Below the pieces are notes generated by a model. That model was not told where the DNA came from, searched no databases, and saw nothing but the letters and a program-made list of their open reading frames with translations. A stretch of 64,000 bases of DNA from positions 914,139 through 978,138 of the forward strand of contig OZ007507.1 of the NCBI GenBank assembly GCA_963931865.1, given 5' to 3'. Below, in pieces: positions 1 to 64,000 of the stretch (within the stretch, counting starts at the first letter, position 1; each line of letters starts with the position of its first letter). The translations under genes and the position numbers were made by a program. The DNA is from Axinella damicornis. Lineage: Eukaryota > Porifera > Demospongiae > Axinellida > Axinellidae.

Positions 1-1223
1 TATAAGTATGTGATTATATCTGAAACAAGTTGCATTCCAACATTCCACACGATAAAGCCAGGGATGCCTTGAAAACGAAGAGTAATATTTCGAATAGCGT
101 GACTGATTTGTAACTCACACAACATTTACCACAGAAGTCGGAGTGTTTCCACGAATAGACGCCGCCCTCGAACAAATGCCGCACAATTGGAGGCGCTGAG
201 TGAAATAAACACCGTGGCAGGTTAGCACGTGCGCAAAGTATGACGATACAACGTGGACACTTTGTACGTCTTCCAACAGTCGTAGAAAAGTCTCGAGCTC
301 GTCGTCATCCCCCTCCATATGCATCCCGTGAAGGCATCTTCACCATCGTCCTTATCCCGTGTGCACGGTATCGCTTTGTCGAAAAGCGATGGCTATTCAA
401 AGCACTCAGTGCTCCGGCCACAGCTGAATCTTGCCCATTGTGAGTTGTTGTTTTGTGTTTCTCGACCGAATTTTCCTACCTTCTCACCAGCTTGTCGACA
501 CAATTCGACGGGGAGCTAGCTAGGGATGCTGTGTACGTGGCGCAGTCATACTGCCCAAAGTAATAAACGCCGCCCTCGAATAGTCGCCGCACCAAACTGA
601 ACAACAAAATAAATGAATGCCGCGGCGTCTATTCGCGGAAATACGGTACTAAGCAATTGTTTGACTACTAGGAATGGCCTACAAAGATTCTGACTACACC
701 GTCATGATCACTGTTGTGCGCTGACCCAAACGTATAATTTTGGTACTGAAAGTCACCTTGGTATTGGAGTTATGAGCACTTTTGTCTTCCTGTTGACTGC
801 CATTGCTCGAGCGCTAACTGACTTTCACATCTTTCAGGAAAGGCCCACTGACTACACTGCCATAATTGTCATCGTGCACTGACACTTATGTGCCGAAAGT
901 CACCCTGATGGTGAAGTTGTGAGCCCTGTAATAATTTTTTTTTTGTCTTCCTTCTGGCCACCATTGCCCACTCAACACGAGCAGTATGGTTGTCATGTGA
1001 CATTGTGTTAATTGGGATGATCCGTATATGAACGAGGCTTGATGAGCTGGTGGATACCAGCAGAGTCTGCCCAGGTATCTACAAGGTCAGACTTGTCTTC
1101 GGCTCGGGAAATACCGACATACCCATGCACAACCTCACCATGTTGCATTCCTACCAGTGTAATAATGTATTTACAGTGTGTATAGTATATTATACACGTA
1201 TGTATGCTATTTGTCCTTTGTAG
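1..1223. other. Upstream/intron region of effector copy 1, with dispersed repeat modules
   Basis: No convincing coding exon. About 560-655 and the mirrored sites in the other copies hold an inverted module with CGCCGCCCTCGAATAGTCGCC on one side and GGCGTCTATTCGCGGAAATACGG on the other. About 660-985 is a dispersed repeat that recurs, diverged, at 58,990-59,325, with an internal duplication (phrases like GATTCTGACTACAC then CACTGAC). The stretch ends in the acceptor TTTGTCCTTTGTAG at 1,210-1,223. Any first exon of copy 1 must lie here undetected or upstream of the window. Confidence 0.6.
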
Positions 1224-2686
1224 AACCACACAGTTTGGTGAACGAATTAGTACACCGAGTGCAGAATTTGGAATTGAGTGAACGCCAAAGGGAACTTGGG
1301 GCACGTCAAACACTATCTACCACATCATATGCTGAATACTATAAATCCCGGAAAGTTGCGAATCTCTCTGTGTGTAATCAGGATGTGGGTCGTGCATTCC
1401 AGAAAAACCTCAACTCGCTTGAATATGAGCTACATTTTGGTGTACTACCTACAGGCCTCGAGAGTACGATCGTTCAGCCCTATTGGTCGGGAAAGATTCA
1501 AGAGTGGAACGAAATGTTACGGGTAAATCATGCACAAGTTCAATTTCTCGACTCACATGCTAGAAAGATTCTGGGTAAGAATTCCCCAGATGTTATTTTA
1601 CTGACATCGGATGGGTCTGTCTCCCCTTTCAACATTGTTGTAGTCGGTGAACTGAAGGGGAAAGATGAGATTGATGATGGAGCTAGAGGGCAGCTTGAAA
1701 AGTACCTACAATTGGTGCTTCAGGAGCAGCCATTCCGCACCAGCGTGTATGGCTTTCTAACTGATAATATCTCACTGCATCTTGTCATTGCAACACGCAC
1801 GAAGGATGCCATACACACCGACTGGATTCTTGATGTGTCATGGAACACCACGGATTCTGGAGTGCAAGCTGCCAAGGTAGTATCATGCCTGGCTTCCATG
1901 TCTCTGACTGAACTTCATTACCATCTACCATCTGTTGTGGTGGTAGAAAAAGGCAAGGTTGAGTTACAAGGTGTCCTTGGTAATGGACTTTCAGGTTTTG
2001 TGTACAAGGGGAAACTGGGTGAAACGACTTTGGTTGTAAAAGTCTTTAAGGATCTTGAAAGGCTGAGCCGTGAGGAGAGGATGCTGAGCCAGTTGAGGAG
2101 GTTCAAGGTGTTGCATATCCCAAGCGTTAATGCTGTTGCAGGCAACGCATTGCTGTTAACACCGCTTGCGAGATCTTTTGTTTCTGTTGGAGAAACTGGC
2201 CCTTTCTTGGCTCCCCTTCACATACAACAGATGGTGGAGACCCTACACCAAGCACACTGTTGTGATATCGTGCACCGTGACGTTCGTAGTGCAAACATCT
2301 ATGCAGTAACTAAGCATGAGGTGCTGCTCAATGACTGGGGGTCTTCATGCAGTGTTGGTGAGTGGATTCCGTATGAGGGAGTGATTGCAGAAGCTTCTGA
2401 TCACATTTTGGCATTGCTGATTGACGGGAAACATGTGGTTGTTCGTCCTAACGACGACCTTCATGCATTAGCCCGTACTATCTACCGTATTCTCTTCAAA
2501 CCACCACCGCACATGATTGCAAGTACAATGAAAGTAGAAGGCTTGAAGAAGATCAAGCAGTTTTGGAATGATTGTGGTCGTTCATGGCAAGAGATATTCG
2601 AGTTGGCAGAACGTGCAGTAGTTCAAGATCGGGACACATACAGCTGTTTGCACAATCTTTGCACTTTGCCAGTTACAAACGGCTGA
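1224..2686 (+). CDS. Nuclease-kinase effector exon, copy 1 (C-terminus replaced by a MITE)
   Basis: Large 3' exon opening after the acceptor TTTGTCCTTTGTAG; the in-frame ATG at 1,178 lies in the intron, so the true start is in an upstream exon. The first half has a PD-(D/E)xK nuclease signature: SPDVILL, a spacer, then VVGELKGK, with a following Q-x-x-x-Y helix region. The second half is a protein kinase: GNGLSGFVYKG loop, VVKVFK lysine, HRDVRSAN catalytic loop, DWG in place of DFG, and NDDLHAL. All key kinase residues are present. This nuclease plus kinase pairing is known from Crinkler-type effectors. After DRDTY the reading frame enters a 175-bp transposon and stops, losing the last 23 residues found in copies 2 and 3. 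Product may still fold, but the tail is foreign. I infer a header exon outside the window. Confidence 0.82.
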
Positions 2687-2815
2687 TATTTAATTGGATT
2701 TGTGGTTAACTTTAAGTGCTCAGTCTGCATGAGTCAGCGTTTTCTGCGTAGTATTTGTAACCACTTCCGTCTGCTGTTGGTAGCCTGCAAAGTGCAAAGA
2801 TTGTGCAAACTGCTG
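2641..2815. mobile_element. 175-bp TA-flanked MITE in effector copy 1
   Basis: Near-perfect terminal inverted repeats of about 29 bp: left CAGCTGTTTGCACAATCTTT, right reverse complement CAGCAGTTTGCACAATCTTT. It is flanked by TA at 2,639-2,640 and 2,816-2,817. Copies 2 and 3 of the effector show the undisturbed site CACATACAAG(C), giving two empty alleles. A TA duplication with CAG ends fits a Tc1/mariner-type non-autonomous element. The insertion truncates the ORF. Confidence 0.93.
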
Positions 2816-2817
2816 TA

Positions 2818-3640
2818 CAAGCGGTTTGAAGATGCCCTGTGTGGAATTCTACATGTTGTGGATGTGCACACATGGGCAGAGTGGTAACAACTTGTATTTT
2901 ATCACCGAGTTACAACCTATGTAGCCTACATGATGTATACCTAGAAAATTAATTGGCAATTGAGTTAATGATTTTGGAATTTTGCACTGTATTGAACACA
3001 AGTACAGAGGTATTGCAGAAGAATGAACATACCTTGCGAGGTCTTTTGTTTCTGTCGTTTGTTTCTGTCGTTTGTGATATACACATGCAGGCAAACAAAT
3101 CATAGATGTCTACAAATTCAATTTCTAGTAAACTATGAAACCCATAATTGGTATCGCATCTAGTTAACATGCATAAAAATCAGATTGCAGCAGATCTAGA
3201 GAGGATTAAGGCTGCACCGCACCTAGTTTAAAAATCAGATTGCAGCAGATCGATCTAGAGAGGATTAAGTCTGGTTGCAAGGATGCAAGTTGTGGAAATC
3301 AATTTTACCAAGGCACACCAAACCCCACCCCCAGTCTACTAGCCAGTTGTAAATCTAGTCAGAATTCTCATTTCGAATTCTCTGTAGAAGAAAAGAGATG
3401 AGGGAGTTGGCAGATACTGTGGAGGTGGCTTCTTGGATAAACAAAGAGTGAGTGGTATGTGAGAGGAGAGGGGAGAACTAATGGTGTGTAGGCAGTGCAG
3501 AGTGCATGGATGAGGCTCCTAGCTATATTCAATACAGCTCTGAGGATGTGTGTTGAGCACATGTACTCCTAGTCTCGTTCCCAGACCCCGAACGCGCACG
3601 CGTGCACTAATAGTCACTGCTTGAATGAGATTATACAATC
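2818..3640. other. Remnant of the ancestral C-terminus and 3' flank of effector copy 1
   Basis: 2,818-2,887 still encodes the ancestral tail (to a TAA at 2,885) but is now downstream of the MITE stop. Around 3,030-3,080 a short stretch resembles the kinase body (CTTGCGAGGTCTTTTGTTTC), apparently a local re-insertion of gene sequence. A roughly 70-bp module containing AAAATCAGATTGCAGCAGAT is duplicated at about 3,176-3,270. A solo TCTCGTTCCCAGACC end of the 9-bp-TSD family sits near 3,573. No other gene seen. Confidence 0.6.
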
Positions 3641-3667
3641 ACTGTGACATTTTATATCCGTATGCAG

Positions 3668-3875
3668 TTTGAGCTCCCAAAAATTGTCATGCTGTTTCTC
3701 CTTTGGCCTGGGGACAAGCCAACTCAAAGGAGGACTTTACATGAGCAGTGGGATCTGGGAACGGCACTAGTACATCTCTTACGTGCCTCCCTCTGTAGGC
3801 CGGCCCCATTGCCGTTGCCAGGGATGTCACTGCATGACAAAGGACTCGGAGCCGTGTTATACAGTGAGAATCGTT
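3668..3875 (+). CDS. Candidate exon of an unrecognised gene (left arm)
   Basis: Bounded by an acceptor (CGTATGCAG) and a donor (GTAAGT) and open across its length; it encodes segments such as LFLLWPGDKPTQRRT and LHDKGLGAVLYSENR. I do not recognise the family. Possible further exons on the same strand lie near 4,350-4,435 (a GWESWVQGGTFTVLLSPQ segment) and 4,812-5,070. The left-arm 4,350 exon lacks a TATA present in the right arm, which puts a stop in its frame. The mirrored right-arm copy at 22,052-22,258 is one base shorter and therefore frameshifted. Thus each arm carries a different lesion, and neither copy looks fully intact. Low confidence that this is one gene. Confidence 0.35.
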
Positions 3876-4504
3876 GTAAGTTCTTGTATTGTGTATGTGT
3901 GTGTGTATATCCATGTACGTATGGGTGTATGTACGTACGTGCATTTGTGTGCATGTGTGTACAACTTACTGACAGTGTGCAGTGCAAAGTTTGCTTAGAC
4001 GTTGCTATCTTCCACACACATGGCTGACTGGGCAAAGAGGGCCTAGCAGTTAGACTGGGGAAATGCTAGTACTTCTGCTTGGTGGGCGGAGTTTCAGCAG
4101 TGATGTATCATAATCCACACTGATGTAGGTCAACTATGATACCAACGTTTTCATGCTGAGTTTTGCTGCTACTGATCACACTCCTACACACATGCAAATG
4201 CCCATACAGCATCATGTACACTTATGCTCATACACCACACACACACACGTACACTCAAAACCACACACCCATGCAGACACACCACACATACATAAATAGC
4301 TTACATTCCATTTCTGTTCTATTATTGCTATTGTACCTCCTCTTCACAGATACGTAAGTGCTGAGCCAGGATGGGAGAGCTGGGTACAAGGAGGTACATT
4401 CACTGTCTTGCTCAGCCCTCAGTAACTTTGCAAGGACACATGCAGGTGTGTGTGACTGTATGGTGTGTGTGTCATGTGCATGTATATGTGATTGGATGTG
4501 GAAA

Positions 4505-4812
4505 CACCTTCTAATTTTTCTCCCTCCCCCTTACTGCCTTCCTTCCCTCACTGCCTCCCTCCCCCTCACTACATGTACCTCCCTCCCCTCACTGCTTCCC
4601 TCGGCTCACTGCCTCCCTCTGCTCACTGCTTCCCTCCACTCGCATCCCTCCCCTCACTGCTTCCCTCCCCTCACTGCCTCCCTCACCTCGATCACTGCTC
4701 CCTCCCCTCACTGCCTCTCACCTCCCCATATCTCTGTCCTCTGTCTAACCTCCCCTCCCTTTCTCTGTCTGTTACTCAATCCCTTTCTCCATCCTCCTCC
4801 CCTCCCCTCATA
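4505..4812. repeat. CT-rich low-complexity tract (left arm)
   Basis: About 300 bp of near-continuous pyrimidine on the + strand, built of variants of CCTCACTGCCTCCCTCC. Mirrored as a purine tract at 21,113-21,420. Ser/Pro/Leu-rich open frames over it are composition effects, not genes. A long homopurine-homopyrimidine run may form triplex structure. Confidence 0.85.
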
Positions 4813-5409
4813 GAAAGCCATTGATTCCAAGACGGTGGAGAGTGATTGGTGTGTGCTTGTGCTTATCAGTTCCGGTTCCTTCCCCTCCCACCCAGGGCAT
4901 CCTGGCTGTCACCTTCTGGCCATTTTCGTGGGGTCCCAAATTTTATGACACCAGATCCGCGCTGGATCGCAGATCACATTTCAGTATGGTCATCCCACTA
5001 CTGCAGGAAATAGCACTAGCTCAATATAATTCCTATTCTGTTGTAGGTTTACTGCAAAATTATCTCTAGTAGCTGCTTGTATGTTACTCACCAAGTCTCA
5101 GAGCTATATAGATCCACAACCTAGCTACTGTTAGTTTGTAAGAGCTGATGTCAGGTGACCCCAGTTCTAAAGGGTAATTACAATGTTAGCTACAGTAAAT
5201 ATTAATTCTCTGCAAAAGAACAGACAGATAATCTTATAACCAACCACTTATGGCAAGGGTAAATGTTAAACACCAAACCACAGTTCTTAGCTAGTCTGGC
5301 AGCTCTGTTTTGCTGGTGTATATTCATCAGTGTAGTGATACGTCTCTCCCAATGACTGAAATCTTCCTTCCTATGTGGAACAATGAAGACTAGCTTCCGT
5401 GAAACAGTC

Positions 5410-8400
5410 GGTCATGTAGAAGTTGGTGTAAAATGAGGTTTTAAGCCTAGAGTTACTCTAGGGGGAACTTTAAGTGAGCAAAGCCTAGAGTTACTCTAGG
5501 GGGTATTTTAAACCAGCACAACCTAGAGTTACTCTAGGGGGAATTTTAAACCTAATGTAAAAATCCCAGCATTATGAACTATATTGCTACTTATATGGGG
5601 CAATTTTAAACCACTTCAAGATTAATGGACTATAAAGGGGCATACTCGTACAAAGCCACCCAGGATCAATGTTCACATATCACTCTCTATATGGGGCGAT
5701 TTTAAACCACTTCAAGATTATGTAGTTACAAAGGGGCATCCTCACTGAAAGTAATCCTTGACTTATGTACACATTTTTCTATTTACATGGGGCAATTTTA
5801 AACCACTTCAAGATTAATGGCCTATGAAGGAGATTACTCACAAATATTAATCATAGATTTATGTACACATCAGAATAACTATTTTGTGGATGACCTTTGG
5901 CCTCAAGACTGTCATTATGTCACAATAAATATTATTGTGGATGACCTTTGACCTCAAGACTGTGATTATGTCAATAAATATTTTTGTGGATGACCTTTGA
6001 CTTCAAGACTCTGACAATTGTTAGAATACCAACAGCTGATGGTACACGCGGAGCCGTTCCAGCTGCCAGTAGCACATTAGGCTTCCTGGCCAGCATGGGA
6101 GTGGTGTACACGGCAGACAACTCCTTCGCAGGAGTTGGAGGGATATGGAACTCCCCAAGAAGCACTGAAAGTAAGGATGAGAAGAGTCTTAAACGCCTTC
6201 ATGTTTCACCTGAAAATGAGTGCTTCCCGCCTAGAATGCATGTGAGGCGCGCAGGGTTGAGTAACCCCCCTACATATTCTGCTGTTGGCACCTCCAATTT
6301 CTAGTTCTACGATTCACCTGAAAGTGAGTGTTTCCCGCCAAGAAAGCTTGTGTGGTGTAGAGGTCACCTAGTCTACTGTATGTATTCTCTGCTCTCAGTA
6401 TGGGGCTAATTTACTGAGCTGTCTATCAGTGGCATTTCTAGGCTAGGGAAGTTAGCAGGGCCCCAGATGTGTAGTCATGTACAACCTTGGCGTAAAATTT
6501 TCCCTTTTATGCATAAAGGCGTACCTCTTCCATTGCACCAAAGTGTCTACATGACACCACCATGAGCTCCGCCTCCAATTGCAACTTTGTATGCTACAAA
6601 GCAGCAGATCCACCCATGCTGAGGTCAAAGGTGAATCGTACTAGCGAGTCTTTGTCCATGATTAATTATAGGACTAAACTTAAGGACATGTTCATTATCT
6701 CGGCAGTAATGACATCAGAAAAGGTTTTATATAGGAGGCCAGTGGTCAGCCATGACTGTATGGCAGTGATATTGGAGGATTTTACGTGAGGCCAGAGGTC
6801 AGCAACAGGGCAGCAGAAAAAATCCAAGAGTGGAACTAGCTATACTTGGTATTTCATGTTGAAGTACAGTTTGCTGTGTTTGACCTCCAGCATGGGTGGA
6901 GCTGCTGCTTTGCAGCATACAAACCTGCAGGTGTTGACCATGCATATGCCTGGGCATAAAGATCTGATTACTTTTTGCGAGCAAGCCCCTGAAGTGGCAT
7001 CCATATAGTTAAATCACCCTCATGAGGGATGTTGAGGGATGTTAGCAGGACACCCAAAGGCTTATAAACCTGGGTGATTTATAGCTTGTTGCTAGGTGGT
7101 TGCTAAGATATCAGGTGCTGAGGAGTGGCTACACCTGATGAACCAAGCTCTTCTGTGGGCAGGTTGCCATTTATAAGTCTTCAATAATCTTAGCAACCAC
7201 CTGGCAACAGGCTATAATTATGTGTACATGCATCCTGGATGTCTGCTGTATAGTCCATTAGTCTGGAAGTGGTTTAAAATCGCCCCATATAGAGAGTAAT
7301 ATGTGTACATTGATCCTGGATGTCTTTGTACGAGTATGCCCCTTTATAGTCCATCAATCTTGAAGTGGTTTAAAATTGCCCCATATAAAGAGTGAAATGT
7401 GTACATAAGTCAAGGATTACTTTCAGTGAGGATGCCCCTTCGTAACTATATAATCTTGAAGTGGTTTAAAATCGCCCCATATAGAGAGTAATATGTGAAC
7501 ATTGATCTTGGGTGTCTTTGTACGAGTATGCCCCTTTATAGTCCATTAATCTTGAAGTGGTTTAAAATCGCCCCATATAAAGAGTAAAATGTGTACATAA
7601 ATGAAGGATTACTTTCAGTGAGGATGCCCCTTCGTAACTAAATAATCTTGAAGTGGTTTAGAATCGCCCCATATAAGTAGCAATATAGTTCATAATGCTG
7701 GGATTTTTACATTGGTTTAAAATTCCCCCTAGAGTAACTCTAGGTTGTGCTGGTTTAAAATTACCCCTAGAGTAACTCTAGACTTTGCTCACTTAAAGTT
7801 CCCCCTAGAGTAACTCTAGGTTTAAAACTTCATTTTAAACCAACTTCTGTAGGACCAAGAAGTTGGTGTAAAATGAGGTTTTAAGCCTAGAGTTACTCTA
7901 GGGGGAACTTTAAGTGAGCAAAGCCTAGAGTTACTCTAGGGGGTATTTTAAACCAGCACAACCTAGAGTTACTCTAGGGGGAATTTTAAACCAGTGATGA
8001 AAGTGTAAAAATCCCAGCATTATGAACTATATTGCTACTTATATGGGGCGATTTTAAACCACTTCAAGATTAATGGACTATAAAGGGGCATACTCGTACA
8101 AAGCCACCCAGGATCAATGTTCACATATCACTCTCTATATGGGGCGATTTTAAACCACTTCAAGATTATGTAGTTACGAAGGGGCATCCTCACTGAAAGT
8201 AATCCTTGACTTATGTACACATTTTTCTATTTACATGGGGCAATTTTAAACCACTTCAAGATTAATGGCCTATGAAGGAGATTACTCACAAATACTAATC
8301 ATAGATTTATGTACACATCAGAATAACTATTTTGTGGATGACCTTTGGCCTCAAGACTGTCATTATGTCACAATAAATATTATTCTTTGACCTCAAGACT

Positions 8401-10311
8401 GTGATTATGTCAATAAATATTTTTGTGGATGACCTTTGACTTCAAGACTCTGACAATTGTTAGAATGCCAACAGCTGATGGTACACGCGGAGCCGTTCCA
8501 GCTGCCAGTAGCACATTAGGCTTCCTGGCCAGCATGGGAGTGGTGTACACGGCAGGCAACTCCTTCGCAGGAGTTGGAGGGATATGGAACTCCCCAAGAA
8601 GCACTGAAAGTAAGGATGAGAAGAGTCTTAAACGCCTTCATGTTTCACCTGAAAATGAGTGCTTCCCGCCTAGAATGCATGTGAGGCGCGCAGGGTTGAG
8701 TAACCCCCCTACATATTCTGCTGTTGGCACCTCCAATTTCTAGTTCTACGACTCACCTGAAAGTGAGTGTTTCCCGCCAAGAAAGCTTGTGTGGTGTAGA
8801 GGTCACCTAGTCTACTGTATGTATTCTCTGCTCTCAGTATGGGGCTAATTTACTGAGCTGTCTATCAGTGGCATTTCTAGGCTAGGGAAGTTAGCAGGGC
8901 CCCAGATGTGTAGTCATGTACAACCTTGGTGTAAAATTTTCCCTTTTATGCATAAAGGCGTACCTCTTCCATTGCACCAAAGTGTCTACATGACACCACC
9001 ATGCACACATAGTCAGCTCCGCCTCCAATTGCAACTTTGTATGCTACAAAGCAGCAGATCCACCCATGCTGAGGTCAAAGGTGAATCGTACTAGCGAGTC
9101 TTTGTCCATGATTAATTATGGGACTAAACTTAAGGACATGTTATTATCTCGGCAGTAATGACATCAGAAAAGGTTTTATATAGGAGGCCAGTGGTCAGCC
9201 ATGACTGTATGACAGTGATATTGGAGGATTTTACGTGAGGCCAGAGGTCAGCAACAGGGCAGCAGAAAAAATCCAAGAGTGGAACTAGCTATACTTGGTA
9301 TTTCATGTTGAAGTACAGTTTGCTGTGTTTGACCTCCAGCATGGGTGGAGCTGCTGCTTTGCAGCATACAAACCTGCAGGTGTTGACCATGCATATGCCT
9401 GGGCATAAAGATCTGATTACTTTTTGCGAGCAAGCCCCTGAAGTGGCATCCATATAGTTAAATCACCCTCATGAGGGATGTTGAGGGATGTTAGCAGGAC
9501 ACCCAAAGGCTTATAAACCTGGGTGATTTATAGCTTGTTGCTAGGTGGTTGCTAAGATATCAGGTGCTGAGGAGTGGCTATACCTGATGAACCAAGCTCT
9601 TCTGTGGGCAGGTTGCCATTTATAAGTCTTCAATAATCTTAGCAACCACCTGGCAACAGGCTATAATTATGTGTACATGCATCCTGGATGTCTGCTGTAT
9701 AGTCCATTGGTCTGGAAGTGGTTTAAAATCGCCCCATATAGAGAGTAATATGTGTACATTGATCTTGGGTGTCTTTAACTTTGTACGAGTATGCCCCTTT
9801 ATAGTCCATCAATCTTGAAGTGGTTTAAAATTGCCCCATATAAAGAGTGAAATGTGTACATAAGTCAAGGATTACTTTCAGTGAGGATGCCCCTTCGTAA
9901 CTACATAATCTTGAAGTGGTTTAAAATCGCCCCATATAGAGAGTAATATGTGTACATTGATCCTGGGTGGCTTTGTACGAGTATGCCCCTTTATAGTCCA
10001 TTAATCTTGAAGTGGTTTAAAATCGCCCCATATAAAGAGTAAAATGTGTACATAAATGAAGGATTACTTTCAGTGAGGATGCCCCTTCGTAACTAAATAA
10101 TCTTGAAGTGGTTTAGAATCGCCCCATATAAGTAGCAATATAGTTCATAATGCTGGGATTTTTACATTGGTTTAAAATTCCCCCTAGAGTAACTCTAGGT
10201 TGTGCTGGTTTAAAATTACCCCTAGAGTAACTCTAGACTTTGCTCACTTAAAGTTCCCCCTAGAGTAACTCTAGGTTTAAAACCTCATTTTAAACCAACT
10301 TCTGTAGGACC
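5410..10311. mobile_element. Tandem pair of a 2.45-kb element with long terminal inverted repeats (left arm)
   Basis: Two copies, about 5,410-7,853 and 7,856-10,311, together flanked by a 9-bp direct repeat GAAACAGTC (5,401-5,409 and 10,312-10,320). Ends are GGTC..AGAAGTTGG. Each end is several hundred bp long. Three CCTAGAGTTACTCTAGG palindromes sit nearest the tip, then tandem units of about 100 bp containing ATGGGGC(G/A)ATTTTAAACC and ACTTCAAGATTA. The interior has no recognisable transposase. It holds a 106-codon open frame (5,984-6,304 and 8,423-8,743) of unknown meaning and an inverted pair around the CATGGGTGGA motif. A 9-bp target duplication and long ends fit a non-autonomous Mutator-like element; the doubling is confined to this arm. 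Confidence 0.8.
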
Positions 10312-10468
10312 GAAACAGTCTGTAGTTCAAATGTTGTATCCAAAACTCCAACAACTGCCTATAGCAAATAGTTCAGTCATAGCTGTTCTTGTTGTCAATG
10401 TTGTGAAAGCAAGTGCTTTAGCTGGCCCAACAATAGCCTTAGCTTGTTCTGGGCCAGGCACCGCCCAG

Positions 10469-10705
10469 CTATTCATTGCTTGCAGTAGGGGCCTGGGAGC
10501 CCAACAGACTAACTACTGACAGTGAAACTGCCTGGATTTCCCTAGCTGATGTATATAGTTTCCCAGAGGCAATTCGTATCCAGTGGCAGAATTTCTTCTG
10601 CAAGCCGAGCACAGGTAAACCTTTAAATGCACAACTTCCAGCAACCATTATTTGATCCATGGCAGCCATCTCGCTAATAGTTATTGTCCCTTCCTCATCC
10701 TGCAT
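10469..10705 (-). CDS. Unrecognised 78-codon open frame, divergent from HIP1 exon 1 (left arm)
   Basis: Open frame containing EMAAMDQIMVAGSCAFKG and a WIRIASGKLYTSAREIQAV segment, identical to its right-arm mirror (17,667-17,903 +). It begins near a possible acceptor (TTAATGCAG) and lies about 240 bp from the HIP1-like exon 1 on the opposite strand, so the two could share a promoter. The family is not recognised and it may be an exon of a larger gene interrupted by the 2.46-kb element. Confidence 0.35.
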   Translation of the reverse strand: MQDEEGTITISEMAAMDQIMVAGSCAFKGLPVLGLQKKFCHWIRIASGKLYTSAREIQAVSLSVVSLLGSQAPTASNE

Positions 10706-10942
10706 TAATTTTGAGGTGGATATTTATTACAAACAACTCTGAACATGGCCTACCAGTACTTGGTCTGCTGCGCCGTGGGGCGGTTCTCTTCGGCGTCATC
10801 ATCCTTGGGGATTCCCCTTAATCGCCGACCTTTGAACTATTGCATGATGTCATGAATTATTATTGAAAGCCAAGGGCCAGGGTGTCGGCTGCCCATATCT
10901 AGTATCTATAGACAGTTCAATCTGTACTTCAAGCTTGGAGGG

Positions 10943-11198
10943 ATGGCGTCGTCTTACCTTGGCCCGCGCAGGTTTGAGATCATCGTAGACCGAGAGAAGT
11001 TTGAAAAAGAACTGGTATGTTTATTTATCATTACTGTGGTGTATGGTTAATTATTTTGTAATTGATATCTCATCCGCACAGGGACAGGTAACCATGCTAA
11101 TTGATACCCCTTCACACATGATCTGCACACACAGAATGAATCAATGCAGAAGGCCATCAGTGCCTTGGAAGCACCCCCAAAGCCGAAGCATGTCAGAA
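10943..11198 (+). pseudogene. Orphan duplicate of HIP1-like exons 1 and 2 (left arm)
   Basis: Exon 1 at 10,943-11,014 (starts MASSYLGPRRFEIIVDREKF) and exon 2 at 11,135-11,198 (QKAISALEAPPKPKHVR), both with intact splice sites and the same reading as the right-arm copy at 17,429-17,174. Twenty-one bases after exon 2 the duplicated sequence ends and a foldback element begins. No ANTH exon follows on this strand, so this promoter plus two exons has no gene to drive here. Confidence 0.8.
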
Positions 11199-11219
11199 GT
11201 GAGTGCACTACACAACTTA

Positions 11220-12035
11220 AGCCCCGTTTACACTAGGTACCTAAACCGGTTCCCAAACCGCTTTGTAGTAAACCGCTTTGCAGTGTAAACTCGCTAAATC
11301 GATTTGCAAACCGGTTTACGTAAACCACATCCGGCATGTGGTTTGAAACCGCTTTGAAGCCGGTTTGCGCGTTGCGTGTAAACGGGTACCTGTGAAAGCC
11401 GGAACGCAGGAACGCGGAACGGAACGCGGAACGGAACGCGGAACGGAAGTAAAATGCGGGCCGCGCGCTATCATCACTTGCACCATACGCGCAGGGCGTC
11501 TTTATTCACTGGACTGGATTGGACTCACCCAAAAATCTGTTTTCCAGTGTAGGAAAGAAGCTAAGCATACTTATTTATTGCTTGCATAGCCTGCTTTCGT
11601 GTCTTTCCTCGAGTCGGTAGAGGTCAAAGGTCACGTGCATATTTAATGAGCTCCAGCAAAATGCTCTCCAATCAGTCGTGGATGATAGAGGAATATTATC
11701 TTCTGTTTTCTATGCTTCAGCAAAAGACTGGAGTTCGATGTCTGCGGTAAATAAGTGCTCTTCTAATCTTTTCATTGAAGCTCATTAAATATGCACGTGA
11801 CCTTTGACCTCTACCGACTCGAGGAAAGACACGAAAGCAGGGCTATGCAAGCAACTAAGTATGGTTAGCTTCTGACCTACACTGATAAACAGATTTTTGG
11901 GTGAGTCCAGTGAATAAAGACGCCCTGCGCGTACGGTGCAAGTGATGATAGCGCGCGGCCCGCATTTTACTTCCGTTCCGCGTTCCGTTCCGCGTTCCTG
12001 CGTTCCGGCTTTCACAGTTACCCCGTGTAAACAGC
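11220..12035. mobile_element. Foldback element at the palindrome's left inner break
   Basis: Starts with CCCCGTTTACACTAGG and ends with CCCCGTGTAAACAGC. Arms of about 240-260 bp (roughly 11,390-11,655 and 11,785-12,017) are reverse complements and include a GGAACGCGGAAC-type short tandem repeat and GGTCAAAGGTCACGTGCATA near the loop. The loop (about 11,655-11,785) carries a short open frame starting MLSNQSWMIEEYYLLFS, which may be a first transposon exon. It abuts PIF/Harbinger remnants, so it may be a related non-autonomous element. Confidence 0.6.
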
Positions 12036-12060
12036 TGTAAGTGGATTGTGCAGGAAGCCA

Positions 12061-12735
12061 TCATGAATCCTGGTGCTGCATGGACTGATGAAGCTCTTTG
12101 GGGAGACAGCAAGGTACAACAAGAGTTGGATGGTGCTGTTAAGAATAAAAGTAGTTTTGTAAAAGTGCAGAAGAGCTAGAAAAACAGGGCTACAAGCATG
12201 CCTGGCAGCAGTGCCAATCAAAAAATAAAATCTGAAAGCACAATACCGAAAAGTGAAAGATCACAATGGGGGAACATGGAAAGGAAGGACAACATGCAAG
12301 TTGTTCAAGGAGCTGGACCACATCCTTGGCCACAGACCAGCATCCACTCCCACCATTCTTGTAGAACACTGGAATTGCAGTTCACCCGAGTCCCAGCTGA
12401 GTGAGCCTGAATAGGATTGTTTGACTGGTAAGGAGGGAATAAACTAAAAACCACAGAGTTAGTGCAACTGTCTGCTCAGCAGGTATTGCCTTCCTCGTTC
12501 TAGTGTCATCTTTTTCAATGGTTGACCGTAGTTCATTACATAAATACATAAACGTTGGGAGATCTGGGAGATCTGGTCTCATGTACTTTGTAGTGACGTC
12601 AAGTAGACAGAGGGTAGACACACAGGGGGTGGTGCCTGATGAAGGACCTCGAAGTCTTTTCTTGTAATGTCCGTCCGAGGGCTGGATGCAAAAAAGAGCA
12701 TTCGCAAGGCAGCAACAATACTGCTTGTTGTTCAT
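12061..12735. pseudogene. PIF/Harbinger transposon remnants (Myb/SANT-like and nuclease fragments)
   Basis: On the + strand from 12,061, a decayed Myb/SANT-like reading (MNPGAAWTDEALWGDSKVQQ, then pieces of the Q-C-x-K-I-K-N helix) is broken by stops and frameshifts up to about 12,400. On the minus strand, 12,435-12,580 encodes LRSTIEKDDTRTRKAIPAEQ followed by TVALTLWFL, typical of the region just before the catalytic core of PIF/Harbinger nucleases. Both are fragments; no full transposase remains. Confidence 0.65.
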
Positions 12736-13121
12736 GATGCTTGATACGAAACAGGATTATTACAGTTGGGCACCGCCCCCTGCGTGTCTACCTGACGTCA
12801 TAGCATGCAACCAGATCTCCCAGGCCTCCCCAGCCGTATTTGCATACTGCAGGCAATCAAAGTCTGGAGGTGGGAACAGCCTGGGAATGAGGCTATACCA
12901 TTTTCATGTATTTTCACTTATGGAGGCCATTTTTGGCCTGAGAACAATGCTGAGTAACTACGAATGAGGATAGTCATAAACAAAACACTGCTCACAACTG
13001 TGTAGCTGCTGATCTGGCCTCAAAATGATTATATACCACCCGTGAGTGAATGGAGCTTTCGCATAATCAACTAGTGTCTTACAACACTGTCTGGCTGGTG
13101 TGACATACTACGTATACTTAC
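12736..13121. other. Gap between HIP1 exon 10 and the transposon remnants
   Basis: I looked here on the minus strand for an eleventh HIP1 exon in phase 2 and found none. The stretch shows no recognised gene or repeat. Confidence 0.5.
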
Positions 13122-13624
13122 GCTTGGTACTGTCTGTTGAACCTCTCACGGTGGCCTGATAGAGTGTCCGCCGGGAGGGCTGCAGAAGGAAGATGCCACA
13201 ATGATGGCTTGTAAAGAGGGTGAAGATTGAGGAGAGAGAGGGAGAAGAGAGGAGAAAGAGGGGGTGGGAGGGGAGAGAGGGGGTGGAGGTGGAGAGGAGA
13301 GAGAGGGGGAGGAGGGGAGAGGGAGAAGAGGAGAGGGAGGGGAGGATGGGATGAAGAGGGAGGAGGGAGGGAGAGAAGGAGGGGAGAGAGAGGGGGGAGG
13401 GGAGAGGGAGAGAAGGGAGGGGAGATAGGAGAGAGGGGAGGGGAGGGGAGGGGAGAGAGGAGGAAGCAGTGGGGAATGAGAAGCTTGGGAGGAGGGAGAC
13501 AGGGGTCTCACCAGAATGAAGAGCTTTCATGAGTTTGAAGACCAGATCATAGAGAGCAGCTGAGTCCTGTTTGAGGGGATGTGATGCACAATGTGAAGGT
13601 GTGTGAGGGTGGCGTGTCATTGAA

Positions 13625-13655
<31 letters not shown>

Positions 13656-16600
13656 ACCTGAATAGCTGGGATCAAGGGTGCCAGTCTGCACTGGATCTGC
13701 GGGGCGGTCACTCCTCGTGAGGGATCAAGGTTCGTCATCACTAGAGGAGAGATGACAATCATTTCACATACAGCACTGAGTACGTACATGCATTAAGTAG
13801 CAGTTGTGAGATTGTAATGATGGCAACGTGCAGCAACACTCACACAGAACAAACTCCAGCAAATGCCTTATTTGGTAATCAGCAATGCCATAATTATCAA
13901 CAGTGCCATATTTGGTCATCAACAGTGTCATGTTTGGTCTTACCTGCAGCAAAGAAGTGGAGGAGAGATGACTGCATGTCGAACACCTCCACCGCCAGCT
14001 GGAACCTGTAGACCAATGAATGCACATGAAGGTGTGCAGAAATGTTACATATGTGCTTCATGAGAATACATGACATGACATTCCCTACTAGAAATGTCGT
14101 GCAAGATCTTGCAAGGTGTTCTTGCAAGGTGTTAAAAAAGCTGACAAGATTCTTACAAGCTCTTGCATGCTTTTTGAACACCTTGTGAGATCTCATAGTA
14201 TAGGGTTGTCCAGCCACACACACAAGTATAGGCACATCCCATGCCTCCCTGTCACAGACATAACAGAGGAAGAATTCATTGTCAGACCACATTCTGCCTC
14301 AACTGGAGGTCCTGTATGCTAGCCTCATTCCCAGACCACATTCGGTCTCAACTGGAGGTCCTGTACGCTAGCCTCATTCCCAGACCCACATTCGGTCTCA
14401 ACTGGAGGTCCTGCACGCTAGCCTCGTTCCCAGACCACATTCGGTCTCAACTGGAGGTCCTGTACGCTAGCCTCATTCCCAGACCACATTCGGTCTCAAC
14501 TGGAGGTCCTGCACGCTAGCCTCGTTCCCAGACCACATTCGCGGTCTCAACTGGAGGTCCTGTACGCTAGCCTCATTCCCAGACCACATTCGGTCTCAAC
14601 TGGAGGTCCTGCACGCTAGCCTCGTTCCCAGACCACATTCGGTCTCAACTGGAGGTCCTGCAAGCTAGCCTCATTCCCAGACCACATTCGGTCTCAACTG
14701 GAGGTCCTGTACGCTAGCCTCGTTTCCCAGACCACATTCAGTCTCAACTGGAGGTCCTGTACGCTAGCCTCGTTCCCAGACCACATTCGGTCTCAACTGG
14801 AGGTCCTGTACGCTAGCCTCGTTCCCAGACCACATTCGGTCTCCACTGGAGGTCCTGTACGCTAGCCTCATTCCCAGACCACATTTGGTCTCCACTGGAG
14901 GTCCTAAGGTCCTGTACACTTACACATAGTCTATGTCTGTGGGCACTTGGAAGGGCTTGTCGTCAAAGCTCAAGATGGCTAGGATCTCAGGATTCTGGAA
15001 GGGAGGTGAAGACAGAGCTCGTGAGAGTGGTTCTGCCGAGGGCCATTGGTATTATAATAGTAATCACCTTTATGATGAAGGAGATTCTCGTCATGAGGAC
15101 TTTGATATAGGCAGTAATGAGAGGGGCATACCCTGCCACTGCATGGCTCTGGGGGGGAAGGTAGTGTTGGGAAAGTAAAATAACTTCCATTCCACAGTGT
15201 GTGAATTAACAGCCACACCTATCATGTGCTAACCACTACATGACAGACTACAGGGCCAAATTGGGCTTCTGTTGAGGCTCTGGAGAAGGTGGATTTTGGG
15301 AGGTTAAGGAAATTCGACCTCATCCCCAGACTCTCCCGTTGTTGTTCTGTCATTCTTCGTGCAACCTAGCCTCGTGCACAGCCATTTACATGTGCCCCAT
15401 GGGCGTGGACGTCTGGGCACGAGGCTACGTGCTACCAGAAATGGTGAATGAGGCTGCATGAACACGTGACAAGATACTTCCTGGCACCAACAGAGACTGG
15501 TTAACCCAAACAACGGCCAAACTCTCCTGGCAGGCAGTGCATTTGTATTCACTGTACAAGTGCAATACAGAAGTCATACACATACACGTTGTTTACAACC
15601 CGTGCAGACTTCTAATGGAGTGCATATACTGAAGACCTTATTATTACCCAGTGCTTGCCAACGTCCGCAAGGAATCTCATCTGACCCACGGACTTCTTGA
15701 CAACCTGAATACAAAAGCCGTGAGATATACCAGAGTCAAGTATTGGTTTCAAATCTAGCCCTCGTTAAATTTTGCTTCCACATTCTGTACAGCATTATAC
15801 AAATTTCCTACTTCCATGGAATTTCCTATTTATTAAATTATATGTTCCTTCCTGCCACAAAATAAACAGAACTTCACATGTTGACATATAGCTTAAAACA
15901 CACAAACAGAATGGACTTCCTTTAATGGGAGAGATGTTTAATTTACTAAGAGGAAGCATAGGCACATGTGAGCTGCGTCCACTTACGTCAGGGTAGCCAT
16001 CACGAAATGCCCGATGGATGATGAAGCACGCCTTCCAGCACTGGACATGGGAGCGTAGGATGGGGTACTGCCTGAGAACCTTCCAGAACGAGATGCAGCC
16101 CTTCTCACGCCAGGTGGCTATGAGGACACCTGAGGTGTGGGGCAGAGGAGGGGAGTCAACAGCACACAATGACATCATCTTCGTTGCGGTGGCGCGGCCG
16201 GTGATGGAGGAAGCCACCGCAATGAAAATGATGTCATCAAGCACTCTTGAGGGAGCCTGCCTACAAAGGTTTTGGTATGTTATTAATCATAGTCTGCACA
16301 TCACTGTACCAGTCAAACAGATGAGGCATGCAGAAAATAAGGAGCTAGATGTATATAATCCACTGGTCACGGCTACCTCACGTGACGGCTACATCAAAAT
16401 GTTTGCGACCATATTTTAGCCATAACTATGGTACCACACATTCCACTGGATTATTACAAGAATGATTATATTGACAGTAGAGGACAGGATGGTGCAACAG
16501 TCAAGTATAGAGTGCTATGCTGCTGATTGAAGTGTGTTATGACAGACGTTAAGTTCATAGTATCCTAGTACATTATTTGAAGACCATTTATATCTGCAGC

Positions 16601-17429
16601 ATCCATATTAGGAAAGGTTGAGTTTAGGCTTGAACAGTGAACAAACAGCGGAGCTGGTTCATTGCTCTTGCAGACGGATACCCATGATAAAATTCTAGTC
16701 TCAATGCATACTGTGCATTATCCCACACAAAGCAGTACCCCTTGTACCAAACCATTCCTGCTTCTGTGTAGTCTTGCAGGCCAGATGTACGGAAATTACG
16801 TCTGGTGACTATTGCCAACAATCTGTGCTGTCTGCCGGAATGTTGGCAGAGCCAATCAGATTCAAGCGGTTACATGACCAAGATTTACATGCTGTGATTT
16901 CTGAAGCTACAAGGCTGTTAGGATATGCTGAGCTATGTCCGAAGCAGGAGTTAGTAGTGAAGCGATTTCTACAAGGAAAGGATGTTGATGTTTGTAAATC
17001 CTTCCAACAAGCTAAGTCTCTATGTCACTGTCATGTGACTTTCCGTAATAATTAAATCCCATTACGACACATAATGTTGGCAATAGTCACCAGATGTAAT
17101 TTTCTGTACACCTGGCCCACAAGACTAGAACCTGTGGAGGATCACGCTAGTGTAAGTTGTGTAGTGCACTCACTTCTGACATGCTTCGGCTTTGGGGGTG
17201 CTTCCAAAGCACTGATGGCCTTCTGCATTGATTCATTCTGTGTGTGCAGATCATGTGTGAAGGGGTATCAATTAGCATGGTTACCTGTCCCTGTGCGGAT
17301 GAGATATCAATTACAAAATAATTAACCATACACCACAGTAATGATAAATAAACATACCAGTTCTTTTTCAAACTTCTCTCGGTCTACGATGATCTCAAAC
17401 CTGCGCGGGCCAAGGTAAGACGACGCCAT
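13122..17429 (-). CDS. HIP1-like: HIP1/HIP1R/Sla2-like ANTH-domain gene, 5' ten exons
   Basis: Ten exons with matching phases: 17,429-17,358; 17,237-17,174; 16,129-15,987; 15,704-15,648; 15,148-15,068; 14,994-14,924; 14,005-13,944; 13,740-13,658; 13,566-13,512; 13,179-13,122. They encode most of an ANTH domain, recognisable by KHVRSVLIATWREKGCISFW, CWKACFIIHRAFRDGYPD, IQCRLAPLIP and LPADTLSGHRERF. In animals and fungi this family binds PI(4,5)P2 at the plasma membrane and couples clathrin coats to actin through a coiled coil and a C-terminal talin-like (I/LWEQ) domain. Neither of those later domains is found. After exon 10 there is a good donor, but leftward sequence is transposon and then the duplicated arm. 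The gene is therefore cut off, rearranged or interrupted by an assembly error. Introns carry satellites and transposon fragments. Confidence 0.85.
13211..13500. repeat. Homopurine tract in HIP1 intron 9
   Basis: About 290 bp of almost pure G/A on the + strand (GGGGAGAGAGGG-like). Candidate triplex-forming sequence. Several overlapping open frames here are composition artefacts. Confidence 0.9.
13625..13654. repeat. Run of 30 G next to a HIP1 splice donor
   Basis: Uninterrupted G30 on the + strand (C30 in the HIP1 transcript), starting three bases after the intron 8 donor GTA at 13,657-13,655. May be length-variable and prone to sequencing error. Confidence 0.95.
14278..14905. repeat. Tandem array of a 49-bp unit derived from a transposon end (HIP1 intron 6)
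   Basis: About 12-13 copies of a unit containing AGCCTCATTCCCAGACC, then ACATTCGGTCTCAACTGG and AGGTCCTGTACGCT. The first motif matches the end of the 9-bp-TSD family found elsewhere (TAGCCTCGTTCCCAGGCC), so a transposon terminus appears to have been amplified into a minisatellite. There are no unique spacers, so it is not a CRISPR array. Confidence 0.88.
15367..15427. mobile_element. 61-bp short element, 9-bp-TSD family, in HIP1 intron 4
   Basis: TAGCCTCGTGC at the left, GCACGAGGCTA at the right. Flanks CGTGCAACC (15,358-15,366) and CGTGCTACC (15,428-15,436) match at eight of nine positions, consistent with an aged 9-bp target duplication. Confidence 0.7.
15437..16785. other. HIP1 introns 2-4, mostly unannotated
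   Basis: Apart from exons 3 (15,987-16,129) and 4 (15,648-15,704), no gene is recognised. At about 16,180-16,235 a short inverted repeat (CCGGCCGGTGAT-type, with AATGATGTCATC) borders exon 3. The rest is unique AT-rich intron. Confidence 0.4.
16786..17110 (+). mobile_element. Small inverted-repeat element carrying a RecQ-like helicase fragment (HIP1 intron 2)
   Basis: Arms 16,786-16,820 and 17,075-17,110 are reverse complements (core TCTGGTGACTATTGCCAACA). Between them, on +, is a fragment resembling the start of a RecQ-type DEAH helicase: ISEATRLLGYAELCPKQE, then LQGKDVDV and a decayed motif I ending KSLCHC in which the Walker lysine context is disrupted. A captured or internally deleted transposon helicase; not functional. 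Confidence 0.55.
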
Positions 17430-17666
17430 CCCTCCAAGCTTGAAGTACAGATTGAACTGTCTATAGATACTAGATATGGGCAGCCGACACCCTGGCCCTT
17501 GGCTTTCAATAATAATTCATGACATCATGCAATAGTTCAAAGGTCGGCGATTAAGGGGAATCCCCAAGGATGATGACGCCGAAGAGAACCGCCCCACGGC
17601 GCAGCAGACCAAGTACTGGTAGGCCATGTTCAGAGTTGTTTGTAATAAATATCCACCTCAAAATTA

Positions 17667-17903
17667 ATGCAGGATGAGGAAGGGACAATAACTATTAGCG
17701 AGATGGCTGCCATGGATCAAATAATGGTTGCTGGAAGTTGTGCATTTAAAGGTTTACCTGTGCTCGGCTTGCAGAAGAAATTCTGCCACTGGATACGAAT
17801 TGCCTCTGGGAAACTATATACATCAGCTAGGGAAATCCAGGCAGTTTCACTGTCAGTAGTTAGTCTGTTGGGCTCCCAGGCCCCTACTGCAAGCAATGAA
17901 TAG
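17667..17903 (+). CDS. Unrecognised 78-codon open frame, divergent from HIP1 exon 1 (right arm)
   Basis: Mirror of 10,469-10,705 with the same protein sequence. In this arm it points away from the start of the complete HIP1-like gene. The 237 bp between this frame and the HIP1 start codon (17,430-17,666) would be the shared promoter region. Function unknown. Confidence 0.35.
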   Translation: MQDEEGTITISEMAAMDQIMVAGSCAFKGLPVLGLQKKFCHWIRIASGKLYTSAREIQAVSLSVVSLLGSQAPTASNE

Positions 17904-18060
17904 CTGGGCGGTGCCTGGCCCAGAACAAGCTAAGGCTATTGTTGGGCCAGCTAAAGCACTTGCTTTCACAACATTGACAACAAGAACAGCTATGACTGAA
18001 CTATTTGCTATAGGCAGTTGTTGGAGTTTTGGATACAACATTTGAACTACAGACTGTTTC

Positions 18061-20516
18061 GGTCCTACAGAAGTTGGTTTAAAATGAGGTTTTAAACCTA
18101 GAGTTACTCTAGGGGGAACTTTAAGTGAGCAAAGTCTAGAGTTACTCTAGGGGTAATTTTAAAATAGCACAACCTAGAGTTACTCTAGGGGGAATTTTAA
18201 ACCAATGTAAAAATCCCAGCATTATGAACTATATTGCTACTTATATGGGGCGATTCTAAACCACTTCAAGATTATTTAGTTACGAAGGGGCATCCTCACT
18301 GAAAGTAATCCTTCATTTATGTACACATTTTACTCTTTATATGGGGCGATTTTAAACCACTTCAAGATTAATGGACTATAAAGGGGCATACTCGTACAAA
18401 GCCACCCAGGATCAATGTTCACATATCACTCTCTATATGGGGCGATTTTAAACCACTTCAAGATTATGTAGTTACGAAGGGGCATCCTCACTGAAAGTAA
18501 TCCTTGACTTATGTACACATTTCACTCTTTATATGGGGCAATTTTAAACCACTTCAAGATTGATGGACTATAAAGGGGCATACTCGTACAAAGACACCCA
18601 AGATCAATGTACACATATTACTCTCTATATGGGGCGATTTTAAACCACTTCCAGACCAATGGACTATACAGCAGACATCCAGGATGCATGTACACATAAT
18701 TATAGCCTGTTGCCAGGTGGTTGCTAAGATTATTGAAGACTTATAAATGGCAACCTGCCCACAGAAGAGCTTGGTTCATCAGGTATAGCCACTCCTCAGC
18801 ACCTGATATCTTAGCAACCACCTAGCAACAAGCTATAAATCACCCAGGTTTATAAGCCTTTGGGTGTCCTGCTAACATCCCTCAACATCCCTCATGAGGG
18901 TGATTTAACTATATGGATGCCACTTCAGGGGCTTGCTCGCAAAAAGTAATCAGATCTTTATGCCCAGGCATATGCATGGTCAACACCTGCAGGTTTGTAT
19001 GCTGCAAAGCAGCAGCTCCACCCATGCTGGAGGTCAAACACAGCAAACTGTACTTCAACATGAAATACCAAGTATAGCTAGTTCCACTCTTGGATTTTTT
19101 CTGCTGCCCTGTTGCTGACCTCTGGCCTCACGTAAAATCCTCCAATATCACTGCCATACAGTCATGGCTGACCACTGGCCTCCTATATAAAACCTTTTCT
19201 GATGTCATTACTGCCGAGATAATAACATGTCCTTAAGTTTAGTCCCATAATTAATCATGGACAAAGACTCGCTAGTACGATTCACCTTTGACCTCAGCAT
19301 GGGTGGATCTGCTGCTTTGTAGCATACAAAGTTGCAATTGGAGGCGGAGCTGACTATGTGTGCATGGTGGTGTCATGTAGACACTTTGGTGCAATGGAAG
19401 AGGTACGCCTTTATGCATAAAAGGGAAAATTTTACGCCAAGGTTGTACATGACTACACATCTGGGGCCCTGCTAACTTCCCTAGCCTAGAAATGCCACTG
19501 ATAGACAGCTCAGTAAATTAGCCCCATACTGAGAGCAGAGAATACATACAGTAGACTAGGTGACCTCTACACCACACAAGCTTTCTTGGCGGGAAACACT
19601 CACTTTCAGGTGAATCGTAGAACTAGAAATTGGAGGTGCCAACAGCAGAATATGTAGGGGGGTTACTCAACCCTGCGCGCCTCACATGCATTCTAGGCGG
19701 GAAGCACTCATTTTCAGGTGAAACATGAAGGCGTTTAAGACTCTTCTCATCCTTACTTTCAGTGCTTCTTGGGGAGTTCCATATCCCTCCAACTCCTGCG
19801 AAGGAGTTGTCTGCCGTGTACACCACTCCCATGCTGGCCAGGAAGCCTAATGTGCTACTGGCAGCTGGAACGGCTCCGCGTGTACCATCAGCTGTTGGCA
19901 TTCTAACAATTGTCAGAGTCTTGAAGTCAAAGGTCATCCACAAAAATATTTATTGACATAATCACAGTCTTGAGGTCAAAGAATAATATTTATTGTGACA
20001 TAATGACAGTCTTGAGGCCAAAGGTCATCCACAAAATAGTTATTCTGATGTGTACATAAATCTATGATTAGTATTTGTGAGTAATCTCCTTCATAGGCCA
20101 TTAATCTTGAAGTGGTTTAAAATTGCCCCATGTAAATAGAAAAATGTGTACATAAGTCAAGGATTACTTTCAGTGAGGATGCCCCTTCGTAACTACATAA
20201 TCTTGAAGTGGTTTAAAATCGCCCCATATAGAGAGTGATATGTGAACATTGATCCTGGGTGGCTTTGTACGAGTATGCCCCTTTATAGTCCATTAATCTT
20301 GAAGTGGTTTAAAATCGCCCCATATAAGTAGCAATATAGTTCATAATGCTGGGATTTTTACACTTTCATCACTGGTTTAAAATTCCCCCTAGAGTAACTC
20401 TAGGTTGTGCTGGTTTAAAATACCCCCTAGAGTAACTCTAGGCTTTGCTCACTTAAAGTTCCCCCTAGAGTAACTCTAGGCTTAAAACCTCATTTTACAC
20501 CAACTTCTACATGACC
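18061..20516. mobile_element. Single copy of the 2.46-kb long-TIR element (right arm)
   Basis: Same insertion as in the left arm but in one copy, flanked by GACTGTTTC on both sides (18,052-18,060 and 20,517-20,525), the reverse complement of the left-arm target duplication. So the element was present before the arms were duplicated, and copy number changed afterwards, or was collapsed or expanded in assembly. Confidence 0.85.
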
Positions 20517-20525
20517 GACTGTTTC

Positions 20526-21112
20526 ACGGAAGCTAGTCTTCATTGTTCCACATAGGAAGGAAGATTTCAGTCATTGGGAGAGACGTATCACTACACTGAT
20601 GAATATACACCAGCAAAACAGAGCTGCCAGACTAGCTAAGAACTGTGGTTTGGTGTTTAACATTTACCCTTGCCATAAGTGGTTGGTTATAAGATTATCT
20701 GTCTGTTCTTTTGCAGAGAATTAATATTTACTGTAGCTAACATTGTAATTACCCTTTAGAACTGGGGTCACCTGACATCAGCTCTTACAAACTAACAGTA
20801 GCTAGGTTGTGGATCTATATAGCTCTGAGACTTGGTGAGTAACATACAAGCAGCTACTAGAGATAATTTTGCAGTAAACCTACAACAGAATAGGAATTAT
20901 ATTGAGCTAGTGCTATTTCCTGCAGTAGTGGGATGACCATACTGAAATGTGATCTGCGATCCGGCGCGGATCCGGTGTCATAAAATTTGGGACCCCACGA
21001 AAATGGCCAGAAGGTGACAGCCAGGATGCCCTGGGTGGGAGGGGAAGGAACCGGAACTGATAAGCACAAGCACACACCAATCACTCTCCACCGTCTTGGA
21101 ATCAATGGCTTT
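20526..21112. other. Right-arm sequence between the 2.46-kb element and the purine tract
   Basis: Mirror of about 4,813-5,400. Includes the possible last exon of the unrecognised gene (minus, 21,105-20,857, with a segment TFWPFSWGPKFYDT). A GCGGATC-rich spot near 20,960 differs from the left arm. Confidence 0.4.
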
Positions 21113-21420
21113 CTATGAGGGGAGGGGAGAAGGATGGAGAAAGGGATTGAGTAACAGACAGAGAAAGGGAGGGGAGGTTAGACAGAGGACAGAGATATGG
21201 GGAGGTGAGAGGCAGTGAGGGGAGGGAGCAGTGATCGAGGTGAGGGAGGCAGTGAGGGGAGGGAAGCAGTGAGGGGAGGGATGCGAGTGGAGGGAAGCAG
21301 TGAGCAGAGGGAGGCAGTGAGCCGAGGGAAGCAGTGAGGGGAGGGAGGTACATGTAGTGAGGGGGAGGGAGGCAGTGAGGGAAGGAAGGCAGTAAGGGGG
21401 AGGGAGAAAAATTAGAAGGT
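21113..21420. repeat. Purine-rich tract (right arm mirror)
   Basis: Reverse complement of the CT-rich tract at 4,505-4,812, with minor differences. Confidence 0.85.
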
Positions 21421-22051
21421 GTTTCCACATCCAATCACATATACATGCACATGACACACACACCATACAGTCACACACACCTGCATGTGTCCTTGCAAAG
21501 TTACTGAGGGCTGAGCAAGACAGTGAATGTACCTCCTTGTACCCAGCTCTCCCATCCTGGCTCAGCACTTATATACGTATCTGTGAAGAGGATCAATAGC
21601 AATAATAGAACAGAAATGGAATGTAAGCTATTTATGTATGTGTGGTGTGTCTGCATGGGTGTGTGGTTTTGAGTGTACGTGTGTGTGTGTGGTGTATGAG
21701 CATAAGTGTACATGATGCTGTATGGGCATTTGCATGTGTGTAGGAGTGTGATCAGTAGCAGCAAAACTCAGCATGAAAACGTTGGTATCATAGTTGACCT
21801 ACATCAGTGTGGATTATGATACATCACTGCTGAAACTCCGCCCACCAAGCAGAAGTACTAGCATTTCCCCAGTCTAACTGCTAGGCCCTCTTTGCCCAGT
21901 CAGCTATGTGTGTGGAAGATAGCAACGTCTAAGCAAACTTTGCACTGCACACTCTCAGTAAGTTGTACACACATGCACACAAATGCACATACGTACATAC
22001 ACCCATACGTACATGGATATACACACACACATACACAATACAAGAACTTAC

Positions 22052-22258
22052 AACGATTCTCACTGTATAACACGGCTCCGAGTCCTTTGTCATGCAGTGA
22101 CTCCCTGGCAACGGCAATGGGGCCGGCCTACAGAGGGAGGCACGTAAGAGATGTACTAGTGCCGTTCCCAGATCCCACTGCTCATGTAAAGTCCTCCTTT
22201 GAGTTGGCTTGTCCCCAGGCCAAAGGAGAAACAGCATGACAATTTTTGGGAGCTCAAA
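22052..22258 (-). pseudogene. Frameshifted right-arm copy of the unrecognised candidate exon
   Basis: Mirror of 3,668-3,875. The left arm reads CAGGGATGTCACTGC where this copy reads CAGGGAGTCACTGC, one base fewer, so the frame shifts after the PLPLPG segment. A linked downstream exon in this arm (near 21,490-21,580, minus) is open, unlike its left-arm counterpart. Confidence 0.4.
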
Positions 22259-23046
22259 CTGCATACGGATGTAAAATGTCACAGTGATTGTATAATCTCA
22301 TTCAAGCAGTGACTATTAGTGCACGCGTGCGCGTTCGGGGTCTGGGAACGAGACTAGGAGTACATGTGCTCAACACACATCCTCAGAGCTGTATTGAATA
22401 TAGCTAGGAGCCTCATCCATGCACTCTGCACTGCCTACACACCATTAGTTCTCCCCTCTCCTCTCACATACCACTCACTCTTTGTTTATCCAAGAAGCCA
22501 CCTCCACAGTATCTGCCAACTCCCTCATCTCTTTTCTTCTACAGAGAATTCGAAATGAGAATTCTGACTAGATTTACAACTGGCTAGTAGACTGGGGGTG
22601 GGGTTTGGTGTGCCTTGGTAAAATTGATTTCCACAACTTGCATCCTTGCAACCAGACTTAATCCTCTCTAGATTGATCTGCTGCAATCTGATTTTTATGC
22701 ATGTTAACTAGGTGCGGTGCAGCCTTAATCCTCTCTAGATCTGCTGCAATCTGATTTTTATGCATGTTAACTAGATGCGATACCAATTATGGGTTTCATA
22801 GTTTACTAGAAATTGAATTTGTAGACATCTATGATTTGTTTGCCTGCATGTGTATATCACAAACGACAGAAACAAACGACAGAAACAAAAGATCTCGCAA
22901 GGTATGTTCATTCTTCTGCAATACCTCTGTACTTGTGTTCAATACAGTGCAAAATTCCAAAATCATTAACTCAATTGCCAATTAATTTTCTAGGCATACA
23001 TCATGTAGGCTACATAGGTTGTAACTCGGTGATAAAATACAAGTTG

Positions 23047-24536
23047 TTACCACTCTGCCCATGTGTGCACATCCACAACATGTAGAATTCCACACAGGGC
23101 ATCTTCAAACAGCTTGTATGTGTTCCGATCTTGAACTACTGCATGTTCTGCCAACTCGAATATCTCTTGCCATGAACGACCACAATCATTCCAAAACTGC
23201 TTGATCTTCTTCAAGCCTTCTACTTTCATTGTACTTGCAATCATGTGCGGTGGTGGTTTGAAGAGAATACGGTAGACAGTACGGGCTAATGCATGAAGGT
23301 CGTCGTTAGGACGAACAACCAGCACATGTTTCCCGTCAATCAGCAATGCCAAAATGTGATCAGAAGCTTCTGCAATCACTCCCTCATACGAAATGCACTC
23401 ACCAACACTGCATGAAGACCCCCAGTCATTGAGCAGCACCTCATGCTTAGTTACTGCATAGATGTTTGCACTACGAACGTCACGGTGCACGATATCACAA
23501 CAGTGTGCTTGGTGTAGGGTCTCCACCATCTGTTGTATGTGAAGGGGAGCCAAGAAAGGGCCAGTTTCTCCAACAGAAACAAAAGATCTCGCAAGCGGTG
23601 TTAACAGCAATGCGTTGCCTGTAACAGCATTAATGCTTGGGATATGCAACACCTTGAACCTCCTCAACTTGCTCAGCATCCTCTCCTCATGGCTCAGCCT
23701 TTCAAGATCCTTAAAGACTTTTACAACCAAAGTCCTTTCACCCAGTTTCCCCTTGTACACAAAACCTGAAAGTCCATTACCAAGGACACCTTGTAACTCA
23801 ACCTTGCCTTGTTCTACCACCACAAGAGATGGTAGATGGTAATGAAGTTCAGTCAGAGACATGGAAGCCAGGCATGATACTACCTTGGCAGCTTGCACTC
23901 CAGAATCCGTGGTGTTCCATGACACATCAAGAATCCAGTCGGTGTGTATGGCATCCTTCGTGCGTGTTGCAATGACAAGATGCAGTGAGATATTATCAGT
24001 TAGAAAGCCATACACGCTGGTGCGGAATGGCTGCTCCTGAAGCACCAATTGTAGGTACTTTTCAAGATGCCCTCTAGCTCCATCATCAATCTCATCTTTC
24101 CCCTTCAGTTCACCGACTACAACAATGTTGAAAGGGGAGACAGACCCATCCGATGTCAGTAAAATAACATCTGGGGAATTCTTACCCAGAATCTTTCTAG
24201 CATGTGAGTCGAGAAATCGAACTTGTGCATGATTTTCCCGTAACATTACGTTCCACTCTTGAATCTTTCCCGACCAATAGGGCTGAACGATCGTACTCTC
24301 GAGGCCTGTAGGTAGTACACCAAAATGTAGCTCATATTCAAGCGAGTTGAGGTTTTTCTGGAATGCACGACCCACATCCTGATTACACACAGAGAGATTC
24401 GCAACTTTCCGGGATTTATAGTATTCAGCATATGATGTGGTAGATAGTGTTTGACGTGCCCCAAGTTCCCTTTGGCGTTCACTCAATTCCAAATTCTGCA
24501 CTCGGTGTACTAATTCGTTCACCAAACTGTGTGGTT
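23047..24536 (-). CDS. Nuclease-kinase effector exon, copy 2 (intact C-terminus)
   Basis: Opens after the acceptor TTTGTCCTTTGTAG at 24,550-24,537 and runs to a TAA at 23,049-23,047. Same architecture as copy 1: PD-(D/E)xK nuclease region (SPDVILL, VVGELKGK), then kinase with GNGLSGFVYKG, VVKVFK, HRDVRSAN, NDWGSS and NDDLHAL. It ends FEDALCGILHVVDVHTWAEW. It differs from copies 1 and 3 at roughly 15-20 residues, none in catalytic motifs, plus one extra residue (HVLVVRP versus HVVVRP). Phase 1 at the acceptor matches the phase-1 donor of the header exon at 28,814-28,550 on the same strand; a 4.0-kb intron would separate them. I infer one three-exon gene, 28,978 to 23,047. Head-plus-effector organisation is as in Crinkler-type proteins. 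Confidence 0.83.
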
Positions 24537-24550
24537 CTACAAAGGACAAA

Positions 24551-25758
24551 TAGCATACATACGTGTATAATATACTATACACACTGTAAATACATTATTA
24601 CACTGGTAGGAATGCAACATGGTGAGGTTGTGCATGGGTATGTCGGTATTTCCCGAGCCGAAGACAAGTGTGACCTTGTAGATACCTGGGCAGACTCTGC
24701 TGGTATCCACCAGCTCATCAAGCCTCGTTCATATACGGATCATCCCAATTAACACAATGTCACATGATAACCATACTGCTCGTGTTGAGTGGGCAATGGT
24801 GGCCAGAAGGAAGACAAAAAAAAATTATTACAGGGCTCACAACTTCACCATCAGGGTGACTTTCGGCACATAAGTGTCAGTGCACGATGACAATTATGGC
24901 AGTGTAGTCAGTGGGCCTTTCCTGAAAGATGTGAAAGTCAGTTAGCGCTCGAGCAATGGCAGTCAACAGGAAGACAAAAGTGCTCATAACTCCAATACCA
25001 AGGTGACTTTCAGTACCAAAATTATACGTTTGGGTCAGCGCACAACAGTGATCATGACGGTGTAGTCAGAATCTTTGTAGGCCATTCCTAGTAGTCAAAC
25101 AATTGCTTAGTACCGTATTTCCGCGAATAGACGCCGCGGCATTCATTTGTTTTGTTGTTCAGTTTGGTGGGGCGACTATTCGAGGGCGGCGTTTATTACT
25201 TTGGGCAGTATGACTGCGCCACGTACACAGCATCCCTAGCTAGCTCCCCGTCGAATTGTGTCGACAAGCTGGTGAGAAGGTAGGAAAATTCGGTCGAGAA
25301 ACACAAAACAACAACTCACAATGGGCAAGATTCAGCTGTGGCCGGAGCACTGAGTGCTTTGAATAGCCATCGCTTTTCGACAAAGCGATACCGTGCACAC
25401 GGGATAAGGACGATGGTGAAGATGCCTTCACGGGATGCATATGGAGGGGGATGACGACGAGCTCGAGACTTTTCTACGACTGTTGGAAGACGTACAAAGT
25501 GTCCACGTTGTATCGTCATACTTTGCGCACGTGCTAACCTGCCACGGTGTTTATTTCACTCAGCGCCTCCAATTGTGCGGCATTTGTTCGAGGGCGGCGT
25601 CTATTCGTGGAAACACTCCGACTTCTGTGGTAAATGTTGTGTGAGTTACAAATCAGTCACAATATTACTCTTCGTTTTCAAGGCATCCCTGGCTTTATCG
25701 TGTGGAATGTTGGAATGCAACTTGTTTCAGATATAATCACATACTTATAGAGTTGCCA
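24551..25758. other. Upstream intron region of effector copy 2, with dispersed repeat modules
   Basis: Mirror of 1-1,208. Holds the same modules as the left arm. Lies inside the inferred intron between header exon 2 and the effector exon. Confidence 0.5.
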
Positions 25759-26522
25759 TACATTAACTCCCGTAGAAAAGCGTGCAATTTTTCCCCAAAT
25801 TGCATGGTTATTGTAGCCCGAGGGCTGTCAGAAATTGCACGGTTATGAAGCGGCTGCGGCGCGCGCCAACCAATCAGGTCAAGCTCCACCCTAGCAACGA
25901 GCGTCCGCGTCATGGCTACGCCTCGTTTTCATTAGCAACAGTTGAAAATGGCTGTACTGTGTGAACGCTCGCGTTGTTTAAGCTTTCTGTACCTGAGCGC
26001 TCGAGCTGAAGAAATGCTATGAGAACCGAACGATAGCGTGGCGAAAGTGTTGTCACAGAAACGGTGGCTCTAGTCATTGTGCCATACTAGCGCTGCAGCC
26101 GTACTGTTCGTGGCTCAGTGTTATGCGCACACAGGCTCTGTGCTGCTGTTATGGGACCCTGGGTGTCAGTTGCAACACCGCACTTCCGTCCTAAAGCTTC
26201 ACTACACAACAGGTCAGTACTCTGGGTAAATAAGATAAGCGGTACTGTACTAGTAGCGTGTAGTTCTGAGCTAGCTAGAGCTCTATGGCTACCTCGCGCT
26301 TGCGGAAAGTTTCTTGATCTGCTGTTATGATGTATGCGTTCATTTATAGAACACCGGCAGTCGGAGTAGAAGGCACGCCAGGCTGGGTACGACCTTGTTC
26401 ATTCAACGCAGAGCAATGATTGGCTACTCTGAAAGCACCAAGAAGAGAGTGGGTTCGTCCCAGGTACGTTGTACACTCAGTAAGTGCTCACTGCGGTCAT
26501 ACTGTCCTCACTAGGTTCCGGC
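25759..26522. other. Outer part of the second inverted repeat
   Basis: Matches 33,173-33,947 in reverse. Contains open frames of 60-70 codons on both strands (for example 26,118-26,330 +) whose protein is near-identical to the other arm, but with no splice or family support. Could include regulatory sequence. Confidence 0.35.
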
Positions 26523-26639
26523 AGCACACGGAACACAGTTGCAGGTTTTCTTTGAGAGGGTTGTTCAAGTGTTCAGGCCAATAACTTGGAGGCTCCACCC
26601 CCAGTAATATCAGAGAACACGGTAGCGTTCTCTATTTAG

Positions 26640-27330
26640 GAATGGCTAAGGAAATTTCGAAATACCATACTGATGCACCAGCAGGAAAACGGCCAAAGAA
26701 GCTACTACCCCTCAAACCAAGCATGCAGACAGAATGATACTGCCTAGCAGTTCACAAAAACACTCACAAACGTACCCTAGAGTACGCGGGAGTCGAGTAA
26801 TAAGTCGCCGTAAAATTCCAATTTCGTCATCTTCTTTCTTTCTTTCTTTCTTCTTCTTCTTCTTTCTCATTGACTAGCATAGCTGGACAACAAAAGCATT
26901 TCCTGAGCTAGTTCACTCACAGAACAACATCGCTTTCGTCGTAGTAGCTCCTTTCGGCCCTTTTCACTACATACTGGCAAGAACGGCACTGCTGGCTAGC
27001 TACGATTCCGTGAATTGCTAGCACAAAGCCATTTTGATGCAACCAGAGGTCACGCGTGTCAAATGCGCACGCGCAGTTCACATGCAAACGCACGTTGCAT
27101 TCAGCATTTTGGGCGCTTGGTGATCAGCTGAATCCTTGTGAATCCATCATCTGGTGCCTCACTACCACTGCGAGGAATTTCTACCAACCTGTTCTTGCCA
27201 AGATCTATCGTGACTATGCCATCATGGAGGCGTGGCTTTCTTTTCATGAGGTACATGTAACTACAGTGGAACATGTATATACCATGCACCAATACTGTGA
27301 GTGAGGCTAGAGTTTTGGAATACTCATATT
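26640..27330. repeat. Duplicated block X (paralogue at 47,965-48,600)
   Basis: Shares long collinear stretches with 47,965-48,600: GGAAAACGGCCAAAGAAGCTA, the CTAGCAGTTCACAAA segment, a pyrimidine microsatellite (26,829-26,870), and GGCGTGGCTTTCTTTTCATGA. Starts with an open reading MAKEISKYHTDAPAGKRPKK on + that ends at TGA after about 36 codons. Similarity continues past 27,330 into 49,290-49,380, across a TTAA element inserted only in the other copy. Meaning unknown; it sits beside a header gene in both places. Confidence 0.55.
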
Positions 27331-27439
27331 ATTAGTGGAAATAGAATGAACCATCAAAGCCTGCTCAGTACCCAGCAGAAGGTTCACATCCATCAAGGCA
27401 ATTAATAAAATCTAACATCGCATTCCATGCACTCAAAAA

Positions 27440-27715
27440 ACCTCACAAACTAGAAACAAAAAATTTTCTTACAAAAATTAAAACGATTTAGTGATGGCCA
27501 CCCCGATCGACTCCCGAAAAAGCAGACAAACAAGGAATGCCATTAACCAGCCCCAGTCCCATCCCATCCCTAAATTCTACATTTTTCAATGGGATGGGAC
27601 TGAGGCTGGTTAATGGCATTCCTTGTTTGTCTGCTTTTTCGGGAGTCGATCGGGGTGGCCATCACTAAATCGTTCGTAATTTGTGTAAGAAATTTTTTTG
27701 TTTCTAGTACATGTA
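27440..27715. repeat. Foldback with about 120-bp arms
   Basis: 27,450-27,565 and 27,590-27,710 are reverse complements, joined by a short loop containing TTCTACATTTTTCAATGG. Typical phrases: CACCCCGATCGACTCCCGA and its complement. A diverged single arm recurs at 47,225-47,370. Probable non-autonomous element. Confidence 0.7.
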
Positions 27716-27870
27716 GCAGTAAGCAATGGTCTCCCAGTCTACTCCTATCAAGGGCGCATCGAGCCGCCGAAGGCGGCGAGAGGGCATGCAACTTCCTATA
27801 GCGCACGTATAGACGGCATAGTGCTGAGTGTTACTAAAAATAACGTTTCCGGTTAAGCACGTGAAATTGC

Positions 27871-28104
27871 GTGCACGGTACGGTTACGGACACTGGACGG
27901 AAATCGTTCCTGGGCAAGAATGATGAGTGCTACCAATATCGGTATAGAAACGCCATCCAAGCGATCTCTAGCCCAAGTACTTCTTCCAGTCCGGGTACCT
28001 CTCCTACCAGTGTAGCAGGCCCAGATTCGGAGAAAGTATCGCTGGAAGCAAGCCAACATTCGCCACTCTCGACAACAGCACAAAAGCTCGACATTTGCTG
28101 TTGC
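27871..28104 (+). other. Candidate exon or element fragment, related to 47,400-47,520
   Basis: Open frame with NDECYQYRYRNAIQAISSPS ending in a good donor (TGTTGC|GTAAGT). A diverged version on the minus strand near 47,400-47,520 (EDECYRHWYRNAIQAISSPS) keeps the protein reading, which hints at coding origin. Not recognised; could be a captured exon in a repeat. Confidence 0.35.
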
Positions 28105-28549
28105 GTAAGTTGGAGGGAGGGAATGATAACATCGAAAGAAGCTCACGCTAGGTAGCTAGGTCCTCGCCAAAGACGAACGGAATTAATGCCAGCAATCTCG
28201 TAAGTACAAAAGTGACCGCATAAGGGCCGGCACACGTCTACGGTTCACGTGCTTATACAGTCAAATTTGAATTCTATATCTAGTAACACTCAGCATTTTG
28301 CCATCTATGAACGTTGCATGCCCTCTCGCCGCCTTCGGCAGTTCGATGCGCCCTTGCTCCTATTCTACTCCCATTCTAGTGCCATTCTACAGCCATCCTA
28401 TGGCAATTCCACTGTCATTCCACTGCCCACTCTACTGCCATTTCACTGCTCATTCTACTGCCATTCAACGGCGATTCTTATGCCACTCTACTACAACAAT
28501 GGCTTTACTGCTACATGTACAACCTACTTGAATATCCAAGTCTTCTTAC

Positions 28550-28978
28550 CATCATCTTGTGGCAGCTCAAGAAGGAAACAGTTGGCCATGTTGTTACCAT
28601 GACCACGCTCTAGCTCATCTTTGATCAAGGTTTCAGCAAGTACTTCTCCATCACGAAACTTCACAGTCACCTTGTCAGGAGCAATGTCAAGCAGCTTCGC
28701 CTTGACAAGGGCAGTTTCCAGTGCATCCAACACATCATCATCAGGCGATACTCTGACGTGGATTGGATTCCTACCCTTTTCATTCACACGAAACCAGACC
28801 TTCACTTCATCCATCTGGAATGTTAGAGGTGGGTGAATAAATCCACGAGATGGCCACAACACAATTAGGTGGTGAAAAATCTAGACATTACGACTCAATA
28901 GGGCAGGTGCGGCTGGACAAGGACATAACTTATAGCGTAACTTACCCCCACTTGTGGTACGGTTTCGTCCGTGTTCAT
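28550..28978 (-). CDS. Header gene 2: two exons encoding a ubiquitin-like CRN-type N-terminus
   Basis: Exon 1 at 28,978-28,946 encodes MNTDETVPQVG with donor GTAAGT in phase 0. Exon 2 at 28,814-28,550 follows the acceptor CATTCCAG and reads MDEVKVWFRVNEKGRNPIHV onward, with DVLDALETALVKAKLLDI, VTVKFRDGEVL and a final LLELPQDDG; it ends in phase 1 (donor GTAAGA). The alternation of hydrophobic strands with one helix, closing in L-L-E-L, fits a beta-grasp (ubiquitin-like) header as in Crinkler proteins. A clear paralogue is 46,773-47,007. The next phase-1 acceptor of a large exon on this strand is effector copy 2 at 24,536. The joining is inferred; a transcript would be needed. If unspliced, the ORF stops shortly after the donor. 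Confidence 0.75.
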
Positions 28979-29159
28979 TGACTGAGTTGGAAGGTAAGTA
29001 CACCAACAGTACTATACAATCTACAAACGGTGGGCAAGACGGCAAGAGCAGGGCACTCGAGAATGGGGCGGCAGCACTTTGACATTTGAAAACAATTACC
29101 TTCCGACCACGTGACTGATTACGTAAAGCATGGCATGCACCTATTCCGCATTACGTAAC

Positions 29160-29460
29160 GTACCGGAAGTGAAGTAACTTCCAAAAAAACAAGGAAGCCT
29201 GAGAGACCATTAGGATGTATGAGGATGCACGAGTTCCAAGTGCACAAGTGTGCACTCTCGTACATGAGAGTGTACTAGAATGCATAAGAGGGCACTTGTA
29301 ACCAAGGGTGCTCTTGCGTGGGACATGAGAGTGCACAAGGATGAATGAGAGTGCACTTGGAGCATCATGACAGTGCAGGCTAGGATGCATGAGAGTGCAT
29401 TAGGAGTGCATGAGAGTGCACTAGGTTGCATGTGCTTGCACTAGTGCACATGCATCATTA
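29160..29460. repeat. Degenerate tandem repeat around GCATGAGAGTGCACTAGG
   Basis: Ten or more imperfect copies of a short unit mixing ATGAGAGTGCA and CACTAGGATGCA. Low-complexity; no coding support. Confidence 0.75.
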
Positions 29461-29484
29461 GTAGGTGTTGGACATGATGAGGTA

Positions 29485-29935
29485 TGTTCCGATTCCAAAA
29501 ATGTTCCGATTCCAAAAGACTCCTCCAAAATTGGATGATTATTGCAGACCATGCAAAAATCATCCAAATTTAGATGATTTTAGCTTCTTGTTCTCTAATA
29601 TGTTCAATAATCATCCACTTTCGGATGATTCCTGCCATCCATTATTGGATGATTTATTACGCTGTAATCAAACTTCCATTTTTGGATGATTCATGCCATC
29701 CATTATTGGATGATTTATTACACTGTAATCAAACATCCATTTATGGATGATGATGATTTATTATACTGTAAGGAAGCATCGATTTTATTACACTGTAATC
29801 AAACATCCATTTTTGGATGATTCATGCCATCCATTATTGGATGATTTATTTTTTTACACATCCATTTTTGGATGATCCATTATTGGATGATTTATTATAC
29901 TGTAAGGAAGCATCAATACCCCCAAGTGAGCTCCC
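29485..29935. repeat. Tandem palindromic repeat with TTGGATGATT motif
   Basis: Repeated units of roughly 60-75 bp containing CATCCATTTTTGGATGATT (a near-palindrome), CATCCATTATTGGATGATTT and ATTACACTGTAATCAAACA (also partly palindromic). Many hairpins possible. No coding support. Confidence 0.8.
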
Positions 29936-30189
29936 AGGGAAGACGTGCAACTGCATGAGGGTACCTGTACACCTCATGGTACAATGTACAATTAACTTGT
30001 TATTGTATTTTCACAGTTTTTAGAAGAAACCACAGTTGCCAAGCAACACTCAACCTTGGATGTACCTTTACCATACCTTAAGATGTAATCAATCAGTAGC
30101 CTTGATGCTCCTAAGTGTGAAATTGTGATTACTACAGAGTTTACACAGCCTATGTAGGTGTTGACCACACTGTTTACCATGTCATACTG

Positions 30190-30870
30190 CAGACATTCAA
30201 CATTGGACCTTACAACTTGGTTTAGCCACTACGCTGGAACAAGCGAAACTTTTTTTTCTATAATATGTCGGAAGTTGCAGAGAAACCACTGGGATTGTGC
30301 ACCAAATGGAAGTCTGCCGTGCCTACTTTGCTCACGGAAATGATGACACCCTTCGGGCTTTCTGTTCAATATTGTTTGGTGCAGTACACATAGACTTCGT
30401 CAACAGCCTTTTGTTGTGAAGTCCCCTATCATGGCACCAATCAAACCACTCTGTGTTACCTACATGAGCGTGTGTTTGTAGATGAATCCAGGACCACAGC
30501 CTATAAACTGTATGATCATAAATTCAACTGCTTGGTAATGACTACCTGCCCATCATGTCACTGCGTGCACTCACTTCTGACAAACGGATTCAGTGTCTTC
30601 AATATGACTACCTTCAAGGAAATCACAGTAAGTTTAACAAACAGCAAGTTGCAATGATAATCTGAATCCTTCACACACTCCATCAAAGTAACTTCGTTCA
30701 TGGAGACATCAGAAGAAAGAACATCCTCTTCAGCAGTGATGGCTCCAAAGGATTTCGACCTTGCAGGGAAGGAATATTCCCGCTATCCTCAGGGTTATAA
30801 TTTCAATGGTGCCACCCATCTGCAATGGCTGAATTCAAAAGACTAAAGATCCATGATTGGCATGGCCAGA
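30190..30870 (+). pseudogene. Decayed protein-kinase-type effector pseudogene
   Basis: Pieces of a second, different kinase-like protein are spread over three frames: a ..AHGNDDTLRAF.. region near 30,330, CYLHERVFVDESRTTAYKLYD at about 30,460-30,510, FVHGDIRRKNILFSSDGSKG at about 30,695-30,755 (an HGD variant of the HRD loop followed by the metal-binding N), then DFDLAGKEYSRYPQGYNF (DFD/DFG region) one frame over. Stops and shifts make it non-functional. Such HGDI-R-x-x-N kinases are a common effector type in Crinkler-like families. It lies between the two header genes. Confidence 0.6.
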
Positions 30871-31139
30871 AATTCGCGGACACGGAGTCGGGTTTTCCGT
30901 ACACGGTTCCGTATACTCAACTCCGCACACTGACTGTGAATGTATGGACGGCTATGGGAAGACGGAACTTGCAGCTCATCTGCGACTGCTAGCAGCGTTG
31001 TTTCACCGATGTAACCCCCCAGAAAGATGGCCAAGAGCGTCTACTCTCTACCAATGTAAATACTCTGCTGTGACCTTCGCGTCAGAATTTGCAAAATGCT
31101 GTTTCTATTGCAACACTTACATGTAATACTTAACAATAC

Positions 31140-31488
31140 TAACGAAAATATTTTTGACACATTTTGTAAATTTAGAGACTTCCTGCTCGCGTATTATGAG
31201 GGTTAGTTGGGACAATTAACCCAGGTTAATAGGGTACTTTACGGGATCCTACCGAATACTCTAATTAGCGCCCTGAGCTGCCGCGCCGGCATGCCCTCAG
31301 CTCAGGCGCCTAGGCCTCAGCTCACGGCGCCGCGGCACGTACGGCGGCCGGCCGTATGAGCCTATTCTAATTATTCGTTTGTGATAAATGAATTGAAATT
31401 TCCTGTGACATATACATGTCGACACCGGCTAAATTTGAAGTGACAAAGTTGGCCACAAAGTTCGTGTGCTGTGCTAGGAACGATCGAA
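31140..31488. promoter_or_regulatory. Possible promoter of header gene 3
   Basis: GC-rich stretch at 31,270-31,365 with several CpG palindromes (GGCGCCGCGG, CGGCCGGCCG) immediately upstream of the start at 31,489. Inferred only from position and composition. Confidence 0.3.
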
Positions 31489-31756
31489 ATGGAAGACCTG
31501 TACGTGCTTGTTGCAGAACGTGAAGGAGCGGATCCCCTCGAAGTAGATGCAATTGAGGGAGTAATCTCTTTGTCGACCTTAAGGTCTCAATTTGGCCCAG
31601 ACGCTGCCGGCTTACAGTACCGAAATATCGCCACCAATCGTTGGCGAGCTGTGGCAGTAGACGCGGAGACCCTAAGGCCACCTGCTGGAGGATGGATGGA
31701 CCGTATATACATCCTGAAGCGATTTGCTCCCCACATGGCGGCCGAGAAAACAGACA
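31489..31756 (+). CDS. Header gene 3: single exon, CRN-type N-terminus
   Basis: Starts MEDLYVLVAEREGADPLEVD, continues ISLSTLRSQFGPDAAGLQY and a WRAVAVDAETL strand, and ends DRIYILKRFAPHMAAEKTD before a donor GTGAGT in phase 1. Length of 89 codons and strand-helix-strand pattern fit a small ubiquitin-like header, but its sequence is only distantly similar to headers 2 and 4. I prefer the ATG at 31,489 to an in-frame GTG at 31,471. The next large phase-1 exon on this strand is effector copy 3 at 35,173, leaving a 3.4-kb intron. Joining is inferred. Confidence 0.6.
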
Positions 31757-33172
31757 GTGAGTTCATAAATGTAGCTAATTTCACACCTAGTGAAAGGCTA
31801 ACGGGGGCATCTCCAAATCCACTCTTCTCCAGATAAATATGCCCGAGGACATTACTCCCTCCCTCCCTCCCTCCCTCCCATATTGTCAAGACAGTTGGTG
31901 TTCTACTGTACTTTTACCAAGACTTGCAAATTTTGAAGTGAAATCTGTTAAACCGCAAATCCGTTTAATAACCGGAAGTCGTATGCTTCCAAATCACGCA
32001 GCTGCTCTACAGTCGATTTCCGTTGCGTTTTTGCCCGTTTCACGATGGCAGAAGGGACTACAAGCTGCGAGCCAGGTTGACGTTCGGCCTATGACGAAGA
32101 CCTCCGATGGCGTGGTGTATACCAGCGTTTCGAGAAATAGCTGCCAATAGCCCGAAGTTGTAGCTAGCTAGCTAGCTACACGTTGTGCGTGCGGAGCGTG
32201 GTTGGTGGCTCCATGGATACAGGAGGCTCCGTCTCCTCCTCGGCCGTCTCTGGTAATTCCACAGTGTAGTTGTCAGACTAGCACAGTGCCACAGTCGTAG
32301 GTCCAAAGTTACCGCAAAAACTAGCGCTTCTGGCTACCGTGAAATGTTATTCATAGCGAGTTTTAGGCGGGAAACCGCAGCCGCCTAGGCCACATCAAAA
32401 TAAAACGCTTTTCACTCGTCGCTCTGCGCTCAGTTGTTGCAAGGTTTAGTAAAAGTACAGTACTAACCTGTTGAACAATAGCGTTTCTGTAGTAGCCTCG
32501 TTCCCAGGCCCCCTATCCGAAAATCGGAAAGGGGCCTGGTAGCACTTCCATGCAATTTCTGTCGACTATGCCTCACAAATTCAAGAGGAGCCAATCAGAT
32601 TTCAGAATGAAACCACACGCAAACGTGATCCCTTCACGTGAGACAAAAGTGTTGACTAGTATTATAAAGCACAAAACGGACCATACAGATCGTTAGAGAG
32701 CTTACTTTGCCACTCCAGACTGCGGCGTCCTCGTCACTTTCCTTCGTGAAGAAGTGCTGTTGCGTTTGCGGGAGATGGCTGGACGATCGAAATCAGAGAG
32801 CGCTGTTTACGCTTACCGGGCATCGCGACAAAGCTATTGTCCCTCTGCTGCGCTCGCCCCGGGGCCATTGTCCTGCTGTGCACGCCCTGCAGCCATTGTC
32901 CCAGCGGCGTGCGTGCTTGGATGACAATGTGTCATTGATGGGTTTCCACCAAGCTTCGCCTTCTACTTTAACCTCTATTAGACTCCTTCAAATAGGCTTT
33001 ACGCGACACAAAACAACCGTGCTGGCACGGTTTAGTATTGTTCGGCACAGTTATTAAATTGCCATGTAAACACTAACTAAACTGTACTGGACCATAAATA
33101 ACCGTTCTTGGACCACCTTATCTTGCCATGCCAGCACGGTTAGAACCGTTCTGGTTGCGGTCTCAATCCAGT
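31757..33172. other. Inferred intron of header 3/effector 3, repeats and an open frame
   Basis: Contains a (CCCT)n microsatellite near 31,855-31,880, a truncated 9-bp-family end at 32,493-32,539 (TAGCCTCGTTCCCAGGCC with its partner cut short), and a 117-codon open frame at 32,707-33,057 (+) with a C-x2-C start (KKCCCVCGRWLDDRNQ) that may be transposon-derived. Short hairpin AACCGTGCTGGCACGGTTT at about 33,018-33,036. Confidence 0.4.
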
Positions 33173-36100
33173 ACCGGAACCTAGTGAGGACAGTATGACC
33201 GCAGTGAGCACTTACTGAGTGTACAACGTACCTGGGACGAACCCACTCTCTTCTTGGTGCTTTCAGAGTAGCCAATCATTGCTTTGCGTTGAATGAACAA
33301 GGTCGTACCCAGCCTGGCGTGCCTTCTACTCCGACTGCCGGTGTTCTATAAATGAACGCGTACATCATAACAGCAGATCAAGAAACTTTCCGCAAGCGCG
33401 AGGTAGCCATAGAGCTCTAGCTAGCTCAGAACTACACGCTACTAGTACAGTACCGCTTATCTTATTTACCCAGAGTACTGACCTGTTGTGTAGTGAAGCT
33501 TTAGGACAGAAGTGCGGTGTTGCAACTGACACCCAGGGTCCCATAACAGCAGCACAGAGCCTGTGTGCGCATAACACTGAGCCACGAACAGTACGGCTGC
33601 AGCGCTAGTATGGCACAATGACTAGAGCCACCGTTTCTGTGACAACACTTTCGCCACGCTATCGTTCGGTTCTCATAGCATTTCTTCAGCTCGAGCGCTC
33701 AGGTACAGAAAGCTTAAACAACGCGAGCGTTCACACAGTACAGCCATTTTCAACTGTTGCTAATGAAAACGAGGCGTAGCCATGACGCGGACGCTCGTTG
33801 CTAGGGTGGAGCTTGACCTGATTGGTTGGCGCGCGCCGCAGCCGCTTCATAACCGTGCAATTTCTGACAGCCCTCGGGCTACAATAACCATGCAATTTGG
33901 GAAAAAATTGCACGCTTTTCTATGGGAGTTAATGTATGGCAACTCTATAAGTATGTGATTATATCTGAAACAAGTTGCATTCCAACATTCCACACGATAA
34001 AGCCAGGGATGCCTTGAAAACGAAGAGTAATATTTTGAATAGCGTGACTGATTTGTAACTCACACAACATTTACCACAGAAGTCGGAGTGTTTCCACGAA
34101 TAGACGCCGCCCTCGAACAAATGCATGCCGCACAATTGGAGGCGCTGAGTGAAATAAACACCGTGGCAGGTTAGCACGTGCGCAAAGTATGACGATACAA
34201 CGTGGACACTTTGTACGTCTTCCAACAGTCGTAGAAAAGTCTCGAGCTCGTCGTCATCCCCCTCCATATGCATCCCGTGAAGGCATCTTCACCATCGTCC
34301 TTATCCCGTGTGCACGGTATCGCTTTGTCGAAAAGCGATGGCTATTCAAAGCACTCAGTGCTCCGGCCACAGCTGAATCTTGCCCATTGTGAGTTGTTGT
34401 TTTGTGTTTCTCGACCGAATTTTCCTACCTTCTCACCAGCTTGTCGACACAATTCGACGGGGAGCTAGCTAGGGATGCTGTGTACATGGCGCAGTCATAC
34501 TGCCCAAAGTAATAAACGCCGCCCTCGAATAGTCGCCCCACCAAACTGAACAACAAAACAAATGAATGCCGCGGCGTCTATTCGCGGAAATACGGTACTA
34601 AGCAATTGTTTGACTACTAGGAATGGCCTACAAAGATTCTGACTACACCGTCATGATCACTGTTGTGCGCTGACCCAAACGTATAATTTTGGTACTGAAA
34701 GTCACCTTGGTATTGGAGTTATGAGCACTTTTGTCTTCCTGTTGACTGCCATTGCTCGAGCGCTAACTGACTTTCACATCTTTCAGGAAAGGCCCACTGA
34801 CTACACTGCCATAATTGTCATCGTGCACTGACACTTATGTGCCGAAAGTCACCCTGATGGTGAAGTTGTGAGCCCTGTAATAATTTTTTTTTTGTCTTCC
34901 TTCTGGCCACCATTGCCCACTCAACACGAGCAGTATGGTTATCATGTGACATTGTGTTAATTGGGATGATCCGTATATGAACGAGGCTTGATGAGCTGGT
35001 GGATACCAGCAGAGTCTGCCCAGGTATCTACAAGGTCAGACTTGTCTTCGGCTCGGGAAATACCGACATACCCATGCACAACCTCACCATGTTGCATTCC
35101 TACCAGTGTAATAATGTATTTACAGTGTGTATAGTATATTATACACGTATGTATGCTATTTATCCTTTGTAGAACCACCCAGTTTGGTGAACGAATTAGT
35201 ACACCGAGTGCAGAATTTGGAATTGAGTGAACGCCAAAGGGAACTTGGGGCACGTCAAACACTATCTACCACATCATATGCTGAATACTATAAATCCCGG
35301 AAAGTTGCGAATCTCTCTGTGTGTAATCAGGATGTGGGTCGTGCATTCCAGAAAAACCTCAACTCGCTTGAATATGAGCTACATTTTGGTGTACTACCTA
35401 CAGGCCTCGAGAGTACGATCGTTCAGCCCTATTGGTCGGGAAAGATTCAAGAGTGGAACGAAATGTTACGGGTAAATCATGCACAAGTTCAATTTCTCGA
35501 CTCACATGCTAGAAAGATTCTGGGTAAGAAATCCCCAGATGTTATTTTACTGACATCGGATGGGTCTGTCTCCCCTTTCAACATTGTTGTAGTCGGTGAA
35601 CTGAAGGGGAAAGATGAGATTGATGATGGAGCTAGAGGGCAGCTTGAAAAGTACCTACAATTGGTGCTTCAGGAGCAGCCATTCCGCACCAGCGTGTATG
35701 GCTTTCTAACTGATAATATCTCACTGCATCTTGTCATTGCAACACGCACGAAGGATGCCATACACACCAACTGGATTCTTGATGTGTCATGGAACACCAC
35801 GGATTCTGGAGTGCAAGCTGCCAAGGTAGTATCATGCCTGGCTTCCATGTCTCTGACTGAACTTCATTACCATCTACCATCTGTTGTGGTGGTAGAACAA
35901 GGCAAGGTTGAGTTACAAGGTGTCCTTGGTAATGGACTTTCAGGTTTTGTGTACAAGGGGAAACTGGGTGAAACGACTTTGGTTGTAAAAGTCTTTAAGG
36001 ATCTTGAAAGGCTGAGCCGTGAGGAGAGGATGCTGAGCCAGTTGAGGAGGTTCGAGGTGTTGCATATCCCAAGCGTTAATGCTGTTGCAGGCAACGCATT

Positions 36101-36735
36101 GCTGTTAACACCGCTTGCGAGATCTTTTGTTTCTGTTGGAGAAACTGGCCCTTTCTTGGCTCCCCTTCACATACAACAGATGGTGGAGACCCTACACCAA
36201 GCACACTGTTGTGATATCGTGCACCGTGACGTTCGTAGTGCAAACATCTATGCAGTAACTAAGCATGAGGTGCTGCTCAATGACTGGGGGTCTTCATGCA
36301 GTGTTGGTGAGTGGATTCCGTATGAGGGAGTGATTGCAGAAGCTTCTGATCACATTTTGGCATTGCTGATTGACGGGAAACATGTGGTTGTTCGTCCTAA
36401 CGACGACCTTCATGCATTAGCCCGTACTGTCTACCGTATTCTCTTCAAACCACCACCGCACGTGATTGCAAGTACAATGAAAGTAGAAGGCTTGAAGAAG
36501 ATCAAGCAGTTTTGGAATGATTGTGGTCGTTCATGGCAAGAGATATTCGAGTTGGCAGAACGTGCAGTAGTTCAAGATCGGGACACATACAAGCGGTTTG
36601 AAGATGCCCTGTGTGGAATTCTACATGTTGTGGATGTGCACACATGGGCAGAGTGGTAACAACTTGTATTTTATCACCGAGTTACAACCTATGTAGCCTA
36701 CATGATGTATACCTAGAAAATTAATTGGCAATTGC
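33173..36735. repeat. Second inverted repeat, arm 2 (effector copy 3)
   Basis: Third copy of the effector segment, in the same orientation as copy 1. Similarity ends abruptly at about 36,735, where the sequence switches into a 21-bp satellite, whereas copies 1 and 2 continue into their shared 3' flank. This copy is closer to copy 1 (about seven amino-acid differences over the shared effector exon) than to copy 2. Confidence 0.92.
35173..36659 (+). CDS. Nuclease-kinase effector exon, copy 3 (intact)
   Basis: Opens after the acceptor TATCCTTTGTAG and ends at TAA 36,657-36,659. PD-(D/E)xK motif: SPDVILL near 35,530 and GELKGK near 35,596-35,612. Kinase motifs: GNGLSGFVYKG near 35,930, VVKVFK, HRDVRSAN near 36,222, NDWGSS near 36,278, NDDLHAL near 36,400. 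DWG replaces the usual DFG; the aspartate is kept, so activity is possible. C-terminus is FEDALCGILHVVDVHTWAEW, as in copy 2. Acceptor phase 1 fits the header exon ending 31,756. The family role (a Crinkler-type nuclear effector) is known for relatives; cellular role in this animal is unknown. Confidence 0.85.
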
Positions 36736-36789
36736 ATTGGTGTTGCCATTAACTGCATTGGTGTTGCCATTAACTGTATTGGTGTTGCC
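36735..36789. repeat. Left piece of the 21-bp satellite
   Basis: Units of TGCATTGGTGTTGCCATTAAC start right where the inverted repeat ends. The array is interrupted at 36,789 by a 2.1-kb element and resumes at 38,889. Confidence 0.9.
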
Positions 36790-37246
36790 TAGCCTCGTTC
36801 CCAGGCCCGAGACGGCGAGGAGAAAAGGGCCTGGTTTCCAGTGTTTGCGCATGCGCTTAATTATCTGTAACCGTAGCACGTATTCATAAGGGGGAGGGTG
36901 CAAATGATGTCTTCGTAGTCACATGGTCGAGGGTGTGACGCTACCTATTTTGCTACACTGGTCCTCGATCCGCGAGATGAGGGGCGACACAACCACAATT
37001 GCACTGCCACCAGCAGCAGACTTACCGGACATTCTTTATTCAAAACAAACGGAAGAGTCTGGTAGCATACTGACTCCACCCGGTCGGTGCCACGGTAGCC
37101 ACACGAAAACATCCCATCGTTCAATCGCAGGTCGCTGTTCTAGCTCAATTCAGGAGCGCCTTGCCGCCTTAGGACATAGGAGAGCACGATCGAGAGCTGT
37201 TGTAACGCACGTTACTACTACTAAGTACTTGTACTTGCTAGCGGTG

Positions 37247-37425
37247 TCTTCCCATTTGGTCAATTCCCACTTCGTCAATTTCACTTCGTCAATTCCCACT
37301 TTGTCAACTTCCCACTTTGTCAATTCCCACTTCGTCAACATTGACCAAGTGGGAATTGACAAAGTGAGAAATTGACAAAGTGGGAATTGACGAATTGGGA
37401 ATTGACAAAGTAGGAATCTATATAC
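37247..37425. repeat. Palindromic block of TTGACAAAGTGGGAA units (left)
   Basis: First half reads GTCAATTCCCACTTCGTCAA and similar; second half is its reverse complement. The whole block is again inverted at about 38,527-38,715, so it can pair with itself or with its partner. Confidence 0.85.
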
Positions 37426-38526
37426 TAAATACTGCATAGCAAGGGTGCATAGTATGGCAAACATGGGTTGTGAGACTCAGGGCTCAATTACAAGGCATGT
37501 GCATTGTCAGGGAGGAACCCTCAGGAGGCGGGTGAGCAATTTCAGTGAGTTAGCAGAGTGGGAGATCTCAATCTACTACTCCGAGCTCAAGCAAAAATGC
37601 CCAGTGCACTCCCTCAGTTGGACGATCTTCTCAGCTATTTTGAAAACACCTAGCTGGCTAGATGGTGGGCAGTTTTCTCCTGCAACGTTGAGTGTCCTTG
37701 AGCTTGATGGGAGCAGAACAAGCAATCACTTGCAGGGATGGCACAGCAAGTTTAATTCAATCATCAGTCGGCGACATACTAACAGCTAGCTACCGACTGG
37801 TGGATACCATCAAAGAAGAGCAAGCACCTACGGAACTCACAGCAGTCCAACTTGAAGCAGGATCACATGACACCCAGACGAAAGAGATGTATAGTTGTCA
37901 ATGAATGCCTAAGAAAGCTAGCATACATTGTTGGAGAAATCCCATGTTGTTATAGCCAGCCTTATAGCTATCAATACATTAAGATTTTACGTGTCTGTGT
38001 GTGTGTGTGTGAGTGACGGAAGTGGGATGTTCGTGGGGCGGGACTAGACTATAGTGACGCGCGACCTTCGTACTTTAATTTATTTACTGAACCTCGAATT
38101 CCGCGAAGAATGTTCGAGAACATTGGGACCGGGCATGGGCTGGAATCCAGTATGCAATCGGGGAGCAGCAGTCGAAGCGGACGCAATCGGGCGAGCAGAA
38201 GTTCAAGCGGACGCAATCGGGGAGCAGCAGTCGAAGCGGACGTGATCGGGCGGCGAGCAGCAGCTGAAGCGGGCGCAATCGGGGAGCAGCAGCTGGACGC
38301 GAGGCGGAGGCAAACGGGGAGCAGCAGTGGAAGCGGATGCCGCAATCGGGCCCGGGAGCAGCAGCTGAAGTGGACGCAATCGGGGAGAAGCAGCTCTTCA
38401 GAGAGCTGTCCGGCGCCGGATTACGCACGGTAGGCGAACAAGGGGGAAGTAGCTGAGCGAGCGAAGCGAGCTCAGCTACTTGTAATATACTATGCACACT
38501 TGGTTTGCATACCATGTTTACCATAG

Positions 38527-38715
38527 ATTTCCACTTTGTCAATTCCCAATTCGTCAATTCCCACTTTGTCAATTTCTCACTTTGTCAATTCCCACTTGGT
38601 CAATGTTGACGAAGTGGGAATTGACAAAGTGGGAAGTTGACAAAGTGGGAATTGACAAAGTGAAATTGACGAAGTGGGAATTGACGAAATGGGAATTGAC
38701 CAAATGGGAATAAAC
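38527..38715. repeat. Palindromic block of TTGACAAAGTGGGAA units (right)
   Basis: Inverted partner of 37,247-37,425; the centre is CAATGTTGACGAAGTGG against CAACATTGACCAAGTGG on the other side. Confidence 0.85.
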
Positions 38716-38888
38716 CCTTGCTAGCTAGTTAACTGTACGGATCACGTTATCCACTTCGACGTCACAAGTGTACAAACATAATCGAACGTCCACGGTGCCG
38801 GTGGAATTCCACCGCTAGTTAGCGCATGCGCAAACAGTGGAAACCAGGCCCTTTTCTCCTCGCCGTCTCGGGCCTGGGAACGAGGCTA

Positions 38889-39752
38889 GGTGTTGCCTAT
38901 CTCCTGCATTGGTGTTGCCATTAACTGCATTGGTGTTGCCTATCTACTGCATTGGTGTTGCCTATCTACTGTATTGGTGTTGCCATTAACTGCATTGGTG
39001 TTGCCATTTACTGCATTGGTGTTGCCTATCTCCTGCATTGGTGTTGCCTATCTCCTGTATTGGTGTTGCCTATCTACTGCATTGGTGTTGCCTATCTACT
39101 GTATTGGTGTTGCCATTAACTGTATTGGTGTTGCCATTAACTGTATTGGTGTTGCCATTAACTGCATTGGTGTTGCCATTAACTGCATTGGTGTTGCCTA
39201 TCTCCTGTATTGGTGTTGCCTATCTACTGCATTGGTGTTGCCTATCTACTGTATTGGTGTTGCCATTAACTGTATTGGTGTTGCCATTAACTGCATTGGT
39301 GTTGCCATTAACTGCATTGGTGTTGCCTATCTCCTGTATTGGTGTTGCCTATCTACTGCATTGGTGTTGCCTATCTACTGTGTTGGTGTTGCCTATCTCC
39401 TGCATTGGTGTTGCCTATCTCCTGTATTAGTGTTGCCATTGGTGTTGCCTGTCTCCTGCACTGGTGTTGCCTATCTCCTGCACTGGTGTTGCCTATCTAC
39501 TGCATTGGTGTTGCCTATCTACTGTGTTGGTGTTGCCTATCTCCTGCATTGGTGTTGCCTATCTACTGTATTAGTGTTGCCATTGGTGTTGCCTGTCTCC
39601 TGCACTGGTGTTGCCTGGTGTTGCCTATCTCCTGCACTGGTGTTGCCTATCTCCTGCACTGGTGTTGCCTATCTCCTGCATTGGTGTTGCCTGGTGTTGC
39701 CTATCTACTGCATTGGTGTTGCGCATCTACTGTATTAGTGTTGCTATTGTGT
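38889..39752. repeat. 21-bp satellite array (main part)
   Basis: About 40 units of (T/C)ATTGGTGTTGCC followed by TATCTCCTGC, TATCTACTGC or ATTAACTG(C/T). Since the unit is a multiple of three, long frames stay open (for example 38,890-39,738), giving repetitive IGVAYLLHWCC-type peptides; these are artefacts of periodicity. Variant runs near the right end show local re-arrangement. Confidence 0.92.
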
Positions 39753-39815
39753 TGCATATGGGGGCGGGGATGATCACGTGATCCGTCCAATCGTTTCCTT
39801 ACTTTGATCGTGTTT

Positions 39816-42315
39816 AACATTTCACTCACCAACACCGTAACAATAGTATACAAGTATCAGACCAAACCTGAACCCAACTCCTGTGTTTGCCGGGAGGTAG
39901 CATGAGACCAGTTTTTCCCGAGCTCTCAGATGATCGGGGACACAGTTCTTCCGCCCCTGATCTTGGGGGACAATGCTGGGAGCCTAGTTACTTACCCTGA
40001 AGGCTGCCCAGCATCCCGCCTAACCCTTTATAGCCAACCAGTCTCCACAAGCTACCAGTCACACCGAGCATGTCACCTTTCCCTGCTCAGTGGAGGTCAT
40101 AATTATCATATATGAGCACCTGCTGCGAAAACACCATTCAGTTCCACAATCAACCCTACACCTAAATGCATCAAGGGTGGGTGGGAGGGAACATCAACTT
40201 GCTGCTTGCATGGTACCACTGCACTGTTGTAACTAACTAGTAACCAACCGATATCAAGGCACGCATGCGCCTACCAGCTCATGCAACGTTACTGCCCTAG
40301 CAACCGTGACCACAGTAACCAGCACGCATGCGCATCCCTGGATAAGTTCACTTCCGCTCATCACCACACCCCCTCAGTGCTCGTTCATGTTAACTTAGTT
40401 TAACCCTGCGTGTTAAACTGCATTTAACATTTCACTCACCAACACCGTAACAATAGTATACAAGTATCAGACCAAACCTGAACCCAACTCCTGTGTTTGC
40501 CGGGAGGTAGCATGAGACCAGTTTTCCCCGAGCTCTCAGATGATCGGGGACACAGTTCTTCCGCCCCTGATCTTGGGGGACAATGCTGGGAGCCTAGTTA
40601 CTTACCCTGAAGGCTGCCCAGCATCCCGCCACAGGAAGGAGGTCCTATAACCTCCTTCCTCCCCCAAGCCCCTTTTAAGCATACCACCTCCCCCAGCAAC
40701 CTGCCACCTTAAATGGCAATACCAACACACCAATAACAATGTAATAACACCTAACAACTTCCGACTTGTACAAAAACTATCCATGGGAAGACCAATTAGT
40801 TTCCTACTCCAGCAAACATGACATGGATGAAGAACATATCCAATTTAAAGCTCACCCAGGAGGCAAATTACCCCCTCCTCCTCCCAGTTACTTCCCCACT
40901 TCCAGACCAGATGGGTGCAATGCTTCCCTCAGTCGTGAAACTAATATTTTCCTTGACAGATGTACCCCTGATGCAACTTTAAAATGGCCCTATGTACCCA
41001 CCCAAGACGGCTACCATGCACTGCACCTACTGGGCACTGCTGTTGGTCCTGCCCAGGTAGACTAACACACCCCACTGAAATGGGTCTGTCTTAGATGCCT
41101 TATAATACACACCTGCACCACGTACTACAGGAGCTCTAGGGCTATCCATAGTCACATCACCCTCATTAACGTGCCCCTATGGATTGTACTCCTTCAGTGA
41201 CGGAACTGTAGCTTCACCCGATCCTAGGAAATCAAAGAAACATATACAACCCGCTGCCCAAAGCATTATGTCATCGCGATCATGACTCTCCCCCTCCATC
41301 CCAGCAACCTTAAAAAATTGCTGGCATGATTGGAAATCTCGACCCTGGCCTTGTTGCCACTACCCTTGCCAGCCTGAGTTTTATCCACTTCAGGGAGCAT
41401 TCTAACTGGGGCCAAGAATCAACAAATAGATCTTCCAACCCCCAACTATCTGCATCCTCGCATGGATGAGTGCCGGAGCCCACATCAGCCAAGTGTGCCA
41501 CATAAAAGCACAACCGGTCCTCTTCTAACAGTAGGGGGTGGAGTTAGTATTAGTACAATATGCTAGCTAAGTATCTCTGCAGTCTGGCCTGTTGCATAGA
41601 TCCTCGATCTAGAGGGAGCTATGGAAAAATTGATGATGTCCTGAGTGCCCTTGAACCACAAACTGATCCACCAAACCCGGCCCACAGGGAGCTGATAGGC
41701 CACCCGATGAGCCCGTGAAACAAGACCACCAAACTCGTTCCTAAATATAGCATTCGCTAACCCCAGGTACATGATCTGCCATCAGCACAACCATGCCTCC
41801 AAGAAGAACAGGCATCACAGCATGTGTGCCGTCTTATGAGAGCTACAACTGCCTGTTTGACACAATGACAAAACACACAGTTGTTCTCCATACTGAACCC
41901 CAGACTGCTACAGCAACAACGTTAACTCTTATGCCGCAACTGAAGCGGAACCATAGCCATTCCCACCAAGCCCCCGACACCACTGGGTCCCCCACAGCGC
42001 TCCACATGTACAGCCTGAAGTATCACCCCAAATCTCCACCTCTGCAGACACCTCACCATCATTGACAACCCATTCCAAGAACATCAACTTGCTGCTTGCA
42101 TGGTACCACTGCACTGTTGTAACTAACTAGTAACCAACCGATATCAAGGCACGCATGCGCCTACCAGCTCATGCAACGTTACTGCCCTAGCAACCGTGAC
42201 CACAGTAACCAGCACGCATGCGCATCCCTGGATAAGTTCACTTCCGCTCATCACCACACCCCCTCAGTGCTCGTTCATGTTAACTTAGTTTAACCCTGCG
42301 TGTTAAACTGCATTT
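39816..42315 (-). mobile_element. Decayed tyrosine-recombinase retroelement with split direct repeats
   Basis: Read on the minus strand: A1 (42,315-42,079), interior, B1 (40,630-40,426), A2 (40,425-40,189), 168 bp, B2 (40,020-39,816). A copies are 237 bp and B copies 205 bp, in the A1-interior-B1-A2-B2 order of Ngaro/PAT-like elements. The interior keeps recombinase fragments on the minus strand: WPQLECSLKWIKLRLARVV.. and RFPIMPAIF (41,400-41,310), then LWAAGCICFFDFLGSGEATV (about 41,260-41,200), where the expected catalytic R of FLRSGE is G, followed by an in-frame TAG. There is no reverse transcriptase. No target duplication is seen: only TTT is shared at the junctions, and an empty site GTGTTTCATGTGAC occurs at about 42,456-42,469. 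Non-functional internal-deletion copy. Confidence 0.78.
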
Positions 42316-42355
42316 CATGTGACTAAAATTTGCGTGATCCGTCCAATCGTTTCCT

Positions 42356-42433
42356 TAGCCTCGCTCCCAGTCCCACGCCCAGCTTTTACTAAGCAGCGAC
42401 GAAAAGCTGGGCGTGGGACTGGGAACGAGGCTA
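42356..42433. mobile_element. 78-bp hairpin element of the 9-bp-TSD family, with empty site nearby
   Basis: Perfect inverted ends of about 30 bp starting TAGCCTCGCTCCCAGTCC, flanked by TCGTTTCCT at 42,347-42,355 and 42,434-42,442. The same flanking sequence without the element (CCAATCGTTTCCTTACTTTG) occurs at 39,787-39,806, because a segment of about 55 bp was duplicated around the retroelement. Confidence 0.93.
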
Positions 42434-42654
42434 TCGTTTCCTTACTTTGATCGTGTTTCATGTGACTAAAATTTGCGATTTTGACCACTCGGATTAAGTC
42501 TTTGATAAGAGCTGCGGGATACCTCACCCCACCCGTACATGTTTCCGGCTGGGCACGAGATCGAGACTACAGGTTTTAATTATTACCCCAGCCATGTAGA
42601 GTTTCAACTTGGTTGTGCTAGTTTGCCTCTCGATCTCCAATCGACCATAATTCG

Positions 42655-42850
42655 ACGTACCTCCGCCAACCTACAAGAGCCGTCCCGTCTACCCTACAAG
42701 AACCCTCTTTCAAGAGCCGTCCGTCTACCCTACAAGAACCCTCTTTCAAGAGCCGTCCGTCTACCCTACAAGAACCCTCTTTCAAGAGCCGTCCGTCTAC
42801 CCACCTACAACGGCCCTCCGTCTACTCGCCTACAACAGCCGTCAGAGCAG
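42655..42850. repeat. 36-bp tandem repeat
   Basis: Three to four copies of a unit with GAGCCGTCCGTCTACCCTAC and AAGAACCCTCTTTCAA. Unit is a multiple of three, so frames remain open; no coding support. Confidence 0.85.
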
Positions 42851-43316
42851 ACTCGAGGTATGTATTTGCAGAACCTTCCCGTGACAATTAGTGGGGCGGG
42901 GCGAAAGGGGAGGGGAGCTGGTGACTCGATATCATAGAGTCGGTAGACTCTATATGTAGGGATACGACAGACACGCAATATATGCTAATACAAAAAAATC
43001 TTTCCAAATCTCAGGAACGGTACACTTATAGGCCTTTATAACCACGTGCTGTTCATCTTTGAGTGCTTTCATGGCCAACAAGACTCCTCGCGTCGCAAAA
43101 AACCGTCACGAAAGTACCGCACCAGGTACTCGCATAACGAGCAAATTGTTTTTCTTCTTCTTTCAGACGGGCTAGCTCAACGTCGCCTCAATCCTTTATG
43201 ATGGTTTACGCACAAAACAGCAGCATTTTACACCGAGCAGTGCACCAGCCCATCGCTTTTGTCACAACTTCGAAATCTCACACCAGGCGGCTGCAGCTAC
43301 CCACTCCAAAAACTAT

Positions 43317-44170
43317 GGCTTCAATAAGCCAGTTGCACACAAGAGCGAAGGAATTTGATTGACGTGACGTTACATCCGGTTGCTCTTTTATAGCCACGTT
43401 AAGTATTGCAGTGAATGGCAAAATTGGCAGGGGGCGGTTTGAAACCTGCGCGTGACTAAAACCATACGGATTACACAGTTCATGTGACTGTGGTGTTTGA
43501 CAAGGGACCTGGCGGTAAAGACGGTGTGCAAAGAGTGAGAATCGGTTGAAGTACGAACGAGAACAACGCAGTATGCTGGACATACCTGTAACGTGTTGTG
43601 GCAACAACCCAAGCCAGGATCCGAGCGCCTTCTTCCACCGATTTCCAAGCGATCCAGGTACGAGACCGAGACCGTTCAGCGTGTTTTGGATGGATGGCAG
43701 GCAGCTGAGGTCGCAGTCGCGAGCTTGTTCCAGGGACTTTTCCCGATAGCGATGCCAAAAGAGAACCAACAGCTCGCTCAGGTCTGCTCCCGGTATGTCC
43801 GCGGCAGTAAGCGTCACAGAAACCATAGCTAATACCTTCGAAGTATAATAATCTAGCTATGCAGGAACAGAGCCTGAACACTGGAGGCAAGGGGGCTGTG
43901 GACGTAGCAAGACCGCTTTGTTCTCGTTCGTACTTCAACCGATTCTCACACTTCGCTCACCGTCTTGACCGTCCAGGTCTCTTGTTTATCGCCGCGGTCA
44001 CTTAAATTGTCTGATCGGCATAGTTTTAATCACGCGCACATTTCAAACGCCCACCTACCGATTTCGCCATTGACTGCAATACTTAACGTAGCTGCAATAG
44101 AGCAACCGGATGTGACGTCATACATTCCGTGAATACTTTCGCTTGCGTGCAACTGGCTTATTAGCATGCC
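43317..44170. mobile_element. Foldback element of about 850 bp
   Basis: Arms of about 250 bp (43,317-43,570 and 43,912-44,170) pair: ATAAGCCAGTTGCACACAAG against its complement, and TACGAACGAGAACAA against TTGTTCTCGTTCGTA. The loop holds a minus-strand frame (MVSVTLTAADIPGADLSELL..) reading into the arm, unrecognised. Probably non-autonomous. Confidence 0.75.
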
Positions 44171-44917
44171 ACCCTTTGTACGCATATATGCGCACATAAA
44201 CGATCACTTAGCAACGATACGTAATTATTACTCAAGATCGCTGAATTAGAAACACAGCAGGGAAGATGCGAGAATCGTGTCAGGTGTTGTCATGTTGGAA
44301 GTGTAATATACCAAGGCAAGGGCATAGGTGCCTGTGAAGTCACTGACTTCTGCTTAAGTATGTGCCTGCTGCTAAAATTTTTTACATGAACAAGTAATAA
44401 AAAACATTGAAAATGTAACGATGTAGGGATACCAGAACGGCAAAAAGTAAGGAAACAAGGGAGGGATGATCGAACATAACAGTGATGTATACAATACCCC
44501 TTCATTATACACGTATATGGAAGAAGATCTCTGTAGGGGGGGTTGTATACTTCACTGTTTTGTGCGATCGTCCCTGCCTTGTTTCCTTACTTTGTATATA
44601 TAGTATGTGACAAAAAGCTGGGGAGGACACCCTCTCTGAAGCTGTGTAATTGATTTGGCTTGAGGTTTATGAACTGTGGGTGACAATGTACATGTATCCC
44701 TTGGGAAAAGATAGGTGTTGGTAGTAATGTGGTCAGATGCATTCCCTTCCAGCTGGTGCTGCTGTGATGTCATAGCTTTGTCACATGAATATTTGGACAT
44801 GATTGCTGCAACTTGCCACTTTACTTGTACTGCCTGCCCTGGCGCCACCGCCTCAGACTCCTCCCCAGCATGTTTTGTACATGTTCAATGGTGTAGTGTC
44901 TTGCTGCTGTCACTTAA
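44171..44917. other. Intergenic, nothing recognised
   Basis: AT-rich sequence with short unrelated open frames on both strands; no family, splice or repeat support. Confidence 0.4.
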
Positions 44918-45513
44918 GGTTACGAGTTACAGTTTGCTATTGAGCATGCGTGGTGCGCGCTTGCGGTTTACAGTCAACAGTGGAATGTGCGCGCGACTTT
45001 GGCGTCAGTTTTTTTATTGCTGAAGCTACATCTAACCGTATATTAGGCTAGACTTCAATTCTACGAAGAAAGGGGCAGGGCGGCTCGAATAGTTTTACCG
45101 AGATAAACATCCTGTTCGTGAGATACTGCATGTGCGCCTGATCAGGTGAAAAGCAAATGGCTTTGTGGTATGAACGACGATTACTCGTTTTTCCAATGGC
45201 AGCGAAGCGAACTTGCTCCGAGCCGCCCTCCAGTCAGTTGAAAACTTCCCATGGATGCTGCCAAGCTGGCCTGTTAGCTCTTTCTGATTGCAAAATCTGA
45301 CGCCAAAAATCGCTAACTCGACCTTGAACTTGGATGCCACTGCCCATGTTGGCATGTTGTACTCAGGCGCTAAGATCATACCAGCTAGAAGGTACTCATA
45401 TTGCTGTTATACCTCGTTTTTGTTGTGTGTCTCTGGCTAGTTCCTGCACGGAGGGACAAATGTAACTTGTAGTATAATATGTATATTTAACGAGCACACA
45501 GTATCCCGTAACC
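44918..45513. mobile_element. TTAA-flanked element A (596 bp)
   Basis: Flanked by TTAA at 44,914-44,917 and 45,514-45,517. Ends GGTTACGAGTTACAG and (reverse complement) GGTTACGGGATACTG. A minus-strand frame at 45,095-45,379 starting MILAPEYNMPTWAVASKFK is open but unrecognised. TTAA target duplication is typical of piggyBac and Kolobok superfamilies; no transposase present. Confidence 0.7.
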
Positions 45514-45844
45514 TTAAGCAAACCTTTTCCAGAATCAGAATTGTCCTCCCACATGTATGTGTATGTTGTGACTTCTTGCAGTGCCTTCCCGAGAGCCTAC
45601 TACACCACTGCCTCGTCTCTTTCCTGAGGGCCACCCACCATTGTCACTCCAATGGACGTGCAGACTACCAGTAAAGTACCACCTAAGAAGGAGGTACTGT
45701 AACGTATGGTATATGCAACTTGCTTGAAAGCATATTCTAACACCTTGCCCTCCAAAATGCTCGTATGCTACAGTTCACAGAGAATTTGAAACCTAATGGA
45801 GTTAGAAGACATAAGAGGATGAGCATGCAGGTGGGGTTTGGTCT

Positions 45845-45869
45845 GGGGGGGGGGGGGGGGGGGGGGGGT
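45845..45869. repeat. Run of 25 G
   Basis: Uninterrupted poly-G on the + strand in otherwise unremarkable intergenic sequence. Confidence 0.95.
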
Positions 45870-46174
45870 GCATGTCCATGTTGCGTGCAAGCTGAGATTG
45901 GTGCCTAGCACTTAAGCAGTGGCAGGTAGCTGGCTAAGCTGAGAGCTATACCACAAGTTTTGACGGATTCGGAGTGGTGGTTTCCGGAAGATAGCTACAT
46001 GTACATTCCCTGAAACTCCCGGCAGTGCTGGAGAGCTTGCCGTGGAGAAGAGGACTGGGCGGGGTATTGGTGAATGCGTGGAACAACATGGCACTGCGAG
46101 ACTACTCATGACAGCGGGAGTGTCCCCCATGATTATCGTGGCAGGACAAGATCAGGGGCAGCCAAGAACGGTGG

Positions 46175-46585
46175 TGCACGTCCCCGTCGGTCCTCAACCC
46201 TGAATGCAGCGTACCTGTACGCACGTCCCCATTGGTCCTCAACCCTGAATGCAGCGTACCTGTACGCACGTCCCCGTCGGTCCTCAACCCTGAATGCAGC
46301 GTACCTGTACGCACGTCCCCGTCGGTCCTCAACCCTGAATGCAGCGTACCTGTACGCACGTCCCCATCGGTCCTCAACCCTGAATGCAGCGTACCTGTAC
46401 GCACGTCCCCGTCGGTCCTCAACCCTGAATGCAGCGTACCTGTACGCATCTCCCCGTCGGTCCTCTACCCTGAATGCAGCATACCTGTACGCACGTCCCC
46501 GTCGGTCCTCAACCCTGAATGCAGCGTACCTGTACGCACGTCCCCGTCGGTCCTCAACCCTGAATGCATCATACCTGTACAGATA
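46175..46585. repeat. 45-bp minisatellite open in several frames
   Basis: About nine copies of a unit with CACGTCCCCGTCGGTCCTCA then ACCCTGAATGCAGCGTACCT. The 15-codon unit keeps + and - frames open (RPRRSSTLNAAYLYA on +), but stops follow immediately and no splice links it to the header exon 190 bp downstream. Confidence 0.9.
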
Positions 46586-46772
46586 AATGCATGACTCCTG
46601 TAAGCCTGGTTCCCTCATTAGAACAGTCCTGCTGAGTTCATGGGTGATTTATCCTTGTTACTGCCACAGTGTGTTCTAGTCTCTAGATTTTTTGCTTTCT
46701 AAGGATGCAAGCTGTCAAATATTGTGGTGTGGCTGATTTCATGGATTTATTCACCCATCTATCACATTCCAG

Positions 46773-49700
46773 GTCTGGTGTCGTGTGGATGAGCCTGATA
46801 GGAACTCAGTCCTTGTGGTGATTCAGCATGATGCTGTGGTTTATGTTGCAATGGTGGCTGCCCTTAATCTTGAGAAGCTTGACCACATTGCGCCTGGCCG
46901 CGTGCTGGTAAAGTTCAATGGGAAGAAATTACGCCCTGGTGCCCGGATAAGTCAACTCAACACCTCTGATGACAATCCACTGTTGCTTGAGCTGCCTGAA
47001 CCTGAAGGTAAATTGCAGGCAGTGATGTGCATGTGATGTACATTCACGGTTGTACCTGTGCTTGTAGTAGTGTTGTGAACCTGTAGCCAATAATTGATTA
47101 TTGACCAGTTACTGTAGTTACACTGCCAGTCAATTATTGGCTGACTATTCAGTTATTGGGGTGAGCCTGAGCGAGCCCCACATAGACGAGTTAGATGCGA
47201 ATTTTCCATACATGTATATGTTTCTTTATTATACTAGTGGCAAAAAATTTTCTGCGAAAAATAAAAAGGATTTAGTGATGGCCTGTCACATTCGGAATTA
47301 TTCCACCCCTCGAAAAAGCTGAGAAACAAGGAGAAATGCCTTTAACCAGGCTCAGTCCCATCCGTTAAAAAATGTATGGAGGGGACAGCCGTTGTGCTGT
47401 TGTCGAGAGCGGCGAATGTTGAAAGTACTTGGGCTAGAGATCGCTTGAATGGCGTTTCTGTACCAATGTCGGTAGCACTCATCTTCCCTGCCCAAGGAAT
47501 AAGTTCCGTTGAACGCTAAAAGGGGCAGGGCGGCTCGAATAGTGCAGATAAACGCTCCTTTCTGCACTATTTGTCATGTAGCCCTACCTTCAAGTAGTCA
47601 GCAACATCCCCTAACCCCCGAAACATCGGAAGGGCGGTGGACTTCTTCATTATTCCGGTATTGCCGTAAATTGTTGTTTTTCGAAGTTGGAGATGGCTGA
47701 AAGGTTCTTAGAAGCTACGAAGGAGTGTCATCAACCGACAGCAAAGTAAGTCCTCTTTACGAGCTGTTTCAACTGAGCTGTTTTTGACTCCTCGATCGAT
47801 CGGTGACGTAACCCACAATAATTAGTAGTAAGTTACGCGCGCACTCTTTGATTTCATTGGCCATCTCAAATTCCAGATGGGAAATGTGTTAGTGACAAGA
47901 AATCACACTCAAAACACCAGACCTTCTCCGCGGGGGCGCGCGTGAAGGGCTGGGCACGAGACTAACTGATACACTAGCAGGAAAACGGCCAAAGAAGCTA
48001 CAAAGCCCCAAACCAGGCAGAATGGCACTGCCTAGCAGTTCACAAATGCACTCGAAAACGTACCTTAGAGTATGCAGGAGTCGAGAAACAAGTCACTGAA
48101 AAGGTCCGATTTCGTCATCTTTCTTCTTTCTTCTTTCTCATAGTCAAGCATAGCTCACCAACGGAAGCAGTCCTTGAGCTCATTCACGCACAAAACAACA
48201 CCGCTTCGCGTCTTTGAGCCCTTTTGTCTGCGAACTGGCAAGAACCACAGTTTTGGCTAGCTACGATTCTATGAAATTCTAGCACGACGCCATTTGAGGC
48301 GACCAGAGGTCTTGAGTTAAGTCAAGAGCGCATAAGTAGTTCAGGCTCCCAATTGCACATGTGCAATTCACATGTTTGCGCATGTTGTTCTTGTGACGGC
48401 TGCGTTTGAGACACTTACTGAATCCTTGTAAATCCGTCATCTGGTGGGGTGGCTCACTACCGCTGAGAGGTGTTTCCATCAACGTGTACTTGTCAAGATC
48501 CATTGTGACTGTGCCATTATGGTGGCGTGGCTTTCTTTTCATGACGTAGCTACAGTGCAGATCATGTACCAGAACTGTGAGTGAGGCTGGAGTTTTGAAC
48601 TTAAGGTTACGGGATCCCTGCGTGCGGATACGCGCACCGTATACTTAATTAAGCGCTATTTCACAGTTTTTTTGTCGCCAAAAATAAAGCCGTGTGATCC
48701 GACCTGGACTTGGAAGACCGTGTTGAAATAGGCACAAACAGTATAGAAAGGGCCGGACGAAGCGTTTTTGTAAATACTGATGACCGTTCCGAAGTTTTAC
48801 AACGCTGTATTCCAGAGAGGGGAGTCAAGATGGCGGTTATTCGCACTCAAGAGTCGTTCTTTCGAGGACTGCTCAACCTAGCCACAAAACGCTTACGTCC
48901 CGCCCTAGAGCTTCCTATGGCGTGTCTCCCAACAGTAGAATCGAGTTGCTCGCGGTCTTCGCACTGGAGATTTTTGGCGAATAGTTTGCTGGAATTGATT
49001 AACCAGCGTACAACAGGTACAGTGTGAGCTACTGTAATGATGATTAGTCTGCATGTTGACTACCTTCCCTGCTTTGTGTCGAGTAAGTTTGATTTCACTA
49101 GCTTACTTTCTGTGCGAGAAAAATGGGGTTGAACAAATTGTCTGGCCACGCCCACCGCGCAGGGATTCCGTAACCTTAAACATGACCTATAATTATGACA
49201 ATCATCGAGCTCTCTGATCTGATGAAGGGTGAATGCCCCACCCCCTCCCAAAGACTATAAACATTGATCACAAGAGCAACATGCATACAACAATATTATT
49301 AATGGAAACAGAATGAAGCATCAAAGCCGACTGGCTTGATGCTCAGCCACATCCATCACTGCCGTCATGAGAGACTGTCGTAGCTTTCCTTTGTTGGCAT
49401 GGTGATTAGGTAACAACACCTTCAAATCTGACATCAAGGCATATATCCAGTACCCCCGTACCCTTATGGTGATGTTGCACACTAATAAACTGAATTACGA
49501 CCATCAAGGGAAGCCTGTGAGCAGTCAAAGATGAATCCCTGCCAACTGTGCTTGGCTCTGACGGGAACAACAGATTTTAGTTAGCAAGGAAACAGACTGG
49601 TCAACTTTTCTAGCAGCTTCAATTCACCAATAGCAGAAGTATCAGTAGCTGTTGAATCATAGGCTCTTTTGGCCTGCTCGGTAATTTCTTCCAAAGGAGA

Positions 49701-52700
49701 CCGCTTAAGGCTGTAGCCCTTGTGCTTAGAGAAGTCCAAACTGGTTGTAGATACAATAGGCTGTTGACACTTGACAGGACAGCAACATCTTCAGGACTTG
49801 AAATTTCCAAGAACACTGGGAGACATCTCAACAGTCAACTGCAACGGTGAGCAACTTGAATAAGCATGTTTAGCTACACGGAAAAGGGCTGAAGTTTGAG
49901 TGAGTCCTGTCTAGTAGTCCTGTCCAGTGAATAGACACTACTTGCTTGCGCTATATAGCGCTAGCACTATAGCTCGCATGCGCGTTACGTTACTATACAC
50001 GAGACCACGTGCAAGCACTTCCATTTCAATTCATTACCAATTTTCCGTTTCCGTTTTCCGTTTCCGTTTCCGTTTCCGTTTCCATTTCGGAACTCCGATA
50101 TGATATAGGAGCTCCTATTTACTATATCGGACCTCCTATATGATATAGGAGGGGTCCGATATGATATAGGAGCTCCTATTTACTATATAGGACCTCCTAT
50201 ATGATATAGGAGGGGTCCGATATGATATAGGAGCTCCTATTTACTATATCGGACCTCCTATATGATATAGGAGGGGTCCGATATGATATTGGACCTCCGA
50301 TATGATATAGGAGCTCCTATTTACTATATCGGACCTCCTATATGATATAGGAGGGGTCCGATATGATATAGGAGCTCCTATTTACTATATAGGACCTCCG
50401 ATATGATATAGGAGGGGTCCAATATGATATAGGACCTCCGATATGATATAGGAGGTGTCTGATATGATATCAGACCTCCTATATGATGTAGGAGACCTCC
50501 AATATGATATAGGACCTCCCATTTACTATAATAAGAATGTGCTATTTATAAGTATGATGTTCTATATGTACACTGAAAAGCTGCAGTAATGATAATGGAA
50601 TTTTGACTCATTTGGCCCCCCATAAGAGGCGCGCTGGATCTGGCCGGCCACCGAAAGTGACAGCAGAAATTAAACGGCTTGTAGAAGAACAAATGTGCCT
50701 GGATGATGAGACCACTGCAGTGCAACTCCACCGCCTCCTACAAAGCAAGGGTCACAATATACCTATAAAGACTGTTCTACGTTGTCGATCGTCCCTTGGC
50801 TGGACGTTCAGGGGAAGCGCCTATTGTCAACACATTCGCGAGGCCAACAAGGTGAAGCGGTTGGCTTGGGCTCGTGAGCACCTACATGACTCGTTCGACG
50901 AAGTGATCTGGTCAGATGAATCGAGCATACAAATGGAGTCTCACCGCCGATTTTGCTGTCGAAAGCGTGGAGAAGCCCCAAGACCTAAGCCGAGGTATGT
51001 TTTATGTGATGTACACAGACAGGCTTCTCTGTGATTGTATGAGACATGGCGCCTTATAGATACTATTGCTTGTCTCCCCTCTCCCCCCTAGGCACAAGCA
51101 CCCCACAAAGGTCCACGTGTGGGCTGGAATCAGTTTGAAAGGCAGGACTGGCATTTGCATTTTTGAGGGGATAATGAAGAAAGAACTGTACACAGAGATC
51201 CTTGACCAGACATTGCTCCCCTTCATTAGAGAGACCTTCCCCCGGAGTCACAAATTCATGCAGGACAATGACTCGAAGCACACTTATGGGTACGCACAGA
51301 AATGGATCACAGACAACCATGTCAATTGGTGGAGAACTCCAGCGGAATCACCAGACATGAATCCAATAGAGAATGTTTGGCATGAACTGAAAGAGTACAT
51401 TCGCCGTGAAGCCAAGCCTAAAACAAAGGAGCAGCTGATCAATGGAATTTGTGCATTTTGGGATACAGTTGATGTACGAAAGTGCACAAAGTACATCCGC
51501 CACTTGCGCAAAGTAGTACCTAAGGTTATCGATATGGATGGAGCTGCTACTGGTTATTAGTCACTTTATTTGTTGTAACATGCATGCATGTGTTGATTGC
51601 CTGTTAAGAAAATAATCATAAATCTTTAACATGTTTATACGAGGGGCAACCGCACTCCTGGTAGCCGCGATGCAACCGGTTGCAACTCACTGGGTGGTCA
51701 TAGTCTTTGTGGCAATGAAACTTTGAAAGTTGAAGAGAGCGCTCAAAGTTGAAGTCCATCTTGGTTCTATGGTGTGAATCATTCTGTTCCATTTCCACTT
51801 AGAGGGAAGTAGATCTCCACCAGTAGACTCTGGTTAGCCTCGTTCCCAGGCCTACCCCGTTTTTTCTGTTCTTCGGTTTCTTTTGACAATAATACACGGG
51901 CATATGCGGAAGGGCGGCGAAAAATGCGGGAAGGCCTGGTATCATTCATCACGTGAGTGACGTCAGGTGGACGCAAGGGTGGACGTAGGGGGCGGGGCCC
52001 TTAGTCGTTTCAGCAGATCCTGAGGGCTGTTCATCATCCAGTCGGCTCGGTTCGAACACTCCGCGGCTAGTCGGGACTCACAGACGATCTACACAACTTC
52101 TTGGGCACTTTTTAAACTTATTTGCGGTTGGGGCTGGGTGTGGCCCAACTGCAAATAAGTTTAAAAAGCGCCAACCGCAAATAAGTTTAAATGGCGCCCA
52201 AGAAGTTGTGCAGATCGTCTGCTGAAACGACTAAGGGCCCCGCCCCCCCTACGTCCACCCTTGCGTCCACCTGACGTCACTCACGTGATGAATGATACCA
52301 GGCCTTCCATGTTTTTCGCCGCCCTTCCGCATCCGTGTAATAACCAAAGAACAGAAAAAACGGGGTAGGCCTGGGAACGAGGTTAGACTCTGGTAGTACA
52401 TGACCATCTGTTCTCTTTTGTTTTTACAGAACCACAGAACAAGAAAATGAAAACAGGTATGGTTTCTTGGGAACTGTAGCCACACGTATTATTATGTAAT
52501 ATTATGTACATGTAGTACATGTGCATGTTAGCATGTCATTGACCAAGCTAATGTAATTTTATTTGCACCCCTAGCAACATGCTATGTTGTGGATGCTTAC
52601 ATCCCAAATGACAAACGAGGGGTTGGTACACGAGCAGCAGTTTACCAGAAAGCAGAGGAGTGCTTTGCATTCTTTGTTCCAGGGACAGACTACATCTGGT

Positions 52701-53503
52701 ATGGAGAGCCTGGTGGTGATCCAGATCGTTCTAGCAACACACTCTGCATTCACCTTTTCTTCGAGGAGAAGAGTCATGCAATGTCATTTCAAGCAGCATT
52801 AAGGAACTGGAAATTTCACAATCCTTTCATCCCCTTTGACCAGCCTGTTGTATCTGATCTGAGAGAAGACCATGAAGAGAAACTTAAACCTGTAAAATTT
52901 ATGGACTATATAGGTGCAGACTCTGACTCACCCTGTATGTCTCTTGAACAGTATAAAGCGTGTAACTTAACACTTTCTTCAGCAACGTCTGTTGACGGCT
53001 TAGACACACCACTTGTCAAGTACCAGACCATTGAACATCCTGGACTGTTTGTTAACGCACTTCCTTACCGTACCCATCTTAAGGACAAGGCAAAGTGCAA
53101 GGACAAGGATCTGAAGAAGGACGAAAACAATATGCTTGCAGGGAGCTGGCTATTCCAACAGTTATTTGATGGAATGTGTACATCTGAAGGTGAAGGTGTT
53201 CCTCTCCTTCGAATTTCCTGTCTTCATGTTTCAGAACAACCTGAGGAACTAAATGCTGGGGAGGTACGTCGACGTGTAGATTTGAAGATCGAATATCTTA
53301 CACCAGGAGCTGCTAATGAAATGTCAAGTCGTCTCAAGCAAGGTTCTGAACAACTACAATCAGCAAGTCCTGATGACATACCTGCGTGGAAGACTTGGGT
53401 CTACGTCAATGACCATGTAAAATTTTGTGAGTGTCTACAATGGAAGGCTGAAGATACCGCTAAAAAATGGGTGCACCATCAAGCCGAGCTGGATGCTGTA
53501 TAG
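46773..53503 (+). CDS. CRN-type gene 4: header plus an unrecognised effector
   Basis: Three exons: header 46,773-47,007; linker 52,430-52,456; effector 52,575-53,503. Every join is phase 1 (EPEG| then EPQNKKMKT| then ATCYVVDAY..). The header (VWCRVDEPDRNSVLVVI, RVLVKFNGKKLRPGARI, LLLELPEPEG) is a clear paralogue of header 2 but begins directly at the acceptor without an ATG, so a first exon is missing or unseen. The 309-codon effector has segments such as AFFVPGTDYIWYGEPGGDP, LFFEEKSHAMSFQAALRNWK and DDIPAWKTWVYVNDHVKFCE. I do not recognise a fold; it shows no kinase or nuclease motif and no membrane segment. The 5.4-kb first intron carries a TTAA element, a palindromic satellite, a Tc1 gene and a 551-bp foldback. 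Function unknown. Confidence 0.7.
47215..48600. repeat. Duplicated blocks paralogous to 26,640-27,960
   Basis: 47,225-47,370 matches one arm of the 27,440 foldback. 47,400-47,520 is an inverted, diverged match to 27,880-27,960. 47,965-48,600 matches block X. Also 47,520-47,545 (AGGGGCAGGGCGGCTCGAAT) recurs at 45,070-45,095. A short reading MAERFLEATKECHQPTAK with a donor GTAAGT lies at 47,692-47,745, without further support. All lie in the inferred first intron of CRN-type gene 4. Confidence 0.5.
48605..49175. mobile_element. TTAA-flanked element B (571 bp)
   Basis: Flanked by TTAA (48,601-48,604 and 49,176-49,179). Ends GGTTACGGGATCCCTGCG and, reverse complement, GGTTACGGAATCCCTGCG. It interrupts block X relative to the copy at 27,310-27,330. 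A 105-codon + frame (48,710-49,027) inside has no recognised family. Confidence 0.8.
49180..50085. other. Intron/intergenic, little recognised
   Basis: 49,290-49,380 continues block X similarity. The rest is unique. At 50,040-50,085 a short TTTCCG repeat precedes the palindromic satellite. Confidence 0.4.
50090..50532. repeat. Palindromic satellite, 62-bp units
   Basis: Units alternate GATATGATATAGGAGCTCCT and TATCGGACCTCCTATATGAT, so each unit is partly self-complementary and the array is rich in cruciform-forming sequence. About seven units; diverges toward the right end. Confidence 0.9.
50603..51560 (+). CDS. Tc1-like DD34E transposase, two exons, 5' end missing
   Basis: Exon A runs to 50,994 and exon B from 51,092 to 51,560. 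They lie in different frames and are joined across a 97-bp GT-AG interval. Visible: second helix-turn-helix region (RRAGSGRPPKVTAEIKRLVE), the catalytic WSDES, FMQDNDSKHT and SPDMNPIENVWHELK, with 34 residues between the second D and E. All three acidic residues are kept. The open frame begins with a TTG, and the first helix-turn-helix plus an ATG are absent: a 5' exon is lost or lies beyond the palindromic satellite. No terminal inverted repeats were identified. It sits in the first intron of CRN-type gene 4, same strand. Possibly still recently active elsewhere in the genome. Confidence 0.82.
51636..51720. repeat. Dispersed repeat end, shared with 59,335-59,425
   Basis: CGAGGGGCAACCGCACTCCT here is the reverse complement of AGGAGTGCGGTTGCCCCTCG at 59,401-59,420. 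Both are followed by an ACCGGTTGCAA palindrome-like core. End of an uncharacterised element. Confidence 0.65.
51835..52385. mobile_element. 551-bp foldback element of the 9-bp-TSD family
   Basis: Ends TAGCCTCGTTCCCAGGCC and, in reverse, TAACCTCGTTCCCAGGCC. Arms of about 180 bp pair almost perfectly and the middle is also self-complementary (GACGATCTACACAACTTCTT and its complement). Flanked by GACTCTGGT at 51,826-51,834 and 52,386-52,394, an exact 9-bp duplication. It ends 45 bp before the linker exon of CRN-type gene 4. Confidence 0.93.
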
Positions 53504-53999
53504 TACCAGTTATTTGTACACACACAACACACACTCACTCAGTGACTCAGAGGGAACACCTAATGATCATAGCTACATGTATTATGGTATACAGACCTCC
53601 AACAATGACTGTTTGTGTCTGCAAGTAATAATTATGAACTTGTTTGATGTAAGGAGAAGCCAGTGGACCAATATCAGGTGATCATGTTTTGCTGATGCCG
53701 ATCATTTAGCGCATGAATATTTTTGGTGTTAATGGTATAAAAATAGTATACACTGTACAGTCGAACCTCCGAACAAAGGACACTGGGAACAATATAAATT
53801 ACAGATTCCTCAAGGATTGTAGCAATCTGATGAAGAGGATGAATTGTATGAGGTGGAGGATACACGGAGACAATATAGTCAGTTTACTACATGGTATTAC
53901 CTCTTTTGTCCCAACTAATCAGCAGAGTTCAAAGTTTACATGATTTAATATTCATAAAAGGAATCACCTCATTATGATCCCGCCTTTTTTGGAATACGA
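53504..53999. other. Spacer between CRN-type gene 4 and the kinase remnant
   Basis: AT-rich; CACA repeats near 53,520. No gene recognised. Confidence 0.4.
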
Positions 54000-54668
54000 A
54001 GTGGTTGTAAAAGTCTTTAAAGACTGAGCCATGAGGAGAGCATGCTGAGAAGATTGCGTTTGCACAATGTGTTGCGTATCCCAAGTATTGAGGCTGTGCT
54101 GTTAACACCTCTTGTGAGGTCATTTGTTTCTGTCGGAGAAACTGGCCCTTTCTTGGCTCCCCTTCACATACAACAGATGGTGGAGACCCTACATCAAGCA
54201 AACTGTTGTGATATCGTGCACCGTGATGTTTGTAGTGCAAACATCTATGCAGTAACTAAGCATGAGGTGCTGCTCAATGACTGGGGGACCAGTGTTAACG
54301 TTGGTGCACATGCGTTGGTGAGTGCATTCCATACGAGGGAGTGATTGCAGAAGCTTCTGATCACATTTAGGCATTGCTGATTGAAGGGAAACGTGGTTGT
54401 TCGTCCTAATGACGACCTTCATGCATTAGCCCATACTGTCTACCGTATTCTCTTCAAACCACCACCACACATGATTGCAAGTACAATGAAAGTAGAAGGC
54501 TTGAAGAAGATCAAGCAGTTTTGGAATGATCGTGGTCATTCATGGCAAGATATATTCAAGTTGGCAGAACATGCAGTAGTTCAAGAGCGGGTCACATACA
54601 AGCTGTTTGAAGATGCCCTGTGTGGAATTCTACATGTTGTGGATGTGCACACATGGGCAGAGTGGTAA
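54000..54668 (+). pseudogene. Truncated, broken fourth copy of the nuclease-kinase effector
   Basis: Begins abruptly in the kinase at VVKVFK and ends with the same FEDALCGILHVVDVHTWAEW tail and 3' flank as copies 2 and 3. The nuclease half is absent. A stop follows immediately after the lysine motif region, the DWG region is altered (NDWGTSVNVG), and SDHI is followed by TAG with a frameshift to the next open piece. The catalytic arginine of the following helix is C (HRDVCSAN). More diverged than copies 1-3, so an older duplicate. Confidence 0.85.
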
Positions 54669-55659
54669 CAACTTGTATTTTATCACTGGGTTACAACCTA
54701 TGTGGCCTACACGACGTATACCTATGAGTTTATCATGACTGATAGAATTAACACACACCAGACTTAACTCTAGAAAATTAATTGGCAATTGAGTTAATGA
54801 TCATTGGAATTTTGCACTGTACTGAAGAATGAACATACCTAGCAAGTGTCACATTTACTGGGCATGACAAAGAAGTTAACCTGTCAGGAGAGGTATCAAG
54901 GCTGATAACAGGTCTACAGCTACTGTATGTAGGAGTCAGTCTGTCAACAACTACATGTATCCAGTGGAAATACGGTGAATGCATACTGCTAGATGTCCAT
55001 GTCTTGTATTGCCAGTATCTTTCAAAATACATGACAGTTTGTACCCGGCCTGCCCATCAGTGTTTGATTCTTGCTGGATCTTTGGTCTATAGAACGTTGT
55101 TAAGGTTACAGGAGCAGCACTGCGTTGCCCAGGAAACTGCTGCAGCGTAGTGGCACCTTTGGAATGGTTATTAGCGACTGACGGAAGTTTATCCAGATAT
55201 ACGGAAGCAAAACGTTTCTATTGAGTTCATGACCGACACAGCCCACAAAAATCACTATTCACGAGACTTACCAGGTCATAACTCCACTCCAGGTCAAGTA
55301 ATCGCTAAAAACATTCGTCAGTCCCTCGAGGGAGGAGTCTATTCACCTATATAGACGTCCATAAAAGTCCGCCCTCGTACACGTGGCAGGCTATTTCTTG
55401 TGCCAAAATACAGGAACTGCCTCTACTGCCAGCCGAGGCAAGCTAATTGCCGAGCGGGAAGCGAGGCAACTAATCGTGCAGCAGGGCAGTCAAATCTGAG
55501 CAGTCAAATCGGAGACTTGACTTGTATAAATTTAAAGATTGCATGTCTGTATTATTTATTCCATTTCATTATGGTACCAGGAGCGCATGAGCCGCCGAAG
55601 GCAGCTCATGCGTTCCTGTTGGTACTTAGATCCTTTGTTTTAGCACATGAGCTTGTCTC
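54669..55659. other. 3' flank of the kinase remnant and intergenic sequence
   Basis: Similarity to the copy 1 flank continues to about 54,835. One end of a TTAA element (TTAAGGTTACAGG) lies near 55,098; no partner end found. The short inverted sequence GGAGCGCATGAGCCGCCGAA / CATGCGTTCC lies near 55,580-55,617. Confidence 0.45.
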
Positions 55660-56391
55660 CTACAGTGTTTCTGTATTAGATAACACAGCAATTTCGTTCA
55701 AGATGTTTTTCTCTGCATTCTCTTCATACTTCTTGTGGAATACTTCAGTGCAATAGATTCTCCTTGTGTCCAGGAACCCTTTCAGGACATGGGCTCGCCT
55801 CCTACAGTACTCTTCATGAGGAACGTGAGCATACTCTCTTCGGATGTTCGCCGAGTACACTCTGTAGTCCAAACTCTCTTCTCCAAGAATAGCCATGTCG
55901 AAATCCAAGAGGAAATGTTCATCGCTGTCACCATATCCATTTTCTGGCATGTGTGCAGAGGTCTGGTGTTTCTTTGTCAGCATTATCATGTCACAAACTC
56001 TTTGCCTATCCACACGGTGCTCACTACCATCACACAAACATTCCTCTGCAAACCTCTCAAACGTGATGGCACTTTGCTCCTCGTTATCTCCAGCTCTTGG
56101 GTCATAAATCACATCATGGAAATATATCGCAAGTGCTACTTCCTTGGGATTCTTCAGCCTGTCCTCATACCTGGTCAGGTTACGCAGCATGTGATCTACG
56201 TGACTGAGGGTGTGATAGTACCTCCAGGATTCACAATAGCGCTGCTGAACAATCTTCCACCATTTTTGAGACAAACCTACGTCAACTTTCAAAGTTGAAC
56301 ACAGTTCGGTCCACTGGCTATCAACATGCTTTTGTACTTCCTGGCCTGTAGTAGACATAGCTCTTTGCCAGAGGAGGTTGGACACGGTCAT
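55660..56391 (-). CDS. HD-superfamily metal-dependent phosphohydrolase (COG4339-like)
   Basis: Single-exon 243-codon gene. After WWKIVQQRYCESWRYYHTLSH (HTLSH gives the first metal histidine) comes VALAIYFHDVIYDPRAGDNE, containing the H-D pair, and EHFLLDFDMAILGEES with a later aspartate. This order is that of the small HD-domain phosphohydrolases found from bacteria to yeast and animals; the substrate is not established. No signal peptide or membrane segment. An internal ATG at 56,358 (MSTTGQ) could be used instead of 56,391. Divergent from the SLC18B1-like gene, 401 bp away. Confidence 0.85.
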   Translation of the reverse strand: MTVSNLLWQRAMSTTGQEVQKHVDSQWTELCSTLKVDVGLSQKWWKIVQQRYCESWRYYHTLSHVDHMLRNLTRYEDRLKNPKEVALAIYFHDVIYDPRAGDNEEQSAITFERFAEECLCDGSEHRVDRQRVCDMIMLTKKHQTSAHMPENGYGDSDEHFLLDFDMAILGEESLDYRVYSANIRREYAHVPHEEYCRRRAHVLKGFLDTRRIYCTEVFHKKYEENAEKNILNEIAVLSNTETL

Positions 56392-56792
56392 GTGACCTAC
56401 GTGCGTAGGCGAATTTATATACTGAAGTGTGATCTTTACGAGTATCTCAACAAACTTGAAAGCTCCAGTAGAGTAGATTCAAAATATGCCGTCAACCCCG
56501 TTCACCCCCTGGGTCACTTAGGCTGTACGGCCTCGACCTCTTGAAGGATCGGCCAAACGGGATGGCGGAGAAACCACTCCAACCTGAAGCGTCTTCAACG
56601 TACTCCTACTTCCGGCCTGGGAACGAAGCTACTCTGCATCTGGCTCTTTGCCACATTTGCCGACTCACGTCACAGTCTAGCTCTAGCTCTAGCTAGCTCT
56701 AGCTCTAGCTCTAGCTAGCTTTGCTCTGCTGTATGATTTTAATTTTACTCGTGTACGCTTTAATAAGAATAATTATTGCATAAAGAACAGGA
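56392..56792. promoter_or_regulatory. Bidirectional promoter interval
   Basis: 401 bp between two divergent starts. Contains a solo transposon end (GGCCTGGGAACGAAGCT near 56,617) and a CTAGCTCTAGCT repeat at 56,682-56,720. No core promoter motif identified. Confidence 0.45.
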
Positions 56793-59700
56793 ATGATGGA
56801 TGATCCTTCCCACCCTCCCAGTCCCTCCTTTCCTACCGTACAGGAGCCAGTACAGCAGAGAGAAGCTGAGGATGAAAAGCAACCTCTCCTTGCATCGGGG
56901 GAGGCCAGGCAGAGGGGTTTTCAAAGACAGAACTCGATAGTCGACATTGTGAAGCACCCTTCCTCGTGGAATGGGAGGAATGTGCTTGTTCTAGCCACAC
57001 TTGCACTTGCTTATGGTTTTGTTAGTGGTGCGTATTCTGTCATAGGTCCGTTCTTTCCCAATGAGGTTAGCTGGTGGAAACTAAAATCCCAACATCACAG
57101 TAATGATTGTACTGTGCTTTGACTTCCTGTGTGCAGGCCTTGTTAAAAGGTTCATCGTCCACAACCACTGGGATCATCATCAGTGCCGCACCGTTCTCTG
57201 TGGCCATACTTTCCCCCTTCATCGGATACTATGTAAGTTGCAGCATTGTCCTGCAACAAGGCAGTAGTACCTCATACCATCACCCTCATGGAAACCGGCA
57301 CTATCGCTGATGAGGCATTTCCTGTCACATATTAAAATCTATCTATCTATCTATCTATCTATCATACCTATACTGCTCTTCGTGCAGCTGCCGAGACTTG
57401 GTCTGAGATACGCACTGGTTTCTGGACTGTTTCTTGTTGGAGGCGCATATGTCTTACTTGGGTTAGTTGATGTCTAGGGTGACTTTATAGCCCAACTTGC
57501 TTGATAAACATCCCTCGTCCCTTCCCTATAGTACCAGAGCAGAATATAGTTGCAAGCTATGGCTAGCTAGATAGAAGTATAGCGTGCATGGCATAATTTA
57601 TGCTTCAAGCTTCTGTGTTTACGCACCAAGGTTTACATCTCTGATGCCCTCCGGCTGGGTATTCATCCTCTTCTGTGTGCTGCTGAGGCTGACGGAAGGT
57701 GTTGGATCTGCCATGTTTTTGACCGCTGCCTTTGGTGTCCTACCGGAGCTGTTTCCCAAAAATGTTGCGACTGTCATGGTACGTGTTTTCTTCTGGCCTT
57801 GTACAGAGGCTCTCGCTGCCTCCAGTTTCATCACATTGATGAAAACTGAAGGTATAGGTACATAGTGAGAGTTTGGGTGTGTGGGTGTGTGGCTGTATTT
57901 CCTCTCTGATCGCCTTGGTTTTGTTTGCTTAAGGGTGGCCAGGAATTGCTTGTGGAACAAGTGGATGTGTTCTGAGATGTAAAACATGTTAGTGTGACGC
58001 ATTTATGTATATGATTGTATTTATGTTTACGACAGGGTGTGTTTGAGGTGGCTAGTGGACTGGGATATGCGGCTGGACCCCCCCTTGGAGGATTCCTGTT
58101 TGCAGTTGAGTACCTTTGACCGTACAGTAATAGTAATGTGTTATGGTCACTGAATGTTGCTGTGGGTGTGCTGTGCTGTGATGGTTCGATCATGTGACAC
58201 TTCCGGATGTTTGCTCTGTACACAGGCTGGTGGGTTCAAGTTGCCGTTCATTGTTGTGGGTGGAGCAGTGCTGGTGTTTGTACCAGTGACCTATCTGCTG
58301 ATTGGAAATACGAGTAAGTATTCCAATAGTCTCATTCCCAGGCCACATGTTCAGAGGAAGGTGTGACCTGGGAATGAGGTTAGCCGCAATTAGTATTTTA
58401 AGGATGTGGAGGAGTGAAGGACGAACCATTGCATATTGGAAGCAGAAAGTAGGCCTCACGTCAGAGTTTCCATCTGTGGTGAGCAAAACTTGTTTATTAT
58501 TTTATGTAGGCTATAAGGCTAAGAAAACATTGACTTTGAAATCAGTGCTGAAGATTTCTACTAGTCTTGTCATGATCCTCTTATGTGAGTTACATGTATC
58601 AGTGAAATGTTCAGATATGGCGAGCACTATTGCCACATGTTAATCCTCGGTTTCAGTTCTTGCCAATCTACTAATTCTTGCTGGATTCGGATTCATCACA
58701 CCCTCTCTGGAGCCCTTCCTAACAACACACGTATGCCTGTCTTGTATGTACACTGTCTGCACCGTAGTTGCATAACAAACCTGTGATTCTTCAAAACATT
58801 ACCATGATCATACTGTTTTAGCTTACAATGTACATGTTGAATTGGGGTTTGTAAACTTGTCCAGTAATGTAGTTCACTGGGGGGCGGAGCCTGGGAACGA
58901 GGCAAGTAGAAGCTTAAAAATTTAGAAGTGAACCGTTCAAGAGGTATACTTGATGCCAACCCATGTATACATACAGCAGATTACACTCCTGGTAGGGGAA
59001 AAATTGTGCCACGTAAATATAATGTTCAAGTACTTGGGATTGGCCTACAAAGATTCTGACTACACTACTGTGATCGCTATCGAGCACTGACCTGAACGTA
59101 AATAGTTGGTGCTGAAAACTCACCTTGGTCGTGGAGCTTTTGTGTCGCTGTTGGCCGCCATTCGGCTCGAGCGCTCTCTCCAACTTCCGGTGGCAGTACC
59201 GTTCTTAGGAAAGGTACACGAAGATTCTGATCACACGGCCGTGATCGCTGTCATTCATTGATGCTTACATGCCGAAACTCACCATGCTGGCACAGCTGTG
59301 AGCACTGTAACAATTTCTTGTCTTCCCTATTGCGACTGAGCGTGGTTGCCACGGAATGAGTTGCACTACCAAGTTACAACCGGTTGCAATGACTCTTACC
59401 AGGAGTGCGGTTGCCCCTCGAAATATGGTGAAATTGTTGATCCAGAGCAGACTACATAATGAAACCAAACTCTGAGTTAATATCCTCTCTGAACAAACTT
59501 TATCTGAGTCTCCCTGATTGTTTTTGAAGAGATGCACATAGTAAAACTTTTAGTACTTCAAGTTGCAAATGCAATCAGCGTGGTAGGTTTATTTCTCATG
59601 TGTACATATTCTCATCCTGACATATCCTGTGCAGTTTCATCTGACTCCGGAACAAGTGGGGCTGGTGTTCCTGTCTTGTCCACTTCTGTTCGTGCTCCTA

Positions 59701-61575
59701 TCCCTGGTGGCTGGACCACTGGCAGACAAGTTTGTAAGTCTCCATGTCACGAGAGAGAGGGAGGTAAACCTGACTGAGTGTAACATTGCTTTTTCCAGGG
59801 GCCAAGATGGTTTGAGATCTCTGGATTCTTTGTTTGTGGTATTGGATATGCTTTCCTCGGCCCAGCTGACTTTGTTGCAGAGCCGTAAGCTAAATTCATG
59901 CATATATAGTTTGCTGTGTTATTTTAAACATCGATCTCTCATTGTTTGCAGCAAACTTTGGATAACAATAGTAGCCTTCAGTTTTGTTGGAGCAGGTGCA
60001 TCCTTTGCCGCAGTACCCGTCTACTCAGACATGCTCACCGTAGCAAAGTGTGTTGACTATGAAATCAACTAGCTGGAATATATTAATCAGTTTACAATCT
60101 GGTCTCAAGTTAGTTAGTGAGCTACTCTATAGCTGCACGCAAAAATTGAGTATCCACTCAGGGTGATTGGAAAATTCTTTGCCTGAGGTGCATGTATTTC
60201 AAGACTCAGTGCATGTAATAAGACAACAACTCTTTAAGTTAAGTATTCTGTCATTTCCTATAACTTCTTCAAAGGTCAATGAACATGGAGGAGGACCAAG
60301 ATGCTCTGATTGGTGTTCTTTCTGGAATGTCTTCATCTGCTTATTCAGTTGGGTGAGCTAGAGCTAACTGTTGTATCCGTACAACTGTCGCTATAGGTAC
60401 GTATACTGGCACGCCAGTTGCACTGTCCATTGTCGGTTGTATGCTATTTCCTACAGGGAATTCATGGGTCCTCTCATTGGTGGGGTACTGGTCGAACTTT
60501 TGCAATTCCAAGACAGCTGTTTTGTAAGCTTTTACAAATTACATTCCATGAGGTGCATGCATTTATCATCTAAATAAATCCTCTTGTGCAGATCTTCGGA
60601 GAAGCGTTATTTGCAGAGGTAGGATTGCAGTGTAGTATGTAAAGTTGATATGCAGTGGATAGCCTCGTACCCATGCCTCCTCACCACTGCATTTGTGTGT
60701 TTGCAATACAAACACGTCACATGCATTGCTGTTGAATGCTTGTCCACGATACGTGGCTGCAATCAATAGTGCACTCATGCACTTACGTGAAAGACAGCTT
60801 TTCCAGGAATGTTCCACTACTCCAGACGCCCAGTAACATCGCTGCATGTGACGAGCTGTACCAAGCCTTTCCCTGTGTTAGAACTGCAAGCATGCTGTGT
60901 GAGAAGGCCTGGGTGCAAGTGCACGCAGTGGCTTTGTCATGGATTGCATCATAGTGACTTAACTATAGACCTATTGCACTTACATCACTTTTGCATGGCA
61001 TTTCCGTATACTAAAACGTGTGTTGGTGTACAATGTCCTACCGGAAGCAATGCAGAATTTGCCATAGAAGCTGGAGATAGCAGGTACACCGTGACTGTTA
61101 TTCTCAAAATGACGATGTCAGCTGCAGTGGGTCTATGCATATGGCAAATGTCCTACTTGGAGATCGTGCTGGTTCTGCCTTCTTACTGTTCATCCTCCTG
61201 CATTCTTCATAGTTATTACAACACACAATTAAGACAGTATATTATAGCTAACTCAGTCCTTTGCTGACTCTGCATGTTATAGCTGCTGCTTAGATGTCAC
61301 GGTGGAGCAACCACTGAGCTTGATGATTGGACTTCACACTGCAAGAACTTTTCAACAATCAGTTTTGATCAGACTGTGCTACGCGACATGTCCCTCAACC
61401 AATATGTAACCACTGAGCTTATAACTCACTTCACCTGTAACCATAGCAACCACTGAGCTTACAACTCACTTCACCTGTAACCTTATTCGTTCTATTGTGT
61501 CCATATGTACAGGCATTCCTGCTGCTTGGAGTAACCCTGATTGACATGTGTTATAGAAGAAGTCGGCGGCACTGA
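56793..61575 (+). CDS. SLC18B1-like: MFS transporter, SLC18B1-like, 15 exons
   Basis: Exons: 56,793-57,065; 57,137-57,232; 57,388-57,461; 57,610-57,778; 58,036-58,104; 58,226-58,313; 58,510-58,584; 58,657-58,730; 59,635-59,733; 59,799-59,884; 59,952-60,047; 60,275-60,352; 60,457-60,523; 60,592-60,618; 61,513-61,575. All phases match, giving about 475 residues, near the family's usual length. An acidic cytosolic N-terminus (EKQPLL, a possible dileucine sorting signal) precedes the first membrane segment and GPFFPNE. Family hallmarks: GPPLGGFLF, PFIVVGGAVLVFVP, PEQVGLVFL and GPLIGG. SLC18B1 relatives are vesicular transporters reported to carry polyamines; substrate here is inferred. It ends with a basic RRSRRH tail. 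Intron 6 holds a 56-bp transposon. Confidence 0.85.
57332..57363. repeat. (TCTA)n microsatellite in SLC18B1-like intron 2
   Basis: About eight TCTA units. Ordinary. Confidence 0.9.
58327..58382. mobile_element. 56-bp degraded element of the 9-bp-TSD family
   Basis: TAGTCTCATTCCCAGG ... CCTGGGAATGAGGTTA in intron 6 of the transporter. No target duplication remains. A solo right end (GAGCCTGGGAACGAGGCA) lies near 58,882-58,900. Confidence 0.7.
58980..59425. repeat. Dispersed repeat related to the upstream region of the effector exon
   Basis: 58,990-59,325 is a diverged match to 660-985 and its two other copies (shared GGCCTACAAAGATTCTGACT). It is bounded by CACTCCTGGTA on the left and TACCAGGAGTGCGGTTGCCC on the right, an inverted pair, so this is a mobile element and the effector copies carry one upstream. 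In intron 8 of the transporter. Confidence 0.6.
60619..61512. other. Intron 14 of the transporter
   Basis: 894 bp. Contains a solo end TAGCCTCGTACCCATGCC near 60,660 and a tandem pair around AACCACTGAGCTTA at about 61,402-61,480. Confidence 0.5.
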
Positions 61576-62047
61576 CAGAGTTGGAGGCACGCAATATCTT
61601 AGTCATATAATTATGTCTGTTCATGAAGATCTGTAATCAACGTAAATCATCTCTTTATCAACCACAACCTTGTCTGTTCATGAAGATCTGTAAATCAACG
61701 TAAATCATATCTCTTTATCAACCACAACCTTATGTACATGTCAGATCTACGATGAGCAGTGCACCCACACACATGCCCGAATATGGTCACAAGTTTGGTC
61801 TATTCGCATGCTCTTATGTCAATAATACCTTCACAAGCTAGCGTCCCTTCACTATCGAGTTATTATAACCAAGACGTACAGGTTGTTAGCAGTAGGAATG
61901 CTGCTTGTGTTGTCGTGCTAGCGCTCATTTTTGTCATGCAGCTTTCACACCCAGATCAAGATGTCTAATGAATGAAATACTCAGTTGGCAACTTTTATGC
62001 AAGTGCACTGAATACAAGAATAAAACTAGAGGTGTTCATAGAACACA
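61576..62047. other. Intergenic between transporter and esterase genes
   Basis: A roughly 61-bp direct duplication (TCTGTTCATGAAGATCTGTA..) at 61,616-61,735. No gene seen. Confidence 0.5.
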
Positions 62048-62662
62048 TACCCCGCGCTGAACGTCAGGATGCATGCAGTGCAGCTTCAATCGACGTGACA
62101 TCTCTGCTGATGCGCATCGAACAGGGCGGCTATCGCGTATACTGTGTTCGTGTATGGCCATATCCAAGGTGTGGGAGTGACCGCTTACCGTATATACAAC
62201 ATATTATATTGTGAAGCTGGAGAGGTGGGGCCAAATGTTACGAATAATAGGAAATAGCTGGAAAAAACAGCCGAAACAATAGCCAGGATGTCTGTGAAGC
62301 ACATAGATCGTGAGAAAACACTGTTTCCTAGCGGTCATCTCGAAGCATGAAGTTACCAAATGCACTGCGTATTCTGTTCTTGATGGGACTCTGAGGTCAC
62401 GAAGAGGTGGAGCTAATGTTATGAATAGTTAAGAAAAGTAGGAATTAGCCGAAATACAGCGAAACGGAGCGCCTTGACTTCAGTCAGGTACATATAGAGC
62501 AGTTTTTTGCTATTTGCTATTGTTTGACTCCATTTCGATGGTTTATGAGGGTCTATGTGGCGAGATTTCAATTTTTTCGCCTGACAGACAGACGACAGAC
62601 GACAGACGACTGACTGACGGACAAAACCGATTGCCCCGCTTCGCGCATGCGCGCGCGGGGTA
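62048..62662. mobile_element. Possible 615-bp element with TACCCCGCGC ends
   Basis: TACCCCGCGC on the left and GCGCGGGGTA on the right; an internal GACAGACGACAGACGAC repeat and CGCGCATGCGCGCG palindrome at the right end. Inverted match is short (about 10 bp), so weakly supported. Confidence 0.35.
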
Positions 62663-62821
62663 ATTAATGTTCATCGACAAATTCATTATTGATCGACGGA
62701 CGTGCGTCATCGATATCCAACCACAAATGCACGCACAGCTACAGTACTAGGCAAGTTCGATCGTCAGTAGAGCTGCTGAATTTCGTCGATCAACTGCACA
62801 GTGTATATATACGGAGAAACA

Positions 62822-63968
62822 ATGCGGAGTCTCTGTCCCGTCCTGTTGTTGCTTCTCTGCACTTGCTGCTGGGCAGAGAGTGGTCCTGTCGTGCAAACCA
62901 AGTATGGGAAGGTGAGCAGCTGTTTCAGTAAGAATATTTGCCATCTTGGCTGTAGCTGTAAGGTGCAGCAAAGGGTGTAAATTAGTACCTCCAACCTTTC
63001 CACCCTTGACTGTTCTCCCAAAGAAGGGAGGGGGGAGAGGGTAGAGAGTGCATGGGGTTAGAACTTAGAAACTTCCTTGATTCTATGATTGTTAATCATA
63101 CCATGCAGGTGAAGGGCAAATACGTTGACCAAGCACAAGTAAGACACTATAAAATTATATAGTAAGGCCAAACCAACTTGTGTTTCACGGATCTGGTGGG
63201 TAGATTTCTCGTCGTTGGTGAATTACTGGTAGTTGTAGTGCCGGGACTTTGAGAGGGAAGCCAGGAGTCGCACGGGTCAAAGGTTGGGTTTAATAGAAAG
63301 CATTTTCTACACCCGCCTACCGGGTCACTGCTGCGAAGAAAATAGTCCTTGAAACAGTTGATTAATTTTGGTCTGGCCTAAAAGGACTGTAGCTAGCTAT
63401 ATATATATAGGTAACATGTTTGCTTGTGCCGTGCTACAACTGCCTATACTTGTATGCACTGTGCAGGTATTCAAGTCAATCCCGTTTGCAGGACCTGTTT
63501 CTGGTCCCAACAGATGGAGAGACCCACAGTCAGTTTATTTTTAGACTTGTACTTTTGGGGGCAGCTATCTGGTGGATGTTGCTGCCACTGACTCATTCTT
63601 TCCCTCACAGGCCCCCAGTAGCCTGGCTTGGCACACTAGATGGCACTGAGGATCCTCCTGCGTGCCCTCAGGTTGTTACGTACTGACATAGGAGAGTCAC
63701 TGTAGCCTCATTCCCAGGAGCCTGGGAACGAGGCTAAGTCACTGCTCACTGTCTAATGGAGCATGTGGTTTCCTGCACTGATTGTTATAGCAATCCTATC
63801 CTTGGGCTAGCTTTCCACAGAACTGTGCTATAGCTGCTTCTGCACCATTTTAACCTTCTCTGCCCTCAACTCTAGGACTGTAGGGTCCATGGCTGCCCCG
63901 TTCCTGACCCTGAAGTAATGGATGAGGAATGTCTCTTCCTGAATGTGTACGCTCCACAGAATGCAAGC
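62822..63968 (+). CDS. Secreted type-B carboxylesterase/cholinesterase-like gene, first five exons
   Basis: Exons 62,822-62,911; 63,109-63,138; 63,467-63,528; 63,611-63,671; 63,876-63,968, all in matching phases; the gene continues past the window with a donor at 63,969. It begins with a signal peptide (MRSLCPVLLLLLCTCCWAES) followed by GPVVQTKYGKVKGK, then SIPFAGPV, and DEECLFLNVYAPQNAS, the family's E-D-C-L-x-L-N-V-x-x-P box with D in place of the usual S/E before E. The GESAGG nucleophile elbow, which would tell an active esterase from a neuroligin-like adhesion protein, lies beyond the window. Intron 4 carries a 34-bp transposon hairpin. Confidence 0.82.
63703..63736. mobile_element. 34-bp minimal element of the 9-bp-TSD family
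   Basis: Nothing but two facing ends, TAGCCTCATTCCCAGG and CCTGGGAACGAGGCTA with two bases between, flanked by AGTCACTG on both sides (63,695-63,702 and 63,737-63,744). Inside the esterase gene's intron 4. Confidence 0.85.
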
Positions 63969-64000
63969 GTGAGTTAACAGTTACTAGCCACAGAGTGTGA

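What the first reader, a model, noticed from the sequence alone, without database searches (positions are those of the whole stretch)
23047..53503. Modular header and effector exons with one shared splice phase: a CRN-like combinatorial system in an animal-type genome
Seen: three small header exons (28,814-28,550; 31,489-31,756; 46,773-47,007) all end in phase 1. Three large or linked downstream exons (24,536-23,047; 35,173-36,659; linker 52,430) all open in phase 1, and their first bases are nearly the same (AACCAC), reading E/K-P. So any of the headers could be spliced in frame to any of the effectors. Two effector types are present: nuclease-kinase and an unrecognised one of about 309 codons. 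Known: Crinkler-type proteins pair a ubiquitin-like header with nuclease/kinase effectors. Inference: exon-level mix and match, aided by the duplications, could generate new header-effector pairs.
Basis: partly seen in the sequence, partly recalled or inferred. Interest (0 to 1): 0.86.

Follow-up and report, generated by a model that had tools for sequence, protein, structure and literature searches.

The report
Nuclease gene parts reshuffled inside introns
In a genome that is likely from an animal, one and the same block encoding a predicted DNA-cutting and kinase enzyme sits behind four different short "header" exons, joined each time inside the predicted intron between them, and some of these headers and enzymes have changed their amino acids faster than chance would give, which likely reflects an arms race.

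Summary
The exons and splice phases are as described. The best reading is a family of Crinkler-RHS-like (CR) genes built from exchangeable exons: UBL-like header, basic linker and effector, meeting at predicted phase-1 splice sites. Genome-wide, 10 of 10 full-length UBL-like header exons have a phase-1 donor, and nine of them precede five effector types: REase-kinase e, an HNH-like e3, an NTPase, and two more kinase-bearing types.

Exchange is visible in the DNA. The e block lies behind four headers, and all four block 5' edges fall in the header-effector intron. The h1-e1 intron is a chimera with its join at 26522|26521: one side matches a different effector's gene, the other the e block. One header exon is itself a mosaic: two segments with two forms each, all four combinations at four loci. 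Codon models find omega above 1 in three h1-type headers (3.84) and in the e copies (4.45), but not in h3-type headers, e3 or RK2.

Corrections: header 2 is not Crinkler-like but a TDP-43 N-terminal domain. Pfam's Crinkler header matches nothing in the genome above its cut-off. Headers cannot mix freely by cis-splicing, because the genes lie on both strands. No transcript was seen, so all splicing is predicted, most weakly h2-e2.

The parts
28946..28978 (-). Candidate exon 1 of the h1-e1 gene (MNTDETVPQVG), phase-0 donor GTAAGT
   Evidence: similar short candidate first exons, picked by eye, before the C5, C7 and C1 headers
28550..28814 (-). Header h1 (ubiquitin-like family), phase 0 in, phase 1 out
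26522..27748 (-). Header-side part of the h1-e1 intron, matching the header-RK2 intron at C7 (92.1% over 1,248 columns) and, in pieces, at C5
26521..26522 (-). Recombination join: RK2-type intron ends, e block begins
23047..24536 (-). Effector exon e1: DUF6826 (REase-like by eye) plus protein kinase, phase-1 acceptor
   Evidence: Pfam of the near-identical e2
31489..31756 (+). Header h2: TDP-43 N-terminal domain, phase-1 donor
32830..36734 (+). e block copy behind h2; both edges differ from the other copies
35173..36659 (+). Effector exon e2: DUF6826 plus protein kinase, phase-1 acceptor
1224..2686 (+). Effector exon e0, third copy; its last codons are displaced by an insertion, and the original end matches at 2813-2884
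46773..47007 (+). Header h3 (mosaic form A1-B1), phase-1 donor
44829..49491 (+). h3-type header block, matching in pieces at 96-98% the block before the e effector at C3:908076; shorter parts lie before the NTPase at C8 and e3 at C3:890083
52430..52456 (+). 27-nt linker exon, phase 1-1, EPQNKKMKT
52575..53503 (+). Effector e3 main exon, HNH-like by eye, phase-1 acceptor
54009..54665 (+). Decayed remnant of an e effector (77% identity, stops inside), downstream of e3

Best explanation
These are modular genes, likely of an animal, in which a short header exon, often a short basic linker exon, and a predicted nuclease or kinase effector exon meet at predicted phase-1 splice sites, and in which the DNA shows that headers were paired with new effectors by joins inside the predicted header-effector intron. 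Shown in the sequence: one e-effector block behind four different headers, one header family before five effector types, a chimeric intron with a mapped join, a mosaic header exon, and an excess of amino-acid changes in three h1-type headers and in the e copies. Inferred: because the donors and acceptors are phase 1, any join in the intron keeps the reading frame, so swapping is nearly free of cost. Inferred: the proteins have no secretion signal that I could see by eye and carry KKxK- or KKPR-like linkers, so they would enter the nucleus and cut nucleic acid under control of the kinase or NTPase part. Inferred: the header would bind a fast-changing partner, either an invader's product or a self-inhibitor, that decides when the nuclease is active. 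The TDP-43 N-terminal header would instead trigger it by head-to-tail polymerisation. I commit to an intracellular defence or conflict nuclease family as the most likely role.
For: Same effector, different headers: the e block (97-99% alike in the six pairwise matches) follows h1, h2, an h3-type header (C3:908076) and a fourth header (C3:3892787); 4 of 4 block 5' edges lie in the intron.

Same headers, different effectors: h3-type before e3 (twice), e and the NTPase; h1-type before e, RK2 (C5, C7) and RK3 (C1). The C7 header is itself intermediate: h1-like at its start, h3-like at its end.

Join: at 26522|26521 the h1 intron matches C7 and C5 up to 36 bp before their linker exon, then switches to the e block, which in the other three copies runs on further upstream.

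Effector displacement: a decayed e tail follows e3 at both e3 loci, and a 158-bp match (79.7%) to the e-block intron lies upstream of e3 at C3:890083.

Linkers: phase 1-1 exons at e3 (2 loci), RK2 (2 loci) and the NTPase gene, all lysine-rich.

Mosaic: 42 two-against-two sites, the first 18 of one pattern and the next 24 of the other; 0 of 200,000 shuffles were as ordered; three of the four loci have 0 of 215 differences in the adjoining intron.

Selection: headers h1, C5, C1 omega 3.84, p 1e-4, 0 of 150 bootstraps reached the observed value (14.8; largest simulated 12.1); e copies (star of 4) omega 4.45, p 5e-4; e1 against e2 20 nonsynonymous and 0 synonymous.
Against: No transcript was seen, so every junction is predicted. 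Omega is not above 1 for the four h3-type headers (1.01), e3 (1.28, p 0.56) or RK2 (1.46, p 0.17); of six e pairs, two are not significant (p 0.09, 0.23) and two have omega at the bound of the fit; p values are not corrected for several tests. The star-tree models ignore gene conversion. The e-copy omega rests on few changes. Open frames in copies 1-3% apart are weak proof that the copies work. The e exon shows no lysine-rich linker. The main acceptors of RK2 and of the NTPase were not pinned down; the candidates before the conserved part are phase 1. Nuclear entry, nuclease activity and a header ligand are untested. Misassembly of near-identical repeats cannot be fully excluded.
Confidence: 0.68

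Rival explanations
1. Segmental duplications carry the effector block about the genome and land near headers by chance; most copies are dead passengers and the headers are separate small genes.
For: The e block lies within larger repeats, including an inverted duplication of roughly 8-11 kb; h2 read without splicing ends in a stop at 31836; e0 is interrupted and e remnants decay; omega near 1 for e3 and RK2.
Against: Header and effector lie on the same strand, header first, at 9 of 9 UBL-header loci where an effector was found; block 5' edges lie in the intron; omega above 1 with no stop in e1, e2 or the C3:3896350 copy argues for function.
Confidence: 0.2
2. The genes are secreted weapons that act on other cells (rival cells, symbionts or parasites), as proposed for oomycete Crinklers, with the header as a delivery domain.
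For: CR proteins with UBL headers are held to be delivered effectors in oomycetes (PMC5289972 section 11).
Against: The candidate first exons (MNTDETVPQVG, METDPPGPSGALGKE, METDPAPGPSGALGKE, MDTGATGPTVG) show no hydrophobic signal by eye; no predictor was run. The Pfam Crinkler header is absent. Fast change of the header fits recognition better than delivery.
Confidence: 0.15
3. h2 and e2 are unrelated neighbours: h2 belongs to a family of TDP-43_N genes with other downstream exons, and the e2 block merely landed in its intron or behind it.
For: Two other TDP-43_N loci (C1, C8) share a different downstream exon (50-52% identity, phase-0 acceptor by reading), not an effector.
Against: That exon was not found in the window at E 0.05; the h2 donor is a consensus phase-1 site, and e2 is the next plus-strand frame of 150 codons or more after h2.
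Confidence: 0.4

Closest known systems
CR (Crinkler-RHS-type) effector proteins
   Same: Small N-terminal header, diverse enzymatic C-termini (REase-kinase, NTPase-REase and HNH are among those listed in PMC5289972 section 11), header-effector recombination.
   Different: Likely an animal; the Pfam Crinkler header is not met; the junction lies in a predicted intron at phase 1, often with a separate linker exon; TDP-43_N as a possible header; omega above 1 in some headers.
Oomycete Crinklers with the HVLVxxP recombination site
   Same: N-terminal part conserved, effectors linked up at a fixed junction (PMC5289972 passages).
   Different: There the junction is a coding motif; here recombination edges lie in introns and the shared phase keeps the frame.
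TDP-43 (TARDBP)
   Same: h2 is its N-terminal domain; of nine interface residues named in PMC5491494 (passages), Glu17, Gln34, Asn45 and Arg52 are kept and Glu14 and Ser48 are replaced by Asp and Thr (alignment).
   Different: No RRM found near h2; Glu21 falls at a gap, Arg55 is Ala, and Asn76 lies beyond the alignment; the likely true TARDBP of this genome is on C10.
Class 1-1 exon shuffling in animal genes (recalled, Patthy)
   Same: Modules exchanged through introns of one phase.
   Different: The header is phase 0-1 and the effector is a terminal exon; only the linkers are symmetrical 1-1 exons; the products are predicted nucleases.

Membership tests
Crinkler (Pfam PF20147) | Header matches the Pfam Crinkler N-terminal model | tested here: not met
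   0 matches over the cut-off in the genome; best E 0.963 at an unrelated place; none of 10 headers hits it
CR (Crinkler-RHS) proteins | Ubiquitin-like header | tested here: inconclusive
   Profile of 10 headers against ubiquitin: P 7.1e-5, probability 62.9%. Of 10 headers, 4 have weak hits below the cut-off to families that I recall as ubiquitin-like (TUG-UBL1, CRIM, RA, RBD), 1 to DUF2604, 1 to T2SSB and 4 none.
CR (Crinkler-RHS) proteins | C-terminus of REase plus protein kinase | tested here: met
   e2: DUF6826 41.2 bits (cut-off 26.6), Pkinase 32.0 (cut-off 31.7). That the DUF6826 region is REase-like rests on a PD...ExK-like motif read by eye
CR (Crinkler-RHS) proteins | NTPase plus REase C-terminus elsewhere in the family | tested here: inconclusive
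   C8 effector: nSTAND3 E 3.7e-5 below its cut-off, RHSP E 0.19
CR (Crinkler-RHS) proteins | Toxicity or delivery into another cell or its nucleus | not testable with these tools
   needs experiment
TDP-43 N-terminal domain (h2) | Match to Pfam TDP-43_N over the cut-off | tested here: met
   64.5 bits, cut-off 27.1; PDB TDP-43 chains, best E 7.8e-9
TDP-43 protein (h2) | RNA-recognition motifs after the domain | tested here: not met
   tblastn of a 36-residue RRM-like piece of this genome's C10 locus hits only that locus, not the window
HNH nucleases (e3) | Match to an HNH family model or solved structure | tested here: not met
   No Pfam hit; NCBIfam best E 0.17 to PriB; PDB none by sequence, best by profile E 0.014 to an unrelated Rab effector. 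The H...N...H pattern of the relatives is a reading by eye

The most novel reading that the evidence does not exclude
An animal runs a germ-line combinatorial repertoire of nuclear self-regulated nucleases: headers, nuclear-entry linkers and effectors are swapped through phase-1 introns, header segments are traded inside the exon, both ends change under diversifying selection, and TDP-43's polymerising domain has been recruited as an alternative trigger. It would be an innate immune or self-recognition system not yet described in animals.
Probability: 0.3. Interest if true: 0.88.

Novelty: new variant of a known kind. Interest (0 to 1): 0.72.

Why it matters
In oomycetes, header-effector shuffling of Crinkler-type proteins is proposed to happen at a coding motif. 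Here the joins themselves can be read in DNA, in what is likely an animal, which makes the mechanism (recombination in one intron of fixed phase) directly testable. Omega above 1 in headers argues that at least some headers are recognition surfaces rather than delivery tags. A TDP-43 N-terminal domain placed in front of a nuclease-kinase would be a new use of a domain that I know mainly from work on neurodegeneration.

Tried and rejected
Rejected: that h2 is a divergent Crinkler header (P 0.53; it is TDP-43_N). Rejected: that free cis-splicing mixes the window's headers and effectors (opposite strands). Rejected: that e3 is related to e (P 0.7).

Led nowhere: Rfam and tRNA scans (none); the first pattern search (badly chosen, 1,592 hits; used only for the genome position); e3 in PDB and NCBIfam; flanking-intron divergence of h1-type headers (only 2 of 6 comparisons aligned well, 3/82 and 3/106; the rest 33-40%, so not used). 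The e0 rows were in the wrong frame and were replaced. P values are uncorrected. The transposase control has too few changes to be strong (first half: omega at its bound, p 0.37; second half 1.14, p 0.91).

Not answered: the genome-wide search with the RK2 protein and with the NTPase (asked once), so their copy numbers are unknown. The e search was busy and answered.

Literature, PubMed Central open papers only: for Crinkler with sponge, one search found 0 papers, one search found 2 (both on fungi), and one search listed 15 of 5,172, none holding the word Crinkler. One search listed 12 of 5,058; only one holds Crinkler, a paper on a pathogenic fungus. One search found no paper with PF18694. 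These are listings, capped where said, and searches were also seen as listings only. The Zhang et al. 2016 paper itself is not held; its content is taken from the review PMC5289972 and from recall.
Full report
Setting. The genome has what looks like a TARDBP gene on C10: a TDP-43 N-terminal domain in two exons followed by an RRM-like stretch that I recognised by eye. I therefore take it for an animal, possibly a sponge; no tool named it.

Observation. The e1 and e2 effectors are near-identical copies and a third copy, e0, lies at 1224-2686, so the shared start AACCAC of e1 and e2 is shared descent. The linker at 52430 is a 27-nt exon, phase 1 at both ends.

What the pieces are. e2 carries DUF6826 and a protein kinase, both over their Pfam cut-offs. 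e3 (308 codons) has no Pfam match; its relatives (3 further proteins) share an H...N...H pattern that I read as HNH-like, without support from any library. h1 and h3 belong to one family of 10 full-length header exons in this genome (one further hit is truncated), weakly but collinearly similar to ubiquitin. h2 is a TDP-43_N domain. This fold is ubiquitin- and DIX-like and polymerises head to tail (PMC5491494, passages). Of the nine interface residues named there, four are identical in h2, two are conservative, one falls at a gap, one is lost and one lies beyond the alignment.

Header-effector pairs in the genome. UBL-like headers were found ahead of: e (window h1; C3:908076; C3:3892787), e3 (window h3; C3:890083), an NTPase (C8:2082949, frame at 2087212), RK2 (C5:4986301; C7:12647256) and RK3 (C1:21173102). 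That is 9 of 10 full-length headers; for the tenth (C11) I recognised no effector among frames of 110 codons or more in the 14 kb that follow. RK2 and RK3 have kinase-like C-terminal parts below the Pkinase cut-off, RK3 over that of the Kdo kinase family; I call their N-terminal parts REase-like by eye only. Extra exons between header and effector encode lysine-rich peptides: EPQNKKMKT (e3), GQPRHKKQKI and GQPRCKKQKI (RK2), GELAGKKPRLEQQTEDKA (NTPase), each phase 1-1; RK3 begins ELPPPKRP in its main exon. The main acceptors of RK2 and of the NTPase were not pinned down; the candidates before the conserved part are phase 1. The h1-type genes also have similar short candidate first exons ending in phase 0.

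Evidence of exchange. blastn among ten gene regions and the alignments at the edges show the e block behind four headers with different 5' edges, all inside the intron. In the h1 gene the intron matches the RK2 genes up to window 26522, 36 bp before the RK2 linker exon, and from 26521 on matches the e block. In the other three copies the e block runs further upstream, so the h1 gene is the derived chimera. The h2 copy begins at 32830 and ends at 36734. The h3-type header block stands before e3, e and the NTPase, its identity ending about 160 bp beyond the donor in the last case. Downstream of e3 lies a decayed e tail at both e3 loci, and at C3:890083 a 158-bp e-block intron match lies upstream, as if e3 had displaced an older e.

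A mosaic header. Among the four h3-type headers the exon differs by 12-25% while the 170 bp before it has 2 variable columns and the first 160 bp after it none among three loci (C8 differs). The differences fall into two segments, codons 27-49 and 50-68, each in two forms, in all four combinations: A1B1 window, A2B1 C3:908, A2B2 C8, A1B2 C3:890. The 42 two-against-two sites form two unbroken runs; none of 200,000 shuffles did.

Selection. For headers h1, C5 and C1 a codon model gives omega 3.84 (p 1e-4; 0 of 150 bootstraps under omega 1 reached it), with 3 of 3 pairs significant. For four e copies omega is 4.45 (p 5e-4); e1 and e2 differ by 20 nonsynonymous and no synonymous changes, against 7 differences in about 1,900 intron bases. 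Of six e pairs, four are significant before any correction. The h3-type headers (1.01), e3 (1.28) and RK2 (1.46) are not different from 1. So fast change is shown for part of the family only.

Mechanism. Because donors and acceptors share one phase, recombination anywhere in an intron of 1-7 kb makes an in-frame fusion. What drives the breaks is unknown; the h1 join has no evident microhomology. The likely role, an intracellular nuclease checked by a fast-changing partner of the header, is inference from the domain types, the lysine-rich linkers and the selection signal.

Known and new. CR proteins with UBL headers and REase-kinase, NTPase-REase and HNH C-termini are known (PMC5289972 section 11), and recombination at a fixed junction was proposed for oomycetes (same paper, passages). 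Membership by the Pfam Crinkler header fails, so I file this as a new variant that works like CR proteins, not as Crinklers proper. The mapped intron joins, the mosaic header exon, selection on headers and a TDP-43 N-terminal header appeared in none of the listings, which are capped and cover open papers only. The h2-e2 pairing remains the weakest link, since two other TDP-43_N genes run into a different exon.

Noticed in passing
window 93-11219 and 17153-25666: Large inverted duplication around a roughly 6-kb centre, with a further 2.4-kb tandem duplication inside (5418-7856 and 7858-10313).
   Followed up: partly
window 46086-46586; C3:907065-907889; C8:2081713-2082762: A 45-bp repeat array, open in several frames, sits upstream of the h3-type headers and differs in length between loci.
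   Followed up: partly
window 53156-53158: e3 has Gln where its copy at C3:894403 and three relatives have His, at the last position of the HNH-like pattern.
   Followed up: no
C1:14565337, C8:9130859, C9:12836520, C9:9072494: Further TDP-43_N exons outside the likely TARDBP locus; those on C1 and C8 share a downstream exon of unknown domain.
   Followed up: partly
window 50558-51560: Tc1/mariner-type transposase remnant in the h3-e3 intron, also present in the C3:890083 copy.
   Followed up: partly
window 55660-56478 (-): Frame of 272 codons that looks like an HD-type phosphohydrolase (recalled); no Pfam match over the cut-off.
   Followed up: no
window 38882-39754: Tandem repeats of about 21-22 bp, open in two frames.
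   Followed up: no
C11:10023477: A header exon with a phase-1 donor but no recognised effector in the following 14 kb.
   Followed up: partly
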